Source: Zygaena filipendulae (lineage: Eukaryota > Arthropoda > Insecta > Lepidoptera > Zygaenidae). Taken from it: DNA of 64,000 nt. A program made the position numbers and the translations under genes. Below, piece by piece: positions 1 to 64,000 of this stretch. The stretch's first letter is position 1. Each line of letters begins with the position of its first letter. The notes beneath the pieces were generated by a model that made no database searches, was not told the origin of the DNA, and saw only the letters and a list, made by a program, of their open reading frames with translations. The stretch spans positions 8,462,001 to 8,526,000 of the forward strand of contig OU015649.1 in the NCBI GenBank assembly GCA_907165275.2, in the 5' to 3' direction.

Positions 1-1024
1 TTTTGCGTGCCGTGCGTGCGGTGCGGCCGGCGCGGGCCTGTGGACGCCTAGTCGCCTACCTTAATCTCCCTGTGAAAAACAGCGTGAACATACTCGCGGA
101 TTCTACTCTTTTATTAGTGGGTACCTATAAATAGATAAACATTCTAATCCATAAGTCACAGGTATACCTACGAGTTTCAACTAAAGTTTCGTTTAAACTG
201 TTAAGTTAGAACGACAGTCCCGTGAGTCTCGCACGCAATGATACGCCTGAGTATTAAACCACTTTTTAATACAGTTACGAAAACATTAAACAAAATAATA
301 TGAATAGGTAGGTGCCTAGTCTACCTACTCAATTCATTAGCTTGGGGTAGCTCCTAATTCCTAAAATATTGCAAAGTTTCACTGTCGGCTTTTTATGTGC
401 ACATGAATTGCAATACTTTGAGGATTGATCCAAGACACAAACTACTTAGAGATACTACCGTAGAGATACTATCCAAGACCAAATGAAACGATCATGACTG
501 ATCTGTGGTGGCTGTGGAGTGTGGTCCATCTCGTTATTGAAACGGTAGGTATTTCAAAATTATTGTTAAAATACTACAATCAGTACAAAATGCTGAATTT
601 ATGTTGTGTAGGTACCTACCTACTTATACCTCTTGCAAATAATAAGGTTGCAACTTTTAATCTATGGCAAATACCTAGGTTATTAAAACATTAAGCAGGT
701 CAATAACAAAAGTAACTTTTATTTTTTTAATAGTAATTAATTTGGTATAATACCTAAGTTTTAAATGATTGAGGAAATTCATTGATGACAAAAGATCTAC
801 CTACTTAAACTGAAACTAACTTATAAGGAAAGTCAACCACTTTTGGGGATTTAGGTACAGGTGAAAAAGCATAGAATTTGCCAATTTTTATCAAAATAAT
901 GCTTTTCAGATTCACATTTTAAAAATAACCATAATATAGAACATACACTTGAACAGTTTTGAGAAAATCTTACAGCTGAATCAAATGTCTATCACTAATA
1001 TTCTATGTATTCTTACAAACTATG
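1..1024. other. Intergenic stretch, no gene recognised
   Basis: The first 60 bases are unusually GC-rich for the window; the rest is AT-rich. No reading frame resembles a known protein. A block near 260-300 (TTTTAATACAGTTACGAAAA) recurs near 41,860, so part of this is repeat-derived. A small insertion with 8-bp direct repeats lies at 428-478. The 3' end of MED11 (minus strand) should extend into the right part, but no clear AATAAA was found. Confidence 0.5.
428..478. mobile_element. Micro-insertion: 35 bp between 8-bp repeats ATCCAAGA
   Basis: ATCCAAGA occurs at 428-435 and 471-478. The 35 bases between begin CACAAACTACTTAGAGATAC and contain a second AGAGATACT. The same CACAAACTACTTAGAGATAC block occurs at 44,810, so the insert is a repeated sequence and not a chance pair of octamers. 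Confidence 0.7.
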
Positions 1025-1545
1025 TCATGTACTAGTGCTCGAAGAGGTCATGCTACCATTTGCTGCCCCAGCCTGTGTTGGGCCAGATCTGTTGGTGACT
1101 GCCAAGTGAGAAGCTTTAAGGCGATCTAATTCATTTATCCAAGAGCGGACATGTTCCAACCTATGCCAAGCCATCTGCAAGACCTTCTGTGATGCATATC
1201 CAGAGCCTTCATGAGGTTGTCCAGTGGAAACTTGAGTCAGATAGTTGATCTGATCACATAATTTAGATTCTACCTGACTCAGAGTTCTCAAAAATTGAGA
1301 AGTGTTGGATTCAGTTTGCTTTTGATTTGATTTCTCCTTACTTAAATCCAATAGTACTTGAGCTATAAAACAAAATAATCAAAACAGGAACAATTTTCAA
1401 TATTAAAGCAAAAATTATGGTAAGAGTAGGTAATACCTATACAGAAAAATTTCAAAAAGCGTAGATTACCTGCACATTGTAAACAAGTGATAATATCTTT
1501 TTCAATATCTTCAAGAACCTGAATTCTTTCCATAGGGCCAGCCAT
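1025..1545 (-). CDS. MED11: Mediator complex subunit 11
   Basis: MED11 is a small helical subunit of the Mediator head module that pairs with MED22 and links activators to RNA polymerase II. Two exons on the minus strand: 1545-1470 and 1362-1025, joined by a GT-AG intron, give 137 residues. The N-terminal block MAGPMERIQVLEDIEKDIIT and the second-exon block INYLTQVSTGQPHEGSGYAS, followed by KVLQMAWHRLEHVRS, are hallmarks of the family. The start is the ATG at 1545: the frame stays open upstream to 1566, but no other ATG lies there. The last ~25 residues are Ser/Thr-rich, as in other insects. Nine bases upstream of the ATG lies a micro-insertion (1554-1590), so the 5' UTR has been altered by a mobile sequence. 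Family assignment is firm. Confidence 0.95.
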
Positions 1546-1553
1546 TTCTTCCA

Positions 1554-1590
1554 GAGAGGAGCACAAATTAACTAGAAATATGGAGAGGAG
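1554..1590. mobile_element. Micro-insertion: 21 bp between 8-bp repeats GAGAGGAG, in MED11 leader
   Basis: GAGAGGAG at 1554-1561 and 1583-1590 flank a 21-base insert at 1562-1582 that begins CACAAATTAACTAGAAATA. It is the same type as the inserts at 1812-1832 and, reversed, 49871-49891. It sits 9 bases upstream of the MED11 start codon, most likely in the 5' UTR. Confidence 0.75.
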
Positions 1591-1613
1591 GTAATCTCTG
1601 GTAATCCCTGGAG

Positions 1614-1656
1614 GTAATCACCAAAGATCATATAATCACTACGTTTTAGTAATCAC
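1614..1656. mobile_element. Micro-insertion: 27 bp between 8-bp repeats GTAATCAC
   Basis: GTAATCAC at 1614-1621 and 1649-1656 flank 27 bases containing GATCATATAATCACTACG, closely related to the insert at 44843-44866. The flanking octamer itself resembles part of the insert family, so nested or repeated events are possible and this case is less certain. Confidence 0.5.
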
Positions 1657-1803
1657 AGATCACTACGTATTTCTTCAAATAAATAACCGTAATGCTGGTG
1701 GGGAATTGGGGATTGCATTGTATTTTTTTTTTAATCAGAATTCAGGTAGGGAGCTGGTGGCACAGACGATTAAGAGAACATCCCTCAGATTAACTAGACA
1801 TAT

Positions 1804-1840
1804 GTCTAAAGCACAAATTAATTAGACTTATGGTCTAAAG
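1804..1840. mobile_element. Micro-insertion: 21 bp between 8-bp repeats GTCTAAAG
   Basis: GTCTAAAG at 1804-1811 and 1833-1840 flank a 21-base insert (1812-1832) beginning CACAAATTAATTAGACTTA. Directly left (1784-1803) is another member of the family, CTCAG-ATTAACTAGACAT, so insertions have stacked here about 250 bp upstream of MED11. Confidence 0.75.
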
Positions 1841-2045
1841 ACAGATAGGAATCTGACAGTGTTCTGAGGGGTCGTTAGAGATCCACCAATCACAAGGCGA
1901 GGACGGACCCACAGATAAAAAATATTAGTGTTGTCCATATAAATAGATTGTCGATACTAGGGATGTGAATTAGTAATCACATCGATAGTTTATAGCTCAT
2001 TAGGATCAATATTAAATTTTTTTTAGGGGAATAACAGAACTGATC

Positions 2046-2112
2046 TGTTTATGTTTTTCTCTAAACATTTTGACGAACTAATTTACGTAGTGCTTAGAGA
2101 AAAACATAAACA
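2046..2112. repeat. Perfect 19-bp inverted repeat, 29-bp spacer
   Basis: TGTTTATGTTTTTCTCTAA (2046-2064) is mirrored exactly at 2094-2112. It lies about 480 bp beyond the stop codon of the P-type transposase gene. Drosophila P elements carry internal inverted repeats near their ends, so this could be a subterminal transposase-binding repeat; that is inference, because no element terminus was identified. Confidence 0.5.
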
Positions 2113-2594
2113 AGAACAAATAAAAGTTTGCAATTCAAAATAAGCTTTTTTATTTATCTTAAATTAAGTAGGTACATAAAAATGTTACTTTACATGTGTG
2201 TAATATTTTTACATGTAAATATTTGAACACAGTTAATAGTAAAATACAATAAATAATTTGACAATTTACAGTGAAATATAAAAATTAACAATTTTTATTT
2301 AGAAAGTAAAATCAGGAAAAATTGTGACATAACACTGCAAAGCAAGACACGCCAGACATAACTGTGGAACAAAAATTATTTGTATATTACATCACAAAAT
2401 TATTAATTGGCGTAAATCCACTAATGCGTCTGTCATACATAAACAGATGTGTCGTTGTGTAAATATATACGTGACACCAAAATAACTTACTATAATTTAG
2501 AAGTTCTAATATTCAACTTTTTCGAAGTCGCACCAACCTCGAACACAGGTTCAGCCTGAAACACAGTAAAAAAAAAAGAGACTAGATATTCCGA

Positions 2595-5500
2595 TCATTT
2601 CTTTGCCCTAGAGCCCCTAGAAGACTTGTATTTTTTAAGTGCCAAATTATGAAATTTGAAAGTCAAATTGGGCGATGATTCGTTGTAAGAACCTTTTAAA
2701 ATTTTATTCACAGTATTGCAAAAATTATGAACTTGAATTCTACAAGACCATCTAATGAAAAGATCTAAGACATCTTTGTGATGTGCAGCACAACCGAGCC
2801 ATTCGACATTTGTAGTTTTCAGAAATTCGGATCTAATAGTTTTTGTTACATTTGGTCGGTGAGCATAGTTATCTAGATAATTATTGCAAGTTTTTATTAA
2901 ATCACGGAAAACTGAAACAAACTTCGAATTTGGGTAACTTACCGCCGCACTCAGAGTCGTTCATTAAAATAACGTTAATCGGCCCATAACTAATGCTACT
3001 TAAAACCTCTAGTGACAATTAAATCGCCGTAGCTCCCAGAGACAAAAATTTAATGTTGATTAGTAGATTGACAACTATATGTAAGCATAGGGCGGTACAC
3101 CCTATCGAAATGCGTATCGATAAAGTGCGACATTGCCACATGCATAAACTCATGGAAATGATACTTTTGTTTTTGTAGTTTTTATGAGGTGAAGTTATTA
3201 TTTTTCTTTAGAAATAATTAATTGCGTTAATTTACTATTACTTTAATCGGAAATAATAATTGATTTCAATAAAATTAAATCGTGAATGCCATGACTTTTG
3301 TGATATGACAACATTGAACGCCGCCATTTTCATTTTTCAATTATCTACGTCAAATCAGTCCGCGAAATTTTTCAAATTGGAATAGCCGCCACTATTAAAG
3401 GTCTGTCCACATTCGCGCGAGAACCGCGCGCCAAGCCGCGAAACACCCGCGAACCATGATTGTACACTTATAGTTAGCGGGTGTTTCGCGGCTTCGCGCG
3501 CGAACTACGCGCGAATGTGGAGAGCGCTTGAAGTAGAAGAAGGAGAATTCGTCTTTAGTTATATAATAATAATTTGAAATTATTGTATAAAAAATGGTGA
3601 GTATTAATTAATTATTATTGGTTTCATATTGTTAAAAGATAAAAATATGTTAGGCATGTATTTATATGGTTTTCTTTATATTTCAGGAGCAAAATAAAAC
3701 ACAAAGCAAATGAGTTGCAAACTTTACCCCGGACGAAAAATTTTTACTTGCACACTCAGAGAGTTTTTATTTCGTCTGAGCTTGCACATTAATTAAACAT
3801 CGATAATTGAATCAAAACTGATCGACGGAAAGTCAGTTTTAAAGAAAAAATGGCCTGGATTTCAGTCACTGACGAGTTCAATAGTAATGTACTTGTATAC
3901 AAGGTATTGTATTACTTGTATATACTTGTATTCTAGTTATTGCTTGTATACACTTTTTGTTAATATAACTAGAACTAATTATATTTTTTTTACTTGCAGC
4001 GTGATGTAACTACATTAAAAAGAGCATGGGATAACCTTAAGGCTATGGCCCGTAAAAGCAAGGCTATCTTTTAAAAACTGGAGGTGGACCATCAAATCCA
4101 CCACCTCAACCGAAGCATAATAAGCATTATAGAAAAGGTAACATTCAGTAACAACTCAACAGGGCTGGGCAAAATACCAAGTTGTAATTGAAATCCTTTT
4201 ATTATAAATGTGAAACTTAGTTTGTTTATTTTTACGTTTTCACGCCTTAATGGCTTAACCGATCAACATGAAATTTTGCATACACATTTTCACCGGTACA
4301 GAGAAAAACATAGGGTACTTTTTATCTGGGAATTCCTGCGGGATCTTTGAGATTTCCACAGGTGAATCTCTGAAACGGTTGAACTTATTTGAACGGAACT
4401 TTCTCTGCTAATTAAATGATGTTATAAGGTGTAAATTATGCTACTTTGAAGTTCTTACGGAAATTCAGAAACTCAAACGGGTGGAATCGCAGGGCATAGC
4501 TAATGTGTGTTATAATATGTATTCTAAAATATGTAGTTCTAATCAGTGTATTTTTTTTAGTTGAAGACATTAAAAACAAGCTGCTGAGAGAGCTGCTGAG
4601 TTGGAGGAAGAAAAAAATTATTGTAGATGGCAAAACTAGAGCTAGCTGAATTAAAAAAAAAACTAGAATTACAATAATAAAATTATTTATTTTAAATGAA
4701 CTAGTTTTATATTATTTATTTAAAATTCAGGCAGATATTTGAAGCAGCTAATAGGTGCCTGTATCCAGTTATACATTACTATTTTTCTATCTTTTGTTTC
4801 AAATATTTGTCCAATCTGTTTTCAAATAATAATTGTTAGGTGCCAAGACTTCTTCCGGTAGTCCATTCCAAGGTGCAACCACTCTGTTAGCAAAAATTGT
4901 TATTACCTACACCTTAAAAAAACAAACAAACAAAACAAACTTAAACAAACAAAATCTCAGTATAACCAATTCTTTTTTTATTATTTTATGGTTTTTAATC
5001 TATACATTTATATATATAAATAAAATTGAAGTGTCTGTTTGTGATTCCAAATTAACAATTTTTCACTAAATGCATATGAAAGTATAATATAATCCTACTA
5101 ATATTATAAATGTGAAAGTATGGATGTTTGGATGTTTAGATGTTTGGATGTTTGTTACTCAATCACGCAAAAACAGTATAAAGCAGGAGTTCATCTAATG
5201 GTAATGAGATATTGTATAATGTAGCACACACACAAATTACAACCACAACTGTGTCTAATTTGATACTCATACTCACTTGAAGATATGGAAACTTCCTTTT
5301 CCCAATACTAAAAACTCTCAACAGTATTTTTCGTTTTGATTACTGATATGGCTTTTATTGTACTTTTCTTGACTGTTTGAATTAGGACAAGAATGGTGTT
5401 AAACGCACATCATTTACCTACTGCATAATCACTCACCAAGCAGTATACCTTGCAATACACCTGATAGCTGTTTCAGTGCACTACTATTATGAATAAAACT

Positions 5501-8500
5501 ATCATGAGTTCCGCCAGGCCATCGAGCTACAACTTAAAAAAATCCAAATTCGGACCTGTTACTGCCTGAACATTAAAAGAAAACCATCCTTTTCTATGAT
5601 ATTCTATCAGGACTTCTTATTTTAATATGTGTACCCGATGACACCTGGAAGTCCAGCAATTCGTAAACTCAATAAAATCTTCTAGGTCAGACATGCTTTT
5701 CTAATTACTGTGTCGTGATCGACGCCCTGAAAGTTTCAAAAATCCAATTTTGGTTTTGAAATTTTAATAACAAAAACAAACATAACCTTACTTTTCAATG
5801 TCAAAAATCTCCAATTAAGTCTTAAGTAAGGGTCAGCCGTCACTTAAAGTTAATCATCATTAAACGTGATTAATGGAGGATTAACTGTCTCTGAGAGTGA
5901 ATTTTTTTTAATCCTTACTTAAAATCCGTTAAGTAACCATTAAATCGACTCTGAGTGCGGCGGTAAGATTTCGGCCTTTTAAAGAAGGTCTTTCCCGCTC
6001 TGATATCCAAGTGTGAATATCAGACGGATTTTGAGAAAGGAAAGTTTGTTTACATTGATGGCACTTAAATTTGGCTACAAGTCTTCGAGAGACGAAACCT
6101 GCGGTGTATGCAGAAGCATGCACGTTGGTTTTTTCCATTCGCGCCTGGCGGAACAGCTGAGAGGCTGTTCCGCCAGGCGTGACTGGAGAGTGGGGGTGCT
6201 CCACTCTTCGAGGCGCCTCTTGTAGACACGTGCTTTCTTCTGCTGCTGTCGACGGCTGGGATGCTATATCTGAAAAAGAAAAAATCTGTGCAGAATCATG
6301 GCTCTTATTTAAAGTTAATAATAATCTACCCATATCATCCTCGCAATTAGAGTAAGGTGAGTGAGGACCTAAAAAATTTGTAATTAATAAAGATTTGAAT
6401 GAGCATATGAAGGTATGCGCATCAGGGTTATTGTTCCTGTGGTTGATTGCTCTAATGCGACCAAAAAAATTTTCCAAAGGATCTTGGTTTAAATTGCGCG
6501 TATAAAAGAAAGAAACGTCAAAATTTTGAAGATATGACCAAATATCTATGAAGCTTTTAAGGGTTATTATCCAGTTTTTTAAAGAAGGAACATGTTTAAT
6601 ATTTCCGGAATTAGAATCTTTATAATGTGTATTTTCTAACACCCTGATAGCATCCTTCCAAAATGCAACATGCTTAGACTCCCCCTTTACTAGTTTCACC
6701 GGGCCTCTCAGCTTTCCGGGCGAGGAGCTGTTCCGCGATCCGTTGACGCTGTCGAATAGTCGGTCGAAGAACAGCACTGCTTCCGCCGTGTCCCGCATAC
6801 TCTTCGATACAGGTCGACCATCTGCGTGCGTTTCTGTAATAAAAAATACATTGCAAAATATAAATTTCTCACACGTTGCATCGTGTACACTAAATATATT
6901 CAATATTTAAGCAGTACAACTACACTATTTTGATCTTCTTGTTAAATATAATATTTATTAATTATATTTTCTTCCTGTGAATCGATTGCGACACAAGTCT
7001 ATACATATAATACACTATGTACAGATGTTGATCGATAGACAACGCAACAGGCAAAAAACTTGACATTTTGCACAAGGCGCCTTTTAAAATAAAAGGTGCA
7101 AAACGTGAAATGAGGGTGAATTATTGTAATTTAACCAGGCATAAATGGACTTAAACTTGGGATTAATTTTGCGCAGTTTATTTTCTGAATTGATTTATAT
7201 GAAGTTCTTACCGTATCTTGAAGTATAGTTGAGCATGGCGCTGGTGCGCTCCGATAAGGTCTGTGTGCAATGTTTCACACTCATTTTTTTAATTTTCTCC
7301 GGAATGACATGTTCGTCTGATAGTTTGTGGAGCATCCGAATATCTCCTAGCTGACAATCAGCTTTATATACCTCCATTATGTCAGACCATTTAGCTGTCT
7401 TCCCATTGAAAATTAAATCTTTGTTCAAAAAGTTATTTCGTATTCCCTTGATTAAGTGTGGTGGGTCAAAAATTATATACATTGCATGACCGTTGATGTT
7501 GATTTCGTTCTCTAAAATAAATTAAAATAAATGTGCAAATATGTATGTATGTAAAGTAAATAATAAATATGATCTTCATTTCAACTTTTTAGTCCAGGTA
7601 CTAGGATACTTATAAATTCCATTGCATGATACACATATAAAGTTACAAACTATTTCTCAATATCAATGTTTTGAGTTCTGCTAATTATGAGACTACCAAT
7701 CCTTGGTGACAAAAGAGTAGTAGTATAAAATATTACTTGTTCCCCGCGGTTTCACTCGCGTTAACTTCGGAGACCTCGCGGGAATTGAGGATAAGAGTAC
7801 TTTATAGCCTTTTGTGTAGCTCTGGCAACGTGTGTACAAAGTTTCATGGTGATCGTTTGAGCCGTTAAGCCGTGAAAGCGTAACAAACAAACAAATTCAA
7901 TGTCACATTTATAATAGTACTAGCTGTCCCCCGCGATTTCATTCGCGGTAATTTCGGAGTTCCCGCGGAGGTTGCAGGAAAAAAGTACTCAATGTCCTTC
8001 AGTTCCCGAGGGAATTCCGGGATAAAAACTATCCTATCTTTTAACTTGGATCATTTTATGAATGGTTACAAAATTTTATCAAAATCCGTTCAGTAGTTTC
8101 GGAGTCCATCGCGGACAAACAACGTGACACGTGATTTATATATATTAGAAGATAATAATATAAGGATACCTTTAGGCTCAGATGCAGCATCATTAAGCAA
8201 TTGCGCTCTCTTGGTGTCCTCCCGAAAGCTTTTAATGCAGCTTTGGAAGGTGGACCCCTGGTCGCAAAGAAGTATTTTAGGAAGTAGCCCCGTCTGTGAC
8301 ACAGCTTCAACCACATTCTGTAATTTAAAAAAATAAACTATTTTATTATAACAGCAGCAGCTGTTCATCGCGTGGGAATTCCGGGTAAAAAGTACCCTAT
8401 GTCTTTCTCTGTACCCCCTGAAAACCTTCCTCATGAATTCATTTATTTATTCAATTATTTTGCACAATATGAAACAAAAGGTGGACTCAATGCCATGGTG

Positions 8501-11500
8501 GCATTCTCTGCCAGTCAACCTTCAAGATCTGCAGAAAGTGAGTTTGGTGGTGGTTGTACAGTCTTAAAAGAGTCATACTAAAACAATTATTACACATAAA
8601 TACTCAAACATAATAGGCATTACGACTAAATTTTATTTTTTTGTCTGTCTTGTAGATTAAAAAGAAAACATTCGACACGTATTTTTCCTTTTTTGACGTG
8701 TTCAAAAAAAAACCGCGATACATTGAGTTGAAATTCCGTATAAAGTCACACACTTTATACTTAGCTATATTTCTATTTTATCTCTTAGTTAGTCCTATTA
8801 CGTCGCAACCTCCCACTCCTAAACTGCAGTTTATCTAAGTATTTTTTCAATATGAAAAAGTAAAAATACATGTCTATTATTATTCTTCTAACTGACGGAC
8901 TAAATAGAATTTTGATTTTTAAACCTTCCTGTCATGCTCATTACCTACACAGCATACTAGTACTACCTATTAATATAAGGTAATATCATATAATTTACTG
9001 TTTAATTTACGCGGTGGAAGACTTTGTTTTATATTATGTAAAGGATTGGATATTTTCATAATGCATTTGTGTTTATAAAACTTACCCGTAAAATACTCTT
9101 CAATTCTGCTGCCGGTGTAGATCCTTCACAGAAATAGAAGGCTATCAACTGGCGCCAGGATGAGATTACTCCTCGCAACATAAAAACCAGTGCGTGGTCA
9201 CACAACTGATACTTATTTTCAGAGCCATAATTAACGAAACCAATAATCTCGTCACTTTTCTCAACAAAAGTCAAATGAGATGCCAACGATATTTCATCAA
9301 AAGTGATGGCACAAATTCTTTTCTTGGCATCCCACGTTTGCACCATTTCCTTTAGTTGAGCAAGTATATTTATATTCAAACCCGGGTTTATGATGAACTC
9401 TTGAGTAAATATGCTCAAAGTCCTACGACTGGGTAAGATGAATAATTTTTGCAGAAGCTTGTATGACTTCGGACTATTTTTAAGAACAGCTAAAGACAGC
9501 AGTTTTTCTTGGATAGAAAAACGCCGTCGTTTAGCGTGCTTGTTGGCGAGAGAAACTTGCATATTAATAAAAGTTTTTCTGTGTGGAGGCAATGATTCAA
9601 TTGCTGATGTAAAAGAATGTTCATGACTCAAGTCTAAGGCTTTCTTTAGTCTTTTCGTGAAAGAAAATTCCAGGCGACGTTTAGATTTGATTATATTTAC
9701 ACATTTCGTGTATATTTTCCTGCAATTGGGAGTTAGATCTGATTGTGATCTAACTATTCTTGCTCTGGATTTAAGTCCTTTTGAGCCTGAAACAAGCAAA
9801 ATCAGTTCATTTTAGGGCAATGAGCACGCACACATGCGCAAAGTGTGTAAACTTTTCAGGATGATTATTGTAACATATGTTTTTAATCGTACATAAATTA
9901 GAACCAACACTAATGACTTACTACTATAATTAAAATGTTTTTTTTTTTTTTAACTTATACAATACCATAAAAGATGCTCAAAAGTTGAGCCAGTTAGAGA
10001 AAAGCGGTAACACAAATAGGCGATGGTGATGGCGGCATCACTACGAAATAAGTAGACTTAACTCTTACCATGTTTCTGAGACACTATCGTAGTTGTCACC
10101 GTCGCTGTTGTTGTCGTTGTCGCCGTCGTTGCCGCCGTCGGTGTTGCCGTCGCCGTCGGTGTTGTCGTCGCCGTCGGTGTTGTCGTCGCCGATGCCGGTG
10201 ACGCGCGCGCCATAACTTCGAGTTGACGTAAGTCTGAAAACAAATTATGATCAAATGTGTATTTATTTAAACTTATATAATGCAATAAAAGCTGCTCAAA
10301 AATTATAGGTTGAGCCATATAGGGATAAGCGGTGACAAAAATATACCACACAATACATATAATATCATCGTTAATGTGTGTATCTAACAGTATATCAATC
10401 AATTAATGCATATTAAACTGTAATTAATTCTGTCGTGGGTAAAAAATATGGCTTGGCTGCCGCACAGTCTCGCTCGCAATACGAATACGTAGACTTAACT
10501 CTTACCATGTTCCTGGGAAACTATCGTAGTTATCGCCGCCACTGTCGCCGTTGTCGCCGTCGCTGTCACCGTCGATGTTGCCGTCGCCGTCGTTATCGTA
10601 GTAGCCGTCGATGTGGCCGTCGCCGGTTCCGGTGCCGTATACGCCAAACATTCGAATCCACTTAAGTCTGAAAAGAAATAATGATCAAATGCTATACGTA
10701 TGTGGCACATAATATATTTGTTGATTGATTTCGATAAAATAAAGTCTATGATTTTAGCTCCCAAAAAAATTCTGCTTATTGTGAAAAAAGATTTTTTCCC
10801 TTCTAGATAGATATTTTTTCTACACTTCACAACACACACATCTACTTGATCCCACAGTAAGCTATTATTAGCTTGTGTCGTTGAATGCAAACGTGGTATA
10901 TATTACATACATATTATACTATAGATACATAAACACACCCAGATTCGAAAGTGGAACCCTGTGTTCATGACACAAAGTGCACCCCCACCGGGAATCGAAC
11001 CTGGAATTGATGAAATCTTGATTAGCGGGCAGGCATGGTGACCTACTACGCCAATCGGGTCATCGTATATTGTGTGTGCAGTGAAATAATCTTCTCTCTA
11101 GTTTCCTATGGGAATTCCGGGATAACAAGTACCTTACGTCATTATCGGTTCATTGTAACTTCCTATAAGTGAAAGAATTTTCAAAATCGGTTCAGTAGAT
11201 CAGAGATTATCCCCTAGAACGTCACAAACTCACAAACTTTTGCTCTTTATAATATTTTTATAGATATATTTACAAAGTAGGTATCATGAATGTTGGATAC
11301 TCAGGTTGGATATAATAGCAAAATTTAACTATATTGGTAGATTGGTGGCAAAAATGTCTGTGGCTGTTGTTTTTTTTTATTGTCTAGGATATCTATGTTT
11401 TAGTCTATGGTAACTGAGTGTTCTTGCGTTCTGTACCGATTACTTGGAATAAATTCGTTTCTAAAGTATTTTCAATTATTATCAACTCATCAACTCCAAT

Positions 11501-13301
11501 AATGAATACACTCTTACTGTGTTCGGAGGGAGCTGCGCTGTGTGAGGGCTGTGCTGTCGTCGTCATTGTAGATCGCGGTGCTGTGAGCAGTGAATAATCA
11601 AGTGACCCTGAAAAATATAATTTACGCATTTGAACATGCACCTTTGTACCTTATGGTCATGCATTGTGACTACTAATATATTGTATATAAAATACATTTC
11701 TATAAAGTCCATTTCTTTTCCTTTTTACATTGATCTAAGTTTTAAAAAGTATATATTATGAAAAATATATATAAATAAGTACCCTATCCTAATTACCAAT
11801 GCCAATTACATTATTTTTACAAATTTTATTTCTAATAATAATAATAAAATTGTTTATTGCCATTAATTTAATTATTATTGCCATTAATAATATTGCTTGT
11901 ATAGATATTTGAATAAATATTGGTTGCTGGTATTTAATATTCTACTTTGAATTTCGGTCTTGATATGATATAATATAATAATTATCTTTTAATTATATTG
12001 ATCTACAAAACTAACTACTTATCAAGAAGTAACTAACACAAACAATCTAATACTACTATTGTACAATAAACTACTAAGAATGGCAAGTTACCACATTCAT
12101 CGAAATAAATTTTTATTCGTTTAGTCTTAGCATAATATCCATGATCATGGACAACATATTGTATTGAAGCCGAACTTTGAGCTGAAAAGCAAAAACATTT
12201 AAACAACTTCTAGAATAGCTAAATCACTCACGAAGTGCGTTAGCGCCATTATCTCAACCATAGTACTTTGTCCCCAAGTTTCAATTATCATAACTTTGTT
12301 TTCTGTGATCTGATTCCAATAAAAACAAAGCTTGCATTTTAGACTATAAAGATGGAGTGACTGTGAAGAATAGTACCTAACTAGTAGTTTGAAAAATAAA
12401 CTCTAAAATACTTAAATTGGACTGCTGGAACGAGAACCTAGTGCAATGAATGTCCTTATGTGATCCCCTAGATGTTCTTAAAAAAACATCTATAAAGTTT
12501 TCTTAATGTACAGAATTACAGGATAGATTAAATGAAGTTTGTGAGAAAATTGATTTAAAGTTACCTGTTAGACTTGTAGTGTCAAGTGGTCTTTTTCGGG
12601 TTACAGCAGCTCTTAGTTCAGGATAAGGGTTCTGTTCATCAAAACCTTCAAACACTGTAAAATTAAAATGATTAAGACGATTATATTATTGTTTTTTATA
12701 TTATTTCGCTACTCATTTGCTATGTAACACTGGAGTTTAGAATAAAAAATTATTAGTATAGCATAGACATAGAACATATTTATTCAGAAAAAGACAACTC
12801 AGAACATAAAACATTTGGCATAAGCAGCATGATACAGCAAAATCTTTACAGAGTTGCTATTACAAGTATCAATCAGAATAAAATAGAATAGAATAGAGGT
12901 TTATATGGTACCAAAATTTAACACAAACTTAATTAATAAGCAATTTTAAAACTGATCAGCTGCCATCACACATTTCCACACCTTTTTTTAATATCATATC
13001 ACTTTAGAAACTTACCAATACTAATAGGCTTTGAGGGCTTGCCAACCCTTATTTCTTCTTGTGTAAAAAGTGTTGGAATAGCATTCACCATTCGCCTCCC
13101 AAATTTTTTAAAAATATTTTCAAAATGCAGTTCACATATTCTTTGGGAAATCCTTTTAACACCACTGATTTTAATGCCAGGAAATTTACTAGCTAGAATA
13201 TCATGCCAAGCATCTGCCAAACGATTGTCCGTAGGGAAACGATGTAATTTATTGTTGCCCTTGGATGGACAGTTAGGGATCAGGCAGTTTTTGTAGGGCA
13301 T
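2595..13301 (-). CDS. THAP-domain P-element-type transposase, last exon interrupted
   Basis: Ten coding exons join in one frame: 13301-13016, 12654-12565, 12181-12092, 11607-11518, 10667-10506, 10233-10069, 9786-9086, 8317-8170, 7511-7212, and 6833-5964 continuing at 2938-2595 after a Harbinger insert. Without the insert the product is 1081 residues. Exon 1 is a THAP zinc finger (C-x4-C, CELH, AIPTLF). Exon 7 has the P-transposase core with FDEISLASHL (Asp about 458) and DHALVFMLRG; exon 8 has LLCDQGSTFQ (Asp about 547); exon 9 DPPHLIKGIRNNFL; exon 10 RNLNQDPLENFFGRIR (Glu about 798). The C-terminus keeps the family pattern LGCAAHHKDVLDLF ... FCNTVNKILKG. A GTGAGT donor at 13691 and an acceptor before the ATG suggest a 5' UTR exon ending at 13692. 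No other stop or frameshift was found. It could be a P-superfamily transposon or a THAP9-like domesticated gene; terminal repeats were not located. Confidence 0.88.
3401..3530. repeat. GC-rich palindromic MITE nested in Harbinger relic
   Basis: GTCCACATTCGCGCG near 3405 is mirrored by CGCGCGAATGTGGA near 3510, with further mirrored GCCGCGAAACACCCGC blocks inside, so the unit can fold on itself. A related half-unit lies at 58,801-58,860 (GCGGGTGTTTC ... AATGTGGAGAGC). Confidence 0.6.
4194..4370 (+). mobile_element. HINE (Helitron-like) fragment
   Basis: Starts TCCTTTTATTATAAATGTGA after an A, as HINEs do, and carries the shared core (GGTACAGAGAAAAACATAGG, GGGAATTCCTGCGGG). The CTAG end is lost. 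Confidence 0.6.
5093..5185 (+). mobile_element. HINE 5' fragment
   Basis: Starts TCCTACTAATATTATAAATG, the 5' end of the family, followed by GGATGTTTGGATG repeats and CTCAATCACGCAAAAA; the rest is missing. Confidence 0.55.
7735..7919 (-). mobile_element. HINE copy directly abutting a second copy
   Basis: Minus-oriented core (CCCCGCGGTTTCACTCGCG ... CACATTTATAATAGTA). It ends exactly where the next HINE (7920) begins, giving a head-to-tail pair of two different subtypes in intron 8 of the P-type transposase. Confidence 0.6.
7920..8152 (-). mobile_element. Full-length HINE, CTAG end to TC end
   Basis: On the plus strand it starts CTAGCTGTCCCCCGCG and ends in GA before a T, so on its own strand it runs TC...CTAG between host A and T. 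The CCGCGATTTCATTCGCGG stretch forms the hairpin expected just inside a Helitron 3' end. It lies in intron 8 of the transposase gene, close to exon 8. Confidence 0.75.
10030..10690 (-). repeat. Tandem duplication of a transposase exon
   Basis: Two units of about 430 bp, each with one exon (10069-10233 and 10506-10667) plus matching intron edges: GTAGACTTAACTCTTACCAT before and AAGTCTGAAAA beyond. Both exons encode Thr/Ala-rich linkers ending TTIVSQ(K/E)HG and both keep phase 1 on each side, so either or both can be spliced without a frame change. The interiors are trinucleotide-repeat-like (ACG/GCG), which may have promoted unequal exchange. Confidence 0.8.
10808..11066 (-). mobile_element. 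tRNA-derived SINE (Metulj-like) in transposase intron
   Basis: Read on the minus strand it opens with a tRNA-like head: A-box TGGCGTAGTAGGT (11053-11041) and B-box GGTTCGATTCC (11001-10991). The body follows, with TCTGGGTGTGTTTATG and ACAAGCTAATAATAGCTTAC, then TGTGGGATCAAGTAGATG. This order and wording match the lepidopteran Metulj-type SINEs. 3' fragments recur near 22,545-22,600 and 39,553-39,600. It lies in the intron between exons 4 and 5 of the P-type transposase. Confidence 0.75.
11096..11262 (-). mobile_element. Degraded HINE copy
   Basis: Core words GGGAATTCCGGGATAACAAG, AAAATCGGTTCAGTAGAT and CACAAACTCACAAACTTTT mark an old minus-oriented copy next to the SINE in the same intron. 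Confidence 0.5.
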
Positions 13302-13932
13302 TGTCTGTAAATAAGGAAGAAAAATCGAATAGGCATCTGAAACTAGACATGTATACTAAGATGATGTTTGGTTTTTATGCTACACAAAATAATAAAATTT
13401 GTATTTCAAAACCTGCTTCCTTATAGATACTCATACTGATACTGAAGTTTAAATGGAAAAGTTGGTGAAAGCTGTGTTTGTTCTTTAGGAGTATGAGATG
13501 GACTGTTTTGTTGAATGGTTCTTCTATTTACTGTAACGCACACTGATGGATACGTACATAACCTATGATACCCATACTGACTTAGCTTTATACAAAATCT
13601 AGAAGACTCGACACTTTAAAATAAATAGAGCCTAAAATGTTAGGTTCAATCAGAAATGTTTCAATCTTATAAAGTAGAATTTTTTACTCACCAATCTTTT
13701 CAGACGCTGTAGATAAAGTCAGAAGTTAAAATACATCAAATAAATTGGATCCTAATAATAAAAAGAATGCTTATTAGTAATAATGCAAATAAATAAAGAA
13801 AAGCGTTATAATTATGAATTATGAGATATTAAATATAGAAATAGAAAATTGGAAACAAGAAATCGTTGCGTTTTTTTAGCTTTTTCGTGAAAAACTGAAA
13901 AAAAGCGCCAATGATGACATTGACGTTCAATT

Positions 13933-14140
13933 TTTTTCTTTTTTTTTAATGTTTACCCCTTTAGGGGAAGGCAAAAGAATTTTAGTCTATCCAGCCAATG
14001 TATTTGTTCTTTTTGTTCTGAAGTTATTTACATCGAAATGCATTGGTGATATGCATTTCTCATCATCTCTGATAATGAAACTGACGTACATTTTGCTCAA
14101 TTGCCGCCAAAAATTTTCTTCCTTTTTTCTTTAATTGACT
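13933..14140 (-). mobile_element. SINE-like retroposon copy (ACCCC-GGGG-AAGG family)
   Basis: The poly-T start (A tail on the minus strand) is followed by TTTACCCCTTTAGGGGAAGG and the hairpin ACATCGAAATGCATTGGTGA. Other copies are at 20414, 29810 and 54150. The only one here with clear target duplications is 20414-20798. Confidence 0.55.
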
Positions 14141-14645
14141 CCTTTTTATCATTTTCTACTTGCAAATGACTACAATGAACTGAGATTCAGACTACGCTTT
14201 GAGTACTAGTTATCTTATTCTTCACGGTTGTGGTTGCACACGCCATTTTTAAATTAGAATAGAATAGAAATTTATTTGATACCATAAAGATGAAGACAAA
14301 TTATGTCCACCTTCATTATTTCACACAAAAATGAAACGTTAGTGATGCAATTTTATAATTGTCATAGCTTTCTAAAACGAGAACTAAGGTTTCTGCAACT
14401 ATGAAATCCGATTTAATAGTAAGTTATCATGAAAGCAATAAGTAGTACTTATTACTTCCATGTAAGTTACATCTCCAAAAACAAAAAAAAAAAAAAAACA
14501 TGCATATCTTATAATCTGTGGTGTTGTCCCCTTTTCTTTCTCTTTCTCTCTAAAGCGTTAGTCGTTTTTTTATCTCTTTCTCTCTAAGGTTATGGTCGTT
14601 CTATGGATGATTCCAAGGCCAGGAACATCCTGGCTGGTGGCAATG

Positions 14646-15059
14646 GGGTAGAAAACTGTCAATTAGTTCCAACCTAGAGGGCGCCAAATGTTTGTTACAC
14701 AAGATCTGTCTATCTACATAGAAACTGAGTATATTTTTGTGGTTTTCACTAGTTAAATAAATTATGGGACCCTGTTGTAGCTTTTAGTTGCTTGTGAGGA
14801 AATAGGTGTACACCAATTCCCAAGTGATTTAACATTAAGGAAAGAGTGATAAATAAATCAATGAATTTTTTGAGGTTATATAGGAAACATTTTAAAGAAA
14901 CTGATTGTGAGACCACGTCTAGAACATACAAATACATCACAGAACTAATTTAAAGACTCAACAATGCTAAACTAGTGCTTAGAAATTATAAAAGGCAATA
15001 ATCAGTTGTTTTAAAAGTTTTTTGACAGGTAACAAGCACACAGCGCCCTCTGCTTAAAG
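14646..15059. repeat. About 430-bp repeat, interrupted by a hAT element
   Basis: The sequence from GGGGTAGAAAACTGTCAATT to CACAGCGCCCTCTGCTTAAA is an inverted copy of 46365-46801. The last part of this copy (GGCTTTGCGTTTTCTT) is found only after the 4.4-kb insertion, at about 19,465. The inner unit is bounded by AGAGGGCGC and GCGCCCTCT, which may be its own inverted ends. Confidence 0.7.
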
Positions 15060-16686
15060 CAGGGATTGAAAAAGGTCCTAAAATACCGGTAAAATACCGG
15101 TAAAATAACGGTTCCGTTACTAGAACCCGAACCGGAACCGAAACCGAAATCGGAACCTTTAGGAACCTTTATTTTACCGGTTCCTCGTGAAAACATGTCA
15201 CAATTTGTTCGATTTCATACGATCCCGCTCAACGCAGGACGATAGCGACGCGCGGCAAGCTTTGAAGTCTTGCAAGTTTCCTTTTCAATCATTCGATGAT
15301 AAAAAGTTATGACGCGTGCGCTACGCTAGTTGATTTAATTACTAAAATATAATCTATTTTTTTTTATTATTCAAGATAATTATATACCTAGAGTTTAAAA
15401 AAAGGGTCGGAAAAAACTGATTTTGTTTACAAATATTTTTTATATGACGAACAGCAGAACAAATCCATGTGTACCTACCATAAACTGTGGTTTAGTTGTA
15501 AAGATACCTAAGTTATGACTTATGATAATGTTTTTAAAAAGTATACGATTTATATGTAGGTACGCAATATTTAACCGATTCCAAAAAATGACAATTCGAA
15601 CCGTATGTAGATACAAAATAAAATATTGTTGGAATTACATAATGTCAGCGGCATTTAAGCAGGGACCGGATTAGCGGCTAATTTTGAAAGCCCATTTAAC
15701 TGGTCATCCTTTCGATATGCTATCCTTAGGTCTGCGTTATCCTGTAAAACGCTTATCTAGTGAAAGGTTAACTGTATCCTTAGGGTAACCCTAACCTTAC
15801 AATAGGCTAAGCGTTTACCATATCATTGAAAGGGTATTTTGTTTTCCGCTTTATTGATGGGGTTTTTGCCCCTAGTTTTGGGGTTTTTGGGCGAGGGCGC
15901 AAGAGCCGACAGCCGAGCTACTCCCGAGTCAAAGCTTTGACCGTGCGCCGCCGTAGCCTATGAGATAGGGTTACCCTATGAGAAATGGTTTCTGTAAAGG
16001 TAACGTAATTTGTATTATTTAACAACTTATTTAAAGGGAAACCCTACGAAAGGCTTTCCATATGATACAGTTTGTCGTGTTTTATCTAATAAAAATATTC
16101 AACCCCATCAATTATCCCGCCAAAAATACAGGTAGTGAAAGCGCTTCCTGTCCCTGTATTTAAATCTAGGTGGGCTTTTAAGCAATTTTTTCAAATTTCA
16201 TATACAAGAATATTTTTTAAGCAATGCGCAAAAAAATTTTGGTGGTTCAGAACACATTTCCATTATTTGTTCAAAACTTTTTTATATTTTTTCAATATTT
16301 TTTTATCCTGCTTTAAATTATCAATATATGGAAACTATCAATTTGTAATAATATCAATGGGCAGGCGCGCCGTGCGGCGTACGCGGGGGTGTTGCAGCGG
16401 GGGTGAACAACCTCGATCAGCTGTCGGTACATTGTAACCCACGTAAATACCTAGCTGAACGAGCGCTTCGTGTACAGCTGTAGTGGCGGCGAATACAGTA
16501 GCCAATAAATCAATTGCAAAGTATACATCTTTCGTTCACGATAACTTTACTTTTTTGTACTAAGACTTATCAAAATAAAAAAGGTGTTTATTAAAATTCC
16601 TTTAAGTTTAATTTTTAAAAGTTTGCACACTGAATAAAAAATATTCCTGTATGTATGTACCTACAATAATATTATAGTTGAAGTTA

Positions 16687-16886
16687 TCCCTACTGTAATA
16701 AAAATGAAAGTGAGTTTTTTAGTTGGTTTTTGTTTGTTTGTTTGTTACACTTTCGCGCCTCAACGGCTCAACCGATCATCATGAAATTTTGCACACACGT
16801 TGTCAGGGGCACAGAGAAGGACATGGGGTACTTTTCATCCCGGAATCCCCGCGGGAACTCCAAAATTACTGCGGGGGAATAGCTAG
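16687..16886 (+). mobile_element. Full-length HINE
   Basis: Begins TCCCTACTGTAATAAAAATG after A and ends AATAGCTAG before T. The core ACGGCTCAACCGATCATCAT ... GGACATGGGGTACTTTTCAT matches the copy at 36462. Confidence 0.7.
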
Positions 16887-17156
16887 TATACACATAAAGT
16901 ATATGGCCTAATTTGCTCAAACTAGAAGTTTATTTATTTGTATGCTTTGTTGAACATAAAAAATATATACCTTTAATAACAAATTGCAAAAATTTAACCA
17001 AACTGCTAATTCATGTCCAAATGCGGACTTATCTCGCGAGTGGATCCGCGAGTGGATTCCTTCCAGTCAAGTCGAATTGCAATAATTCTTTTATAATCCC
17101 CAACGCAAAAATGAAAAACGACGGGGTGTTATGAGTCTGACGTGTCTGCGCCTGCG

Positions 17157-17240
17157 TCTGTGTGTGTGTATGTGCGTGTGTGTATGGTGTCTGTGTGTGT
17201 GTCTGTCTGCTTGTCTGTCTGTCTGTCTATCTGTCTGTCT
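17157..17240. repeat. TG / GTCT microsatellite
   Basis: A run of TG dinucleotides with interruptions passes into GTCT tetranucleotides. It lies within the foldback element. Confidence 0.9.
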
Positions 17241-18701
17241 TAGGTTAAACACCAGAATACCCAGTATAATTCTAAATACAGTCAACAGCACATCATGGTA
17301 TCAAAACTGACAAATTTATTCTTTAAATTAATCTCCAAACATTAGAGTTTATTATCCATTGAAGAAAATTTGACAGTTTGTGGTAACTTGATGTGCTATT
17401 TGTACTTTATAGTTTGCACCCATTTCATTTTGACCGCGCGCTTACTAGGAGGCGCTAGGGTAATGTTATGTAATGTAGGGTAATGTCTTGACTAACAACA
17501 ACACATATATCCAACTATCCACAGAGTCAATAAATTAAGACACTGTACAGCAGACGCCCATGTATATTAAAAATTACCCAGTCGAACCCTCACGGTTCCA
17601 TCGCCTAAATTTCGAAGTTCCTGTAGGAATTCCGGGATAAAATTTCGCTACCTATGTCTTATTTCAAACTGTTACCTATCTCTGTGCCAAATTCCATTAC
17701 AACAAATATCCATCCATCTAAGCCTTCACATTTAAATTAATACTAGCCACGGTTTCACCCGCGTTAATTTCCGAGTTCTGAGAACTTGGTCAGAGAAGAC
17801 TCCTTTTTTAGAAGTCGGTTAAAAAGTAGCGTACGGCCTTTTCTGTATCTCTATTCCCTGTATCCAAAATTCATGCTCGTTCGATTCGAAGACGATTTTT
17901 GTTTCTTCGGCTTATGAAAATCGGCAGATTATATTTTTCCCGCTATCCTTGAGTTATGCGCTCGAGAATGTCGAAGTTGCGTTTTTTTTTTTGCAAGTTT
18001 GTGATCCTCTAACTCCCTTACGTCACGTTCAAATGGTCAGATTATTCATATACATACTTCTCACTATGTAATTAACCCACCATGTCTTAATCTGACGCGC
18101 TCGAGTATTTCGAGTTATCGATTTTTTTTTACTAATCTGATCGGTTATTTTAGACGCACCCACCAGTGTAGAGGGCCTATATTTGGTGGAGGTACTCAAC
18201 ATGGTGCAAGGTACCTCCCTTATGTTCATCTGACGCGCTTTAGCTAATCCACAAATCCCCTCTTGGCGGTCCGTACTACTAGCCGTGGTGGCGGCAGCGA
18301 TGGCGGCGCGCGGTCAAAGCTTTGACTCGGGAGTTACTCGGCTGTCGGTTTTCGCGCTCCGCCCAGTTAGAGGGGCAAAAGGGTAAATTAAGGGTAACTA
18401 TCATTGGCTAATAGTGTAATCTTGCAACCTAAATCTATTATATGTTTTTGTAGCTGATGTTGTCCTGAATAAACGAAAATAAAAATAAAATAAATAAAAA
18501 CCCCATCAATAAACCGGAAAAAAATACCCTTTTAATGATAATATGGTAAACGCTTAGCCTATCGTAAGGTTAGGGTTACCCTAAGGATAATGTTAGCCTT
18601 TCACTAGATAAGCGTTTTGCAGGATAACACAGAAGAAAAGGATAGCCTATCGAAAGGATGACCAGTTAAAAGGGTTTTCAAAATTAGCCGCTATTCAGAG
18701 A

Positions 18702-18905
18702 GGCTATTATGTAACTTTTATTTCTACCATTTTTCGGTTGCAATCAAAAACGTGGCGGTTTTGCGATTGCAATATGCACGTTTTGACACCTACAATATCT
18801 AGTAATCAACCAAAATTATCATACTTCAAAAGTTAAAGCTACCTATCTCACAAATTTTTCTGATTGAAACTGAAATATGATAGTAACAAAAGTTACATAA
18901 TTGCC
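18702..18905. mobile_element. MITE, first of two adjacent copies
   Basis: Inverted ends GGCTATTATGTAACTTTT and AAAAGTTACATAATTGCC, with mirrored TTTCTACCATTTTTCGGTT inside. It sits within the hAT element beside a second copy. Confidence 0.7.
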
Positions 18906-18947
18906 CTGCAGGTCTCTGAAATTAACCGCTATTAATCAGGAACTGAG

Positions 18948-19173
18948 GGGCTATTATGTAACTTTTGTTTCTATCATTTTTCGGTTGCAATCAAAAATAT
19001 GGCGGATTTGCGATTAATATATGCACGTTTTGACACCTACAATATCTAGCAATCAGCCAATATAAACATACTTAAAAAATTAAAGCGGTCTAAACATGAT
19101 TAATTAATCACAAAATCACTATTTTTCTGATTGAAACTGAAATATGATAGCAACAAAAGTTACATAATTGCCC
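18948..19173. mobile_element. MITE, second adjacent copy
   Basis: The same family and orientation as 18702-18905: GGGCTATTATGTAACTTTTG mirrored by CAAAAGTTACATAATTGCCC. The two copies differ by substitutions and small indels, so this is an old pair and not a recent tandem duplication. Confidence 0.7.
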
Positions 19174-19487
19174 TGCTGTTCTTCACTTCAAACTACGCTG
19201 ATCGACTAAACGAACTAAAACTACTAAAAAGACACGCCAAAGAAGCGTCAAACATATCGTCTTTTTCTTAGAGAACCTTTAAATCGAATGGTATGGAACC
19301 GGTATATTGGAACCTTTATTCATTGGTTCCAGTACCGGTACACAGGGAACCGGAACAGAACCGGAACCGGAACCGGAACCGGAACCGAAAAAGGGACCTT
19401 TTTAGGAACCGAAATGAAGGACCGGAACCCATATTGGTACCGGTTTTCAATCCCTGGCTTAAAGGCTTTGCGTTTTCTTGCCCATTA

Positions 19488-19726
19488 AGGTATATGATTT
19501 CATCGTCGTTGATACCAAGACGTAATGTAGTCTGGACTTATATTAACTTGAAAAAATAGGTGGCGAGTTCAGGTAGCTCTGATTTTTTTTTTATAAAAAA
19601 TTTTGAAATTTTAATAAAAAAAAAACATTAAATTATATTATCGTTTCTGTCATCAATTAGATATTATTAAAAACGTTTCATAGCTACATTACGTCTTGGT
19701 ATCAACGACGATGAAATCATATACCT
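19488..19726. mobile_element. MITE with perfect 43-bp terminal inverted repeats
   Basis: The 43 bases at 19488-19530 (AGGTATATGATTTCATCGTC...) are mirrored without a mismatch at 19684-19726. The identical arms suggest a recent insertion. The interior is A/T homopolymer-rich. No clear target duplication was found. Confidence 0.8.
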
Positions 19727-19784
19727 AAATTGCCACCAGCTCCTTAGCTAAGGCGCGTTCCGTGGATTCGCACTGAGTTATAAT

Positions 19785-20060
19785 TCTTCTTTAATAATGG
19801 CGTCTATAATTATAATTTGCCAATGACGATGTTTCTTAATAATAAAAATCTCTTCATCTACTTCTTCAATTATGACGAAACGCCAATGACAATGTTAGAT
19901 TGTTCCCCAGGTTAAAACATGACTCTCTTGAAAGCCAGTTTCCTGCTCAGGGTCCAAAATAGATGCTGAAGACTAATAACGAAGACAACGTGACACGCGT
20001 GTTTTCGGTACGGCTTTCACTCGTCAACAACCCCAAAGAGTATAATAACTATACGGGGTA
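19785..20060. repeat. Half-copy of the foldback element seen at 26918
   Basis: ATTCTTCTTTAATAATGGCG, AATTATGACGAAACGCCAAT and CCTGCTCAGGGTCCAAAATA match the arms of 26918-27508. Only one arm is present, followed by the shared CCCCAAAGAGTATAATAACT centre. Confidence 0.65.
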
Positions 20061-20155
20061 CCCACAGACGAATAAGAGAACATATCTCAGAAGAATAACT
20101 AAAGCACTGTTATTGCTACTGTAGTGATTACCTTCTACTGTTATTGGCTACTGTT

Positions 20156-20337
20156 ATTGTTCTGAGACAGCAACCAAACAACCTGAGAAACAACCATCTC
20201 CGAAGCAAGTTAATTTTCACTCTGACAGCTATGTATTGTAAGAAGTGTCAAATTTTGCAACAAAAACCGAACTCGTCGAAAAAAAGTTGTAAATCTGTCA
20301 CCAAGCACCTAACGGTGTGTTCCAGCAGCTCCACTTG
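20156..20337 (+). repeat. Partial copy of the GCGTTCCGTGG repeat family
   Basis: ACAACCATCTCCGAAGCAAG, TTTTCACTCTGACAGCTATG and AAACCGAACTCGTCGAAAAA match the inner part of 38348-38820. Micro-insertion-like words (AGTGATTACCTTCT, TACTGTTATTGTTCTGAG) cluster just upstream at 20,107-20,160. Confidence 0.6.
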
Positions 20338-20413
20338 AAAGCCAGTTTCCATCCCCACTCCAGGTCGGCAACGCACCTGCATGCCTTATGGTGTTGCAGA
20401 TGTCTATGGGCGG

Positions 20414-20798
20414 GCTTTTGGCGGGATTTTAGCAGTGACGGATGTCAGTTTTATTTCTTTGTTTTTCAAATTGGTTTATCGTGATTAATATTGCGTGAAT
20501 GTGGTGGATTTTGCATAATAGTGATCCATTAGTGATGAACAGTGTGTGGAAACATTGAAATAAGATGAAATAGGGCGTTCATCGGGAGGTTGTCGATTTA
20601 CTATACAACTTTCCACAGAGCGTCTTATTAAGGTTCAACTGTGAAGAGATGCTGTCAAAAGTTCCAGTAAAGCATCGAAATGCATCTCACTAATACATTT
20701 CGATGTAAAAAAAAAACTTCAGAAGAAAAATACTAATGAATTGGCTGTATGGACTTAGATTCCTTTGCCTACCCCATCGGGGTAAATTAAAAAAAAAA
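20414..20798 (+). mobile_element. SINE-like retroposon with 13-bp target duplication
   Basis: TGTCTATGGGCGG occurs at 20401-20413 and again at 20799-20811, right after an A tail. The 385-bp body starts GCTTTTGGCGGGATTTTAGC, contains the hairpin ATCGAAATGCATCTCACTAA and ends CCTACCCCATCGGGGTAAAT plus A's. This complete copy defines the family also seen at 13933, 29810 and 54150. No tRNA-like promoter boxes were recognised. Confidence 0.8.
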
Positions 20799-21203
20799 TG
20801 TCTATGGGCGGCGGTAATCACTTACCATCAGCAGCCTGACTTTTGACGCAATCGAATTAGGATCAAATCGAAATCAAGTCGTACAGACGTCAAACGGTAC
20901 TCTTGAAAGCACAATTGATCTCGAATCGAAATGAGATCGCAGGATCGTAGTAGAATCAAATTTTGCTACTTTTGAAACTTTGGGATCGCGTCACTATCGA
21001 AGCTGTATCGAATTTATCTGTCAAATTTCTCGATTTCAATATAGGAATAAGTCTAATTAATTTGTGATATAGGAGTCGTGTTGTTGTATTAATTTGTAGT
21101 AGTTTTCGTTTTTGAGTGTCGTGTTGTGTTAATTTGTAGTTTATTACAAAAGAAAACACAAGTATTGTGCTTAACTAAATATTGTGTCGTTGAGTAAGAA
21201 ATA

Positions 21204-22355
21204 ATGGCTCGGCTTGCTGCAATGTTTAGCACGCTAAACGAAGCTGACAGAGTTGACAAAAACCGGCGCAGGCGGGCCCTGAAAATAGCTGATGGATGAT
21301 CAAGAATTTGTTAAAAATTACCGCCTCAATAAAGTCCTGTTTGAGGTATTATTAAGGGACTTGACGCCGTATTTGCAAGGACCCCGAAGATCAAGCGTTT
21401 TAACCATTAAGTACAAGGTAAGATGCCTATGCCTTTCTTTTAACTTACATGCATTAAACTCAACAATAACAAAAATAAAGTATAACCATTTATACAGTAT
21501 TCAATTTATATGTCTTTACAGGTGTTAGCAACTTTATCATTTTTGGCCACAGGCAGCTACCAAAAGCTTGTAGGACGTAGTAATGGCACCATTATGTCAC
21601 AGCAGTCGGTTTCCAAATGCATCAGGGAAGTGACAGATGCATTAAACGACCCAAATATATTAAAAAAAATTATCAAGTTCCCTAGTACTCGAGAAGAAAG
21701 AAGTGCTATTAAATTGAAGTAAGAGCAAGTTTATTGCACACATTTTGAAAAATGATTCAATAGAGAATTTAGTTCTGTTATAATTAGGATTACTACTTCT
21801 TAACTTGTAATAAAACTCAAAGTTCCTTGATGCTCAGAAATAGTTTTTATAATTTTTCCAAATTTCAAATTCTATGAAAAGTACCAGATACCAGGAGTAA
21901 TCTTCATTATAAACCAGACCGAGTGGCAAAAATTATTAATGCCTGTGCTGTGTTGCATAATATATGCAACCATGCTCGTGTTGCTGCACCCTCTGTGAGT
22001 GAAATACAGTAAATAGAAGAAGAACATAGGCAAGAATCACAGGTAACCTTTAGCAAACCTTTAGATGAAATTTAATATGTGCTTTGTAAAAGTGTAATTA
22101 TTAAAATTCATACATAATAATAAAATTAAGGTTTCTGTTTGTAATATCAAATAACAGCTTTAAATTACTAAATGCATTTATTTCAGTGAAGTACTTATAA
22201 CAAAAAACAAATTGTCTCAATTGTTTGTTCTGGCTAATAGATGTCACAAGCGAGCGAGCAATCAAGTCATGCCAGAAGTTTGTCGCAACAGCAGAGACAA
22301 GTGGATGATTTGAGAAGAGGGAATATTGCCAGAGCGCATATTGTGGCTAACTAAC
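21204..22355 (+). pseudogene. Harbinger transposase remnant, catalytic exons missing
   Basis: The family is the PIF/Harbinger transposase (HARBI1-like nuclease). Four pieces are visible. First, 21204 to about 21418: MARLAAMFSTLNEADR, then after a frameshift EFVKNYRLNKVLFEVLLRDL. Second, from 21522: VLATLSFLATGSYQKLVG and SQQSVSKCIREVTDAL ... IKFPSTREE. Third, about 21894-22050: LHYKPDRVAKIINACAVLHN with an in-frame stop soon after. Fourth, about 22241-22355: LRRGNIARAHIVAN. Splice sites between the pieces are plausible (AAG|GTAAGA ... TTTACAG|GTG). The DDE segment (RWPGSxHDS, GDxGY) is absent from the 170 bases between pieces two and three. It cannot encode an active enzyme. Confidence 0.82.
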
Positions 22356-23239
22356 GCCAGATGTTGAATAATATACGTAATAATATTGGTTTGGCACATA
22401 TTATATGATGAGTTATTCGGAAAAATGGAAAAGACCACATAACTTATTTATTTGCCAATAACAAGCACCGTCAGAATCAACGACGCGTCTCCACCTATCT
22501 GGTAAAGAATGAATGGCCTCTGTGTAGGAAGTGGTTTTGACACTTCACAACATAGATCTACTTGATCCCACACTAAGCTATAAGCTTGTATTGTGGAACT
22601 CTAGCATGTGTGGTCGCATTTTCATCTCTGTATAAATTAAGTGCCAAAATTATAAAAGAAATCGTTTAATAAACCATTTAAAGATCAAAGTGATTTTCTA
22701 CATTTTTCCTTTATCATACCATTGGTTCTTTGATTAACAAATTTTAACAATCAATGTCTAAGTATATTACAATTAAAATAGTCTTTATAAAAAGTATACA
22801 TATAACAAATAAAATAGCCTTTATAAATATAATTGCCTAATAATAACTAGGTACTTATTCTTTATCACATTTTTAGTGGAACTAATTTAACAATTTCTAA
22901 CTATACAATAAATAAAATAGCCTTTATAAATATAAGTATTATAACAAATAAAATAGCCTTTATGAATATAATTGCACATACCTGCTAATAACTACTCATT
23001 CTTACTTTAAGTTGTCACATTTTTTGTGGAACTGAATAATATATATTTATAAATTATTTGAACATCAAAGTGCTTTTTCACTTTTTTATTTTATTTTCAT
23101 GTGGTTGAGACCGCAGAGTACAGCTAGTCATGAAATAAAACTATATAACACAGCCAATAGAGGAATTAGATAACAATAAATATCTAGAATAATAAAAAAA
23201 TACAATAGTAAAGTGCTACTAAGAAAATGGCAGTAGTAG

Positions 23240-24758
23240 TTAGTGACTACTATCACATCCTTTTTCAGCAAATCTATTAATAGCTTGGGCTATGTTGTCC
23301 ACAGCATCTGCTAGTCTATTTATAGCAGAAGCTATGGACATAGTGTCCAGTCTATTAATAGCAGTTGTCACTGCTGCCGAGTTTTGTGCCTGTAGAAGCT
23401 CAGCTTCCACTCTCTTGGACTCAATTTCAGTGAGGAGGTCCCTTTCTTCTTGTAGCCGGCTTGTAAATGTGTATGGTCGTCCACTTTCACAGTGTCGTCT
23501 GTCTTCTGCTCTCGATCCAACCGAAGATCTTGCAGTATTGCTAGGTTGTGGAACCCTCGGCGGACTGGTAGACTGCAAAGATCTGGGAGTAGAAGGCTGT
23601 AAAGGTCTCTGGGTACTAGTAGTAAGCACTGATGAACTGCTGCGCTGTGGAATGGGATTCTCAGCATCTGAAAACAAATTAAATATTATACCAATATATA
23701 TTATTAATATTATTATTAAATATATTAACCAGCTGACTGATGGATCAATGCACAGCTGAAACCGCTGGGTCTAGAACCATGTAATTTGCACAAATATATC
23801 TTGAGAGACAGGTGTTTCCTGTGCACTAAGAAAACATTATTGTAATGAACCCCTAAGGGGGATAAAAGGGGTTGCAAATAAGTCACTTTCAATATTACTC
23901 TGCAGACTTTGTAATGTATTGCATTAATATAAAATATACTTATGTCTCCTGAGACTTCAACTTCATATTCTACTTGAGGAGTCATAGGTGAAAGAGGACT
24001 CTCTTCAATATTAAGCTGTTCACTCTGTAAAAAGAGGTACTAATATTATAATCTAAACATTGGTGTAATAAAATAAATTTTTACTCATACTAATAATATT
24101 ATAAATAGTAAAAATTTAAGTTTTTTGTGTGTTTGTAATGGATAAACTCAAAACTACTGAACCGATTTAAAAAATTCTTTCATTTATAGGAAGCAACAAC
24201 ATAGGGTAATTTTTACCCTGGAAGTCCCATGGAAACTTCAAAATTAACTTACTCACTTGGCAATTACCTACCTAGCTAAATACACCTCTTAAAATAGCTC
24301 CTGAGTTTTAATTGCTATTTCATACATATATTATATATATAAACAGAAATTTACTTACAAAGAGAGGAACAGAGTACTCTATTGCCTGTGGCAAAGCGAT
24401 CCCCACCCAACAGAGTCAGCATCCGCTCCTCAATGAGGGTTAGCTCAGGGAGGAAGTCCCTGCCTCCTCCAGTTCTATTGGCTGACAGAGTGCTGTTGTT
24501 TCTTCAGGCTATATTTTTTGTCTGTCCAAAACTGGCACAAAATAAATTTTAATTCAGCATCCTAAGATTCAATAAAAATATCTCAAGGCATTAATGATGA
24601 AACCAATGAAACTACCTTAGCCCAGCCTGGCCCATCTTTTATTGCTCCCCCAAGAAAATTAAGTGTATTGGCCAGGCTTTGCCATTTCCTTTTTGTCTCC
24701 ATCTTGCCCGTTCGTAATTCCTGGATTTTTCCATTTGTATCTCCGTTGGTCGCATTTT
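23240..24758 (-). pseudogene. Harbinger-associated Myb/SANT-like protein, damaged
   Basis: The second protein of Harbinger elements is a Myb/SANT-like DNA-binding partner that brings the transposase to the nucleus and to the element ends. Exon 24758-24616 gives KRKWQSLANTLNFLGGAIKD, the W-containing helix region. The next (about 24528-24365) has W-T-D, then NSTLSANRTGGGRDFLPELT and IEERMLTLLGG, but with a stop/frame change between the two. A third near 24023 gives LNIEESPLSPMTPQVEYEVE. The last (about 23669-23240) is open and Ser/Pro-rich, ending in a coiled-coil-like ELLQAQNSAAVTTAINRLD and a repeated INRLADAVDNIAQAINRFAE. The gene converges on the transposase remnant. Confidence 0.7.
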
Positions 24759-25504
24759 CTACAAAAAAATTGATTCTTTCAAAACTTCAAAACGATGTGG
24801 TGAGTAATAGGTATTGCGCTTGTGAAGTTTTTTTTTTAAACAAATATAAATGTATATTTTACTTACTGTTTTTTAATTCAAAACAACTAATCGACGGAAA
24901 GAAAACCAACTAGGTACACTTCAACACTTGATTCTTGAAATTTGAAAAATGCGGGAATCAAACTTATTTGGTATGTCAATTCAAACTTTCAATTCAACAA
25001 AAATACTTAGGTAACACGGCTATATTTGATTTTCACACATTACTAATCATCGTTTGCTTAAACGAGACTCTTCTAATTAGTTGGATCATAGTAGGTTTCT
25101 ATTGCCATTTTTTTACGTTCTCGTTCAGAAATAAACAAAAATAAATAAACTAAAATGGTATAAATAAAGGTTTCACCGTATTATATGTCTTAAAATCGTG
25201 CTTATTTTGTTAGAGTCTAGATAAATTAGTACATTATTGATTGTAACATCAACTAATTATGTCTAATGAGTCAGTCGATATTCCTATCGACTTAAATTTT
25301 TTTTACTAAAAGTTGTGAACGAAAACAATCGCACTTTCATTGACTCGTCGGAAGTTACGTCATCTTTGATATTAAAATGAGATCGAATCGAAATCAAATC
25401 GAACTCGTATCAGGATCGTAATCAGACTCAAATCATTTTCAAAAGTCAGCCTCCAGGTGTACCACTTGCCCGTTTGCACTTTGCCCCCTATGACATTGAA
25501 AAAA

Positions 25505-25833
25505 AAAAGAAATCAATCGGAGTTCTTACGAGCAAAGGGGAGGTGTAGTAACAAAAAGTTTATAATTGGATGTAAAACAGTCTTATTCGCAATGTGAGTT
25601 GAGAGAAAACTAATGGCGCCTGAAATTTCAAATACTTTGAGAGTCTTATTCGCAATGTGAGTTGAGAGAAAACAAATGGCGCCTGAAATTTCAAATACTT
25701 TGAGGTTATAAAAACAACTCGATCGTTCCGTGGCTTGGTTGCAACCTCAGAAGAATATGCTAGTTATTCTTCGGAGGTTGCAACTCAAGCGAGTTTTTTA
25801 ACCGAACAACTATGCCGAAACCCACGGAACGCC
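25505..25833 (+). repeat. GCGTTCCGTGG-family copy with internal 71-bp duplication
   Basis: AAATCAATCGGAGTTCTTAC to AACCCACGGAACGC matches 38348-38820. A 71-bp unit (AGTCTTATTCGCAATGTGAG ... AAATACTTTGAG) is repeated directly at 25,578 and 25,640. The micro-insertion at 25738-25784 lies inside. Confidence 0.7.
25738..25784. mobile_element. Micro-insertion: 31-bp palindrome between 8-bp repeats GTTGCAAC
   Basis: GTTGCAAC at 25738-25745 and 25777-25784 flank CTCAGAAGAATA-(TGCTAG)-TTATTCTTCGGAG, an imperfect palindrome of 31 bp. The related repeat copy has a single GTTGCAAC at 38757-38764 and no insert: a clean empty site. Confidence 0.85.
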
Positions 25834-26209
25834 TACCTGAATGTACAGCACTGGACTGCGTGATACCGGAATGTACGACACCGTATTGTAGTGCATTTTT
25901 GTGTTTTTCTGTTCAAACTATCTTTATTTCTCACTTTAAGTATATAATCAGATTTAGTGACGTAAATTTTTCAGTTCTCTTATTTACTAAAAAAAATACT
26001 GCAATGGATGTGCTTGTAATATTTGAAGAGTTCCCTCGATTTCTCCAAGATCCCGTCATCAGATCCTGCCTTGATTACAAAGGGACGCCACTAATTTACC
26101 CGCTTAAACAAAAAAAAAAACCGAATCGATCCTTTTTGAACCGTGATTTTCGGTGCCTACTAGCATTCAACGGAACCGGGAAATCCCGGTTTTTTCGGTA
26201 CTTACGGTA

Positions 26210-26420
26210 CTACCTAGTTTTAATTACTAGTGGGGCAGGTAATTAAATAGTGAATTTATTCCCAGTAGTTAGCACCCCTACGTCAACCCTACGTCTCCAG
26301 CTTTCGGTACTAGTACTACCTATTTTTAATTACTAGTGGGGCAGGAATTGATGAATTAATTAAATAATAGCAAATTTATTCCCAGTTGTTAGAACCCCTA
26401 CGTCTCCAGCGGTATTTTTT
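26210..26420. repeat. Diverged tandem pair, unit about 110 bp
   Basis: TTTTAATTACTAGTGGGGCA, ATTTATTCCCAGT and ACCCCTACGTC(AAC/TCC) occur twice in the same order. No gene is visible from here to the next element. Confidence 0.55.
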
Positions 26421-26917
26421 TTTTAGAAAAATGTCCTAGTGTCTCACCTGCAGATGTCCTCACGATAAAATCACTAATTTTCATTACGAAAAATTAGACA
26501 ACATATTATAATTTACAAATCACGGCAAGAAATAATGACTAGTGGAAAATAATTTTAATTTTTTTCCACCCTGTTGCTGTCATTAATGACCTGGACCTCA
26601 TTAGAATATGATTCAACTCATGGCATCCGGATATTATAAATCACAGGCTATGGATATGAGCAGTAGAAACTTAAGGACCTCTCTAGAACAAGTTTTACCT
26701 CTTTGTATTTGGATGGTCTACCGATTACTTACACTAACACTGTTTATAAATCTCTCCAGTCCAGTCTCTCATTCAGCCCTTCATGGATTAGTCAGGCCAA
26801 CGCAATCATGCTATCTTGATGCCATCAAGGAACTACTGAAATAATTGCAGCACTTGCAAAATCTCAGTATAATGTATATTCGTACATTTTCGAGCTCGAA
26901 ATAATTGATTATATTTC

Positions 26918-27508
26918 TTCTTCTTCTTCTTTAAAATGGCGTCTATAATTATAATTTGCCAATGACAATGTTTCTTAATAATAACAATCTCTTCATCTAC
27001 TTCTTCAATTATAGCGAAACGCCAGTGACAATGTTAGATTGTTCACCAAGTTAAAACATGGCTCTTTTGAAAGTCAGTTTCCTGCTCAGGGTCCAAAATA
27101 GATGCTGAAAAGTGACTGAAATAACGAAGACAACGTAACACGCGTGTTTACGATACGGCTTTCACTCGTCAACAACCAATATTGGTTGTAAGCCGTATCT
27201 CTTATTCGTCTGTGGGTACCCCGTATAGTTATTATACTCTTTGGGGTTGTTGACGAGTGAAAGCCGTACCGAAAACACGCGTGTCACGTTGTCTTCGTTA
27301 TTAGTCACCTTTCAGCATCTATTTTGGACCCTGAGCAGGAAACTGACTTTCAAGAGAGCCATGTTTTAACTTGGTGAACAATCTAACATTGTCACTGGCG
27401 TTTCGCCATAATTGAAGAAGTAGATGAAGAAATTGTTATTATTAAAAAACATTGTCATTGGCAAATTATAATTATGGACGCCATTTTAAAGAAGAAGAAG
27501 AAGAACCA
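26918..27508. mobile_element. Foldback / Mutator-like MITE with long inverted arms
   Basis: ATTATATTTC occurs at 26908-26917 and 27509-27518 as a 9-10-bp target duplication. The 591-bp insert is almost wholly two inverted arms of about 260-280 bp, starting TTCTTCTTCTTCTTTAAAAT and carrying mirrored TGACAATGTTAGATTGTTCA and CCTGCTCAGGGTCCAAAATA. Long arms and 9-10-bp duplications fit Mutator-like or foldback elements. A half copy is at 19785. Confidence 0.75.
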
Positions 27509-28079
27509 ATTATATTTCCAAGGGTAGTAAAGAACTTCAGTGACTTCGTATCTGCCACCGCCAAAGTCAGTCAAATAATTTTATTCTTCTTCTTCTTCTT
27601 TTAAGATATGGCTTCCACTATGTTCACTCACAGTGACTCCGCCAATGTCACGTAGTTGAAAGTAAACGAAGGAGGACAAGATTGTTCGGTGGGATATTAC
27701 CAAGAGCCTGAGTTTACCTACAAAAAAAAAAACACAACACAAAAGTTAGTAGATACAGTAGTGATCAGTCTAACGCAACTAGGAACAAATTAAATTTTGT
27801 TCGTGTTTAGCACTCATTTTTTTTTTAATTTTTTTTTTCCATGGCATCAAAGATGGCCTCACATGCTATTTCAGTCTTTTGTCTCTGAATCTTTCTTACA
27901 ATCTGTCAACTGTTTGTCATGGCGACGCATGTTGTTATTTGTGTGTTTTTTAAAAATTTTGTGTGATTTACGCTTTGAAAAGTGCAGTGTGACTATTAAA
28001 AACTATTTTCTTGTGATTGGGTAGTGAAATAGCACCGATTAGACGGTGTAGTACGCATGTAATTTGTAGAAAAAGATAG

Positions 28080-28665
28080 AGTCGACAAAATTTAAATAAA
28101 AGGAAATTTATCACGAAATTTCCTATAGATGAAGACCGGTAAGTACAGCTTGAGTAAAGTAATAAAGTATTTTGTTCTCTTCAGCTATCAGCAAGACTAA
28201 AATAATACACTATCTTTTTGAAATGAGAAAAAATATTTGCATGTTTGTAAACCATAGTGATGTAAATCTTCACTATCGATAAAGTGAGTCGATAAACTTT
28301 AATGAATGATGCTGTTATAGTGAATATTTTGGAATATTTTTGTATAGCTGCTGCTGCGTATACTTTTTTCATTACTTACTGCAGTTTTCATTAAGTATTA
28401 TGATCGTATTGTAATAAAGTGAACCTCGTCTTCTGTATAAAGAACTATATTATACTCTATCTTGTTTCTAAGTGTACTTGCATGATTGATAGATATTTTA
28501 ATTTCAGATGTCGACAATGGGTAAAAAATATTGGAAATGATGACTTAGCTTACATTCCAATCGAAAAACTTCACGATATAAAATATGTCTGTGGAGATGT
28601 AAGGAACGAATGTCGGAAGATAAACGAAAGTTTTCGCTTTCGGAGGATATTTCTACCGATAATTT
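28080..28665 (+). pseudogene. THAP-domain fragment, broken
   Basis: Two exon-like pieces join at a GTAAGT donor (28141) and a TTTCAG acceptor before 28508: KRKFITKFPIDEDR then CRQWVKNIGNDDLAYIPIEK plus LHDIKYVCGD. This is the middle of a THAP zinc finger (Phe-Pro, Trp, Cys). The upstream part, with the first cysteines, has a stop in frame, and the sequence leaves the family after CGD, where HF should follow. It is a remnant of a THAP protein or another P-type transposase. Confidence 0.6.
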
Positions 28666-29370
28666 AAACAAGGCTCAACAAGGAGGCACTGCGAAGTAAA
28701 TCATTTACTTTCCCAAATAGGTTATTTAATTTTGACATAAAATGTAAATGTAATTTTTAAAGAGGAAATAAATATCTATCTATCTAATAACATCATCATC
28801 ATGACAAACTAAAATATTGGAATAATAATAAATAAATAAAAATAATAATTTATTGTTTCAATTTTACGACAAATGTTTTCCCCCGTTGTAGATTTAATTC
28901 ACCTGGTATGAAGCCCACGATGCTCTAATGATAATTTATCGATATCGATTTAATCAGGAACTACATGTGGCCATCCCTATTGTTCTCGTTAATGTTGGTA
29001 CCCATGAGTTATGAAGTATTTTGACATTTAAATTTTCGCTGTGTTGGTATTGCTGGGTCTGCTAAATGGATTCCAAAACCAAGTAAGGAAGTCCCGTCTC
29101 TTAAAACGTAGTGATTACCTTCTCTCTGGTAGTGATTACCTTCTCTCTGGATACAGTTAGTGAGGGTAGGTATGTTATAACACAGAGCGGATGTTGAGGA
29201 AGGCAATTATTTTGTAGTACTAACTATATAATAGTATACATTACATATAATATACACTAATAGCACACTCATAAATATAAATTGTTAGCCTCTATAAATT
29301 TTGCTAGTGTTTTTACAAATGGGGAAAAAGAGAGGGTAAGGAGGTAAGGAGGCTATAATTTTATTCAAAG

Positions 29371-29422
29371 CTGGCCCCCTCAGAACAATAACATGCTACT
29401 GTTATTGTTCTGAGCTGGCCCC
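29371..29422. mobile_element. Micro-insertion: 36-bp palindrome between 8-bp repeats CTGGCCCC
   Basis: CTGGCCCC at 29371-29378 and 29415-29422 flank a near-perfect palindrome: CTCAGAACAATAACA, six central bases, TGTTATTGTTCTGAG. The same arm (CTCAGAACAATAACAGTAG) recurs alone at 45,891 and reversed at 20,140. Confidence 0.88.
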
Positions 29423-29809
29423 TAACGTGACTCTTTTTGACGTTAATAAAATAACAATTATTATTTATTTATTTATTTATTTATGACAGCACCTCGACAG
29501 CACCCATAAAATATTCGCCCTTTACAGCTTGCCAGTGCTATGTCTGAAGAGAAAAAGCCGCACAAACAAGTCCCCAATAGCACGCTGTCAGTTTAAAGTT
29601 ATCTATATTTGACAGAGAATAGGGTATTTGCATTAAAATTTATTATAGTAAATTGTATCAATATTTCAAAAATAGAGCCTTAGAAAAGCGTTTCGTGAAA
29701 GATTTACTAAAAAAATTTTCAATAGTTTCCAAAATATTCAACTTTTAATTTTGTAAAACGGAACGTTGCAACGAAACACCAATCACAGCCAAGCTTGACA
29801 CATGACGTC

Positions 29810-30110
29810 ACTTTTTTTTTTTAGGATACATTTACCTCTTTCAGAGAAGGCAAAAGAAACTGAGTGCATACAGTCAACGCATATTTTCCATTTTCTGAAC
29901 TTTTTTACTTTAAAATGCATCGGTAAGATGCATTTCGATTCTTTACTGGAACTTTTGGAAGTAAATCGACACAGTTCAACCTTAATTTCGCTTTTGGATA
30001 TTGAAGTTATGTCTGTCAGTGTCACATGACCCTGTCAATACGACAGTGACATTTCTATCACAGATTAATAAGGCGTAATTTTGAACTAGTGACGTCATTC
30101 CGCGTTTCGG
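29810..30110 (-). mobile_element. SINE-like retroposon copy, degraded
   Basis: A poly-T start, then ATTTACCTCTTTCAGAGAAGG and GCATCGGTAAGATGCATTTC, identify a minus-oriented copy of the 20414 family. CACATGAC occurs near both sides but is not adjacent to the tail, so the target duplication is unproven. Confidence 0.5.
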
Positions 30111-30284
30111 CGGTAAAGTCTAAAGTAGGAACTTTGAAACGCTCTATTTAATTAATTTATGCATTTTTTTTTCTTTTTCTTGCTTTGTTTAATAGGCCAT
30201 GTATCTTTAAAATAGACTGAAAAAAAAAATCATGCAAGTACCCTATTGGAGAGTCCCATTAGGATTGTTTTTCTCCCGACATCT

Positions 30285-30445
30285 CTTTCATCATCATCAT
30301 CCTTATAATATCAGCCAAAAGATATCCACAGCTGGACATAGGCCTCCCCCAAGGATTGCCATAACGACCAGTCCTGCGCTTCCCGCATCTAATAGCGACC
30401 CACAACCTTCACCAAGTCATCGGTCCACCTTGACATCCCCTTTTT
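30285..30445 (-). pseudogene. 3' end of an RTE-type LINE reverse-transcriptase ORF
   Basis: Read on the minus strand: RWTDDLVKVVGRY, a stop, then MREAQDWSLWQSLGEAYVQL and WISFG with the terminal stop, followed by TGATATTATAAGGATGATGA and ATG repeats as a simple tail. The ending YVQxW-SFG plus an ATG-rich tail is typical of lepidopteran RTE-clade LINEs. The in-frame stop and 5' truncation show it is dead. Confidence 0.75.
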
Positions 30446-31374
30446 ACATGCGAAATGTTTTTAAATGTATTTCTTTGTTTTTGCAATTGTGGTGGTAAAT
30501 AAGACGTATCAAACCCACCTATCTGTCCCTTGCCATTCCAATAGATCCTCTTATCGAGTAGTTATCATGTGGTTCTTTCTGCTACATGAAATTGGTTCCT
30601 GTAGGACTATCTCTTTATCTAAAAAGCGAATCAAGGAATTTCATGTCAGTGCCAGTGTTGTTATTCGTATTTATTAATAAGTAAGTTTAACTTATTTAAA
30701 ACATTACTCGTTTTTAACTGAGTAATCTACTTGTGACAACTGGGACATTATTATAACTAGAGATAGCGGTAGCGGGGACAATCAAGATTGTTTTTGAGAG
30801 TTGACAACTCAAAATAATCTCTAAACCAACCACGCGGGTCGCGAGGTGACACGCGCGTATTTTAATTTACTCCTGTACCTCGAACACATTAGTCAATTGG
30901 TTTTTAATAACCTCCAAAAGTATAGGTAACCTTACAACGTAATAAAAACGAAATATTATACCATCGAAATTAATTCCCAAAAGTACCGAAAGAACTTTCA
31001 GGAATTAATTTCTCAAGTTAGGTAAAAAAAACCGGGAAATCCCAGTTTTTTCGGGACTGGGATTTCCCGGTTCTGAACTCTACCAGCCGTCTTCGAGTAA
31101 TCGTTGAACATACATATAAAAATTCATACAGTTCAACGTAGAATCTGCTCCTTTTTTGAAGTCGGTTTAATATAATCACTATTACAACTACGGATGTAAC
31201 ATAGTGAGAAAAAAAATCGATTAATCAAAAATCGGTTTTTGTAAATAAATAAATCGATTATTTTTTCACATTGCTATTATCTGTCAGTGTCAGTTTGCCG
31301 TAGAGTTACTAAATAGTATATAGGTACCTACCTAATTTAGGTATCTGCCATTTTCATTGCGACTATCGACGATA
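30446..31374. other. Intergenic, upstream of RpL3
   Basis: No gene recognised. Around 31,030-31,075 there is a short palindrome (CCGGGAAATCCCAGTTTTTT and CTGGGATTTCCCGG). The last 60 bases before the RpL3 ATG contain a pyrimidine-rich CCATTTTCATTGCG, a plausible TOP-like start site for a ribosomal protein mRNA. Confidence 0.4.
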
Positions 31375-37233
<5,859 letters not shown>

Positions 37234-37393
37234 ATTTAATGTTATGGGCTAAGATTATAACTTTGACAATGTACAAAGCGTTTTTATTTACCTTTAGTTT
37301 TAATTCAGAACTATAATTTGTTCTAGCTCTTTTCCCTGTGTTAGTATGATATGCCATGTCTCTCTGGCACGACCATTTAAAACTGTCTAATTA

Positions 37394-37862
37394 AGGCCCG
37401 GCGCCCGTTATCGGTATCTGCAAGGAAAGGGATCTTCGGCATCCGTACATGCAAGCGTACACTGTCGGAAAGGATGACGGAGGCGTCTTAAAGCATGCCG
37501 CACCGTCCTGAAGCTTGCCGAAGCGTCTCAATATCGTATTTCTCTTCAAAACAGTCTCAAGAGTTGTTACAAGCTAGTCTGAGTTGTATTCAATATGGTG
37601 GACTAGGATCTAGTGCTCATAGCAGCTCTTGCTGAAGAAGAGAAATCTAATCAAGGAGAAGATTTTTTTGGGTGAACAACCTTTGGAAGGAACCGAAGGC
37701 TGCCGATACAGCAGCCACAAGCATACCGAAGCGGTATTTTTGTTACTACGACCATACCTATATCGTGGAAATTTCTACTTTATTGCCATGATGTTAATGT
37801 ATATTGCTATTTACCACCTAAAATCCTCAGCCATGCCGATACCGATAATGGGCGCCGGCCCT
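37394..37862. mobile_element. MITE with GGCGCCC-rich inverted ends, TA flanks
   Basis: AAGG-CCCGGCGCCCGTTATC on the left is mirrored by GATAATGGGCGCCGGCCCTT on the right (469 bp). TA lies on both sides, as for Tc1/mariner-type insertion. It starts 160 bp after the RpL3 stop codon and may lie in or just past the 3' UTR. Its interior has no gene. Confidence 0.65.
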
Positions 37863-37864
37863 TA

Positions 37865-38347
37865 GACTCCTGACCTATGAGTGTGGACTTACTGGCTCTA
37901 TGCATAGTGTTATTTTTTTATTTCCATAATAATATTCGCTAGTAGATATAGAACACCTATTATGGCCCAACAGCCAGCGATGGCCCGTCTTTCATAAAGT
38001 TTCTCTGTGCAAGTCCCTAAAATCAGCGATTTTAGAGTTTGACCTTTACTGTCTGATACCTGCCCAAGTAACTACAATCCATACTCCATAATCTCGCTGA
38101 TCGTTCTTACCTGTGTTGGGGACATGCACAAAAAAACGTTCCAGGCTTTCAGCTTTTTTAAAATGAGGAAGGTCGGGCCGTCGCTGGCTCTTGCTCTAAT
38201 ATTTCTCCCTGTGGATCCACTGCCAGCGCATTGCGTCCTGATGTAAATAAACGGTGTCTGCCGGTGTTGCCACGGAACGTGTCTGGCATGCTGGATGTCT
38301 AGATATAAACAAACGGTCGACAGACAATTTATTTACAAAAGACGTCT
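37865..38347. other. Intergenic, nothing recognised
   Basis: No coding frame with family resemblance and no clear inverted ends were seen. The last 100 bases carry CGTGTCTGGCATGC-like words resembling the flank of the next repeat. Confidence 0.35.
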
Positions 38348-38820
38348 GGTGTGCGTTCCGTGGCTTCGCACGAATGCACTCGAACGCGCTCGAGCGCGCT
38401 CTGAACCCGTTCTGTGGCTTGGTGAAATTTTACTCTGATAGCTGTCAGAGCGTAGTTTGACCCGTTCCGTGGCTCAGAGTGCAGCAACCAAACAACCATC
38501 TCCGAAGCAGGTTAATTTTCACTCTGACAGCTATGTATTGTTTAAGAAGTGTCAAAGTTTGCGCCAAAAACCGGATTCATCGAAAAAGAAATCAATCGGA
38601 GTTCTTACGATCAAAGGGGAGGTGTCGTAGTCATAAAAAGTTTATAATTGGATGTAAAACAGTCTTATTCGCAATGTGAGTTGAGAGAAAACAAATGGCG
38701 CCTGAAATTTCAAATATTTTGAGGTTATAAAAACAACTCGATCGTTCTGTGGCTTGGTTGCAACTCAAACGAGTGAAATTTTAACCGAACAACTGCGCCC
38801 AAATCCACGGAACGCACACC
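38348..38820. mobile_element. GCGTTCCGTGG-family TIR element, insertion-free copy
   Basis: GGTGTGCGTTCCGTGG is mirrored by CCACGGAACGCACACC across 473 bp. It is the clean reference for the family: at 38393, 38481 and 38757 it has single copies of the octamers that are duplicated around micro-insertions in the copies at 45267 and 25505. Confidence 0.75.
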
Positions 38821-40469
38821 TGCATGCTTCCGATCGTAGTGGTTCCGATGCTCTACTCTATTCACACTGCTCGGCATATAGCCGCGGAGTCCGTGGCTAT
38901 CGCGAACCTTAAAAAAATCCCCGTGGACCTACCGGTCTCGAGTCCTAATTCGGCAACGCAGATTTGAAATGGGGGAACTTGAATAGGTACCTACCTACCT
39001 ATTATTTTTTTCAGCAATGATATACATATTTTAAGTATTAATTGTTAGTCAGTTAAAAGGCAAAAAAGTATGGCTTGCTAATGAAAAATGCAGTTTTTTT
39101 CAAAATTTCCACTTTTTACTGCAAAAACGCAGAACGACATCATCTAATAGAGATTACGCCTTTTTAGTTTTTAGTTGGTGTGTTCCAATAATATACAATT
39201 AAACATGGAATCTCATCGTTTAAAAAAAATAATGCGTGAGTGTCGTAGAACACTGCATTAAAACGAAGTTTTACTAAGTCCATTAGGAGTGAAAAGGGCA
39301 TAAATACAAAAAGAACTTATTTAGAAAAAAAACTACTTGCTTTCTCAGATTAGCTAGACTTATCTTGCTGTTTTTCCGTAGAGCAGCCGTGCGCAGTCGT
39401 ATGACGCCGTGCTGGAAAATGAATTTTTACTCCCATCCGTACCGTGCGATAAAGAATGAACTTCGTCTAAAAGAACTAGGCTATTCAAATAGTACTGTAG
39501 GTACAGCTACAGTTGCCCGAGGTTTTAAGTAATAATAATCCCCGTCACAACAGGTTTACATGATCCCACACTAAGCTATAAATAAGCACTATGTGAAATG
39601 TTCGCTACTTGCCCGTGGTACGGTTCAGTTGTCCGGACGACGAAAAATAATATTTTCTGTAGTACAGTCAAGACTCAAGTTTTTTTTTTAATATTGTCTG
39701 GCTTTAAAGATATGATTACCTATTAAAAAAGGCTTTTAGGGTAAAATGTCCGGCTAAAATAACAGCAGAGTCAACGAGAGCATAACCATGTTTTATACTA
39801 GGCACTAGCTGTCCTCCGTGCTAATTTCGGAGTTCCCGTGGGAATTTCGGGATAAAAAGTACCCTATGACACTCAGGAACACTAGCATTCTATTGGTAAA
39901 AGAATTTTCATAATCGGTTCAGTAAATCCAGAGATTACCTCCTACGATGCTCCTACGTCACAAACTCATAATTTATAAACTACTACATTATTCATCTCGA
40001 ATCAACGAAAATAATGAAAACATTGCATATACAACAAAATTATTAGGAACCAGGACCGGTCCTGCCTTTAGTGCAGGGTATGCGTCGCACACGGGCGCCG
40101 ACTTCCAGGCGGGCGCCTAAACCGAATTCAGCTGAGAATCGGACGAATGCTGGGTTACCGGCGCCCCCCCCCCCCCCCTCCCACGCTCAAGGCGCTTTGC
40201 ATGTCGTGATGTCGTCTTCCTTTCTACCTAAACTCTGCCACCCCTGTGATAAGGTTGGTGGTTTCATTCCTTTTTTTTGGAGTTTAATGGGGGGTTCGCA
40301 GGCATTTTATTACATCCGTGATATGGAGGCTCACCTGGGTTCAGATCGCACATGGGCGCGTCGTTGGCTAGGACCGGCGCTGTTAGAAACTTTACATGAT
40401 CCTACTATAGGTGAAACATGATTCTTTAACTAGATTAAGTATATTAAAAACTTCATAGATATTATCAGT
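38821..40469. other. Intergenic repeats downstream of NUFIP1
   Basis: Contains a SINE 3' fragment (about 39,553-39,600, GATCCCACACTAAGCTATAA), a minus HINE from 39805 to about 39,990 (CTAGCTGTCCTCCGTG...), and a GC-rich patch at 40,050-40,400 with a run of 15 C (40164-40178) bracketed by AGGACCGG-type words that may be MITE ends. No gene was recognised. Confidence 0.5.
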
Positions 40470-43400
40470 TTATTCCTCTTTTTTTGAATCAAAATATTTG
40501 TTTCTAACAATATACCTTATGCATTGCATGACCATGTTACGTTCTTTACGCATTTCTTTAAATAATAATTTTTGGAGTAATGTTGAAAGTGGCTTAGGTT
40601 TTGGTCTCTTAAACACTCTGTTTGGTGGTTTGTTTGCAGCTTTGAGGTATTTTGGTATTACCTTTTCTTTATGAATAACCACAGAACTTTGTTCAATTTT
40701 ATGGCTTGTGTCCAATTTTATTTCTTCAGGTCCACTATCGTCATCACTTTTATTTACCTCAATACAATTGGTAGACACCACACTTTTTAACATATTATTT
40801 TCTTTGGGAATGTCTTGTATGCAACATTTTTTCAAGGAGGTAGTATCAGAATCATTGCACACTTTACTCTCAAAATCCGAGTCTTCATCAGAACAACCAT
40901 AGTTACTCACTAATGATGATAAAGCACCACACACTACTGGACTGTCCTGTTTAGATACGTTCAGCAAGGTCACAGTCTCTTCTACAAAATCATCGTCATC
41001 TATCATAATATTGCTTTGGCATGGTTCAACATTTTCGTCTTCATCAATGTCCATAATTAAATCTCCAATTCCTCCGAATGGCTTTAACTTTCTCTTATAT
41101 TCAAAATGCAGTATAGGTTTCTCTTTTCTTGGAGTTTGAACATGACTTCTTGGAGGGGGAAGATGTTGTTTATGTCTTGATTGGAAATAATCTTTGTTGA
41201 TCCTTGTTGAGTTTCTTGTGTTGACATCTGAAACATCACATTTTCATACTTGACTTTATTATTTTTTTTATTTATTCAATTTGGTAAAATACAGTACTTT
41301 TACACGTCAACTTGTCTTACCGCCGCCCTCAGATTTTTAAAACAAAACTGCCGCAATCAGACAAGTTTAATAAATTAATGTTAATTGGCATTTAACTAAT
41401 TAAGTTACATCTCATTAAATGCCAAATAACATTAATTTACTGAACGTCTCTGATTGCGGCAGTTTTGTTTTAAAAATCTATACTTAACTAAGTAATCATT
41501 AAAGTCGACTCTGAGTGCGGCGGTTAGGTAGGTACATTATGTTATATAATTAGGTACACTATTGTGTTATTTATAAAATATGTGGGTACTTGCTTATTAC
41601 TTAAGCAGTTGCAGTCATTATTTTGATACAAATACATTTAGTAGTATCATTATTCATTATACACAATATAATCATAATGTATCACATACATAATACATAA
41701 ATCATTACACTGAGGGAATAGTATATTTCATTATAAGTGCGGAAAGCCTGTCATTGCAAAGAGTTCCGACAAATGTCTACCCGAGCCGAGGCGCAGCCGA
41801 AGGTGAGGGTTGACAGTCGGAACTAGTTGCAATGACGGTTCCGCACGTGTACTGAACAACTATTTTTAATACAGTTACGAAAAAATTAAGCAATTTAATA
41901 AAATATCAAAAACACAACAAACTCAACTAAGTTCCAACTGTGATCAAGAGATGGCGCTAGTCGTATTAGTAATGCGAAACCTACGTTTCGCAATGCAAAA
42001 AGTGTGTCAAAGTCGTGTCGCCTTTTTTGACAGTTGGCAAAGAGAACGCACGAGTTCGGGAAAGGTAAACAAAAAGCTCGAGTATGTAATAGCCCACATC
42101 CCGAACGCTAAACGTCCCTGCAATACGCCACTTTTTGAGCAACTGTATTAAAAAACTAATTGTGGGTGTCCAAGCAAAAAGTACCAGTTCTTGGCATTTC
42201 ATTTCCGGAGATATTATAAGATTTGTAAAGTTGGGTGAAAAAATTGTGTCCGTGATTTAAATTGATTAATTATTATTAATAAGTTCTCAATTTTCTACAA
42301 ATTCATATCTAATATATATAAATAATGTGTCACATTGTTTGTCCGCGATGGACTCCGAAACTACTGAACGGATTTTGATAAAATTATGTAACCATTCATA
42401 AAATGGTCCAACTTAAAAGATAGGATAGTTTTTATCCCGGAATTCCCGCGGGAACCCCAGAATTCAGGGGTACAAAGAAGGACATAGAAATTACCGCAGA
42501 TGAAATCGCAGGGGACAGCTAGTATATTATAAAAATCTGTGTAACAAGCAAGTAGAAGTGTGTTTTTTTATAACTCATACTTTTAAGCCGGCATAAGGTT
42601 GGGTGTAATACACCCAGACCGTGATAAATCATTCAATATTTCAAAAGCGAGTTATGAATTGTGCATGTAAGTAGCAGCACGGGGGAAGGTAGGTGATAAG
42701 TGTCACCATGCATGTCGACCGCTGATTGGTGAGGCGTTTTTTAGATGGTCAAAGTTGCTGCCAGGTAAGTTATACCCACCTTACGCTCCGTGTCATTAAT
42801 TAATTTGAACCAAATACTTTCACATTTATTTAGTTGGATACACAAGGACGTAAATATCAGGTAACCATAGTTAAATGTTTTTATTTTATCCATTTACTAG
42901 CTGTGCCCCGCAGCTTCACCCGTGGTAATTTCGGAGTTCCTGCAGGAATTCCGGGAAAAAGTACCCTATGTCCTCTGTACCCCTGACAACGTGCATGCCA
43001 AATTTTATCCAAATCCGTTCAGCTGTTTTTTGCGTGATTGAGAAAAAATCATCCACTTTCACATTTATAATATTTGTAGGATTTTCTTTTAAGTATGCAA
43101 AATCTAATATATATAAATCACGTGTCACGTTGTTTGTCCGCGATGGACTCCGAAACTACTGAACGGATTTTGATAAAATTTTGCAAACATTTATAATATG
43201 GTCCAACTTAAAAGATAGGATAGTTTTTATCCGGAATTCCCTCGGGAACTGAAGGACATAGAGTACTTTTTTCCCGCAACCTCCACGGGAACTCCGAAAT
43301 TACCGCGGATGAAATCGCGGGGGACAGCTAGTCTAATATATATAAATCACGTGTCACGTTGTTTGTCCGCGATGGATTTCGAAACTACTGAACAGATTTT

Positions 43401-44663
43401 GATAAAATTTTGCAACCATTTATGATATGGTCCAACTTAAAAGATAGGATAGTTTTTATCCCGGAATTCCCTCGGGAACTGAAGGACATAGAGTACTTTT
43501 TTCCTGCAACCTCTGCGGGAACTCCGAAATTACCGCGGATGAAATCGCGGGGGACAGCTAGTAAATATAAAAACGAAAATAATAATGATCTAAGTATGTT
43601 AGTGTTGAAATGATCAATCAATCAATGTGGGTTGGTCACACCCACCCTATGCTCTGTGTCACAACTTTTAACATTACACACACCGGGTTAAAACACTTTT
43701 TCTGAAATCTAGCATTTTCACCTTCAAATGTCTGATAAAAAAAATTGTGCTAGTTATTGAATATTTTTTCAATCCGACTGTTCTATACTGAATCCAGTTG
43801 TAACTCAATACCCCACTACTGGTACTTTTTGCTTAGACACCTACAATTGCATGTTTCTGGTAAATTTAATATGTCATATAAGGCAGTATAGATAAAGAGT
43901 AACAAAATTGTTCCTCTTACTGTACTTTGCACTGAAAAAGTTAAACTTTAAAATATAATGTATTTAAAATTATGCTGTTACTTAAAATAAAAATGTGATG
44001 ATGAGTAATGGAAATACTCATTTAGTCATTTACCTTTTTGTTCTCGAGGTGGTCTGTTTGTTAAGCCAATTTTTTCTCCTCTTTCAATTTTCTCCTTAAG
44101 CTCAGCAGCTTTTTTATCTATATTCTGTTTAGTAGGATACCTTTTTTTTCTTTCTTCTAACCACTTTTTAACTTCATCAGGATTATTTAACTTTGATATT
44201 TTTTTATACAGCCCTGTTGAGTGTTGCATTTGAATATGTTTTGTAATGACTTTGGGGTGAGCTACAAATTGGCAACCGTCGATGTTACATTTCTGAAAAA
44301 TATACATTTATTAAAAGCAGGTTGCAAAAAGTTTACAAAATAAAATAGCACTGTTTAGTTACAACTAGTAACTAAAAGGGGTAAACTTACAGCATATTAT
44401 TTTTGTCTTGGTTTTGCTAAGTAAGCAGGGGAATCCTCCTCAAATACTGAAATACATAACCCAATTTTAAAGAAAAGTACCTGATGTTCTTGTTTATGTT
44501 TCTCAAGAAGGTTTACTTTAGGAAACGACTTGTCACATGTCTCACACCAATGTTCTTCGATTTTGTTTGGCAGAGGTCCTCGAAAGTTGTCAGGGTTACA
44601 AAATCTAGGCATCTTGGGAGGTGTCCCGCGTTGGTTGAAGATTGATCTTGAATACGGATACAT
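40470..44663 (-). CDS. NUFIP1: NUFIP1 homologue, box C/D snoRNP assembly factor
   Basis: NUFIP1 bridges the 15.5K/Snu13 protein and the R2TP machinery during box C/D snoRNP assembly in the nucleus; in mammals it has also been described as a ribophagy receptor. Three exons, 44663-44481, 44292-44034 and 41227-40470, give 399 residues. Exon 1 ends with a C2H2 finger (C40, C43, H56, H60); exon 2 opens with a second Cys/His finger (C63, C68, H80, H85) followed by the family core NNPDEVKKWLEERKKRYPTK. Exon 3 contains KPFGGIGDLI, an acidic stretch, SSLVSNYGCSDEDSDFES and the conserved C-terminus MRKERNMVMQCIRYIVRNKY. Intron 2 (2.8 kb) holds a Harbinger MITE and four or more HINEs. The start is the first ATG of the fingers' frame. 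The homology is clear despite the usual poor conservation of the middle. Confidence 0.9.
41320..41523. mobile_element. Harbinger MITE, TTA target duplication
   Basis: CCGCCGCCCTCAGA on the left, TCTGAGTGCGGCGG on the right, TTA on both sides (41317-41319, 41524-41526). Inner arms mirror each other (AAAACAAAACTGCCGCAATC). The ends match the 3-kb element at 2942, so it is a deletion derivative of the same family. It lies in NUFIP1 intron 2, about 90 bp from the acceptor of exon 3. Confidence 0.85.
42308..42522 (+). mobile_element. Full-length HINE in NUFIP1 intron 2
   Basis: TCTAATATATATAAATAATG after A; ends GGGGACAGCTAG before T. The same subtype as the dimer at 43103. Confidence 0.75.
42897..43081 (-). 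mobile_element. Full-length HINE in NUFIP1 intron 2, opposite strand
   Basis: CTAGCTGTGCCCCGCAGC ... TTTGTAGGA before T. It has the subtype core of the copy at 36462. Confidence 0.75.
43103..43561 (+). mobile_element. Head-to-tail HINE dimer
   Basis: Copy one is 43103-43331 and copy two 43332-43561, both TCTAATATATATAAATCACG ... hairpin CCGCGGATGAAATCGCGG ... ACAGCTAG, joined with no base between. The pair sits between a single A (43102) and T (43562). The copies differ at only a few positions. Tandem head-to-tail units are known for Helitron-type rolling-circle elements. Confidence 0.85.
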
Positions 44664-44960
44664 CTTTATTTATCAGTTCTTCGGTAATTAGATAAAACCA
44701 CGAGAAACGAGCAAGGCAAGCACACAAAAAGGCTGCCTTTATTGTGTGTTAATTTTTAATAAAGGTACCACGTTATTTTTAACTCCTTGTGTTTAACACA
44801 AATTAACCACAAACTACTTAGAGATACTACTGAAATGAAATTCACAGATCATTTAATCACTACGTGATGAAATTAACCACTGAGCAAATAATCACTAGTG
44901 ACCACAAATTAACAAAATAACTAGACTTATGTCTAGTCACCACAGAGATACTATTTTTTT
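44664..44960. promoter_or_regulatory. NUFIP1 upstream region, dense in micro-insertion words
   Basis: This is the expected promoter/5' UTR side of NUFIP1. It contains CACAAATTAAC, CACAAACTACTTAGAGATAC (shared with 436), CACAGATCATTTAATCACTA and ACTAGACTTATGTCTAGT in a row. At least one (44835-44874) has exact 8-bp flanks; another candidate is TAGTGACC/TAGTCACC around 44,917-44,945. No TATA box was identified. Confidence 0.5.
44835..44874. mobile_element. Micro-insertion: 24 bp between 8-bp repeats ATGAAATT
   Basis: ATGAAATT at 44835-44842 and 44867-44874 flank 24 bases beginning CACAGATCATTTAATCACTA. It lies about 170 bp upstream of the NUFIP1 start codon. A longer direct repeat, AAATTAACCAC, at 44,804 and 44,870 suggests an enclosing earlier event. 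Confidence 0.7.
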
Positions 44961-45310
44961 TTTCTTTTTTTTTCTTCTTTGGCCCCGGACTTGCGGATTT
45001 GCCAGTTTCGAGTTTTTGTGTTTACTATTCTGAGGATACTACATAGTACATGGATACTACCTACGTTTTAAGAGTGGGCACTTCCATGCAAATCGCTGAA
45101 CCGATCTATGAAAGTATTTTGTGCCAACCTTACTAATATAATGTATGACGCGGTCATACAAATTTGGTTAAGTATTCCAAAGTTGGTAAAGAAGTTCGCG
45201 CATAAATCCATAGTAACTTTTGCGTCAAGGGAGTGTCGCTGGCCTGAAATTAACTAGACTTACTAGAGGCGCGTTCCGTGGATTCGCACGAATGCACTCG
45301 AACGCGCTCG

Positions 45311-45350
45311 AGTGCGCTAACGTAGTGATTACCTTCTCTCTGAGTGCGCT
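45311..45350. mobile_element. Micro-insertion: 24 bp between 8-bp repeats AGTGCGCT
   Basis: AGTGCGCT at 45311-45318 and 45343-45350 flank 24 bases containing GTAGTGATTACCTTCTCTCT. The paralogue has a single AGCGCGCT at 38393-38400. The same insert word occurs at 20,122, 29,108 (twice in tandem) and 49751. Confidence 0.85.
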
Positions 45351-45720
45351 CTGAGGCGCGTTCCGTGGATTCGCACGAGTGCACTCGAAAGTCGAACGTC
45401 CGTGGGTTTGGGCGGTTGTTCGGTTAAAATTTCACTCGTTTGAGTTGCAACCAAGCCACAGAGCGATCGAGTTGTTTTTATAACCACAAAATATTTGAAA
45501 TTTCAGGCGCCATTTGTTTTTTCTCAACTCACATTGCAAATAAGACTATTTTTCATCAAATTATAAACTTATTTTAACTACGACACCTCCCCTTTGTTCT
45601 TAAGAACTCTGATTGATTTCTTTTTCGACGAATCCGGTTTTTGGCGCAAACTTTGACACTTTCTCAAACAGTGCATAGCTGTCAGAGTGAAAATTAACTT
45701 GCTTCGGAGATGGTTGTTTG

Positions 45721-45759
45721 GTTGCTGCCTCAGAAGAATTATTCTTCTGAGGTTGCTGC
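45721..45759. mobile_element. Micro-insertion: 23-bp palindrome between 8-bp repeats GTTGCTGC
   Basis: GTTGCTGC at 45721-45728 and 45752-45759 flank CTCAGAAGAAT-T-ATTCTTCTGAG, a perfect palindrome around one base. The empty paralogue is GCAGCAAC at 38481-38488 (opposite strand). Confidence 0.9.
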
Positions 45760-46364
45760 ACTCTGAGCCGTGAAACTATGCTCTGACAGCTGTCGGAGTA
45801 AAATTTAACCAAGCCACAGAACGGGTATCGAGCGCGCTCGAGTTCATTCGTGCGAATCCACGGAACGCGCCTTAGGTGTGTAGCGTGTAACCTCAGAACA
45901 ATAACAGTAGAAGTAACTTCCATGCTAGAAGGTGCCTTACGACATTTGAGAGTGTAAAGCTAGTGATGTGACTATGCATAAAATAAATACCGATATCGAC
46001 TTTTTAGTTTACACTTTATGGTATCAGTTCATTAGGGGGGAAATCTTCATCATTTATGTAAGCATATTTTTGATAAATTGCTTTATGAGAAATTATATTA
46101 TCAAAGATGGCGCGCTATTTAGTTGAACGTAACGCCTTAAAAATTGGACAAAGAAATAAATCAAAATATGCTAAGGTGAAATAAAGAACTCACTTCTGTC
46201 TGATCAACTCATTTATTTATAAACACAGGATAAATTATTCACAAATTGATATACATTGTGACGAGCATAAATTGTTTAGAAACTATATTAAAGTTAATGA
46301 ATCGTGATATTTCACGATTATTGAGTATCCGATGACCATCAAAAGTCAAAAGTCAAAATCATTT

Positions 46365-46801
46365 ACTAAAATGGGGAAGAAAACGCAAAGCCTACAAGCA
46401 GAGGGCGCTGTGTGTTTGTTACCTGTCAAAACACTTTTAAAACAACTGATTATTGCCTTTTTGAATTTCTAAGAACTAGTTCAGCTTTGTTGTGTCTTTA
46501 AATTAGTTTTGTGATGATTTGTATGTTCTAGACGTGGTCTCACAATCAGTTTCTTTAAAATGTTTCGTACCTAACCTCAAAAAATCCCTTGATTTATTTA
46601 TCACTCTTTCCTTAATATTTAATCACTTGGGAATTGGTGTATACCTATTTCCTCACAACCAAAAGCTACAACAGCGTCCCATAATTAATTTAACTAGTGA
46701 AAACAACAAAAATATACTCAGTTTCTATCTAGATTGACAGATCTTGTGTAACAAACATTTGGCGCCCTCTAGGTTGGAACTAATTGACAGTTTTCTACCC
46801 C
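46365..46801. repeat. Uninterrupted copy of the 14646 repeat
   Basis: Reverse-oriented match to 14646-15059 plus 19465-19480, running GGGGAAGAAAACGCAAAGCC to GACAGTTTTCTACCCC. It supplies the empty site for the 4.4-kb hAT element (TGCTTGTAGGCTTTGCG on the reverse strand). Confidence 0.75.
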
Positions 46802-49448
46802 ATTTGGCCCATAATTCATTTATGTAATGTTAAATTAACTAAATAACATTTAGATATAAATAAAAACACGTAAAATAAATGCAATCCCCATTCACCCACA
46901 AATCGGGGTTAATAGGGATGAGTTGAGGGGTTATTTGGGAAAACTAGGACTGACACTTTCTATTATTATAATAACTATTAAATATATGAAATTTGGTTTT
47001 TTAAACCATAAAAAAATAACTTCTTTGTGTCAAGATTTTTAAGTGAACGCAAGACGTATAATAGCTATACTAGTAAAATAGTAGGTAGGTAGACGAAGAC
47101 AATAAATAATTTAACAACTAAATTAGTGACAACCCTAAAAAATCCATAGGTATGGATTCGTTACTTAACTTCGTTACATACTTAATTCGTTTCTATTCAA
47201 CTCATTCATGTCCTTTTAAGCCCTCTCTTTGTCCCTATTCATACATGACACGTCCCGATTTACCCCACATAACTACAAATTTTTAGTGTCTATCCAATTA
47301 ATAAAAAAACATTAATATTAATTAAATATTAGACTTATCTTTATTTTATTTGATAGTCTAACTTTATAACTTATCTTTATAACACACACCTTCACAAAAG
47401 TCGATACAAAATTTATAATACAAAGTTTCTGAACACGTATTTTGCAGACATCACGAGGGGTTACCTATAATCGTAGACGGAGAATGAACTAGACGAGGCA
47501 TTCGCGTATAGCGTAAGAGAAAGTGATATTCTTCCTATGCACACATGTAAACTACCAGTATTGCCACTAAATAACTTATTCCCAATTTCCAAGGAGTTTT
47601 AGCTTGTTTGGTGATGAAAAAGCTATAGGAAGTAAAATGTAGTTTTATAGGATAGGTTGTTTTGTATATAAACTATAAATCATCGATCCCTGATGGTGTC
47701 GAGGGGATTTATAATATACTAGCTGACCCGCGCGGTTTTACCCGTGGTAATTTTGGAGTTCCCGCGGGAATTCCAGGATAAAATATAGTTACAAACCTTC
47801 CTCATGAATCACTCTATCTATTGGTGAAAACCGCATCAAAATCCGTTGCGTAGTTTAAAGATTTAAGCATACATAGGGATATGGGGACAGAGAAAGCGAC
47901 TTTATTTTATTCTATGTAGTGAAGCGGGGCAAGTGAAATGAAAACTATGTAGGTGCAAATAACGTTTTGTTGGAACTTAAGTTCCTTAGCACACGGTACG
48001 GATGAGGCAAACCAGATTATTTCTCGTCAGGGCATCAGAAAAGTTGCGCATTTAGCTTATGGTTTTTGAAACGATTATTATTATTTCTTGCTTATTGGTT
48101 CGCGCCAGCTGCTCTCATTGTCAGTAAGTTTAGTTTTTCGAAAGAAACTGCTTGGGAAATGCTTGAAACGAATCCTTGAATAGCTATTTGGTTTCCAATT
48201 TACACTACCAGTGCTTCTCGTATCCAGTTAATAAGAGTAACCAATTTAAAAGGAAATCTGAAAATAAAAAAAACATATAGAATACACACTGTATTAACGT
48301 GAAAAATTAAAAAATATATGACGTGGACAATGTAGTCATCAGGCCCAATATTCTAAAATTTCTAAATCGAATCGAATATAAAATTGTTTATTTCATACAC
48401 TACTCATATGAGCAAGAGCAAGAGCATGCAAGTTTTTCAGCTTAGACTCACTTCGCACCAGTCTTACACGCGAAGGGTACAGTAAACGTGATTCTCTTGA
48501 CGGTCAAATTAAATTTATTCGATTCGACACCGAAGTTTAAATACAGCGTCTGAGAGATAGTTGACTAAAATCTTTCAGTATTTTGTCCCACGTTGAAAAA
48601 AAAAAACAAATGATGGAAACGATTGGCACTTGGCACGAAACTTGTTCTACTAATATTATAAAAAAATGGGAAATTAATCTGGGTAAGCTAGCAACCTTTG
48701 TTGTAGTATAACCCGACATATTACGGAAAGCATGGTAACGACAGTCGCCATTATGGAATAAGGACTACGTAATTTGGCAAGATTATACATTAAATTAAGA
48801 AGGCAAATTAATGTTGATTTTTTGTTATATTTATACCACAAAGCTCTTATTGTCAACATATTTGCTATTTTGCACAAACAAAACACATTTACATGAAAGT
48901 AAATCATTACATACCGATGAAATGTTACATTCTCAGTTTTCCTTTCATTACGGATCTTACAGCCTAAAATACAACATATCACTATGTCCACAACAAAAAC
49001 AAACACTTTAAACACGATATGAAAGTCTATTTAGCTTTCAATAATTGAAAAAAACAACGTTTTTCATCAAAATAAACAAAGAGCGCTGCGCTTTGTTGGG
49101 CAAACTATAACTTTGCCCAACAAAAAAAACCTATACGCTAGATAAGGACAAAAGATAATTGGAAATCTCTTTCACTCTTAAGAACTTAGGCATAATACTG
49201 TCTCGCTTATTATTAGAAAGAGAAGGAAATCGCCTCATCTATTCATTCTCCATCTACGCCTATAATGAAGATTTTCGACAATTTGTAGCTAATTTCATTG
49301 TTATTCAGTGTTGCCAGGAAATTTTTTAATAATCTACTTTAATTCTACACAAAATAGTATAAATTGTACCGAAGTATCTTTTCCTAGTTTTGTCCCTATT
49401 CACCCCATTTTACGGTACTCTGTGTACCTACATGACTATCGTATCGTA
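46802..49448. other. Intergenic, no gene recognised
   Basis: AT-rich. A minus HINE runs from 47719 (CTAGCTGACCCGCGCGG) to about 47,915. A small hairpin lies at about 49,105-49,128 (GTTGGGCAAA, TTTGCCCAAC). Frames of up to 113 codons near 48,674-49,015 have membrane-like composition but no family resemblance or codon pattern, and I do not call them genes. Confidence 0.45.
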
Positions 49449-49811
49449 AGAGCAATGCCACACGGGCGTTGCAGCTGCGCTGCGTCGTCGCGCCGCGATG
49501 ATTTCAACGCAGTGAATGCCACATGAGCGCTGCGTCGACGCTGCGTCAACGTATTCAATATGCTAATAAATACTGCGCTGCCGCTCCGTCGTTTCAACGC
49601 AGCTCCCTTCCCCACCTCGTCTCTCACCTCTCCTTGTACGTTGCGCTTGCGTTGCGTCGCCTTCTGTCATTTCAACGCATCGTGTGGCATGTCGTTCAGA
49701 TTTGTATGTAGAACAACGGAGTGTCACCGCTCAGTCGACGTAGCGCTAACGTGATTACCTTCTCTGTGGCGCTAACGCAACGCACAGACAACGCCCGTGT
49801 GGCATCGCTCT
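49449..49811. mobile_element. GC-rich MITE upstream of the BAP18-like gene
   Basis: AGAGCAATGCCACACGGGCG is mirrored by CGCCCGTGTGGCATCGCTCT across 363 bp. The interior is unusually GC-rich, with repeated CAACGCA and GCTGCGTCG words. TCGTA on both sides is a possible target duplication. A micro-insertion (49743) lies inside. Confidence 0.75.
49743..49776. mobile_element. Micro-insertion: 18 bp between 8-bp repeats GCGCTAAC
   Basis: GCGCTAAC at 49743-49750 and 49769-49776 flank GTGATTACCTTCTCTGTG. The insert belongs to the AGTGATTACCTTCTCTCTG type and entered a MITE. Confidence 0.85.
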
Positions 49812-49863
49812 GTCGTAACTATCGTTTGTAACTTTGTATTAAAAAAAAAAAAACTTTGTATTT

Positions 49864-49929
49864 GTTTGGACATATGTCTAGTTAATTTGTGGTTTGGAGA
49901 CATATGTCTAGTTAATTTGTGTTGGAGAC
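49864..49929. mobile_element. Two stacked micro-insertions in the BAP18 promoter region
   Basis: The first insert is 49871-49891 between GTTTGGA repeats (49864-49870, 49892-49898). The second is 49902-49921 between TTGGAGAC repeats (49894-49901, 49922-49929), so it entered the duplication made by the first. Both inserts contain ATATGTCTAGTTAATTTGTG, the reverse of the MED11-side inserts. A third diverged copy (ATAAGTCAAGTTAATTTGTG) follows at 49,942. They lie 80-140 bp upstream of the BAP18 start codon. Confidence 0.8.
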
Positions 49930-50006
49930 GAATCTTTAGACATAAGTCAAGTTAATTTGTGATTTTAGCTAGGCTTTTGAGTTTTGTCGTTAATTTGTGT
50001 AAAAGA

Positions 50007-52370
50007 ATGAATAATTCAGCTGCCAAGGTTTGTGTACTACTACACTGTACGTCTGTACATAATTATAATATTGTTTAAACCTAGTAAAGTTACAAAATAC
50101 CTCCTTCAGCAAAATGAAAATATCACACTTATATTTATATTCCAAATATCAGGTCGGTGAAATATTTACGGAGGCTGGTGCTGCATTCAATAAGCTGGCA
50201 GAAATGACTATGATGTTGCACCCAATAGCAGAGACCACAGGGTGAGACCAAAAAATTATTTAATATTATTATTAAAAAAAAAATACACAGCCCTTTAAAC
50301 AAGTAATAAAACCACCTGATTAAACAAGTAGTAAAACCATTCGGCATGTATTTACTTACCTACTGTTGGTTATGGATTAAAATAATAACTTAAGGTTTTT
50401 TATCATGTTGAAAAATTCACTATTTTCAGTACACAGAGTAAGACACCAGTGAAGAGAAAAGTACCAGAGGAACGATTACTTGTAACACCTGCTACTACTA
50501 GTGCATCAAGTCAAGTTACTCATAATATTCGAGCAACACCTATTTCCCAACAGGTTTGTGCACACCTTCAAAGTTCATATTTACCTTATGCTTATTTATT
50601 ACAAAATACAAAAGGTAGACTTAACACATTCACTCTCCACAACCCCATTTGAAGTTGCAAGCTTAAACTTTAGTGACTAGTCTGCTCATACTTTTGGAGT
50701 TGTGTTTCTTCTTTAACTTTCATCTTTATATGTGGTTGTCCAGCTAAAAGGTACCAGTTCTAGGCATTTAGTTTCTGAGATAGGTACCTATATGAGGCTT
50801 TGTAAAGTTGGGTAAAAAATTGCATCTGCAATTTTAATTGATTATTAATAAATGCTCAATTTTCTACAATTTCATATATCTTTATCTACAATAAGATATA
50901 AAAATCTATGTAACAAGCAAGTGTTTTTTTTTCACTCAAACTTTTTTTTTTCTCAAATCAAGCTTTTTCAGAATTTCAACTGCAAATATTTGATAAATAA
51001 ACGGTGCTAGTTTTTGAATATTCTTTCAATCCTTACTATCAATTGACTATTTTAGATCCACTACTAGTACCTTTTTACGTAGACACCCACATTATAATCC
51101 TTTAATCCTCATAATCCTTTATTATAAATGTGAAAGTGAGTTTGTACATAACTAAATAATAGTTTTATCAAAAAATAATTGACTTTTGGGATATTTACGA
51201 AATGTCTATTGGACAGTGAATGTGTTAATTGCTACTGGCGTTTCCTACCTTTAGGAAGTACAGCAAGTATGCCATATTTTAATTTGTTTTCGTATTTGGA
51301 TCTTTTTGCTGTTTGGACGCAGATAAGCAATAACATGTTAACCTACAAAATTTAGTTATCTATTCAGAACGATTTTTTGCGAGTTAGGGAACGTTTTTTA
51401 ATTATCTGTTTACCTTATTACATTGTTTAAGTATGTAACTAAATATTTAACATAAAAAATGTTGACAGAAAATGGCGCTATAATTTTAAAACACTATTTA
51501 CTCAAAATTTTTCCATTGTGGGTTAACACACTATTGCTTATCTATGTCAGTTTCAAAACTATTCTTTAAATGGCCTTGAAGATGTTTATTTTGTGACATA
51601 ACTTATTATTATTATTAACACATTATGCTTGTGTTTCAGACTTTTTCTTTGTCCTTTAGTATCTATCCTATCTTTCTTATATTATACTAGCTGTCCCATG
51701 CGGTTTCACCCACGATAATTTCGAATTTCCCGCGGCATTGTTCCATACAAACTTTGCAACCCCTTTTAATCCCCTTAGGGGTTGAATTTTCAAAAATCGT
51801 CTCTTATCGGATGCCAAGTCATACAAAGAACACTCCCTCCAAGTTTCAGGTCTCTATGATCAGCAGTTTAGGCTGTGCGTTGATCCATCAGTCATTCAGG
51901 ACTAAGCATTTTATATGTATAGATTATTCCTTTGCCAAAATACTACACTTTCCTACCACACAAACACAGACAACCTAGTATGTACACACAAAAACACTAA
52001 TTTGCATGTTAATTGAGTTTTATGTTAGAATTAGTTACTTATTTTTCTACAATCTTCAATGTAATAATGTTTAGCTCATATTATGTACATATCTTTTCAA
52101 ATTCCTTCCTTATGGCTTCAATACTCAAAATATTTAGGAAGAAATCTGTTATTGGTCTTACTGCTGTGAATTTCTATGTTTTATACTTATATCTGTATCA
52201 CTGTATGATTTCTTAATAAAAAAAATAAGTTAAGACATGTCTATAATATAATATTTTTACAGGTAACATTAAACATGCTGAATGCCCGAGAATCAGAAAT
52301 TGATGTTGACAGAATTGGAAATGATGTGAAGCTAGAATTTGAATCTAGTACTGATGAAGTAACCACCTGA
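50007..52370 (+). CDS. BAP18: BAP18-like chromatin complex protein, lacks SANT domain
   Basis: BAP18 is a small nuclear protein of the BPTF/NURF and MLL-WDR5 complexes that recognises active chromatin. Four exons, 50007-50027, 50153-50241, 50430-50553 and 52263-52370, give 113 residues with GT-AG introns. The N-terminal module KVGEIFTEAGAAFNKLAEMT then MMLHPIAE matches the family motif closely, and exon 4 (VTLNMLNARESEIDVD) matches the C-terminal VTLSALN...VDIEGL segment. The SANT domain that lies between these in the vertebrate protein is absent: exon 3 gives KTPVKRKVPEERLLVTPATT and a Thr/Ser-rich linker. I found no SANT-coding sequence in introns 2 or 3. Intron 3 holds a HINE. The start is the only ATG in frame with the splice donor. 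Convergent with BCDIN3D, 84 bp apart. Confidence 0.82.
51687..51923 (-). mobile_element. HINE in BAP18 intron 3
   Basis: CTAGCTGTCCCATGCGGTTT ... GTATAGA before T; the middle carries CCCTTTTAATCCCCTTAGGG, a related variant of a block seen near 23,850. Confidence 0.65.
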
Positions 52371-52454
52371 CAGCAATACTTGATATTGTGTAATTGATTA
52401 GCTTAAATACAACTACTATAATAGTTGTAGGACTCACCCAACAGCTCAACCTAA

Positions 52455-53168
52455 CTAAATGCATGTGAAACTCATTATTTTTCTGTTCCATGAAGATTTT
52501 TGTGATTCATACAGTTTGTTATGTGTTTTTTCTGATAATATATTTTCAATAACAACTTCTATATCACTTCTGATTTTCAAAGATTCATAAAACGGGAATG
52601 TGTTGCCAGATTTTTTCATTCTTCGTTGTGCATTTCGGTAACAGTTCCATGGCTGTGGCTCTATTACTAGTGACTCTGAAATAGACTTTAGATATTTAAG
52701 GAAAGCTAATAAACCATCATCACCATTATTAAGATGAATCCACATTGTTACTGAAAAACAAAATGTTATGTCAAAACTTTCTTTTTTGTGTGAATCCAAG
52801 TATTTTCTTATATTTTCCTTTCCAAAGTCTGTCATTATATCTAGTGTGAGGAATGTTATGTTACAGTTACAATGCGTCTCTTTTGCTCTTTCTATTAGGG
52901 ATGGGTCAATATCAATTGCCACAATTTGAATGTTGCATTTACCATAAATAAGCTTCAAGTAGTCATACAGCTCAACTGTAAGTTCACCAGTGTTACATCC
53001 AATATCCAAACAAACTAGTAATTCATTTTTGGTTAATTGTGGAAACATTAGTGGATTAAGAATTTTTATTCTATCCTTTGCACTGTTAAATGAATAGTAG
53101 TTAATGAAGTTTCCATGTTTGACAGCACCAGGGTTATCTCCAATGAAATTAAGCTCCTCAGATCTCAT
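52455..53168 (-). CDS. BCDIN3D: BCDIN3D-type RNA 5'-monophosphate methyltransferase
   Basis: BCDIN3D is a cytoplasmic SAM-dependent O-methyltransferase of the Bin3 family that methylates the 5'-monophosphate of tRNA-His and, reportedly, of some pre-miRNAs. The 237-residue frame is intronless. It has FGNF-like HGNFINYYSF (18-27), SAM motif I CLDIGCNTGELT (53-64), motif II AIDIDPSLIERA (84-95), the Bin3-domain block FCFSVTMWIHLNNGDDGL (136-153) and LVIEPQPWNCYRNAQRRMKK (167-186). Length is slightly below the human protein. A TTGCAG 10 bases upstream of the ATG could be an acceptor for a 5' UTR intron. The stop lies 84 bp from the BAP18-like stop on the other strand, so the two 3' UTRs probably overlap. 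Confidence 0.95.
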   Translation of the reverse strand: MRSEELNFIGDNPGAVKHGNFINYYSFNSAKDRIKILNPLMFPQLTKNELLVCLDIGCNTGELTVELYDYLKLIYGKCNIQIVAIDIDPSLIERAKETHCNCNITFLTLDIMTDFGKENIRKYLDSHKKESFDITFCFSVTMWIHLNNGDDGLLAFLKYLKSISESLVIEPQPWNCYRNAQRRMKKSGNTFPFYESLKIRSDIEVVIENILSEKTHNKLYESQKSSWNRKIMSFTCI

Positions 53169-54070
53169 ACTGCTGATGCTGCAAAGATAATAATTTTATT
53201 AGTATTCTTGTTCTCTTTAAGTGAATATTTAAATAGGGCATATTAAATTCATAAAAAAATTACGTACCTACCTACATAGGTAGTTGAAAGTAAACATAGA
53301 AGGTTGAGTAAGATCCGTGGAAGTGGTATTACCAAGAGCCTGAGCTTACCTATGAAAAAGGACAATACCTAAGTACCTAATTATAATGTAGGTAAGTCGA
53401 TCAATAGAAATAGCTATTGTCATATTAATTTTATTATAATAAGTGTTATAAAAAAATTTCCAACGTTTTTTATGCTAAGTATTTAGAATGCTGAGTGTTC
53501 TACAAGCCAGCATGCGGAGGGTTCTAAGTAATACAGTATTTTGTACTGAGGATAAGTGCTACAGTTTTGTAAAAAACCATTAATAAGTAATTCTCAATAG
53601 TTCTCAATAGTACCTCCCTACACTTTCCAAAAGTATCAACGTAGGTACCTATATAATAGATAGATATTTTATTCTCTTTAAAAATTACATTTAAATTTTA
53701 TATCAAAAGAAATAAATTCACTAAGGAGATTGTCAATATGTTAAAAAAAAGAAATCATAATATATCAGAAAATTAATGTCAAGTAGAAACATTTATTAGT
53801 AGTAGGTAATAGGTAGGTAGGTACTTACTTATTGCTGCTATAAATGATCTGTGAAGTGTTTATTTATTATATCTAACGTCGCTAATCGCTATTACGTTCG
53901 CCAATCGCCATAAGTTTTGGTAGGTCTCAAAAAGTTATAACAATACAATCCAGGATGTGATATTCCTCTAAAAATAAGAACAATACGGAACCCCGAGCAC
54001 GAGTTTTATCTTGCTCGTCTTTCGAGTTTGTTTCGAGAATCGAGACAATCGAGTCGGACTAGACTGGTGG
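53169..54070. other. Upstream of BCDIN3D, no other gene recognised
   Basis: Should contain the BCDIN3D promoter. About 53,655-53,720 (AGATATTTTATTCTCTTTAA, AAATTACATTTAAATTTTAT) is the reverse of 28,735-28,795, a retroposon-like 3' tail. Short TAGGTAGGTA runs are scattered around 53,270 and 53,810. Confidence 0.4.
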
Positions 54071-54104
54071 ATTTCGAACTCGGTTATTCTTCTGAGGTTT
54101 CGAA
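54071..54104. mobile_element. Micro-insertion: 18 bp between octamers ATTTCGAA / GTTTCGAA
   Basis: CTCGGTTATTCTTCTGAG lies between 54071-54078 and 54097-54104, which match at 7 of 8 bases. The insert is a shortened form of the CTCAGAAGAATAA palindrome type. Confidence 0.65.
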
Positions 54105-54149
54105 TTTCGATATCGCGATCGTAATAAATATCGTAAGTTTGTAACGTAT

Positions 54150-54325
54150 TGTCATTTTTTTTTTGTTTTTACCCCAATGGGGAAGGCAAAGGAAGCTAAT
54201 CTATACAGCCAATTCAGTAGTATTTTTCTTTAAAGTTATTAACAATTTACATCGAAATGCATTGGTGAGATGCATTTCGATGCTTTACCGGAATAGGGAA
54301 CTTTTGGCAGCAACTCTTCACAGTT
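54150..54325 (-). mobile_element. SINE-like retroposon copy
   Basis: TTTTTACCCCAATGGGGAAG, TCTATACAGCCAATTCAGTA and the hairpin TCGAAATGCATTGGTGAGAT match the reverse of 20414-20798. The 5' part is missing; it abuts the inverted repeat arm of the satellite element. Confidence 0.65.
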
Positions 54326-57300
54326 GCGGCCACCTAGAAATCTAAAAAAAAATCACATTTTCTGGAAACTAGATGAAAATTGAGAAAAACTTTTTTTTTA
54401 TACACAAGTTTTTAAAAAAATGGCATGAGTCATAGTTGCCCCACATAGTTCTAAAGATTTATATACTTTTTGGAAATAGTTCTGTTGTTTACATAGACCA
54501 AAAATGGTTTTGAAATAATCCCTTTTTTCATTTTTACGGCCTTGTACCGCGAAAAGTATTAGTCAAATCGAAAAATGTTATAAGGATAATGTGTAGAAGT
54601 TTTTGGGGGGCCAATAGAACTCAAACAAAAAAATAATTTTTTTTGAAAAAAATTTTCTAAATAATTATTTTCTGGATTTCTTGATTTGTATCCAGTTTTA
54701 AATTGAAGATGACATACTTACCTGTGAGAAACGAAGGATTTCCGGCCTTTGCGTGCTAGTAGAACTGTTAAAATTATATTTTTTAATTTCAACTGCTCTA
54801 CCATGATCTCCTGGATTTTGGATGGGAGTTCTGGTTTCGTGTCCAGTTCTTAATTGAAGATGCCATACTGATCTTTGAGAAACGAGGGAGTTCCGGCCTT
54901 CACGTGCTAGTGGAACTGTCAAAATAACATTTTTTTTACTTTTTAGCTGCTCTACCATGATCTGCTGGATTTTGAACCGGATTTCTGGATTCGTATCCAG
55001 TTTTAAATTGTAGATGTCATCCTTATCTGTGAGAAACGAAGGAATACCGGCCTTCACCTGCTAGTAGAACTGTTAAAATTATATTTTTTTAAGTTTAACT
55101 GCTCTACCATGATCTGCTGGATTTCGGATCGGAGTTCTGGTTTCGTGTCCAGTTCTTAATTGAAGATGCCATACTGATCTTTGAGAAACGAGGGAGTTCC
55201 GGCCTTCACGTGCTAGTGGAACTGTTAAAATAACATTTTTTTACTTTTTAGCTGCTCTACCATGATCTGCTGGATTTTGAACCGGATTTCTGGATTCGTA
55301 TCCAGTTCTAAATTGTAGATGTCATACTTTTGTGAGAAACGAATGATTTCCGGCCTTTACGTGCTAGTAGAACTGTTAAAATAATATTTTTTTACTTTTT
55401 ACTGCTCTACCATGATCTGCTGGATTTTGGATCGGAGTTCTGGTTTCGTATCCAGTTCTTAATTTAAGATGCCATACTGATCTTTAAGAAACGAAGGAGT
55501 TTCGGCCTTCACGTGCTATTGGAACTGTTAAAATTTTTTTTTTTACTTTTTGAACTGCTCTACCATGATCTGCTAAATTTCGGAACGGGTTTCTGGATTT
55601 TTTTCCAGGTCCTAATTGAAGAGGTCATACTTATCTGTGAGAAACCAAGGAGTTCCCGCCTTCACATGCTAGTGGAACTGTTAAAATAATATTTTTTAAC
55701 TTTTTCGCGACTCTACCATGATCAGATAGGTTTTAAACGGGAGTTCTGGTTTTTAATCCAGTTCTGTATCTAAGTTCTGATACTGATCTATGAGATACGA
55801 AGGAGTTCCGCCTTTCACGTGCTGGTGGAACTGTTAAATTTTTTTTTTTACTTTTAAACTGCTCTACCATGATCTGCTGGATTTCGGAACGGAGTTCTAG
55901 ATTTTTATATATTTCTAAATTGAAGATGTTATACTGATCTGTGAGAAATCAAGGAGTTCCCGCCTTCGCGTGCTAGTGGAACTGTTAAAATTATATTTTT
56001 TAACTTTTTCTCGGCTCTACCGTAATCAGATAGGTTTTAAACGGGAGTTCTGGTTTTTAATCCAGTTCTGTATCTAAGTTCTGATACTGGTCTGTAAGAT
56101 ATGAAGAAGTTCCGCCCTTCACGTGCTCGTGGAACTGTTAAAATATTTTTTTTTTTTTTTTTTAACTGCTCTACTATGATCTGCTGAATTTCGGAACGGC
56201 GTTCTGGATTTTTCTCCAGGTCCTAATTGAAGATGTCATACTGATCTATGAGAAACCAAGGAGTTCCCGCCTTCACGTGCTAGTGGAACTGTTAAATTAT
56301 TTTTTTCTACTTTTTAACTGTGGATTTCGGGATGGAGTTCTGGATTTTAAACCGGATTTTTGGATTTGTGTTTTAAATTGAAGATGTCATACTTACCTGT
56401 GAGAAATTAAGAATTTCCGGCCTTCACGTGCTTTTGGGACTTTTGATATTGAAATTTAAAATAAAAAAATGTTTCTAGCTTTAAAATAGCCTTAAAAATT
56501 GTTTAATACGATTAAGACAGAAAGCCTGAAGTCCATCGTTTCTCGTAGATAAGTATGAGAATGGGGGGAATGCGCAAAACGAATATCAGGTGACCACTGA
56601 CAATGAACAATGATAATACTTGAAACCCGGACTACAAGTTACCCGTCTTACCATTAAAAACACACCTGCATGAAATTAACCTATCGAAACATTAGATATA
56701 AGCATTTGAGAGCGACGTCAGTCTAATAGATGATATAATCTGACTGCTATACGCTTGGTTGGTTCCCCATTATTTATTATTGTAGTTGGACCTTAGATTC
56801 CCTATAACTTATTTCGGTATAACCAATAAGAAAGACGCTAGGTTCAGATGAAAATAATTATTTCGAAAAAAAAATAATCCAAAAATCGATTTTTTTGTTA
56901 GAGTTCCGTTGGCCCCCCAAAGAGTTCTACACATTATCCCTATAACATTTTTCGATTTGACTTATACTTTTCGCGGTACAAGGCCGTAAAAAATGAAAAA
57001 AGGGAAATTATTTCAAAACCATTTTTGGTCTATGCAAACAACAGAACTATTTCCAAAAAGTATATAGATCTTCAGAACTATGTGGGGGGCAACTAGAACT
57101 CATGCCATTTTTTAAAAACTTGTGTATATAAAAAAAGTATTTCTCAATTTTCATCTAGTTTCCAGAAAATATGATTTTTTCTTAGATTTCTAGGTGGCCC
57201 TCATAGAGTTTCACAAGTTTTCCCTTTAACTTATTTCGGTATAACAGATAAGAAAGACGCTAGGTTCAGATGAAAATAATTAATTATTTTGAAAAAAAAT

Positions 57301-57540
57301 ATCCAAAAATCGATTTTTTTGTTAGAGTTCCGTTGGCCTCCCAAAGAGTTCTACACATTATTCTTATAACATTTTTCGATTTGACTAATACTTTTCGCGG
57401 TACAAGGCCGTAAAAAATGAAAATTGGGAAATTATTTCAAAACCATTTTTGGTCTATGTAAACAACAGAACTATTTCCAAAAAGTATAAAGAACTCCAGA
57501 ACTATGTGGGGGGCCACTAGAACTCACTTTATTTTTTTTT
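54326..57540. mobile_element. Inverted-repeat element enclosing a satellite array
   Basis: The left arm (about 54326-54675) and right arm (about 56850-57205) are reverse complements over roughly 330 bp, for example CATAGACCAAAAATGGTTTT, TACGGCCTTGTACCGCGAAA and GGATAATGTGTAGAAG. The right arm is itself repeated directly at about 57230-57540. Between the arms lies the 152-bp satellite. No transposase frame was found, so the class of element is unknown. Confidence 0.7.
54690..56440. repeat. Tandem array, 152-153-bp unit, about 11 copies
   Basis: CTCTACCATGAT recurs at about 54797, 54950, 55103, 55256, 55406, 55559, 55712, 55863, 56016 (variant) and 56170. Each unit contains GTTCCGGCCTTCACGTGCTA, GTGGAACTGTTAAAAT and a T-run. 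Units alternate in type, so the left half has a higher-order period of about 305 bp (54,850-55,020 is nearly identical to 55,155-55,325). Divergence increases to the right. Confidence 0.9.
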
Positions 57541-57786
57541 TATTTTGACATTGGGGGGCCAACTTTACACCGCCATGAAAACGAGAGTTTTGATTAGCTG
57601 ACCAATTTGATTAGTGACATGACGATACATATGTTGTTGCATAGTACGTCACACTAATTTCATGGTCTTTTGACTCTTTTTCACAGTTGGTCACACTTGT
57701 GAGACCCCCCCTTCCCCAGTGTGACGTCACATATTTTGCATTTTACATCTGGAAATCTATCTACTACGAAACGAGCAATTCCCGTA

Positions 57787-58390
57787 TATACTATCTGTCT
57801 GGTTACCGATGTGGGACCCGTTAAGGGTAAGCGATAGATATAAACAATTTTATAATTTTTTTTTTAATCAACTTTGTGGAAATGGCGGCCATTTTAATTT
57901 TCATTTCGACCAAGCAAGGGTACTTGCATTTATTTAGCAATTTCTCATTATGTAGCAGTCCTACCGACACAAAACTATTTTTGTTCGACAGCTAAAAATG
58001 TACCCAACAAATTAGTGTTATGCTACTGCTCCACCTGCGTTAATGTTAACGTTGATTTTAATGTTTAACTAATTTACGCGTTAACACGCAGGTGGAGCAG
58101 TAGCATTAGAAAAAAACAGGACAAAAATTAGGTTATTTTTTTGTTTTCAAAAGATTTTTGTGAAAACTAGGTAACTAACCTGCTTGTTTTTTGAATGTTT
58201 TAGATAGAACAAGATATTTTCTAAAAATTAGCACTAAAATCAAAGCTTTTAATCAAATAGTTTAAGAGTTATGACAGTTTGAATATGACCTTTTATGAGC
58301 AAAAAAAGATAGATAAAAAAAAAATCGATAAAATTGTTTGTATCGCTTACTTTTAACGGGTCAGACATCAGTAACTAGACAGATTGTATA
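57787..58390. mobile_element. MITE with about 68-bp inverted ends
   Basis: TATCTGTCTGGTTACCGATG, then GACCCGTTAAGGGTAAGCGA on the left, is mirrored on the right with a few differences (TCGCTTACTTTTAACGGGTC). An 85-bp hairpin MITE is nested at 58021. Confidence 0.75.
58021..58105. mobile_element. 85-bp hairpin MITE, TTA target duplication
   Basis: TGCTACTGCTCCACCTGCGT is mirrored by ACGCAGGTGGAGCAGTAGCA (one unpaired base near the loop side). TTA precedes (58018-58020) and follows (58106-58108), as for PIF/Harbinger-type insertion. Confidence 0.75.
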
Positions 58391-59704
58391 TTATATTACA
58401 ATATATAACATGTGGTAAAATTAGCTGCAAATTTTCAATTTTGGAAATTTTCCCAGAACTTTTTACAAATGCGAATTCATCGCGCACAGCACGTGATTAA
58501 AGTCGTCGACTGTTTTTTGAGCACAGAGGTACAATATGACGGGGTACAAAAATCGAATAGTTTTGGGAAGTGAAATCACAATAGATTACTTCCAACTTCC
58601 AAGTCATTGGATGAAGTAAAAAAAAAGGAGTAGAGAAACTATGTAACGAGGTGGTTAATGGCAAGGTGCAAAGCGGGTGGAGGGAGTAGCCTAAACGATC
58701 ACAACGCTCACTACGGCTAAAATTGATATTTTTGTCGCTAACTTGAGCTGTCAAATCCATATTGTACTTGTAGTGAACATTTTCATGAGTGTGCACTCAT
58801 GGATCGCGGGTGTTTCCCGGCTGTGTCGCGGCTTCGCGCGCAAATGTGGAGAGCCCTTAATACCTTTTAATTTTTTTAAAATCTGTTCCTTTTTTGTATT
58901 CAAAAATTGATGATTACATTTTGACACTTGACAGAACTCAGACTCCTTACTTACATAGGTACATATTCCAAAAATTTATTTATCTTTTATCCGAATAAAT
59001 ACCTAGTTTAAAATCACTTCAATCCTTTCATTGAGCTAGCCCAAGGCATACTTTACTTACGAACCTGACAACTATAGGGATAATAGTCTGTAAAAACATA
59101 CAATATACAGACGAACACAGAAACTCAATCAATCAATCAAAAATTTATTGCAACCAAGTGTACATTTACATTTTTATTTTTTACTCTTCCTTTTAAATGA
59201 GAAATGTACCGGATTTTCGCAGATAGGAAGGAGAAAAAACCATAGATACGGCACGTAGTTTCAAACCAGAAAATTAGTTCCAACGAAAGATTTAACAGAT
59301 TTTTGTTTGTTTTACAATAATGCGAACTTCCATAAAGGTTCGCTTACGGATTAATCTTTAAAAGTTTTAAATTTATTATTTGTTCGTCGTACATTCGTTA
59401 ATTTCTATTCATTCCCCTATTCATTCATTTAAATTAGGTACGATGAAACTTTGGTGAAAAGAGACACGGACACAAGCTTGCGAAGATTTTTCTTAGGTCC
59501 AATTAAAGAAGGTAACTATTTAGGTCTTCAGGGGGGGGGGGGGGGGGGGGGAATTGCACCCAGTGCACCCCGCTGGATCCGCGCCTGCTTAACCCGATTA
59601 TGATGATACTTTTACAGCTTGAAAGCATATTATCGCGTTTTATCACGCACAGTTCATTGGTATATTTTTTACCATTTTTTACCAGTGCTTTTGATATACC
59701 TACC
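58391..59704. other. Intergenic, repeat-derived, no gene recognised
   Basis: Contains a half-copy of the 3401 palindrome near 58,801-58,860, a retroposon-like block near 59,130-59,200, and a run of 21 G (59531-59551) followed by TGCACCCAGTGCACCCCGCT and GGATCCGCGCCTG, which looks like a MITE end. Frames across it are short and composition-driven. Confidence 0.45.
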
Positions 59705-60537
59705 TTTTTTTTTTTTTTTTTTTGACCCAGGGAAAATGCTTTATGCATACCACCGCCCCCGGGCCGGGGCGATGGTTATGTGGGACTCTGCCCTGAAAAG
59801 GGCAACCCGCCCTGAGAAGGGCGGGAATGCTACCCACTAAAAACCCTGGGGTGTTCCTCCTCCGCGCCTGTTGCCGGGGCCACGGGAATCGCTTTCGCAT
59901 GCTCCGCAGCCCCGACGGCGCCAGCCCGTTGCCGGGCTCCTCCTCGAGGGGCACGAGTGCCCCTCAGAATGACGACGATGCACCGGAACACGCGACGCAC
60001 CGCCGTCCTCCTCCCTCTCGGGGACCTTGTGCAAAGGACGCCGGTCGGGCCCATGACCGGCGCCCAAGGCCCCCTGCGACGGGTCGGGTCAGTGGCCCCG
60101 CCGCCCACCACGACGGCCGCAGAGGGTGAGGAGGGCCGACTAGCTCCGCGCCAGCACACCCCTCCCCCCGCAGCCCCTCCACGCCGCCAATCACCGGGGC
60201 GGCCCCGTCGAGGCCGCAGAGGAAAAACGTCTCCACGGCCTCTAACCCTCAGCCGCGGTGCTCCCCGAGCCACCGCAGCCCGCCTCAGTGGCGCCGCCGC
60301 CCCGGAGGACGACAGCGCCACCTACATGGGCCGCCTCGACCCCGTGCTTGCCGCCTGCAAGTGGGTGAGACGGCCCCGTCCGGTGCCTCATGTCGGGCGC
60401 AGCGCCGTCCCCCAGATCAGCGCCGCACCCGGCATTCCGGCCCGCCTCTGGGTCCCTCTTAGCTTCACCGTGGGTGACGAGTCCACGGTTACTAGAGCCC
60501 CCCCGCCACGACAAGGCGGGGACCCAATTCGGGGGGG
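59705..60537 (-). mobile_element. GC-rich retroposon, A tail, 13-bp target duplications
   Basis: TGATATACCTACC occurs at 59692-59704 and again at 60538-60550. Between them lies an 833-bp minus-strand unit that ends with CCCTGGGTC and an A tail (poly-T at 59705 on the plus strand). GC content is far above the flanks. Overlapping frames of up to 238 codons occur on both strands but are Arg/Pro/Gly/Ala-rich, as high-GC DNA gives. One minus frame (PLRPRRGRPGDWRR) resembles the basic C-terminal tail of R1-clade LINE proteins, so this may be a 5'-truncated R1-type LINE; that part is tentative. Confidence 0.75.
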
Positions 60538-60550
60538 TGATATACCTACC

Positions 60551-61748
60551 TACCTTAGCCTATCGATTTATCGATCAACGAGGGTTAAGAACATGCCCAC
60601 CATGTCCACAAGGGTGGATCCCCGCTTGTCCGAACCTATTGCCAAGTTGCCCAAGTCGGGAAGGTACCTATAACGTAGTCACAAAAATCAACGACGTCAC
60701 CAATCTTTAACGTACCCACCTACCCCACGGAGCCCACCGAAGATTGTGCATGTGTGTACTTTGGTAATAATGATGCTCTAAGAGGGAGCAGTGTCGCAAC
60801 TCGCAAAGATGTCAACTTAAGGCTCGTGGTATCGCCAACGACCTTGGGCGTTGAGGCGTGGCCTAATTTTCTCACCCCGCTACCCGCACCCAAACATCGC
60901 GCGATAATGTACGTAGGGTCAGTGGAACAGTTATCGGCACTCCATCAAATCTATCATTATTTTAATTGATATTACATTGAGTCATTCAAATATTTTTATA
61001 TTGTATTTTTTATGTTTTATTTTAATACTTTAATAATCAAGGTAAATAATTATTGATGTTTATTTTTATTATATTGTAATTTTACTATAAAGGATTAATG
61101 ATATCAAATTCGTAGTTAAATAGGTAGTTAAATTAATTAATTAATTTTTAAAATTTAATGAAGGCGGAATATGTTTGTATTGCGTCAGTTGGCATAAAGC
61201 AGCAACAGTGATTCAGTGGCTAGTGCGCTAACTTACTGAATAGATCCAGGCACATAGGATAACTTTTACTTTCCATTTTCAAGTCATCTAACAATTTGTT
61301 TGCTTGCGTGTTTAGGTAAAATAAAATTTATTAATCATCAGTTGTAACTACAGCAATTCCAATTCAAGCAATATCTAATACCAACTACCTGTATATTTAC
61401 TTACACTTAATAATATAATATACCGTGCGCACGCGCTCTAATAAAAGTAATATGTATTTGATTTCCTACATTACCGACTTCGCATCTCAATACACGCAAA
61501 CTAATTAGATACAATTTAATACAAGTAATATATCTAGGTAGTAGGTACCTACCCACCCACTACACACAGTGTAATTTTGATCCGATATAGCTACGTGTCT
61601 TCGTTTTTGCAGTACATTTCATTGGAGAAATTCACTTGGAAAATGGTTCTATCATATTCAAGTTCAGTTACGTAAGTGCGCGTGTTGGAGGAGAATTGGT
61701 GCGGAATGGCGGATGTGTGGTGATGCCCGACGGCTAAGTGGTGCGCGG
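60551..61748. other. Upstream of the Osiris gene, nothing recognised
   Basis: 60,560-60,960 is moderately GC-rich without a convincing frame. 60,960-61,600 is AT-rich. The last 150 bases should contain the proximal Osiris promoter. Confidence 0.4.
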
Positions 61749-61782
61749 TTATAAGCACTCACCCGCTCCATCTGCGTTCAGT
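61749..61782 (+). promoter_or_regulatory. Core promoter of the Osiris gene: TATA box and initiator
   Basis: TTATAAGC at 61749-61756 is followed by the arthropod initiator TCAGT at 61778-61782. The A of the initiator (61780) is 29-30 bases downstream of the TATA box, the canonical spacing. The predicted 5' UTR is then about 56 bases to the ATG at 61836. Focused TATA/Inr promoters suit strongly stage-regulated cuticle genes. Confidence 0.75.
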
Positions 61783-61835
61783 TGCCGCTGGACCACCCTG
61801 AGGTTTTAGTGAAGTGTATTAATAAGAAACAAAAC

Positions 61836-62713
61836 ATGTGTGCCGTTTTCCGGATAGCGATCGCTTCTTTCATATGTGTTTTCTTCGCGTCCGCCCATGT
61901 ACATGGGTCGCGACGATCCCGCAGAGCGGACGTGGAGGATTACAGACAGAACGAGGTCGACAGCGGAAGAGCTGATGAGGCATGGTGGCCTTCAGCGGAG
62001 TTCGCTATTTTACAAAAAGTTTACGATGACTGTAGTGAACATAAGCACATGACTTTGTGTTTGAAAGGAAAAGCCCTGTCGGCCATCACAAAGGCGGTTG
62101 ATCAGGTGAATTTGGAGTTTCCAGTGCTGTCCAAGTTATGTTTTGTGTGAAGTGCTTCTCTGAACTGACTGTGCATACCTACTAATATTTTTTTTACTGT
62201 GTTGTACAGGAGAGTATACAGCTCGCTGATGGTTTGTCGTTGGTGAAGCAAGTTGATGCCCCCGCTGCAGCAGCGGAGCCACGGTTCTTCCCAGGGATGT
62301 CGGCTGAAGACAAACTCGATACAATGTTACGCACTAAATTCGAGCAGTTGATGAATTCGTACTCCGTGTCTGTTGATTTGGCGTCGGAGGGGAGAGGCAG
62401 AGGTTAGCTTAACTTTTTTTTTAGTTACCTTACCATAATTTAGTTTATTTTTCTACACCGAATAATAAGATAATTGATTTTTTTTTTATTCAGGTAAGAA
62501 GGTTCTGCCTTACCTCATGCTTGGCATATTCACAACTGTGAGCGTTGTGGGAGGAATTTTCCTAAAAACGCTAGCCGCTATTGCGGGCAAAGCGCTTATC
62601 GCCAGCAAAGTCGCGCTTACCATTGCTGGTATCATCGCTCTCAAGAAGTTATTCAGTCACGACGGAGCAGCCGGGGAAACGACCTTCCAAGTCCATGCAG
62701 ATGGACATCATAG
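61836..62713 (+). CDS. Osiris family protein (DUF1676), 3' end outside window
   Basis: Osiris proteins are insect-specific, secretory-pathway/endosomal membrane proteins expressed in cuticle-forming epithelia. Three exons are visible: 61836-62105, 62210-62402 and 62494-62713, giving 227 residues and two bases of the next codon; the donor at 62714 leads to exon(s) not found before the window ends. The start ATG follows a TATA/initiator pair. Residues 1-24 are a signal peptide (AVFRIAIASFICVFFASAHV). Then comes the paired-cysteine motif YDDCSEHKHMTLCLKGKALS, the DUF1676 core with MSAEDKLDTMLRTKFEQLM, and a hydrophobic, glycine/alanine-rich segment (LMLGIFTTVSVVGGIFLKTL ... IAGIIALKKLF). The C-terminal motif usually containing AQ-LAY is missing here for lack of sequence. 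The exact Osiris number was not determined. Confidence 0.9.
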
Positions 62714-62958
62714 GTAAGAGTGTTATGTTAATGCTTTTGGTACTAGAATTGTCAATATTTAAAATACGTAGGAATATCTTCAACATTAAATTTACTGTCT
62801 CAAAAATATTATTACCAAAAAAAAGGACCGAAGGCCTTTCCATACAAGCTCAGTGGCAAGCACAGTTAAACGAGACTAAACTACAAAATATTTTGACTCG
62901 GATCTCAGAAACCCTTTGATGTATATGTATGTAACTGCATAAAAATATATGTTACCTA

Positions 62959-63265
62959 CTAGCTGTGCCCCGCGCTTTCACTCGCGTAAGTTTTGGGATC
63001 AGGGGCTGTATTTTTGAATCGCTCGAATTACTTTTGGCACACGGAATCGCAAGATTCACGTGTGAATGCTTAAAAGATGGTTGAGCATGCGCATGTGAAT
63101 TCGCGATTCCATGTGTGAAAGTAATTCGAGTGATTCAAAAATACAGCCCCGGGAACCTTTGCGGACGCAGGCAGAACGATCCGCCAAAGTTTCATCACAA
63201 TCGGACCAATGGTTTCGAAACGCATAGAGGACAGACATACAAACATTCATTTCTATTTATAAAGA
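62959..63265 (-). mobile_element. HINE carrying a nested MITE, in Osiris intron 3
   Basis: CTAGCTGTGCCCCGCGCTTT ... TTTATAAAGA before T. The HINE at 34526 shares GTTTTGGGATCA-TTTGCGGACGCAGGC; here 149 bp plus a short duplicate-like GGGAACC is inserted at that join. Confidence 0.75.
63002..63150. mobile_element. MITE inside a HINE
   Basis: GGGGCTGTATTTTTGAATCG is mirrored by TGATTCAAAAATACAGCCCC over about 48 bp. GGGATCA before and GGGAACC after may be a diverged 7-bp target duplication. The uninterrupted HINE sequence is present at 34,561-34,580. Confidence 0.75.
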
Positions 63266-63634
63266 TTTAATAAGCTACAATCTATGTGGCAAGTTTCATT
63301 AAAATCCTTAGGTTTTGCGTGAGGTGCATTCAAAGATAATAACAAAAATAGGTACATATTACAAGTCAAAAGTTTCAAAAACCATCAAAATAACTTATTT
63401 TGCACAGTTCAGAATCCTTCGCCTCTCTATTGTGTATAGCTATAGCTATTCTAAAAATTTGGGAATCCTTCGGGACCTTGTTGTTTCAGAATAAAAAGTA
63501 TTCTACGATACTCGGCGATACTATAGCTTTTTATCAGTGAAATAAGTTTTTAATCGGTTCTGTAGTTCGAGAGAACAATCTTACAAACTTTTTATATCTA
63601 TTTTAGTATAGCGCATGTTTATACAACGTGTTAA

Positions 63635-63905
63635 TGAATTAACTGAAAACCGGATACACCCTATTTAAAAAAATAAACAATAATATGATTAAAATATATT
63701 TTATGTTGAAAAAATTTATACTTTAAAAGGTATTCAACATTAGTTTGGAGGTGACCTATCTACGAAATTCCAAGCGCTACGTCCGCGCCTACCGGTTCGA
63801 ATTTTTTTGCAGCGGGCGGGCGGCGTACGCGCTAAATATTGTATTATAAATAATTTAGACATGGGCTAGTAAAAATGAAAAAATATAACCTATATAAAAC
63901 ATAGC
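63635..63905. repeat. Repeat shared with 34440-34860
   Basis: TTAGTTTGGAGGTGACCTAT, CAAGCGCTACGTCCGCGCCT and TTAGACATGGGCTAGTAAAA in the same orientation as the RpL3-intron copy. It lacks the HINE found there and so serves as the empty site. The rest of the window has no Osiris exon that I can recognise. Confidence 0.75.
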
Positions 63906-64000
63906 GATCGATTCGCTAGTTGATTCTGAGCAAACTACATACTTTCTACTCGTAGTTTTCAGTTAATTCATCGTTGTAGTTCTACGATATTATATTTGTA

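Follow-up and report, generated by a model that had tools for sequence, protein, structure and literature searches.

Short octamer-flanked inserts in the Zygaena filipendulae genome as very probable excision scars of P-superfamily transposons

A P-type transposase element and tiny inserts in one window

The window, a 64-kb stretch of Zygaena filipendulae DNA (contig OU015649.1), carries a predicted P-type transposase gene and a series of tiny inserts that retain terminal arms of several sequence types. These features are listed below, with "scar" standing for a putative excision scar.

428..478, plus strand: D2-type scar, 35 bp between ATCCAAGA octamers; a 23-nt arm, then a 12-nt stretch with 10 nt copied from the arm
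1554..1590, plus strand: D one-arm scar, 21 bp, octamer GAGAGGAG
1614..1656, plus strand: C-type insert, 27 bp, octamer GTAATCAC, which is also part of the B/C arm motif; possibly nested
1784..1811, plus strand: CTCAGATTAACTAGACATATGTCTAAAG, the 3' end of the P-type transposase element in the window; the flanks outside it differ in the C14 and C1:12.12M copies
1804..1840, plus strand: D insert, 21 bp, octamer GTCTAAAG, within the 3' terminus of the P element
1868..2399, plus strand: P element tail; the query 1868-2250 finds at least 40 copies genome-wide
2598..2960, minus strand: probably the final coding segment of the P-type transposase gene, without a Pfam match above cut-off
3747..3788, plus strand: A-like insert, 26 bp, ends CTCAGA..TCTGAG, octamer CTTGCACA
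5932..6906, minus strand: P transposase exon, TNP-like RNase H C-terminal domain (PF21789, 7.3e-07)
7198..7521, minus strand: P transposase exon, TNP-like GTP-binding insertion domain (PF21788, 4.2e-10)
9059..9811, minus strand: P transposase exon, TNP-like RNase H N-terminal domain (PF21787, 1.6e-23; match to Drosophila P transposase 6p5a, 1.3e-06)
13017..13301, minus strand: P transposase exon, THAP domain (PF05485, E 2.2e-10)
20086..20166, plus strand: composite A insert, 81 bp, no octamer found; a 22-nt 5' arm, a 39-nt middle holding copied arm pieces and a B piece, and a 20-nt 3' arm
20176..20195, minus strand: minimal scar GGTTGTTT CTCA GGTTGTTT, read by eye; a single octamer in paralogues
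21039..21074, minus strand: D one-arm scar, 20 bp, octamer TCCTATAT
25738..25784, plus strand: A scar, 31 bp, octamer GTTGCAAC
29371..29422, plus strand: A scar, 36 bp, two arms (15 + 22 nt), octamer CTGGCCCC
44835..44874, plus strand: C-type scar, 24 bp, octamer ATGAAATT
45311..45350, minus strand: B one-arm scar, 24 bp, octamer AGTGCGCT
45721..45759, plus strand: A scar, a 23-bp palindrome, octamer GTTGCTGC
45892..46372, plus strand: long copy of family A with arm and tail; over 45949-46372 it matches the C11 long copy at 83.9% identity
49743..49776, minus strand: B one-arm scar, 18 bp, octamer GCGCTAAC
49864..49899, minus strand: D one-arm scar, 20-21 bp, exact flank of 7 bp
49894..49929, minus strand: D one-arm scar, 20 bp, octamer TTGGAGAC
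54071..54104, minus strand: A scar, 18 bp; a 14-nt 5' arm, 1 nt and a 3-nt right arm; 7/8 octamer

Thirteen of these inserts had been named in the initial annotation, and re-examination of the window found each of the 13 as described. Exact 8-bp repeats flank 11 of them; the remaining two, at 49864 (7 bp exact; 7/8) and 54071 (7/8), have flanks of the quality originally given. Further inserts were found at 3747, at 21047-21066 and, as a 4-bp scar, at 20176-20195. Insert size is mostly 18-81 bp, with terminal arms retained. The inserts had been characterized as a mixture of whole palindromes and single arms; palindromes are indeed present, but many inserts consist of a single arm that stops exactly at the octamer. 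Empty-site paralogues, which are repeat copies without the insert, exist for two inserts. The insert at 25738 has five such copies, each with one exact octamer, and that at 45721 has four, the octamer being exact in two and diverged in two. L019 and 29371 were dropped as further empty sites, their paralogues matching partly and giving no clean alignment.

Domain matches identify the gene as a putative P-type transposase of THAP/RNase H/GTP-binding architecture: consecutive pieces match PF21787, PF21788 and PF21789, corresponding to an RNase H fold with a GTP-binding insertion domain, and a THAP DNA-binding domain is also present. The piece at 2598..2960 is parted from the rest of the gene by an insertion of ∼3 kb. 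PF21787 has 59 matches genome-wide, some within open frames of about 900 codons, and the P family with these frames has the 5' terminus CTTAGATAAATGATTGG. The transposase element with a D-like terminus has three copies in the genome, in the window, on C14 (7599128) and on C1 (12124825). The tails of the latter two, the closest relatives, are 100% and 99% identical to that of the window element, and the distance between start coordinates, 4.17 kb in both relatives, grows to 7.2 kb in the window, where the copy is interrupted. All three copies end at TCAGATTAACTAGACATAT. Because the flanks differ beyond this one 3' terminus, the element is mobile and has a defined 3' end. The inverted-repeat comparison of the three copies concerns their 3' ends, at which they were read, and the 8-bp duplication is seen at the scars; a search of the window upstream of the THAP exon revealed no recognisable 5' end of its element. 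The termini of the C14 and C1:12.12M copies bear a second partial arm copy, so compound ends exist. The insert at 1804 lies in such a compound terminus, and it may be a scar or an inherited part of the element end, perhaps no separate scar, since the compound terminus recurs at L004:8606-8657 and, in altered form, in two transposase copies.

Octamers and arms across the genome

The arms are abundant genome-wide. The 20-nt arm A has 177 exact copies and the 21-nt arm D has 351, and the reversed control sequences have none in either case. In the window plus 200 kb, an octamer abuts the arm start in 22 of 52 arm rows, compared with 174 of 20,000 random positions; these 22 rows represent 18 distinct loci, as four palindromic A inserts are counted twice, and they include one tandem B unit and the L004 copy of the 1804 structure. 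Octamers matching at 7/8 were not above chance in the same region (3/52 arm rows). The scan used seeds of 13-20 nt, to which shorter retained arms are invisible, and its arms were taken from the inserts themselves; the independent test is the genome-wide sample of sites.

In that sample, 20 A sites had the octamer at 8/8 in 12 cases and at 7/8 in three, with none at five. Among 22 D arms, the octamer was present at 8/8 in seven (in one of these, L058, the octamer is itself a D motif) and at 7/8 in six, with none at eight and one discounted for an octamer lying within the arm. Chance at the same offsets gives 8/8 at 309 of 20,000 positions (1.5%) and 7/8 at 2,176 of 20,000 (10.9%). The flanking octamers are far above random expectation in both samples. 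The A sites were chosen by an exact 20-mer and the D sites by an exact 21-mer among the first 100 places listed, a choice that misses shorter arms and later contigs, and six of the 20 D regions were selected for lying in close opposite-strand pairs.

An arm-free scan of 264 kb for octamer-flanked stretches of 14-45 bp gave eight rows with CT..AG ends versus 0.6 in shuffled sequence and seven rows with CA..TG ends versus 0.5. With all end types pooled the counts were 506 versus 207, a difference due partly to tandem repeats; the overall excess of 8-bp repeats (79 versus 33) likewise takes in tandem repeats and was kept out of the evidence. When the same 264 kb was searched for elements of 44-4,000 bp that have similar ends and exact octamers, 26 rows emerged, none bearing these termini, and six additional 10-kb pieces contained two weak arm matches and nothing more. 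Arm E failed as a simple scar everywhere, with an octamer at one of its four occurrences.

Longer elements behind the arms

The initial annotation had looked to longer elements sharing the termini, and these were found: 14 exact long copies for D and four for A, with at least 40 D-type tails (a lower bound, with 40 of 81 candidates scored) and at least 27 A-type tails (a lower bound, with 40 of 1,798 candidates scored). In at least eight of the 14 long D copies a tail starts 55 bp into the copy (in the minus-strand copy, from the outer end of the tail) and matches the P element tail at 74-75% identity, and the terminal 16 nt of D are near-identical to the P element terminus beyond the first six bases. 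D scars share their termini with the P-type element, and the piece retained in them most likely derives from the terminus of a family of transposons that is related to the window's transposase element, the connection going via a related (74-75%) and not an identical tail. A PF21787 match occurs within 15 kb of three of the 40 tails scored, versus 0.19 expected, with 54 of the 59 PF21787 positions entered and the other five being pieces that adjoin entered ones. In the long D copy at C1:5447928 the tail is present and transposase coding sequence was not found in the 1.6 kb read. Three opposite-strand D pairs (C2:5736501/5737291, C4:7272625/7272726 and C4:7318761/7320908) taken from their coordinates as full-length elements were rejected; on reading they look like separate or nested small inserts, two of the three having been read at their ends.

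Family A scars also show the 8-bp duplication and keep terminal arms. None of 27 A tails lies within 15 kb of a PF21787 match (27 of 43 rows were entered, 16 short or partial rows being dropped), and the long A copies look non-autonomous. The original reading of the inserts as scars of several P-superfamily families is supported in part, most directly for D, the one arm tied to a transposase. That several families are involved is likely, with A represented by long copies that have no transposase within 15 kb and B, C, D2 and E presumed, by analogy, to be scars of the same kind as D.

Origin of the inserts

The inserts are very probably excision scars of P-superfamily DNA transposons. Insertion of an element would duplicate 8 bp of target, and the transposase would later cut with a long stagger. 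A 3' single-stranded overhang comprising approximately the outermost 20 nt of each terminus would stay attached to the flanking DNA, and each flanking 5' end would start exactly at the duplicated octamer. End joining could then have three outcomes. Two overhangs kept and joined by 1-2 nt of microhomology or by copied filler would give an arm-arm scar; one overhang kept and ligated to the opposite side at its recessed 5' end would give a one-arm scar of 18-29 bp with an exact octamer; and trimming of two overhangs would leave a few bp. We infer the stagger length, the joining steps and the role of the transposase as the cause of the scars.

The initial annotation had assumed a cut 17 nt into the inverted repeats, which does not fit the arms of 20-29 nt retained here. 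Arms reach 22-23 nt at the A 3' end and up to 28-29 nt in D, exceeding the 17 nt of Drosophila P, and D scars retain 19-29 nt, which would mean a long stagger of a length other than 17 nt. In 16 inserts chosen for measurement (omitting five sites identical to two of the 16 and the 109-bp L040), the longer A arm is 20-23 nt in 11 and never extends further. The 22-23 nt limit is real at the 3' end, where the reference runs to 32 nt; the 5' reference is itself 22 nt and its limit is not independent, and the two scars with the longest 5' arms diverge after 22 nt.

The alternative raised at the outset, that the 18-36-bp inserts are themselves mobile, ultra-short and cargo-free units moved by a P-type transposase with a new octamer at each insertion, is improbable. 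In its favour are the identical 33-mer CTCAGAACAATAACAGTAGCATATTCTTCTGAG, found at five of the 20 A sites sampled and each time with a different octamer (three exact, two at 7/8), and the large surplus of exact arms over exact long copies (177 versus 4 for A; 351 versus 14 for D). A mobile unit requires two fixed ends, however, and one-arm inserts have a fixed outer end and a variable inner boundary (D 19-29 nt, B 18-24, C 24-27). In addition, fillers copied from the arms resemble repair products, recurrence is possible without mobility as one Drosophila P junction was found in 14 isolates (PMC2895639), and Drosophila P reportedly requires 138 and 216 bp of end sequence, according to the available part of PMC1562414. 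A combined version, in which P-type transposases of this lineage cut ∼21-29 nt inside the termini and some scars, notably the 33-bp A product, were re-mobilised and spread as the shortest known transposable units, appears still more doubtful.

Also unlikely as the source of the inserts is aborted gap repair, in which copying from the sister chromatid after excision stops early and only a short stub of one or the other terminus remains. For P, the part of PMC2895639 consulted describes repair synthesis that is left incomplete and then closed by end joining, and longer composites occur (L040 109 bp, L044 62, L055 65 and w20086 81). Such a process predicts a broad spread of stub lengths, against the narrow range seen for the longer A arm, although it may be the source of the 28-29 nt D stubs.

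An origin from hAT, Mutator-like or other elements with 8-bp duplications is highly improbable: hAT elements do make target duplications of similar size, and arm B starts with CAGAG, which we take to be loosely hAT-like, but hAT elements cut at the element end and leave footprints of a few bp, the inserts keep their arms at mostly 18-81 bp, and the D-type tails are those of a P-type transposase element. The Mutator-like Muta1 duplicates 8-9 bp, but its excision is mostly precise in donors with duplications, 1-4 bp deletions predominating without them (PMC5225508, as far as its available text goes), and the present inserts retain arms.

Excision as the origin of the inserts finds its closest parallel in the Drosophila P{wa} junctions tabulated in Table 1 of PMC2895639, which share the 8-bp duplication on both sides, the retained terminal arms, 2-nt microhomology joins, copied fillers, tiny products, a one-arm product (17 bp, three isolates) and the recurring product of 14 isolates. 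They differ in that arms there are at most 17 nt and here commonly 20-29 nt, one-arm scars look much commoner here, and the present scars are of natural origin, with exact arm copies numbering in the hundreds within a single genome. P excision chemistry and repair are known mainly from laboratory Drosophila, and no natural P scar populations are reported in the titles and abstract openings of the literature searched. Here a single genome holds hundreds of arm copies, most sampled ones in tiny octamer-flanked scars, beside long-frame transposase copies. This suggests that tiny, usually unannotated insertions are a countable record of transposon departures, and sequence by itself could be enough to read where the transposase cuts, which end-joining route follows and how fast elements turn over.

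Anopheles P elements and P-MITEs likewise have 8-bp duplications, a THAP transposase and non-autonomous copies with P ends; elements and MITEs are what is described there, and the word "footprint" is absent from the accessible portion of the text (PMC1562414). Zebrafish Pdre2/THAP9 differs, in the sections available of PMC10983969, in its terminal sequence and 13-bp inverted repeats, with no scar population described in them, and resembles the present system in its THAP9-type transposase, 8-bp duplication and a terminus starting with CA.

Tiny inserts and their arms in the window

The 13 tiny inserts described in the initial annotation were all found again in the window. Most were said to be flanked by exact 8-bp direct repeats (octamers); the octamers are exact at 11 sites and match at 7/8 positions at the other two. 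The inserts carry the following terminal sequences, or arms; for B, C, D2, and E a P-type origin is proposed by analogy.

Terminal sequence types in the tiny inserts
Arm A: 3' arm CTCAGAACAATAACAGTAGC; 5' partner CTCAGAAGAATAACTAAAGC
Arm B: CAGAGAGAAGGTAATCACTACG
Arm C: CACAGATCATTTAATCACTACG
Arm D: CACAAATTAACTAGACATATG
Arm D2: CACAAACTACTTAGAGATACTAC
Arm E: CACAGACGAATAAGAGAACAT

Across the window and a further 200 kb of the same assembly, 52 arm rows were scored; in 22 of them, representing 18 distinct loci, the octamer preceding the arm was repeated exactly 10–60 nt further on, compared with 0.87% at random positions. The 25738 insert is absent from five paralogous repeat copies, each with one exact octamer; the 45721 insert is absent from four, of which two have the exact octamer and two a diverged form of it. 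Arm density varies, since six further 10-kb pieces from other chromosomes held just two weak arm matches in total.

Copies of arms D, D2, and C are clustered within 100–150 bp at 49864–49961 and 44797–44950, as if inserts or their surroundings were preferred as targets. A 21-bp B arm is tandemly duplicated at 29107–29149 and continues into CTACGTTTTAAGAG, which may be internal sequence of a long B copy. Arm E occurs at 1761–1781, 20063–20083, and 27198–27214, two copies beside CTCAGA-type ends and two in a shared GGGGTACC context; these sites are probably composite or nested ends. TGACGTCA flanks a 36–37 bp CTAACC...GAATAG sequence, probably a piece of a longer repeat, in three other regions of the assembly (L007:9241, L012:8245, and L017:9358).

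Arms across the genome and anatomy of the probable scars

Exact copies of arms A and D number 177 and 351, respectively, in the 366-Mb assembly (56 contigs), and the reversed pattern of either numbers 0. Among 20 arm A sites read, the octamer was 8/8 in 12, 7/8 in three and lacking in five; chance rates at matching offsets are 1.5% (8/8) and 10.9% (7/8). Sampled A inserts measure 21 (twice), 31, 32, 33 (seven times), 45, 62, 65, and 109 bp, the 33-bp inserts comprising five identical sequences and two variants. For arm D (22 arms in 20 regions), seven octamers were 8/8, six were 7/8, one was discounted and eight arms had none; one of these eight (L064) is a long copy and another (L059) appears by eye to be composite, with its octamer further out.

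In Drosophila, according to PMC2895639, cleavage by P transposase leaves the flanking DNA with 3' overhangs of 17 nt, repair junctions read octamer, arm of up to 17 nt, filler or microhomology, arm, octamer, and a single 2-nt microhomology product accounts for 14 isolates. The A scars resemble these junctions: their arms overlap by 1–2 nt, join bluntly, or are bridged by filler, which is either short or, where long, copied from arms. The longest arm matches in four long fillers are 12, 10, 15, and 10 nt, lengths reached by 2, 0, 0, and 0 of 1,000 shuffles, respectively. The recurrent 33-mer is a right arm of 22–23 nt fused with a left arm across two shared bases. Its recurrence across sites could indicate that the ultra-short inserts are themselves mobile units, which is unlikely because one-arm inserts are fixed at their outer end alone. 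As excision scars of P-superfamily transposons, their probable origin, one-arm inserts would form when a 3' overhang kept on one side joined the recessed 5' end of the opposite side, whose own overhang had been lost; this recessed end would start at the octamer, and a join of this kind would explain the exact octamers.

The layout of arms and octamers put forward in the initial annotation is supported in part; the 17-nt cut that it quotes does not fit the retained arms. These are often longer than the Drosophila maximum of 17 nt: of 16 A inserts measured, 11 have a longer arm of 20–23 nt and no arm exceeds 23, and D arms end mainly at 19–22 nt but also at 24, 25, 28, 29, and 29. Such lengths suggest cleavage further in than 17 nt, perhaps at depths that vary among families. 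Aborted gap repair could account for the longest D arms but leaves the upper limit on A arms unexplained, and we consider it improbable as the general origin of the inserts. Footprints of hAT elements are much smaller than inserts of this kind. Those of Mutator-like elements are likewise much smaller according to PMC5225508, and an origin from hAT, Mutator-like, or another 8-bp-duplicating superfamily is very improbable.

Arm D and the P-type transposase

The window contains a P-type transposase gene with the following open-frame domain matches.

Domains of the P transposase in the window
13017–13301, minus strand: THAP domain
9059–9811, minus strand: RNase H N domain
7198–7521, minus strand: GTP-binding insertion domain
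5932–6906, minus strand: RNase H C domain

Among these, the RNase H N piece also has a match to Drosophila P transposase 6p5a, at E 1.3e-6. An insertion of ∼3 kb (2938–5967), with 22-bp inverted ends CTTACCGCCGCACTCAGAGTCG at 2938–2959 and, inverted, 5946–5967, appears to interrupt the 3' coding portion; no direct duplication was seen around it by eye. The piece at 2598–2960, which has no Pfam support, is probably the continuation of the gene past this insertion.

For the long D copy at C1:5447928, the first stretch of interior sequence aligns with window 1810–2190 (76.6%) and 2314–2399 (75.6%), a region 3' of the transposase. In a search with window 1868–2250, 40 of 81 candidates were scored and all 40 were taken as tails, that is, sequence inside the transposon 3' end. 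The window gene's two closest relatives, on contigs C14 and C1 at 12.12M, have the tail (100% and 99% identical, respectively) 4.17 kb from the gene, oriented relative to the gene as in the window; in the window copy it is 7.2 kb off because of the ∼3-kb insertion. For three of the 40 scored tails a PF21787 match is found within 15 kb, against 0.19 expected. All three transposase copies share the outer end TCAGATTAACTAGACATAT, beyond which the flanks differ. Inside this end is a second partial arm in the C14 and C1 copies and the 1804 insert in the window copy, a form repeated at L004:8606. The tail is found 55 bp in from the end in 8 of 14 exact long D copies at 74–75% identity. Arm D thus forms the 3' end of a family that is related to the transposase copies but not identical with them.

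Longer elements with the insert arms, which the initial annotation proposed to look for, exist for both D and A; a link to a P-type transposase was seen for D, through a related tail. At least 27 A-family copies have a long tail, and for 0 of 27 is there a PF21787 match within 15 kb, as expected of a non-autonomous family.

Genome-wide there are 59 PF21787 matches, including several pieces from single copies, and several sit in ∼900-codon frames. Five of eight transposase copies read (C5:9197665, C10:4369175, C7:84429, C21:5296880, and C3:10024250; L028–L031 and L033) have in common the terminus CTTAGATAAATGATTGG at the point of flank divergence. Four members of this P-type family have ∼900-codon frames and one is shorter; pairs on separate chromosomes are 99% identical. 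L028 is predicted to encode five P-transposase domains and matches 6p5a at 4e-25.
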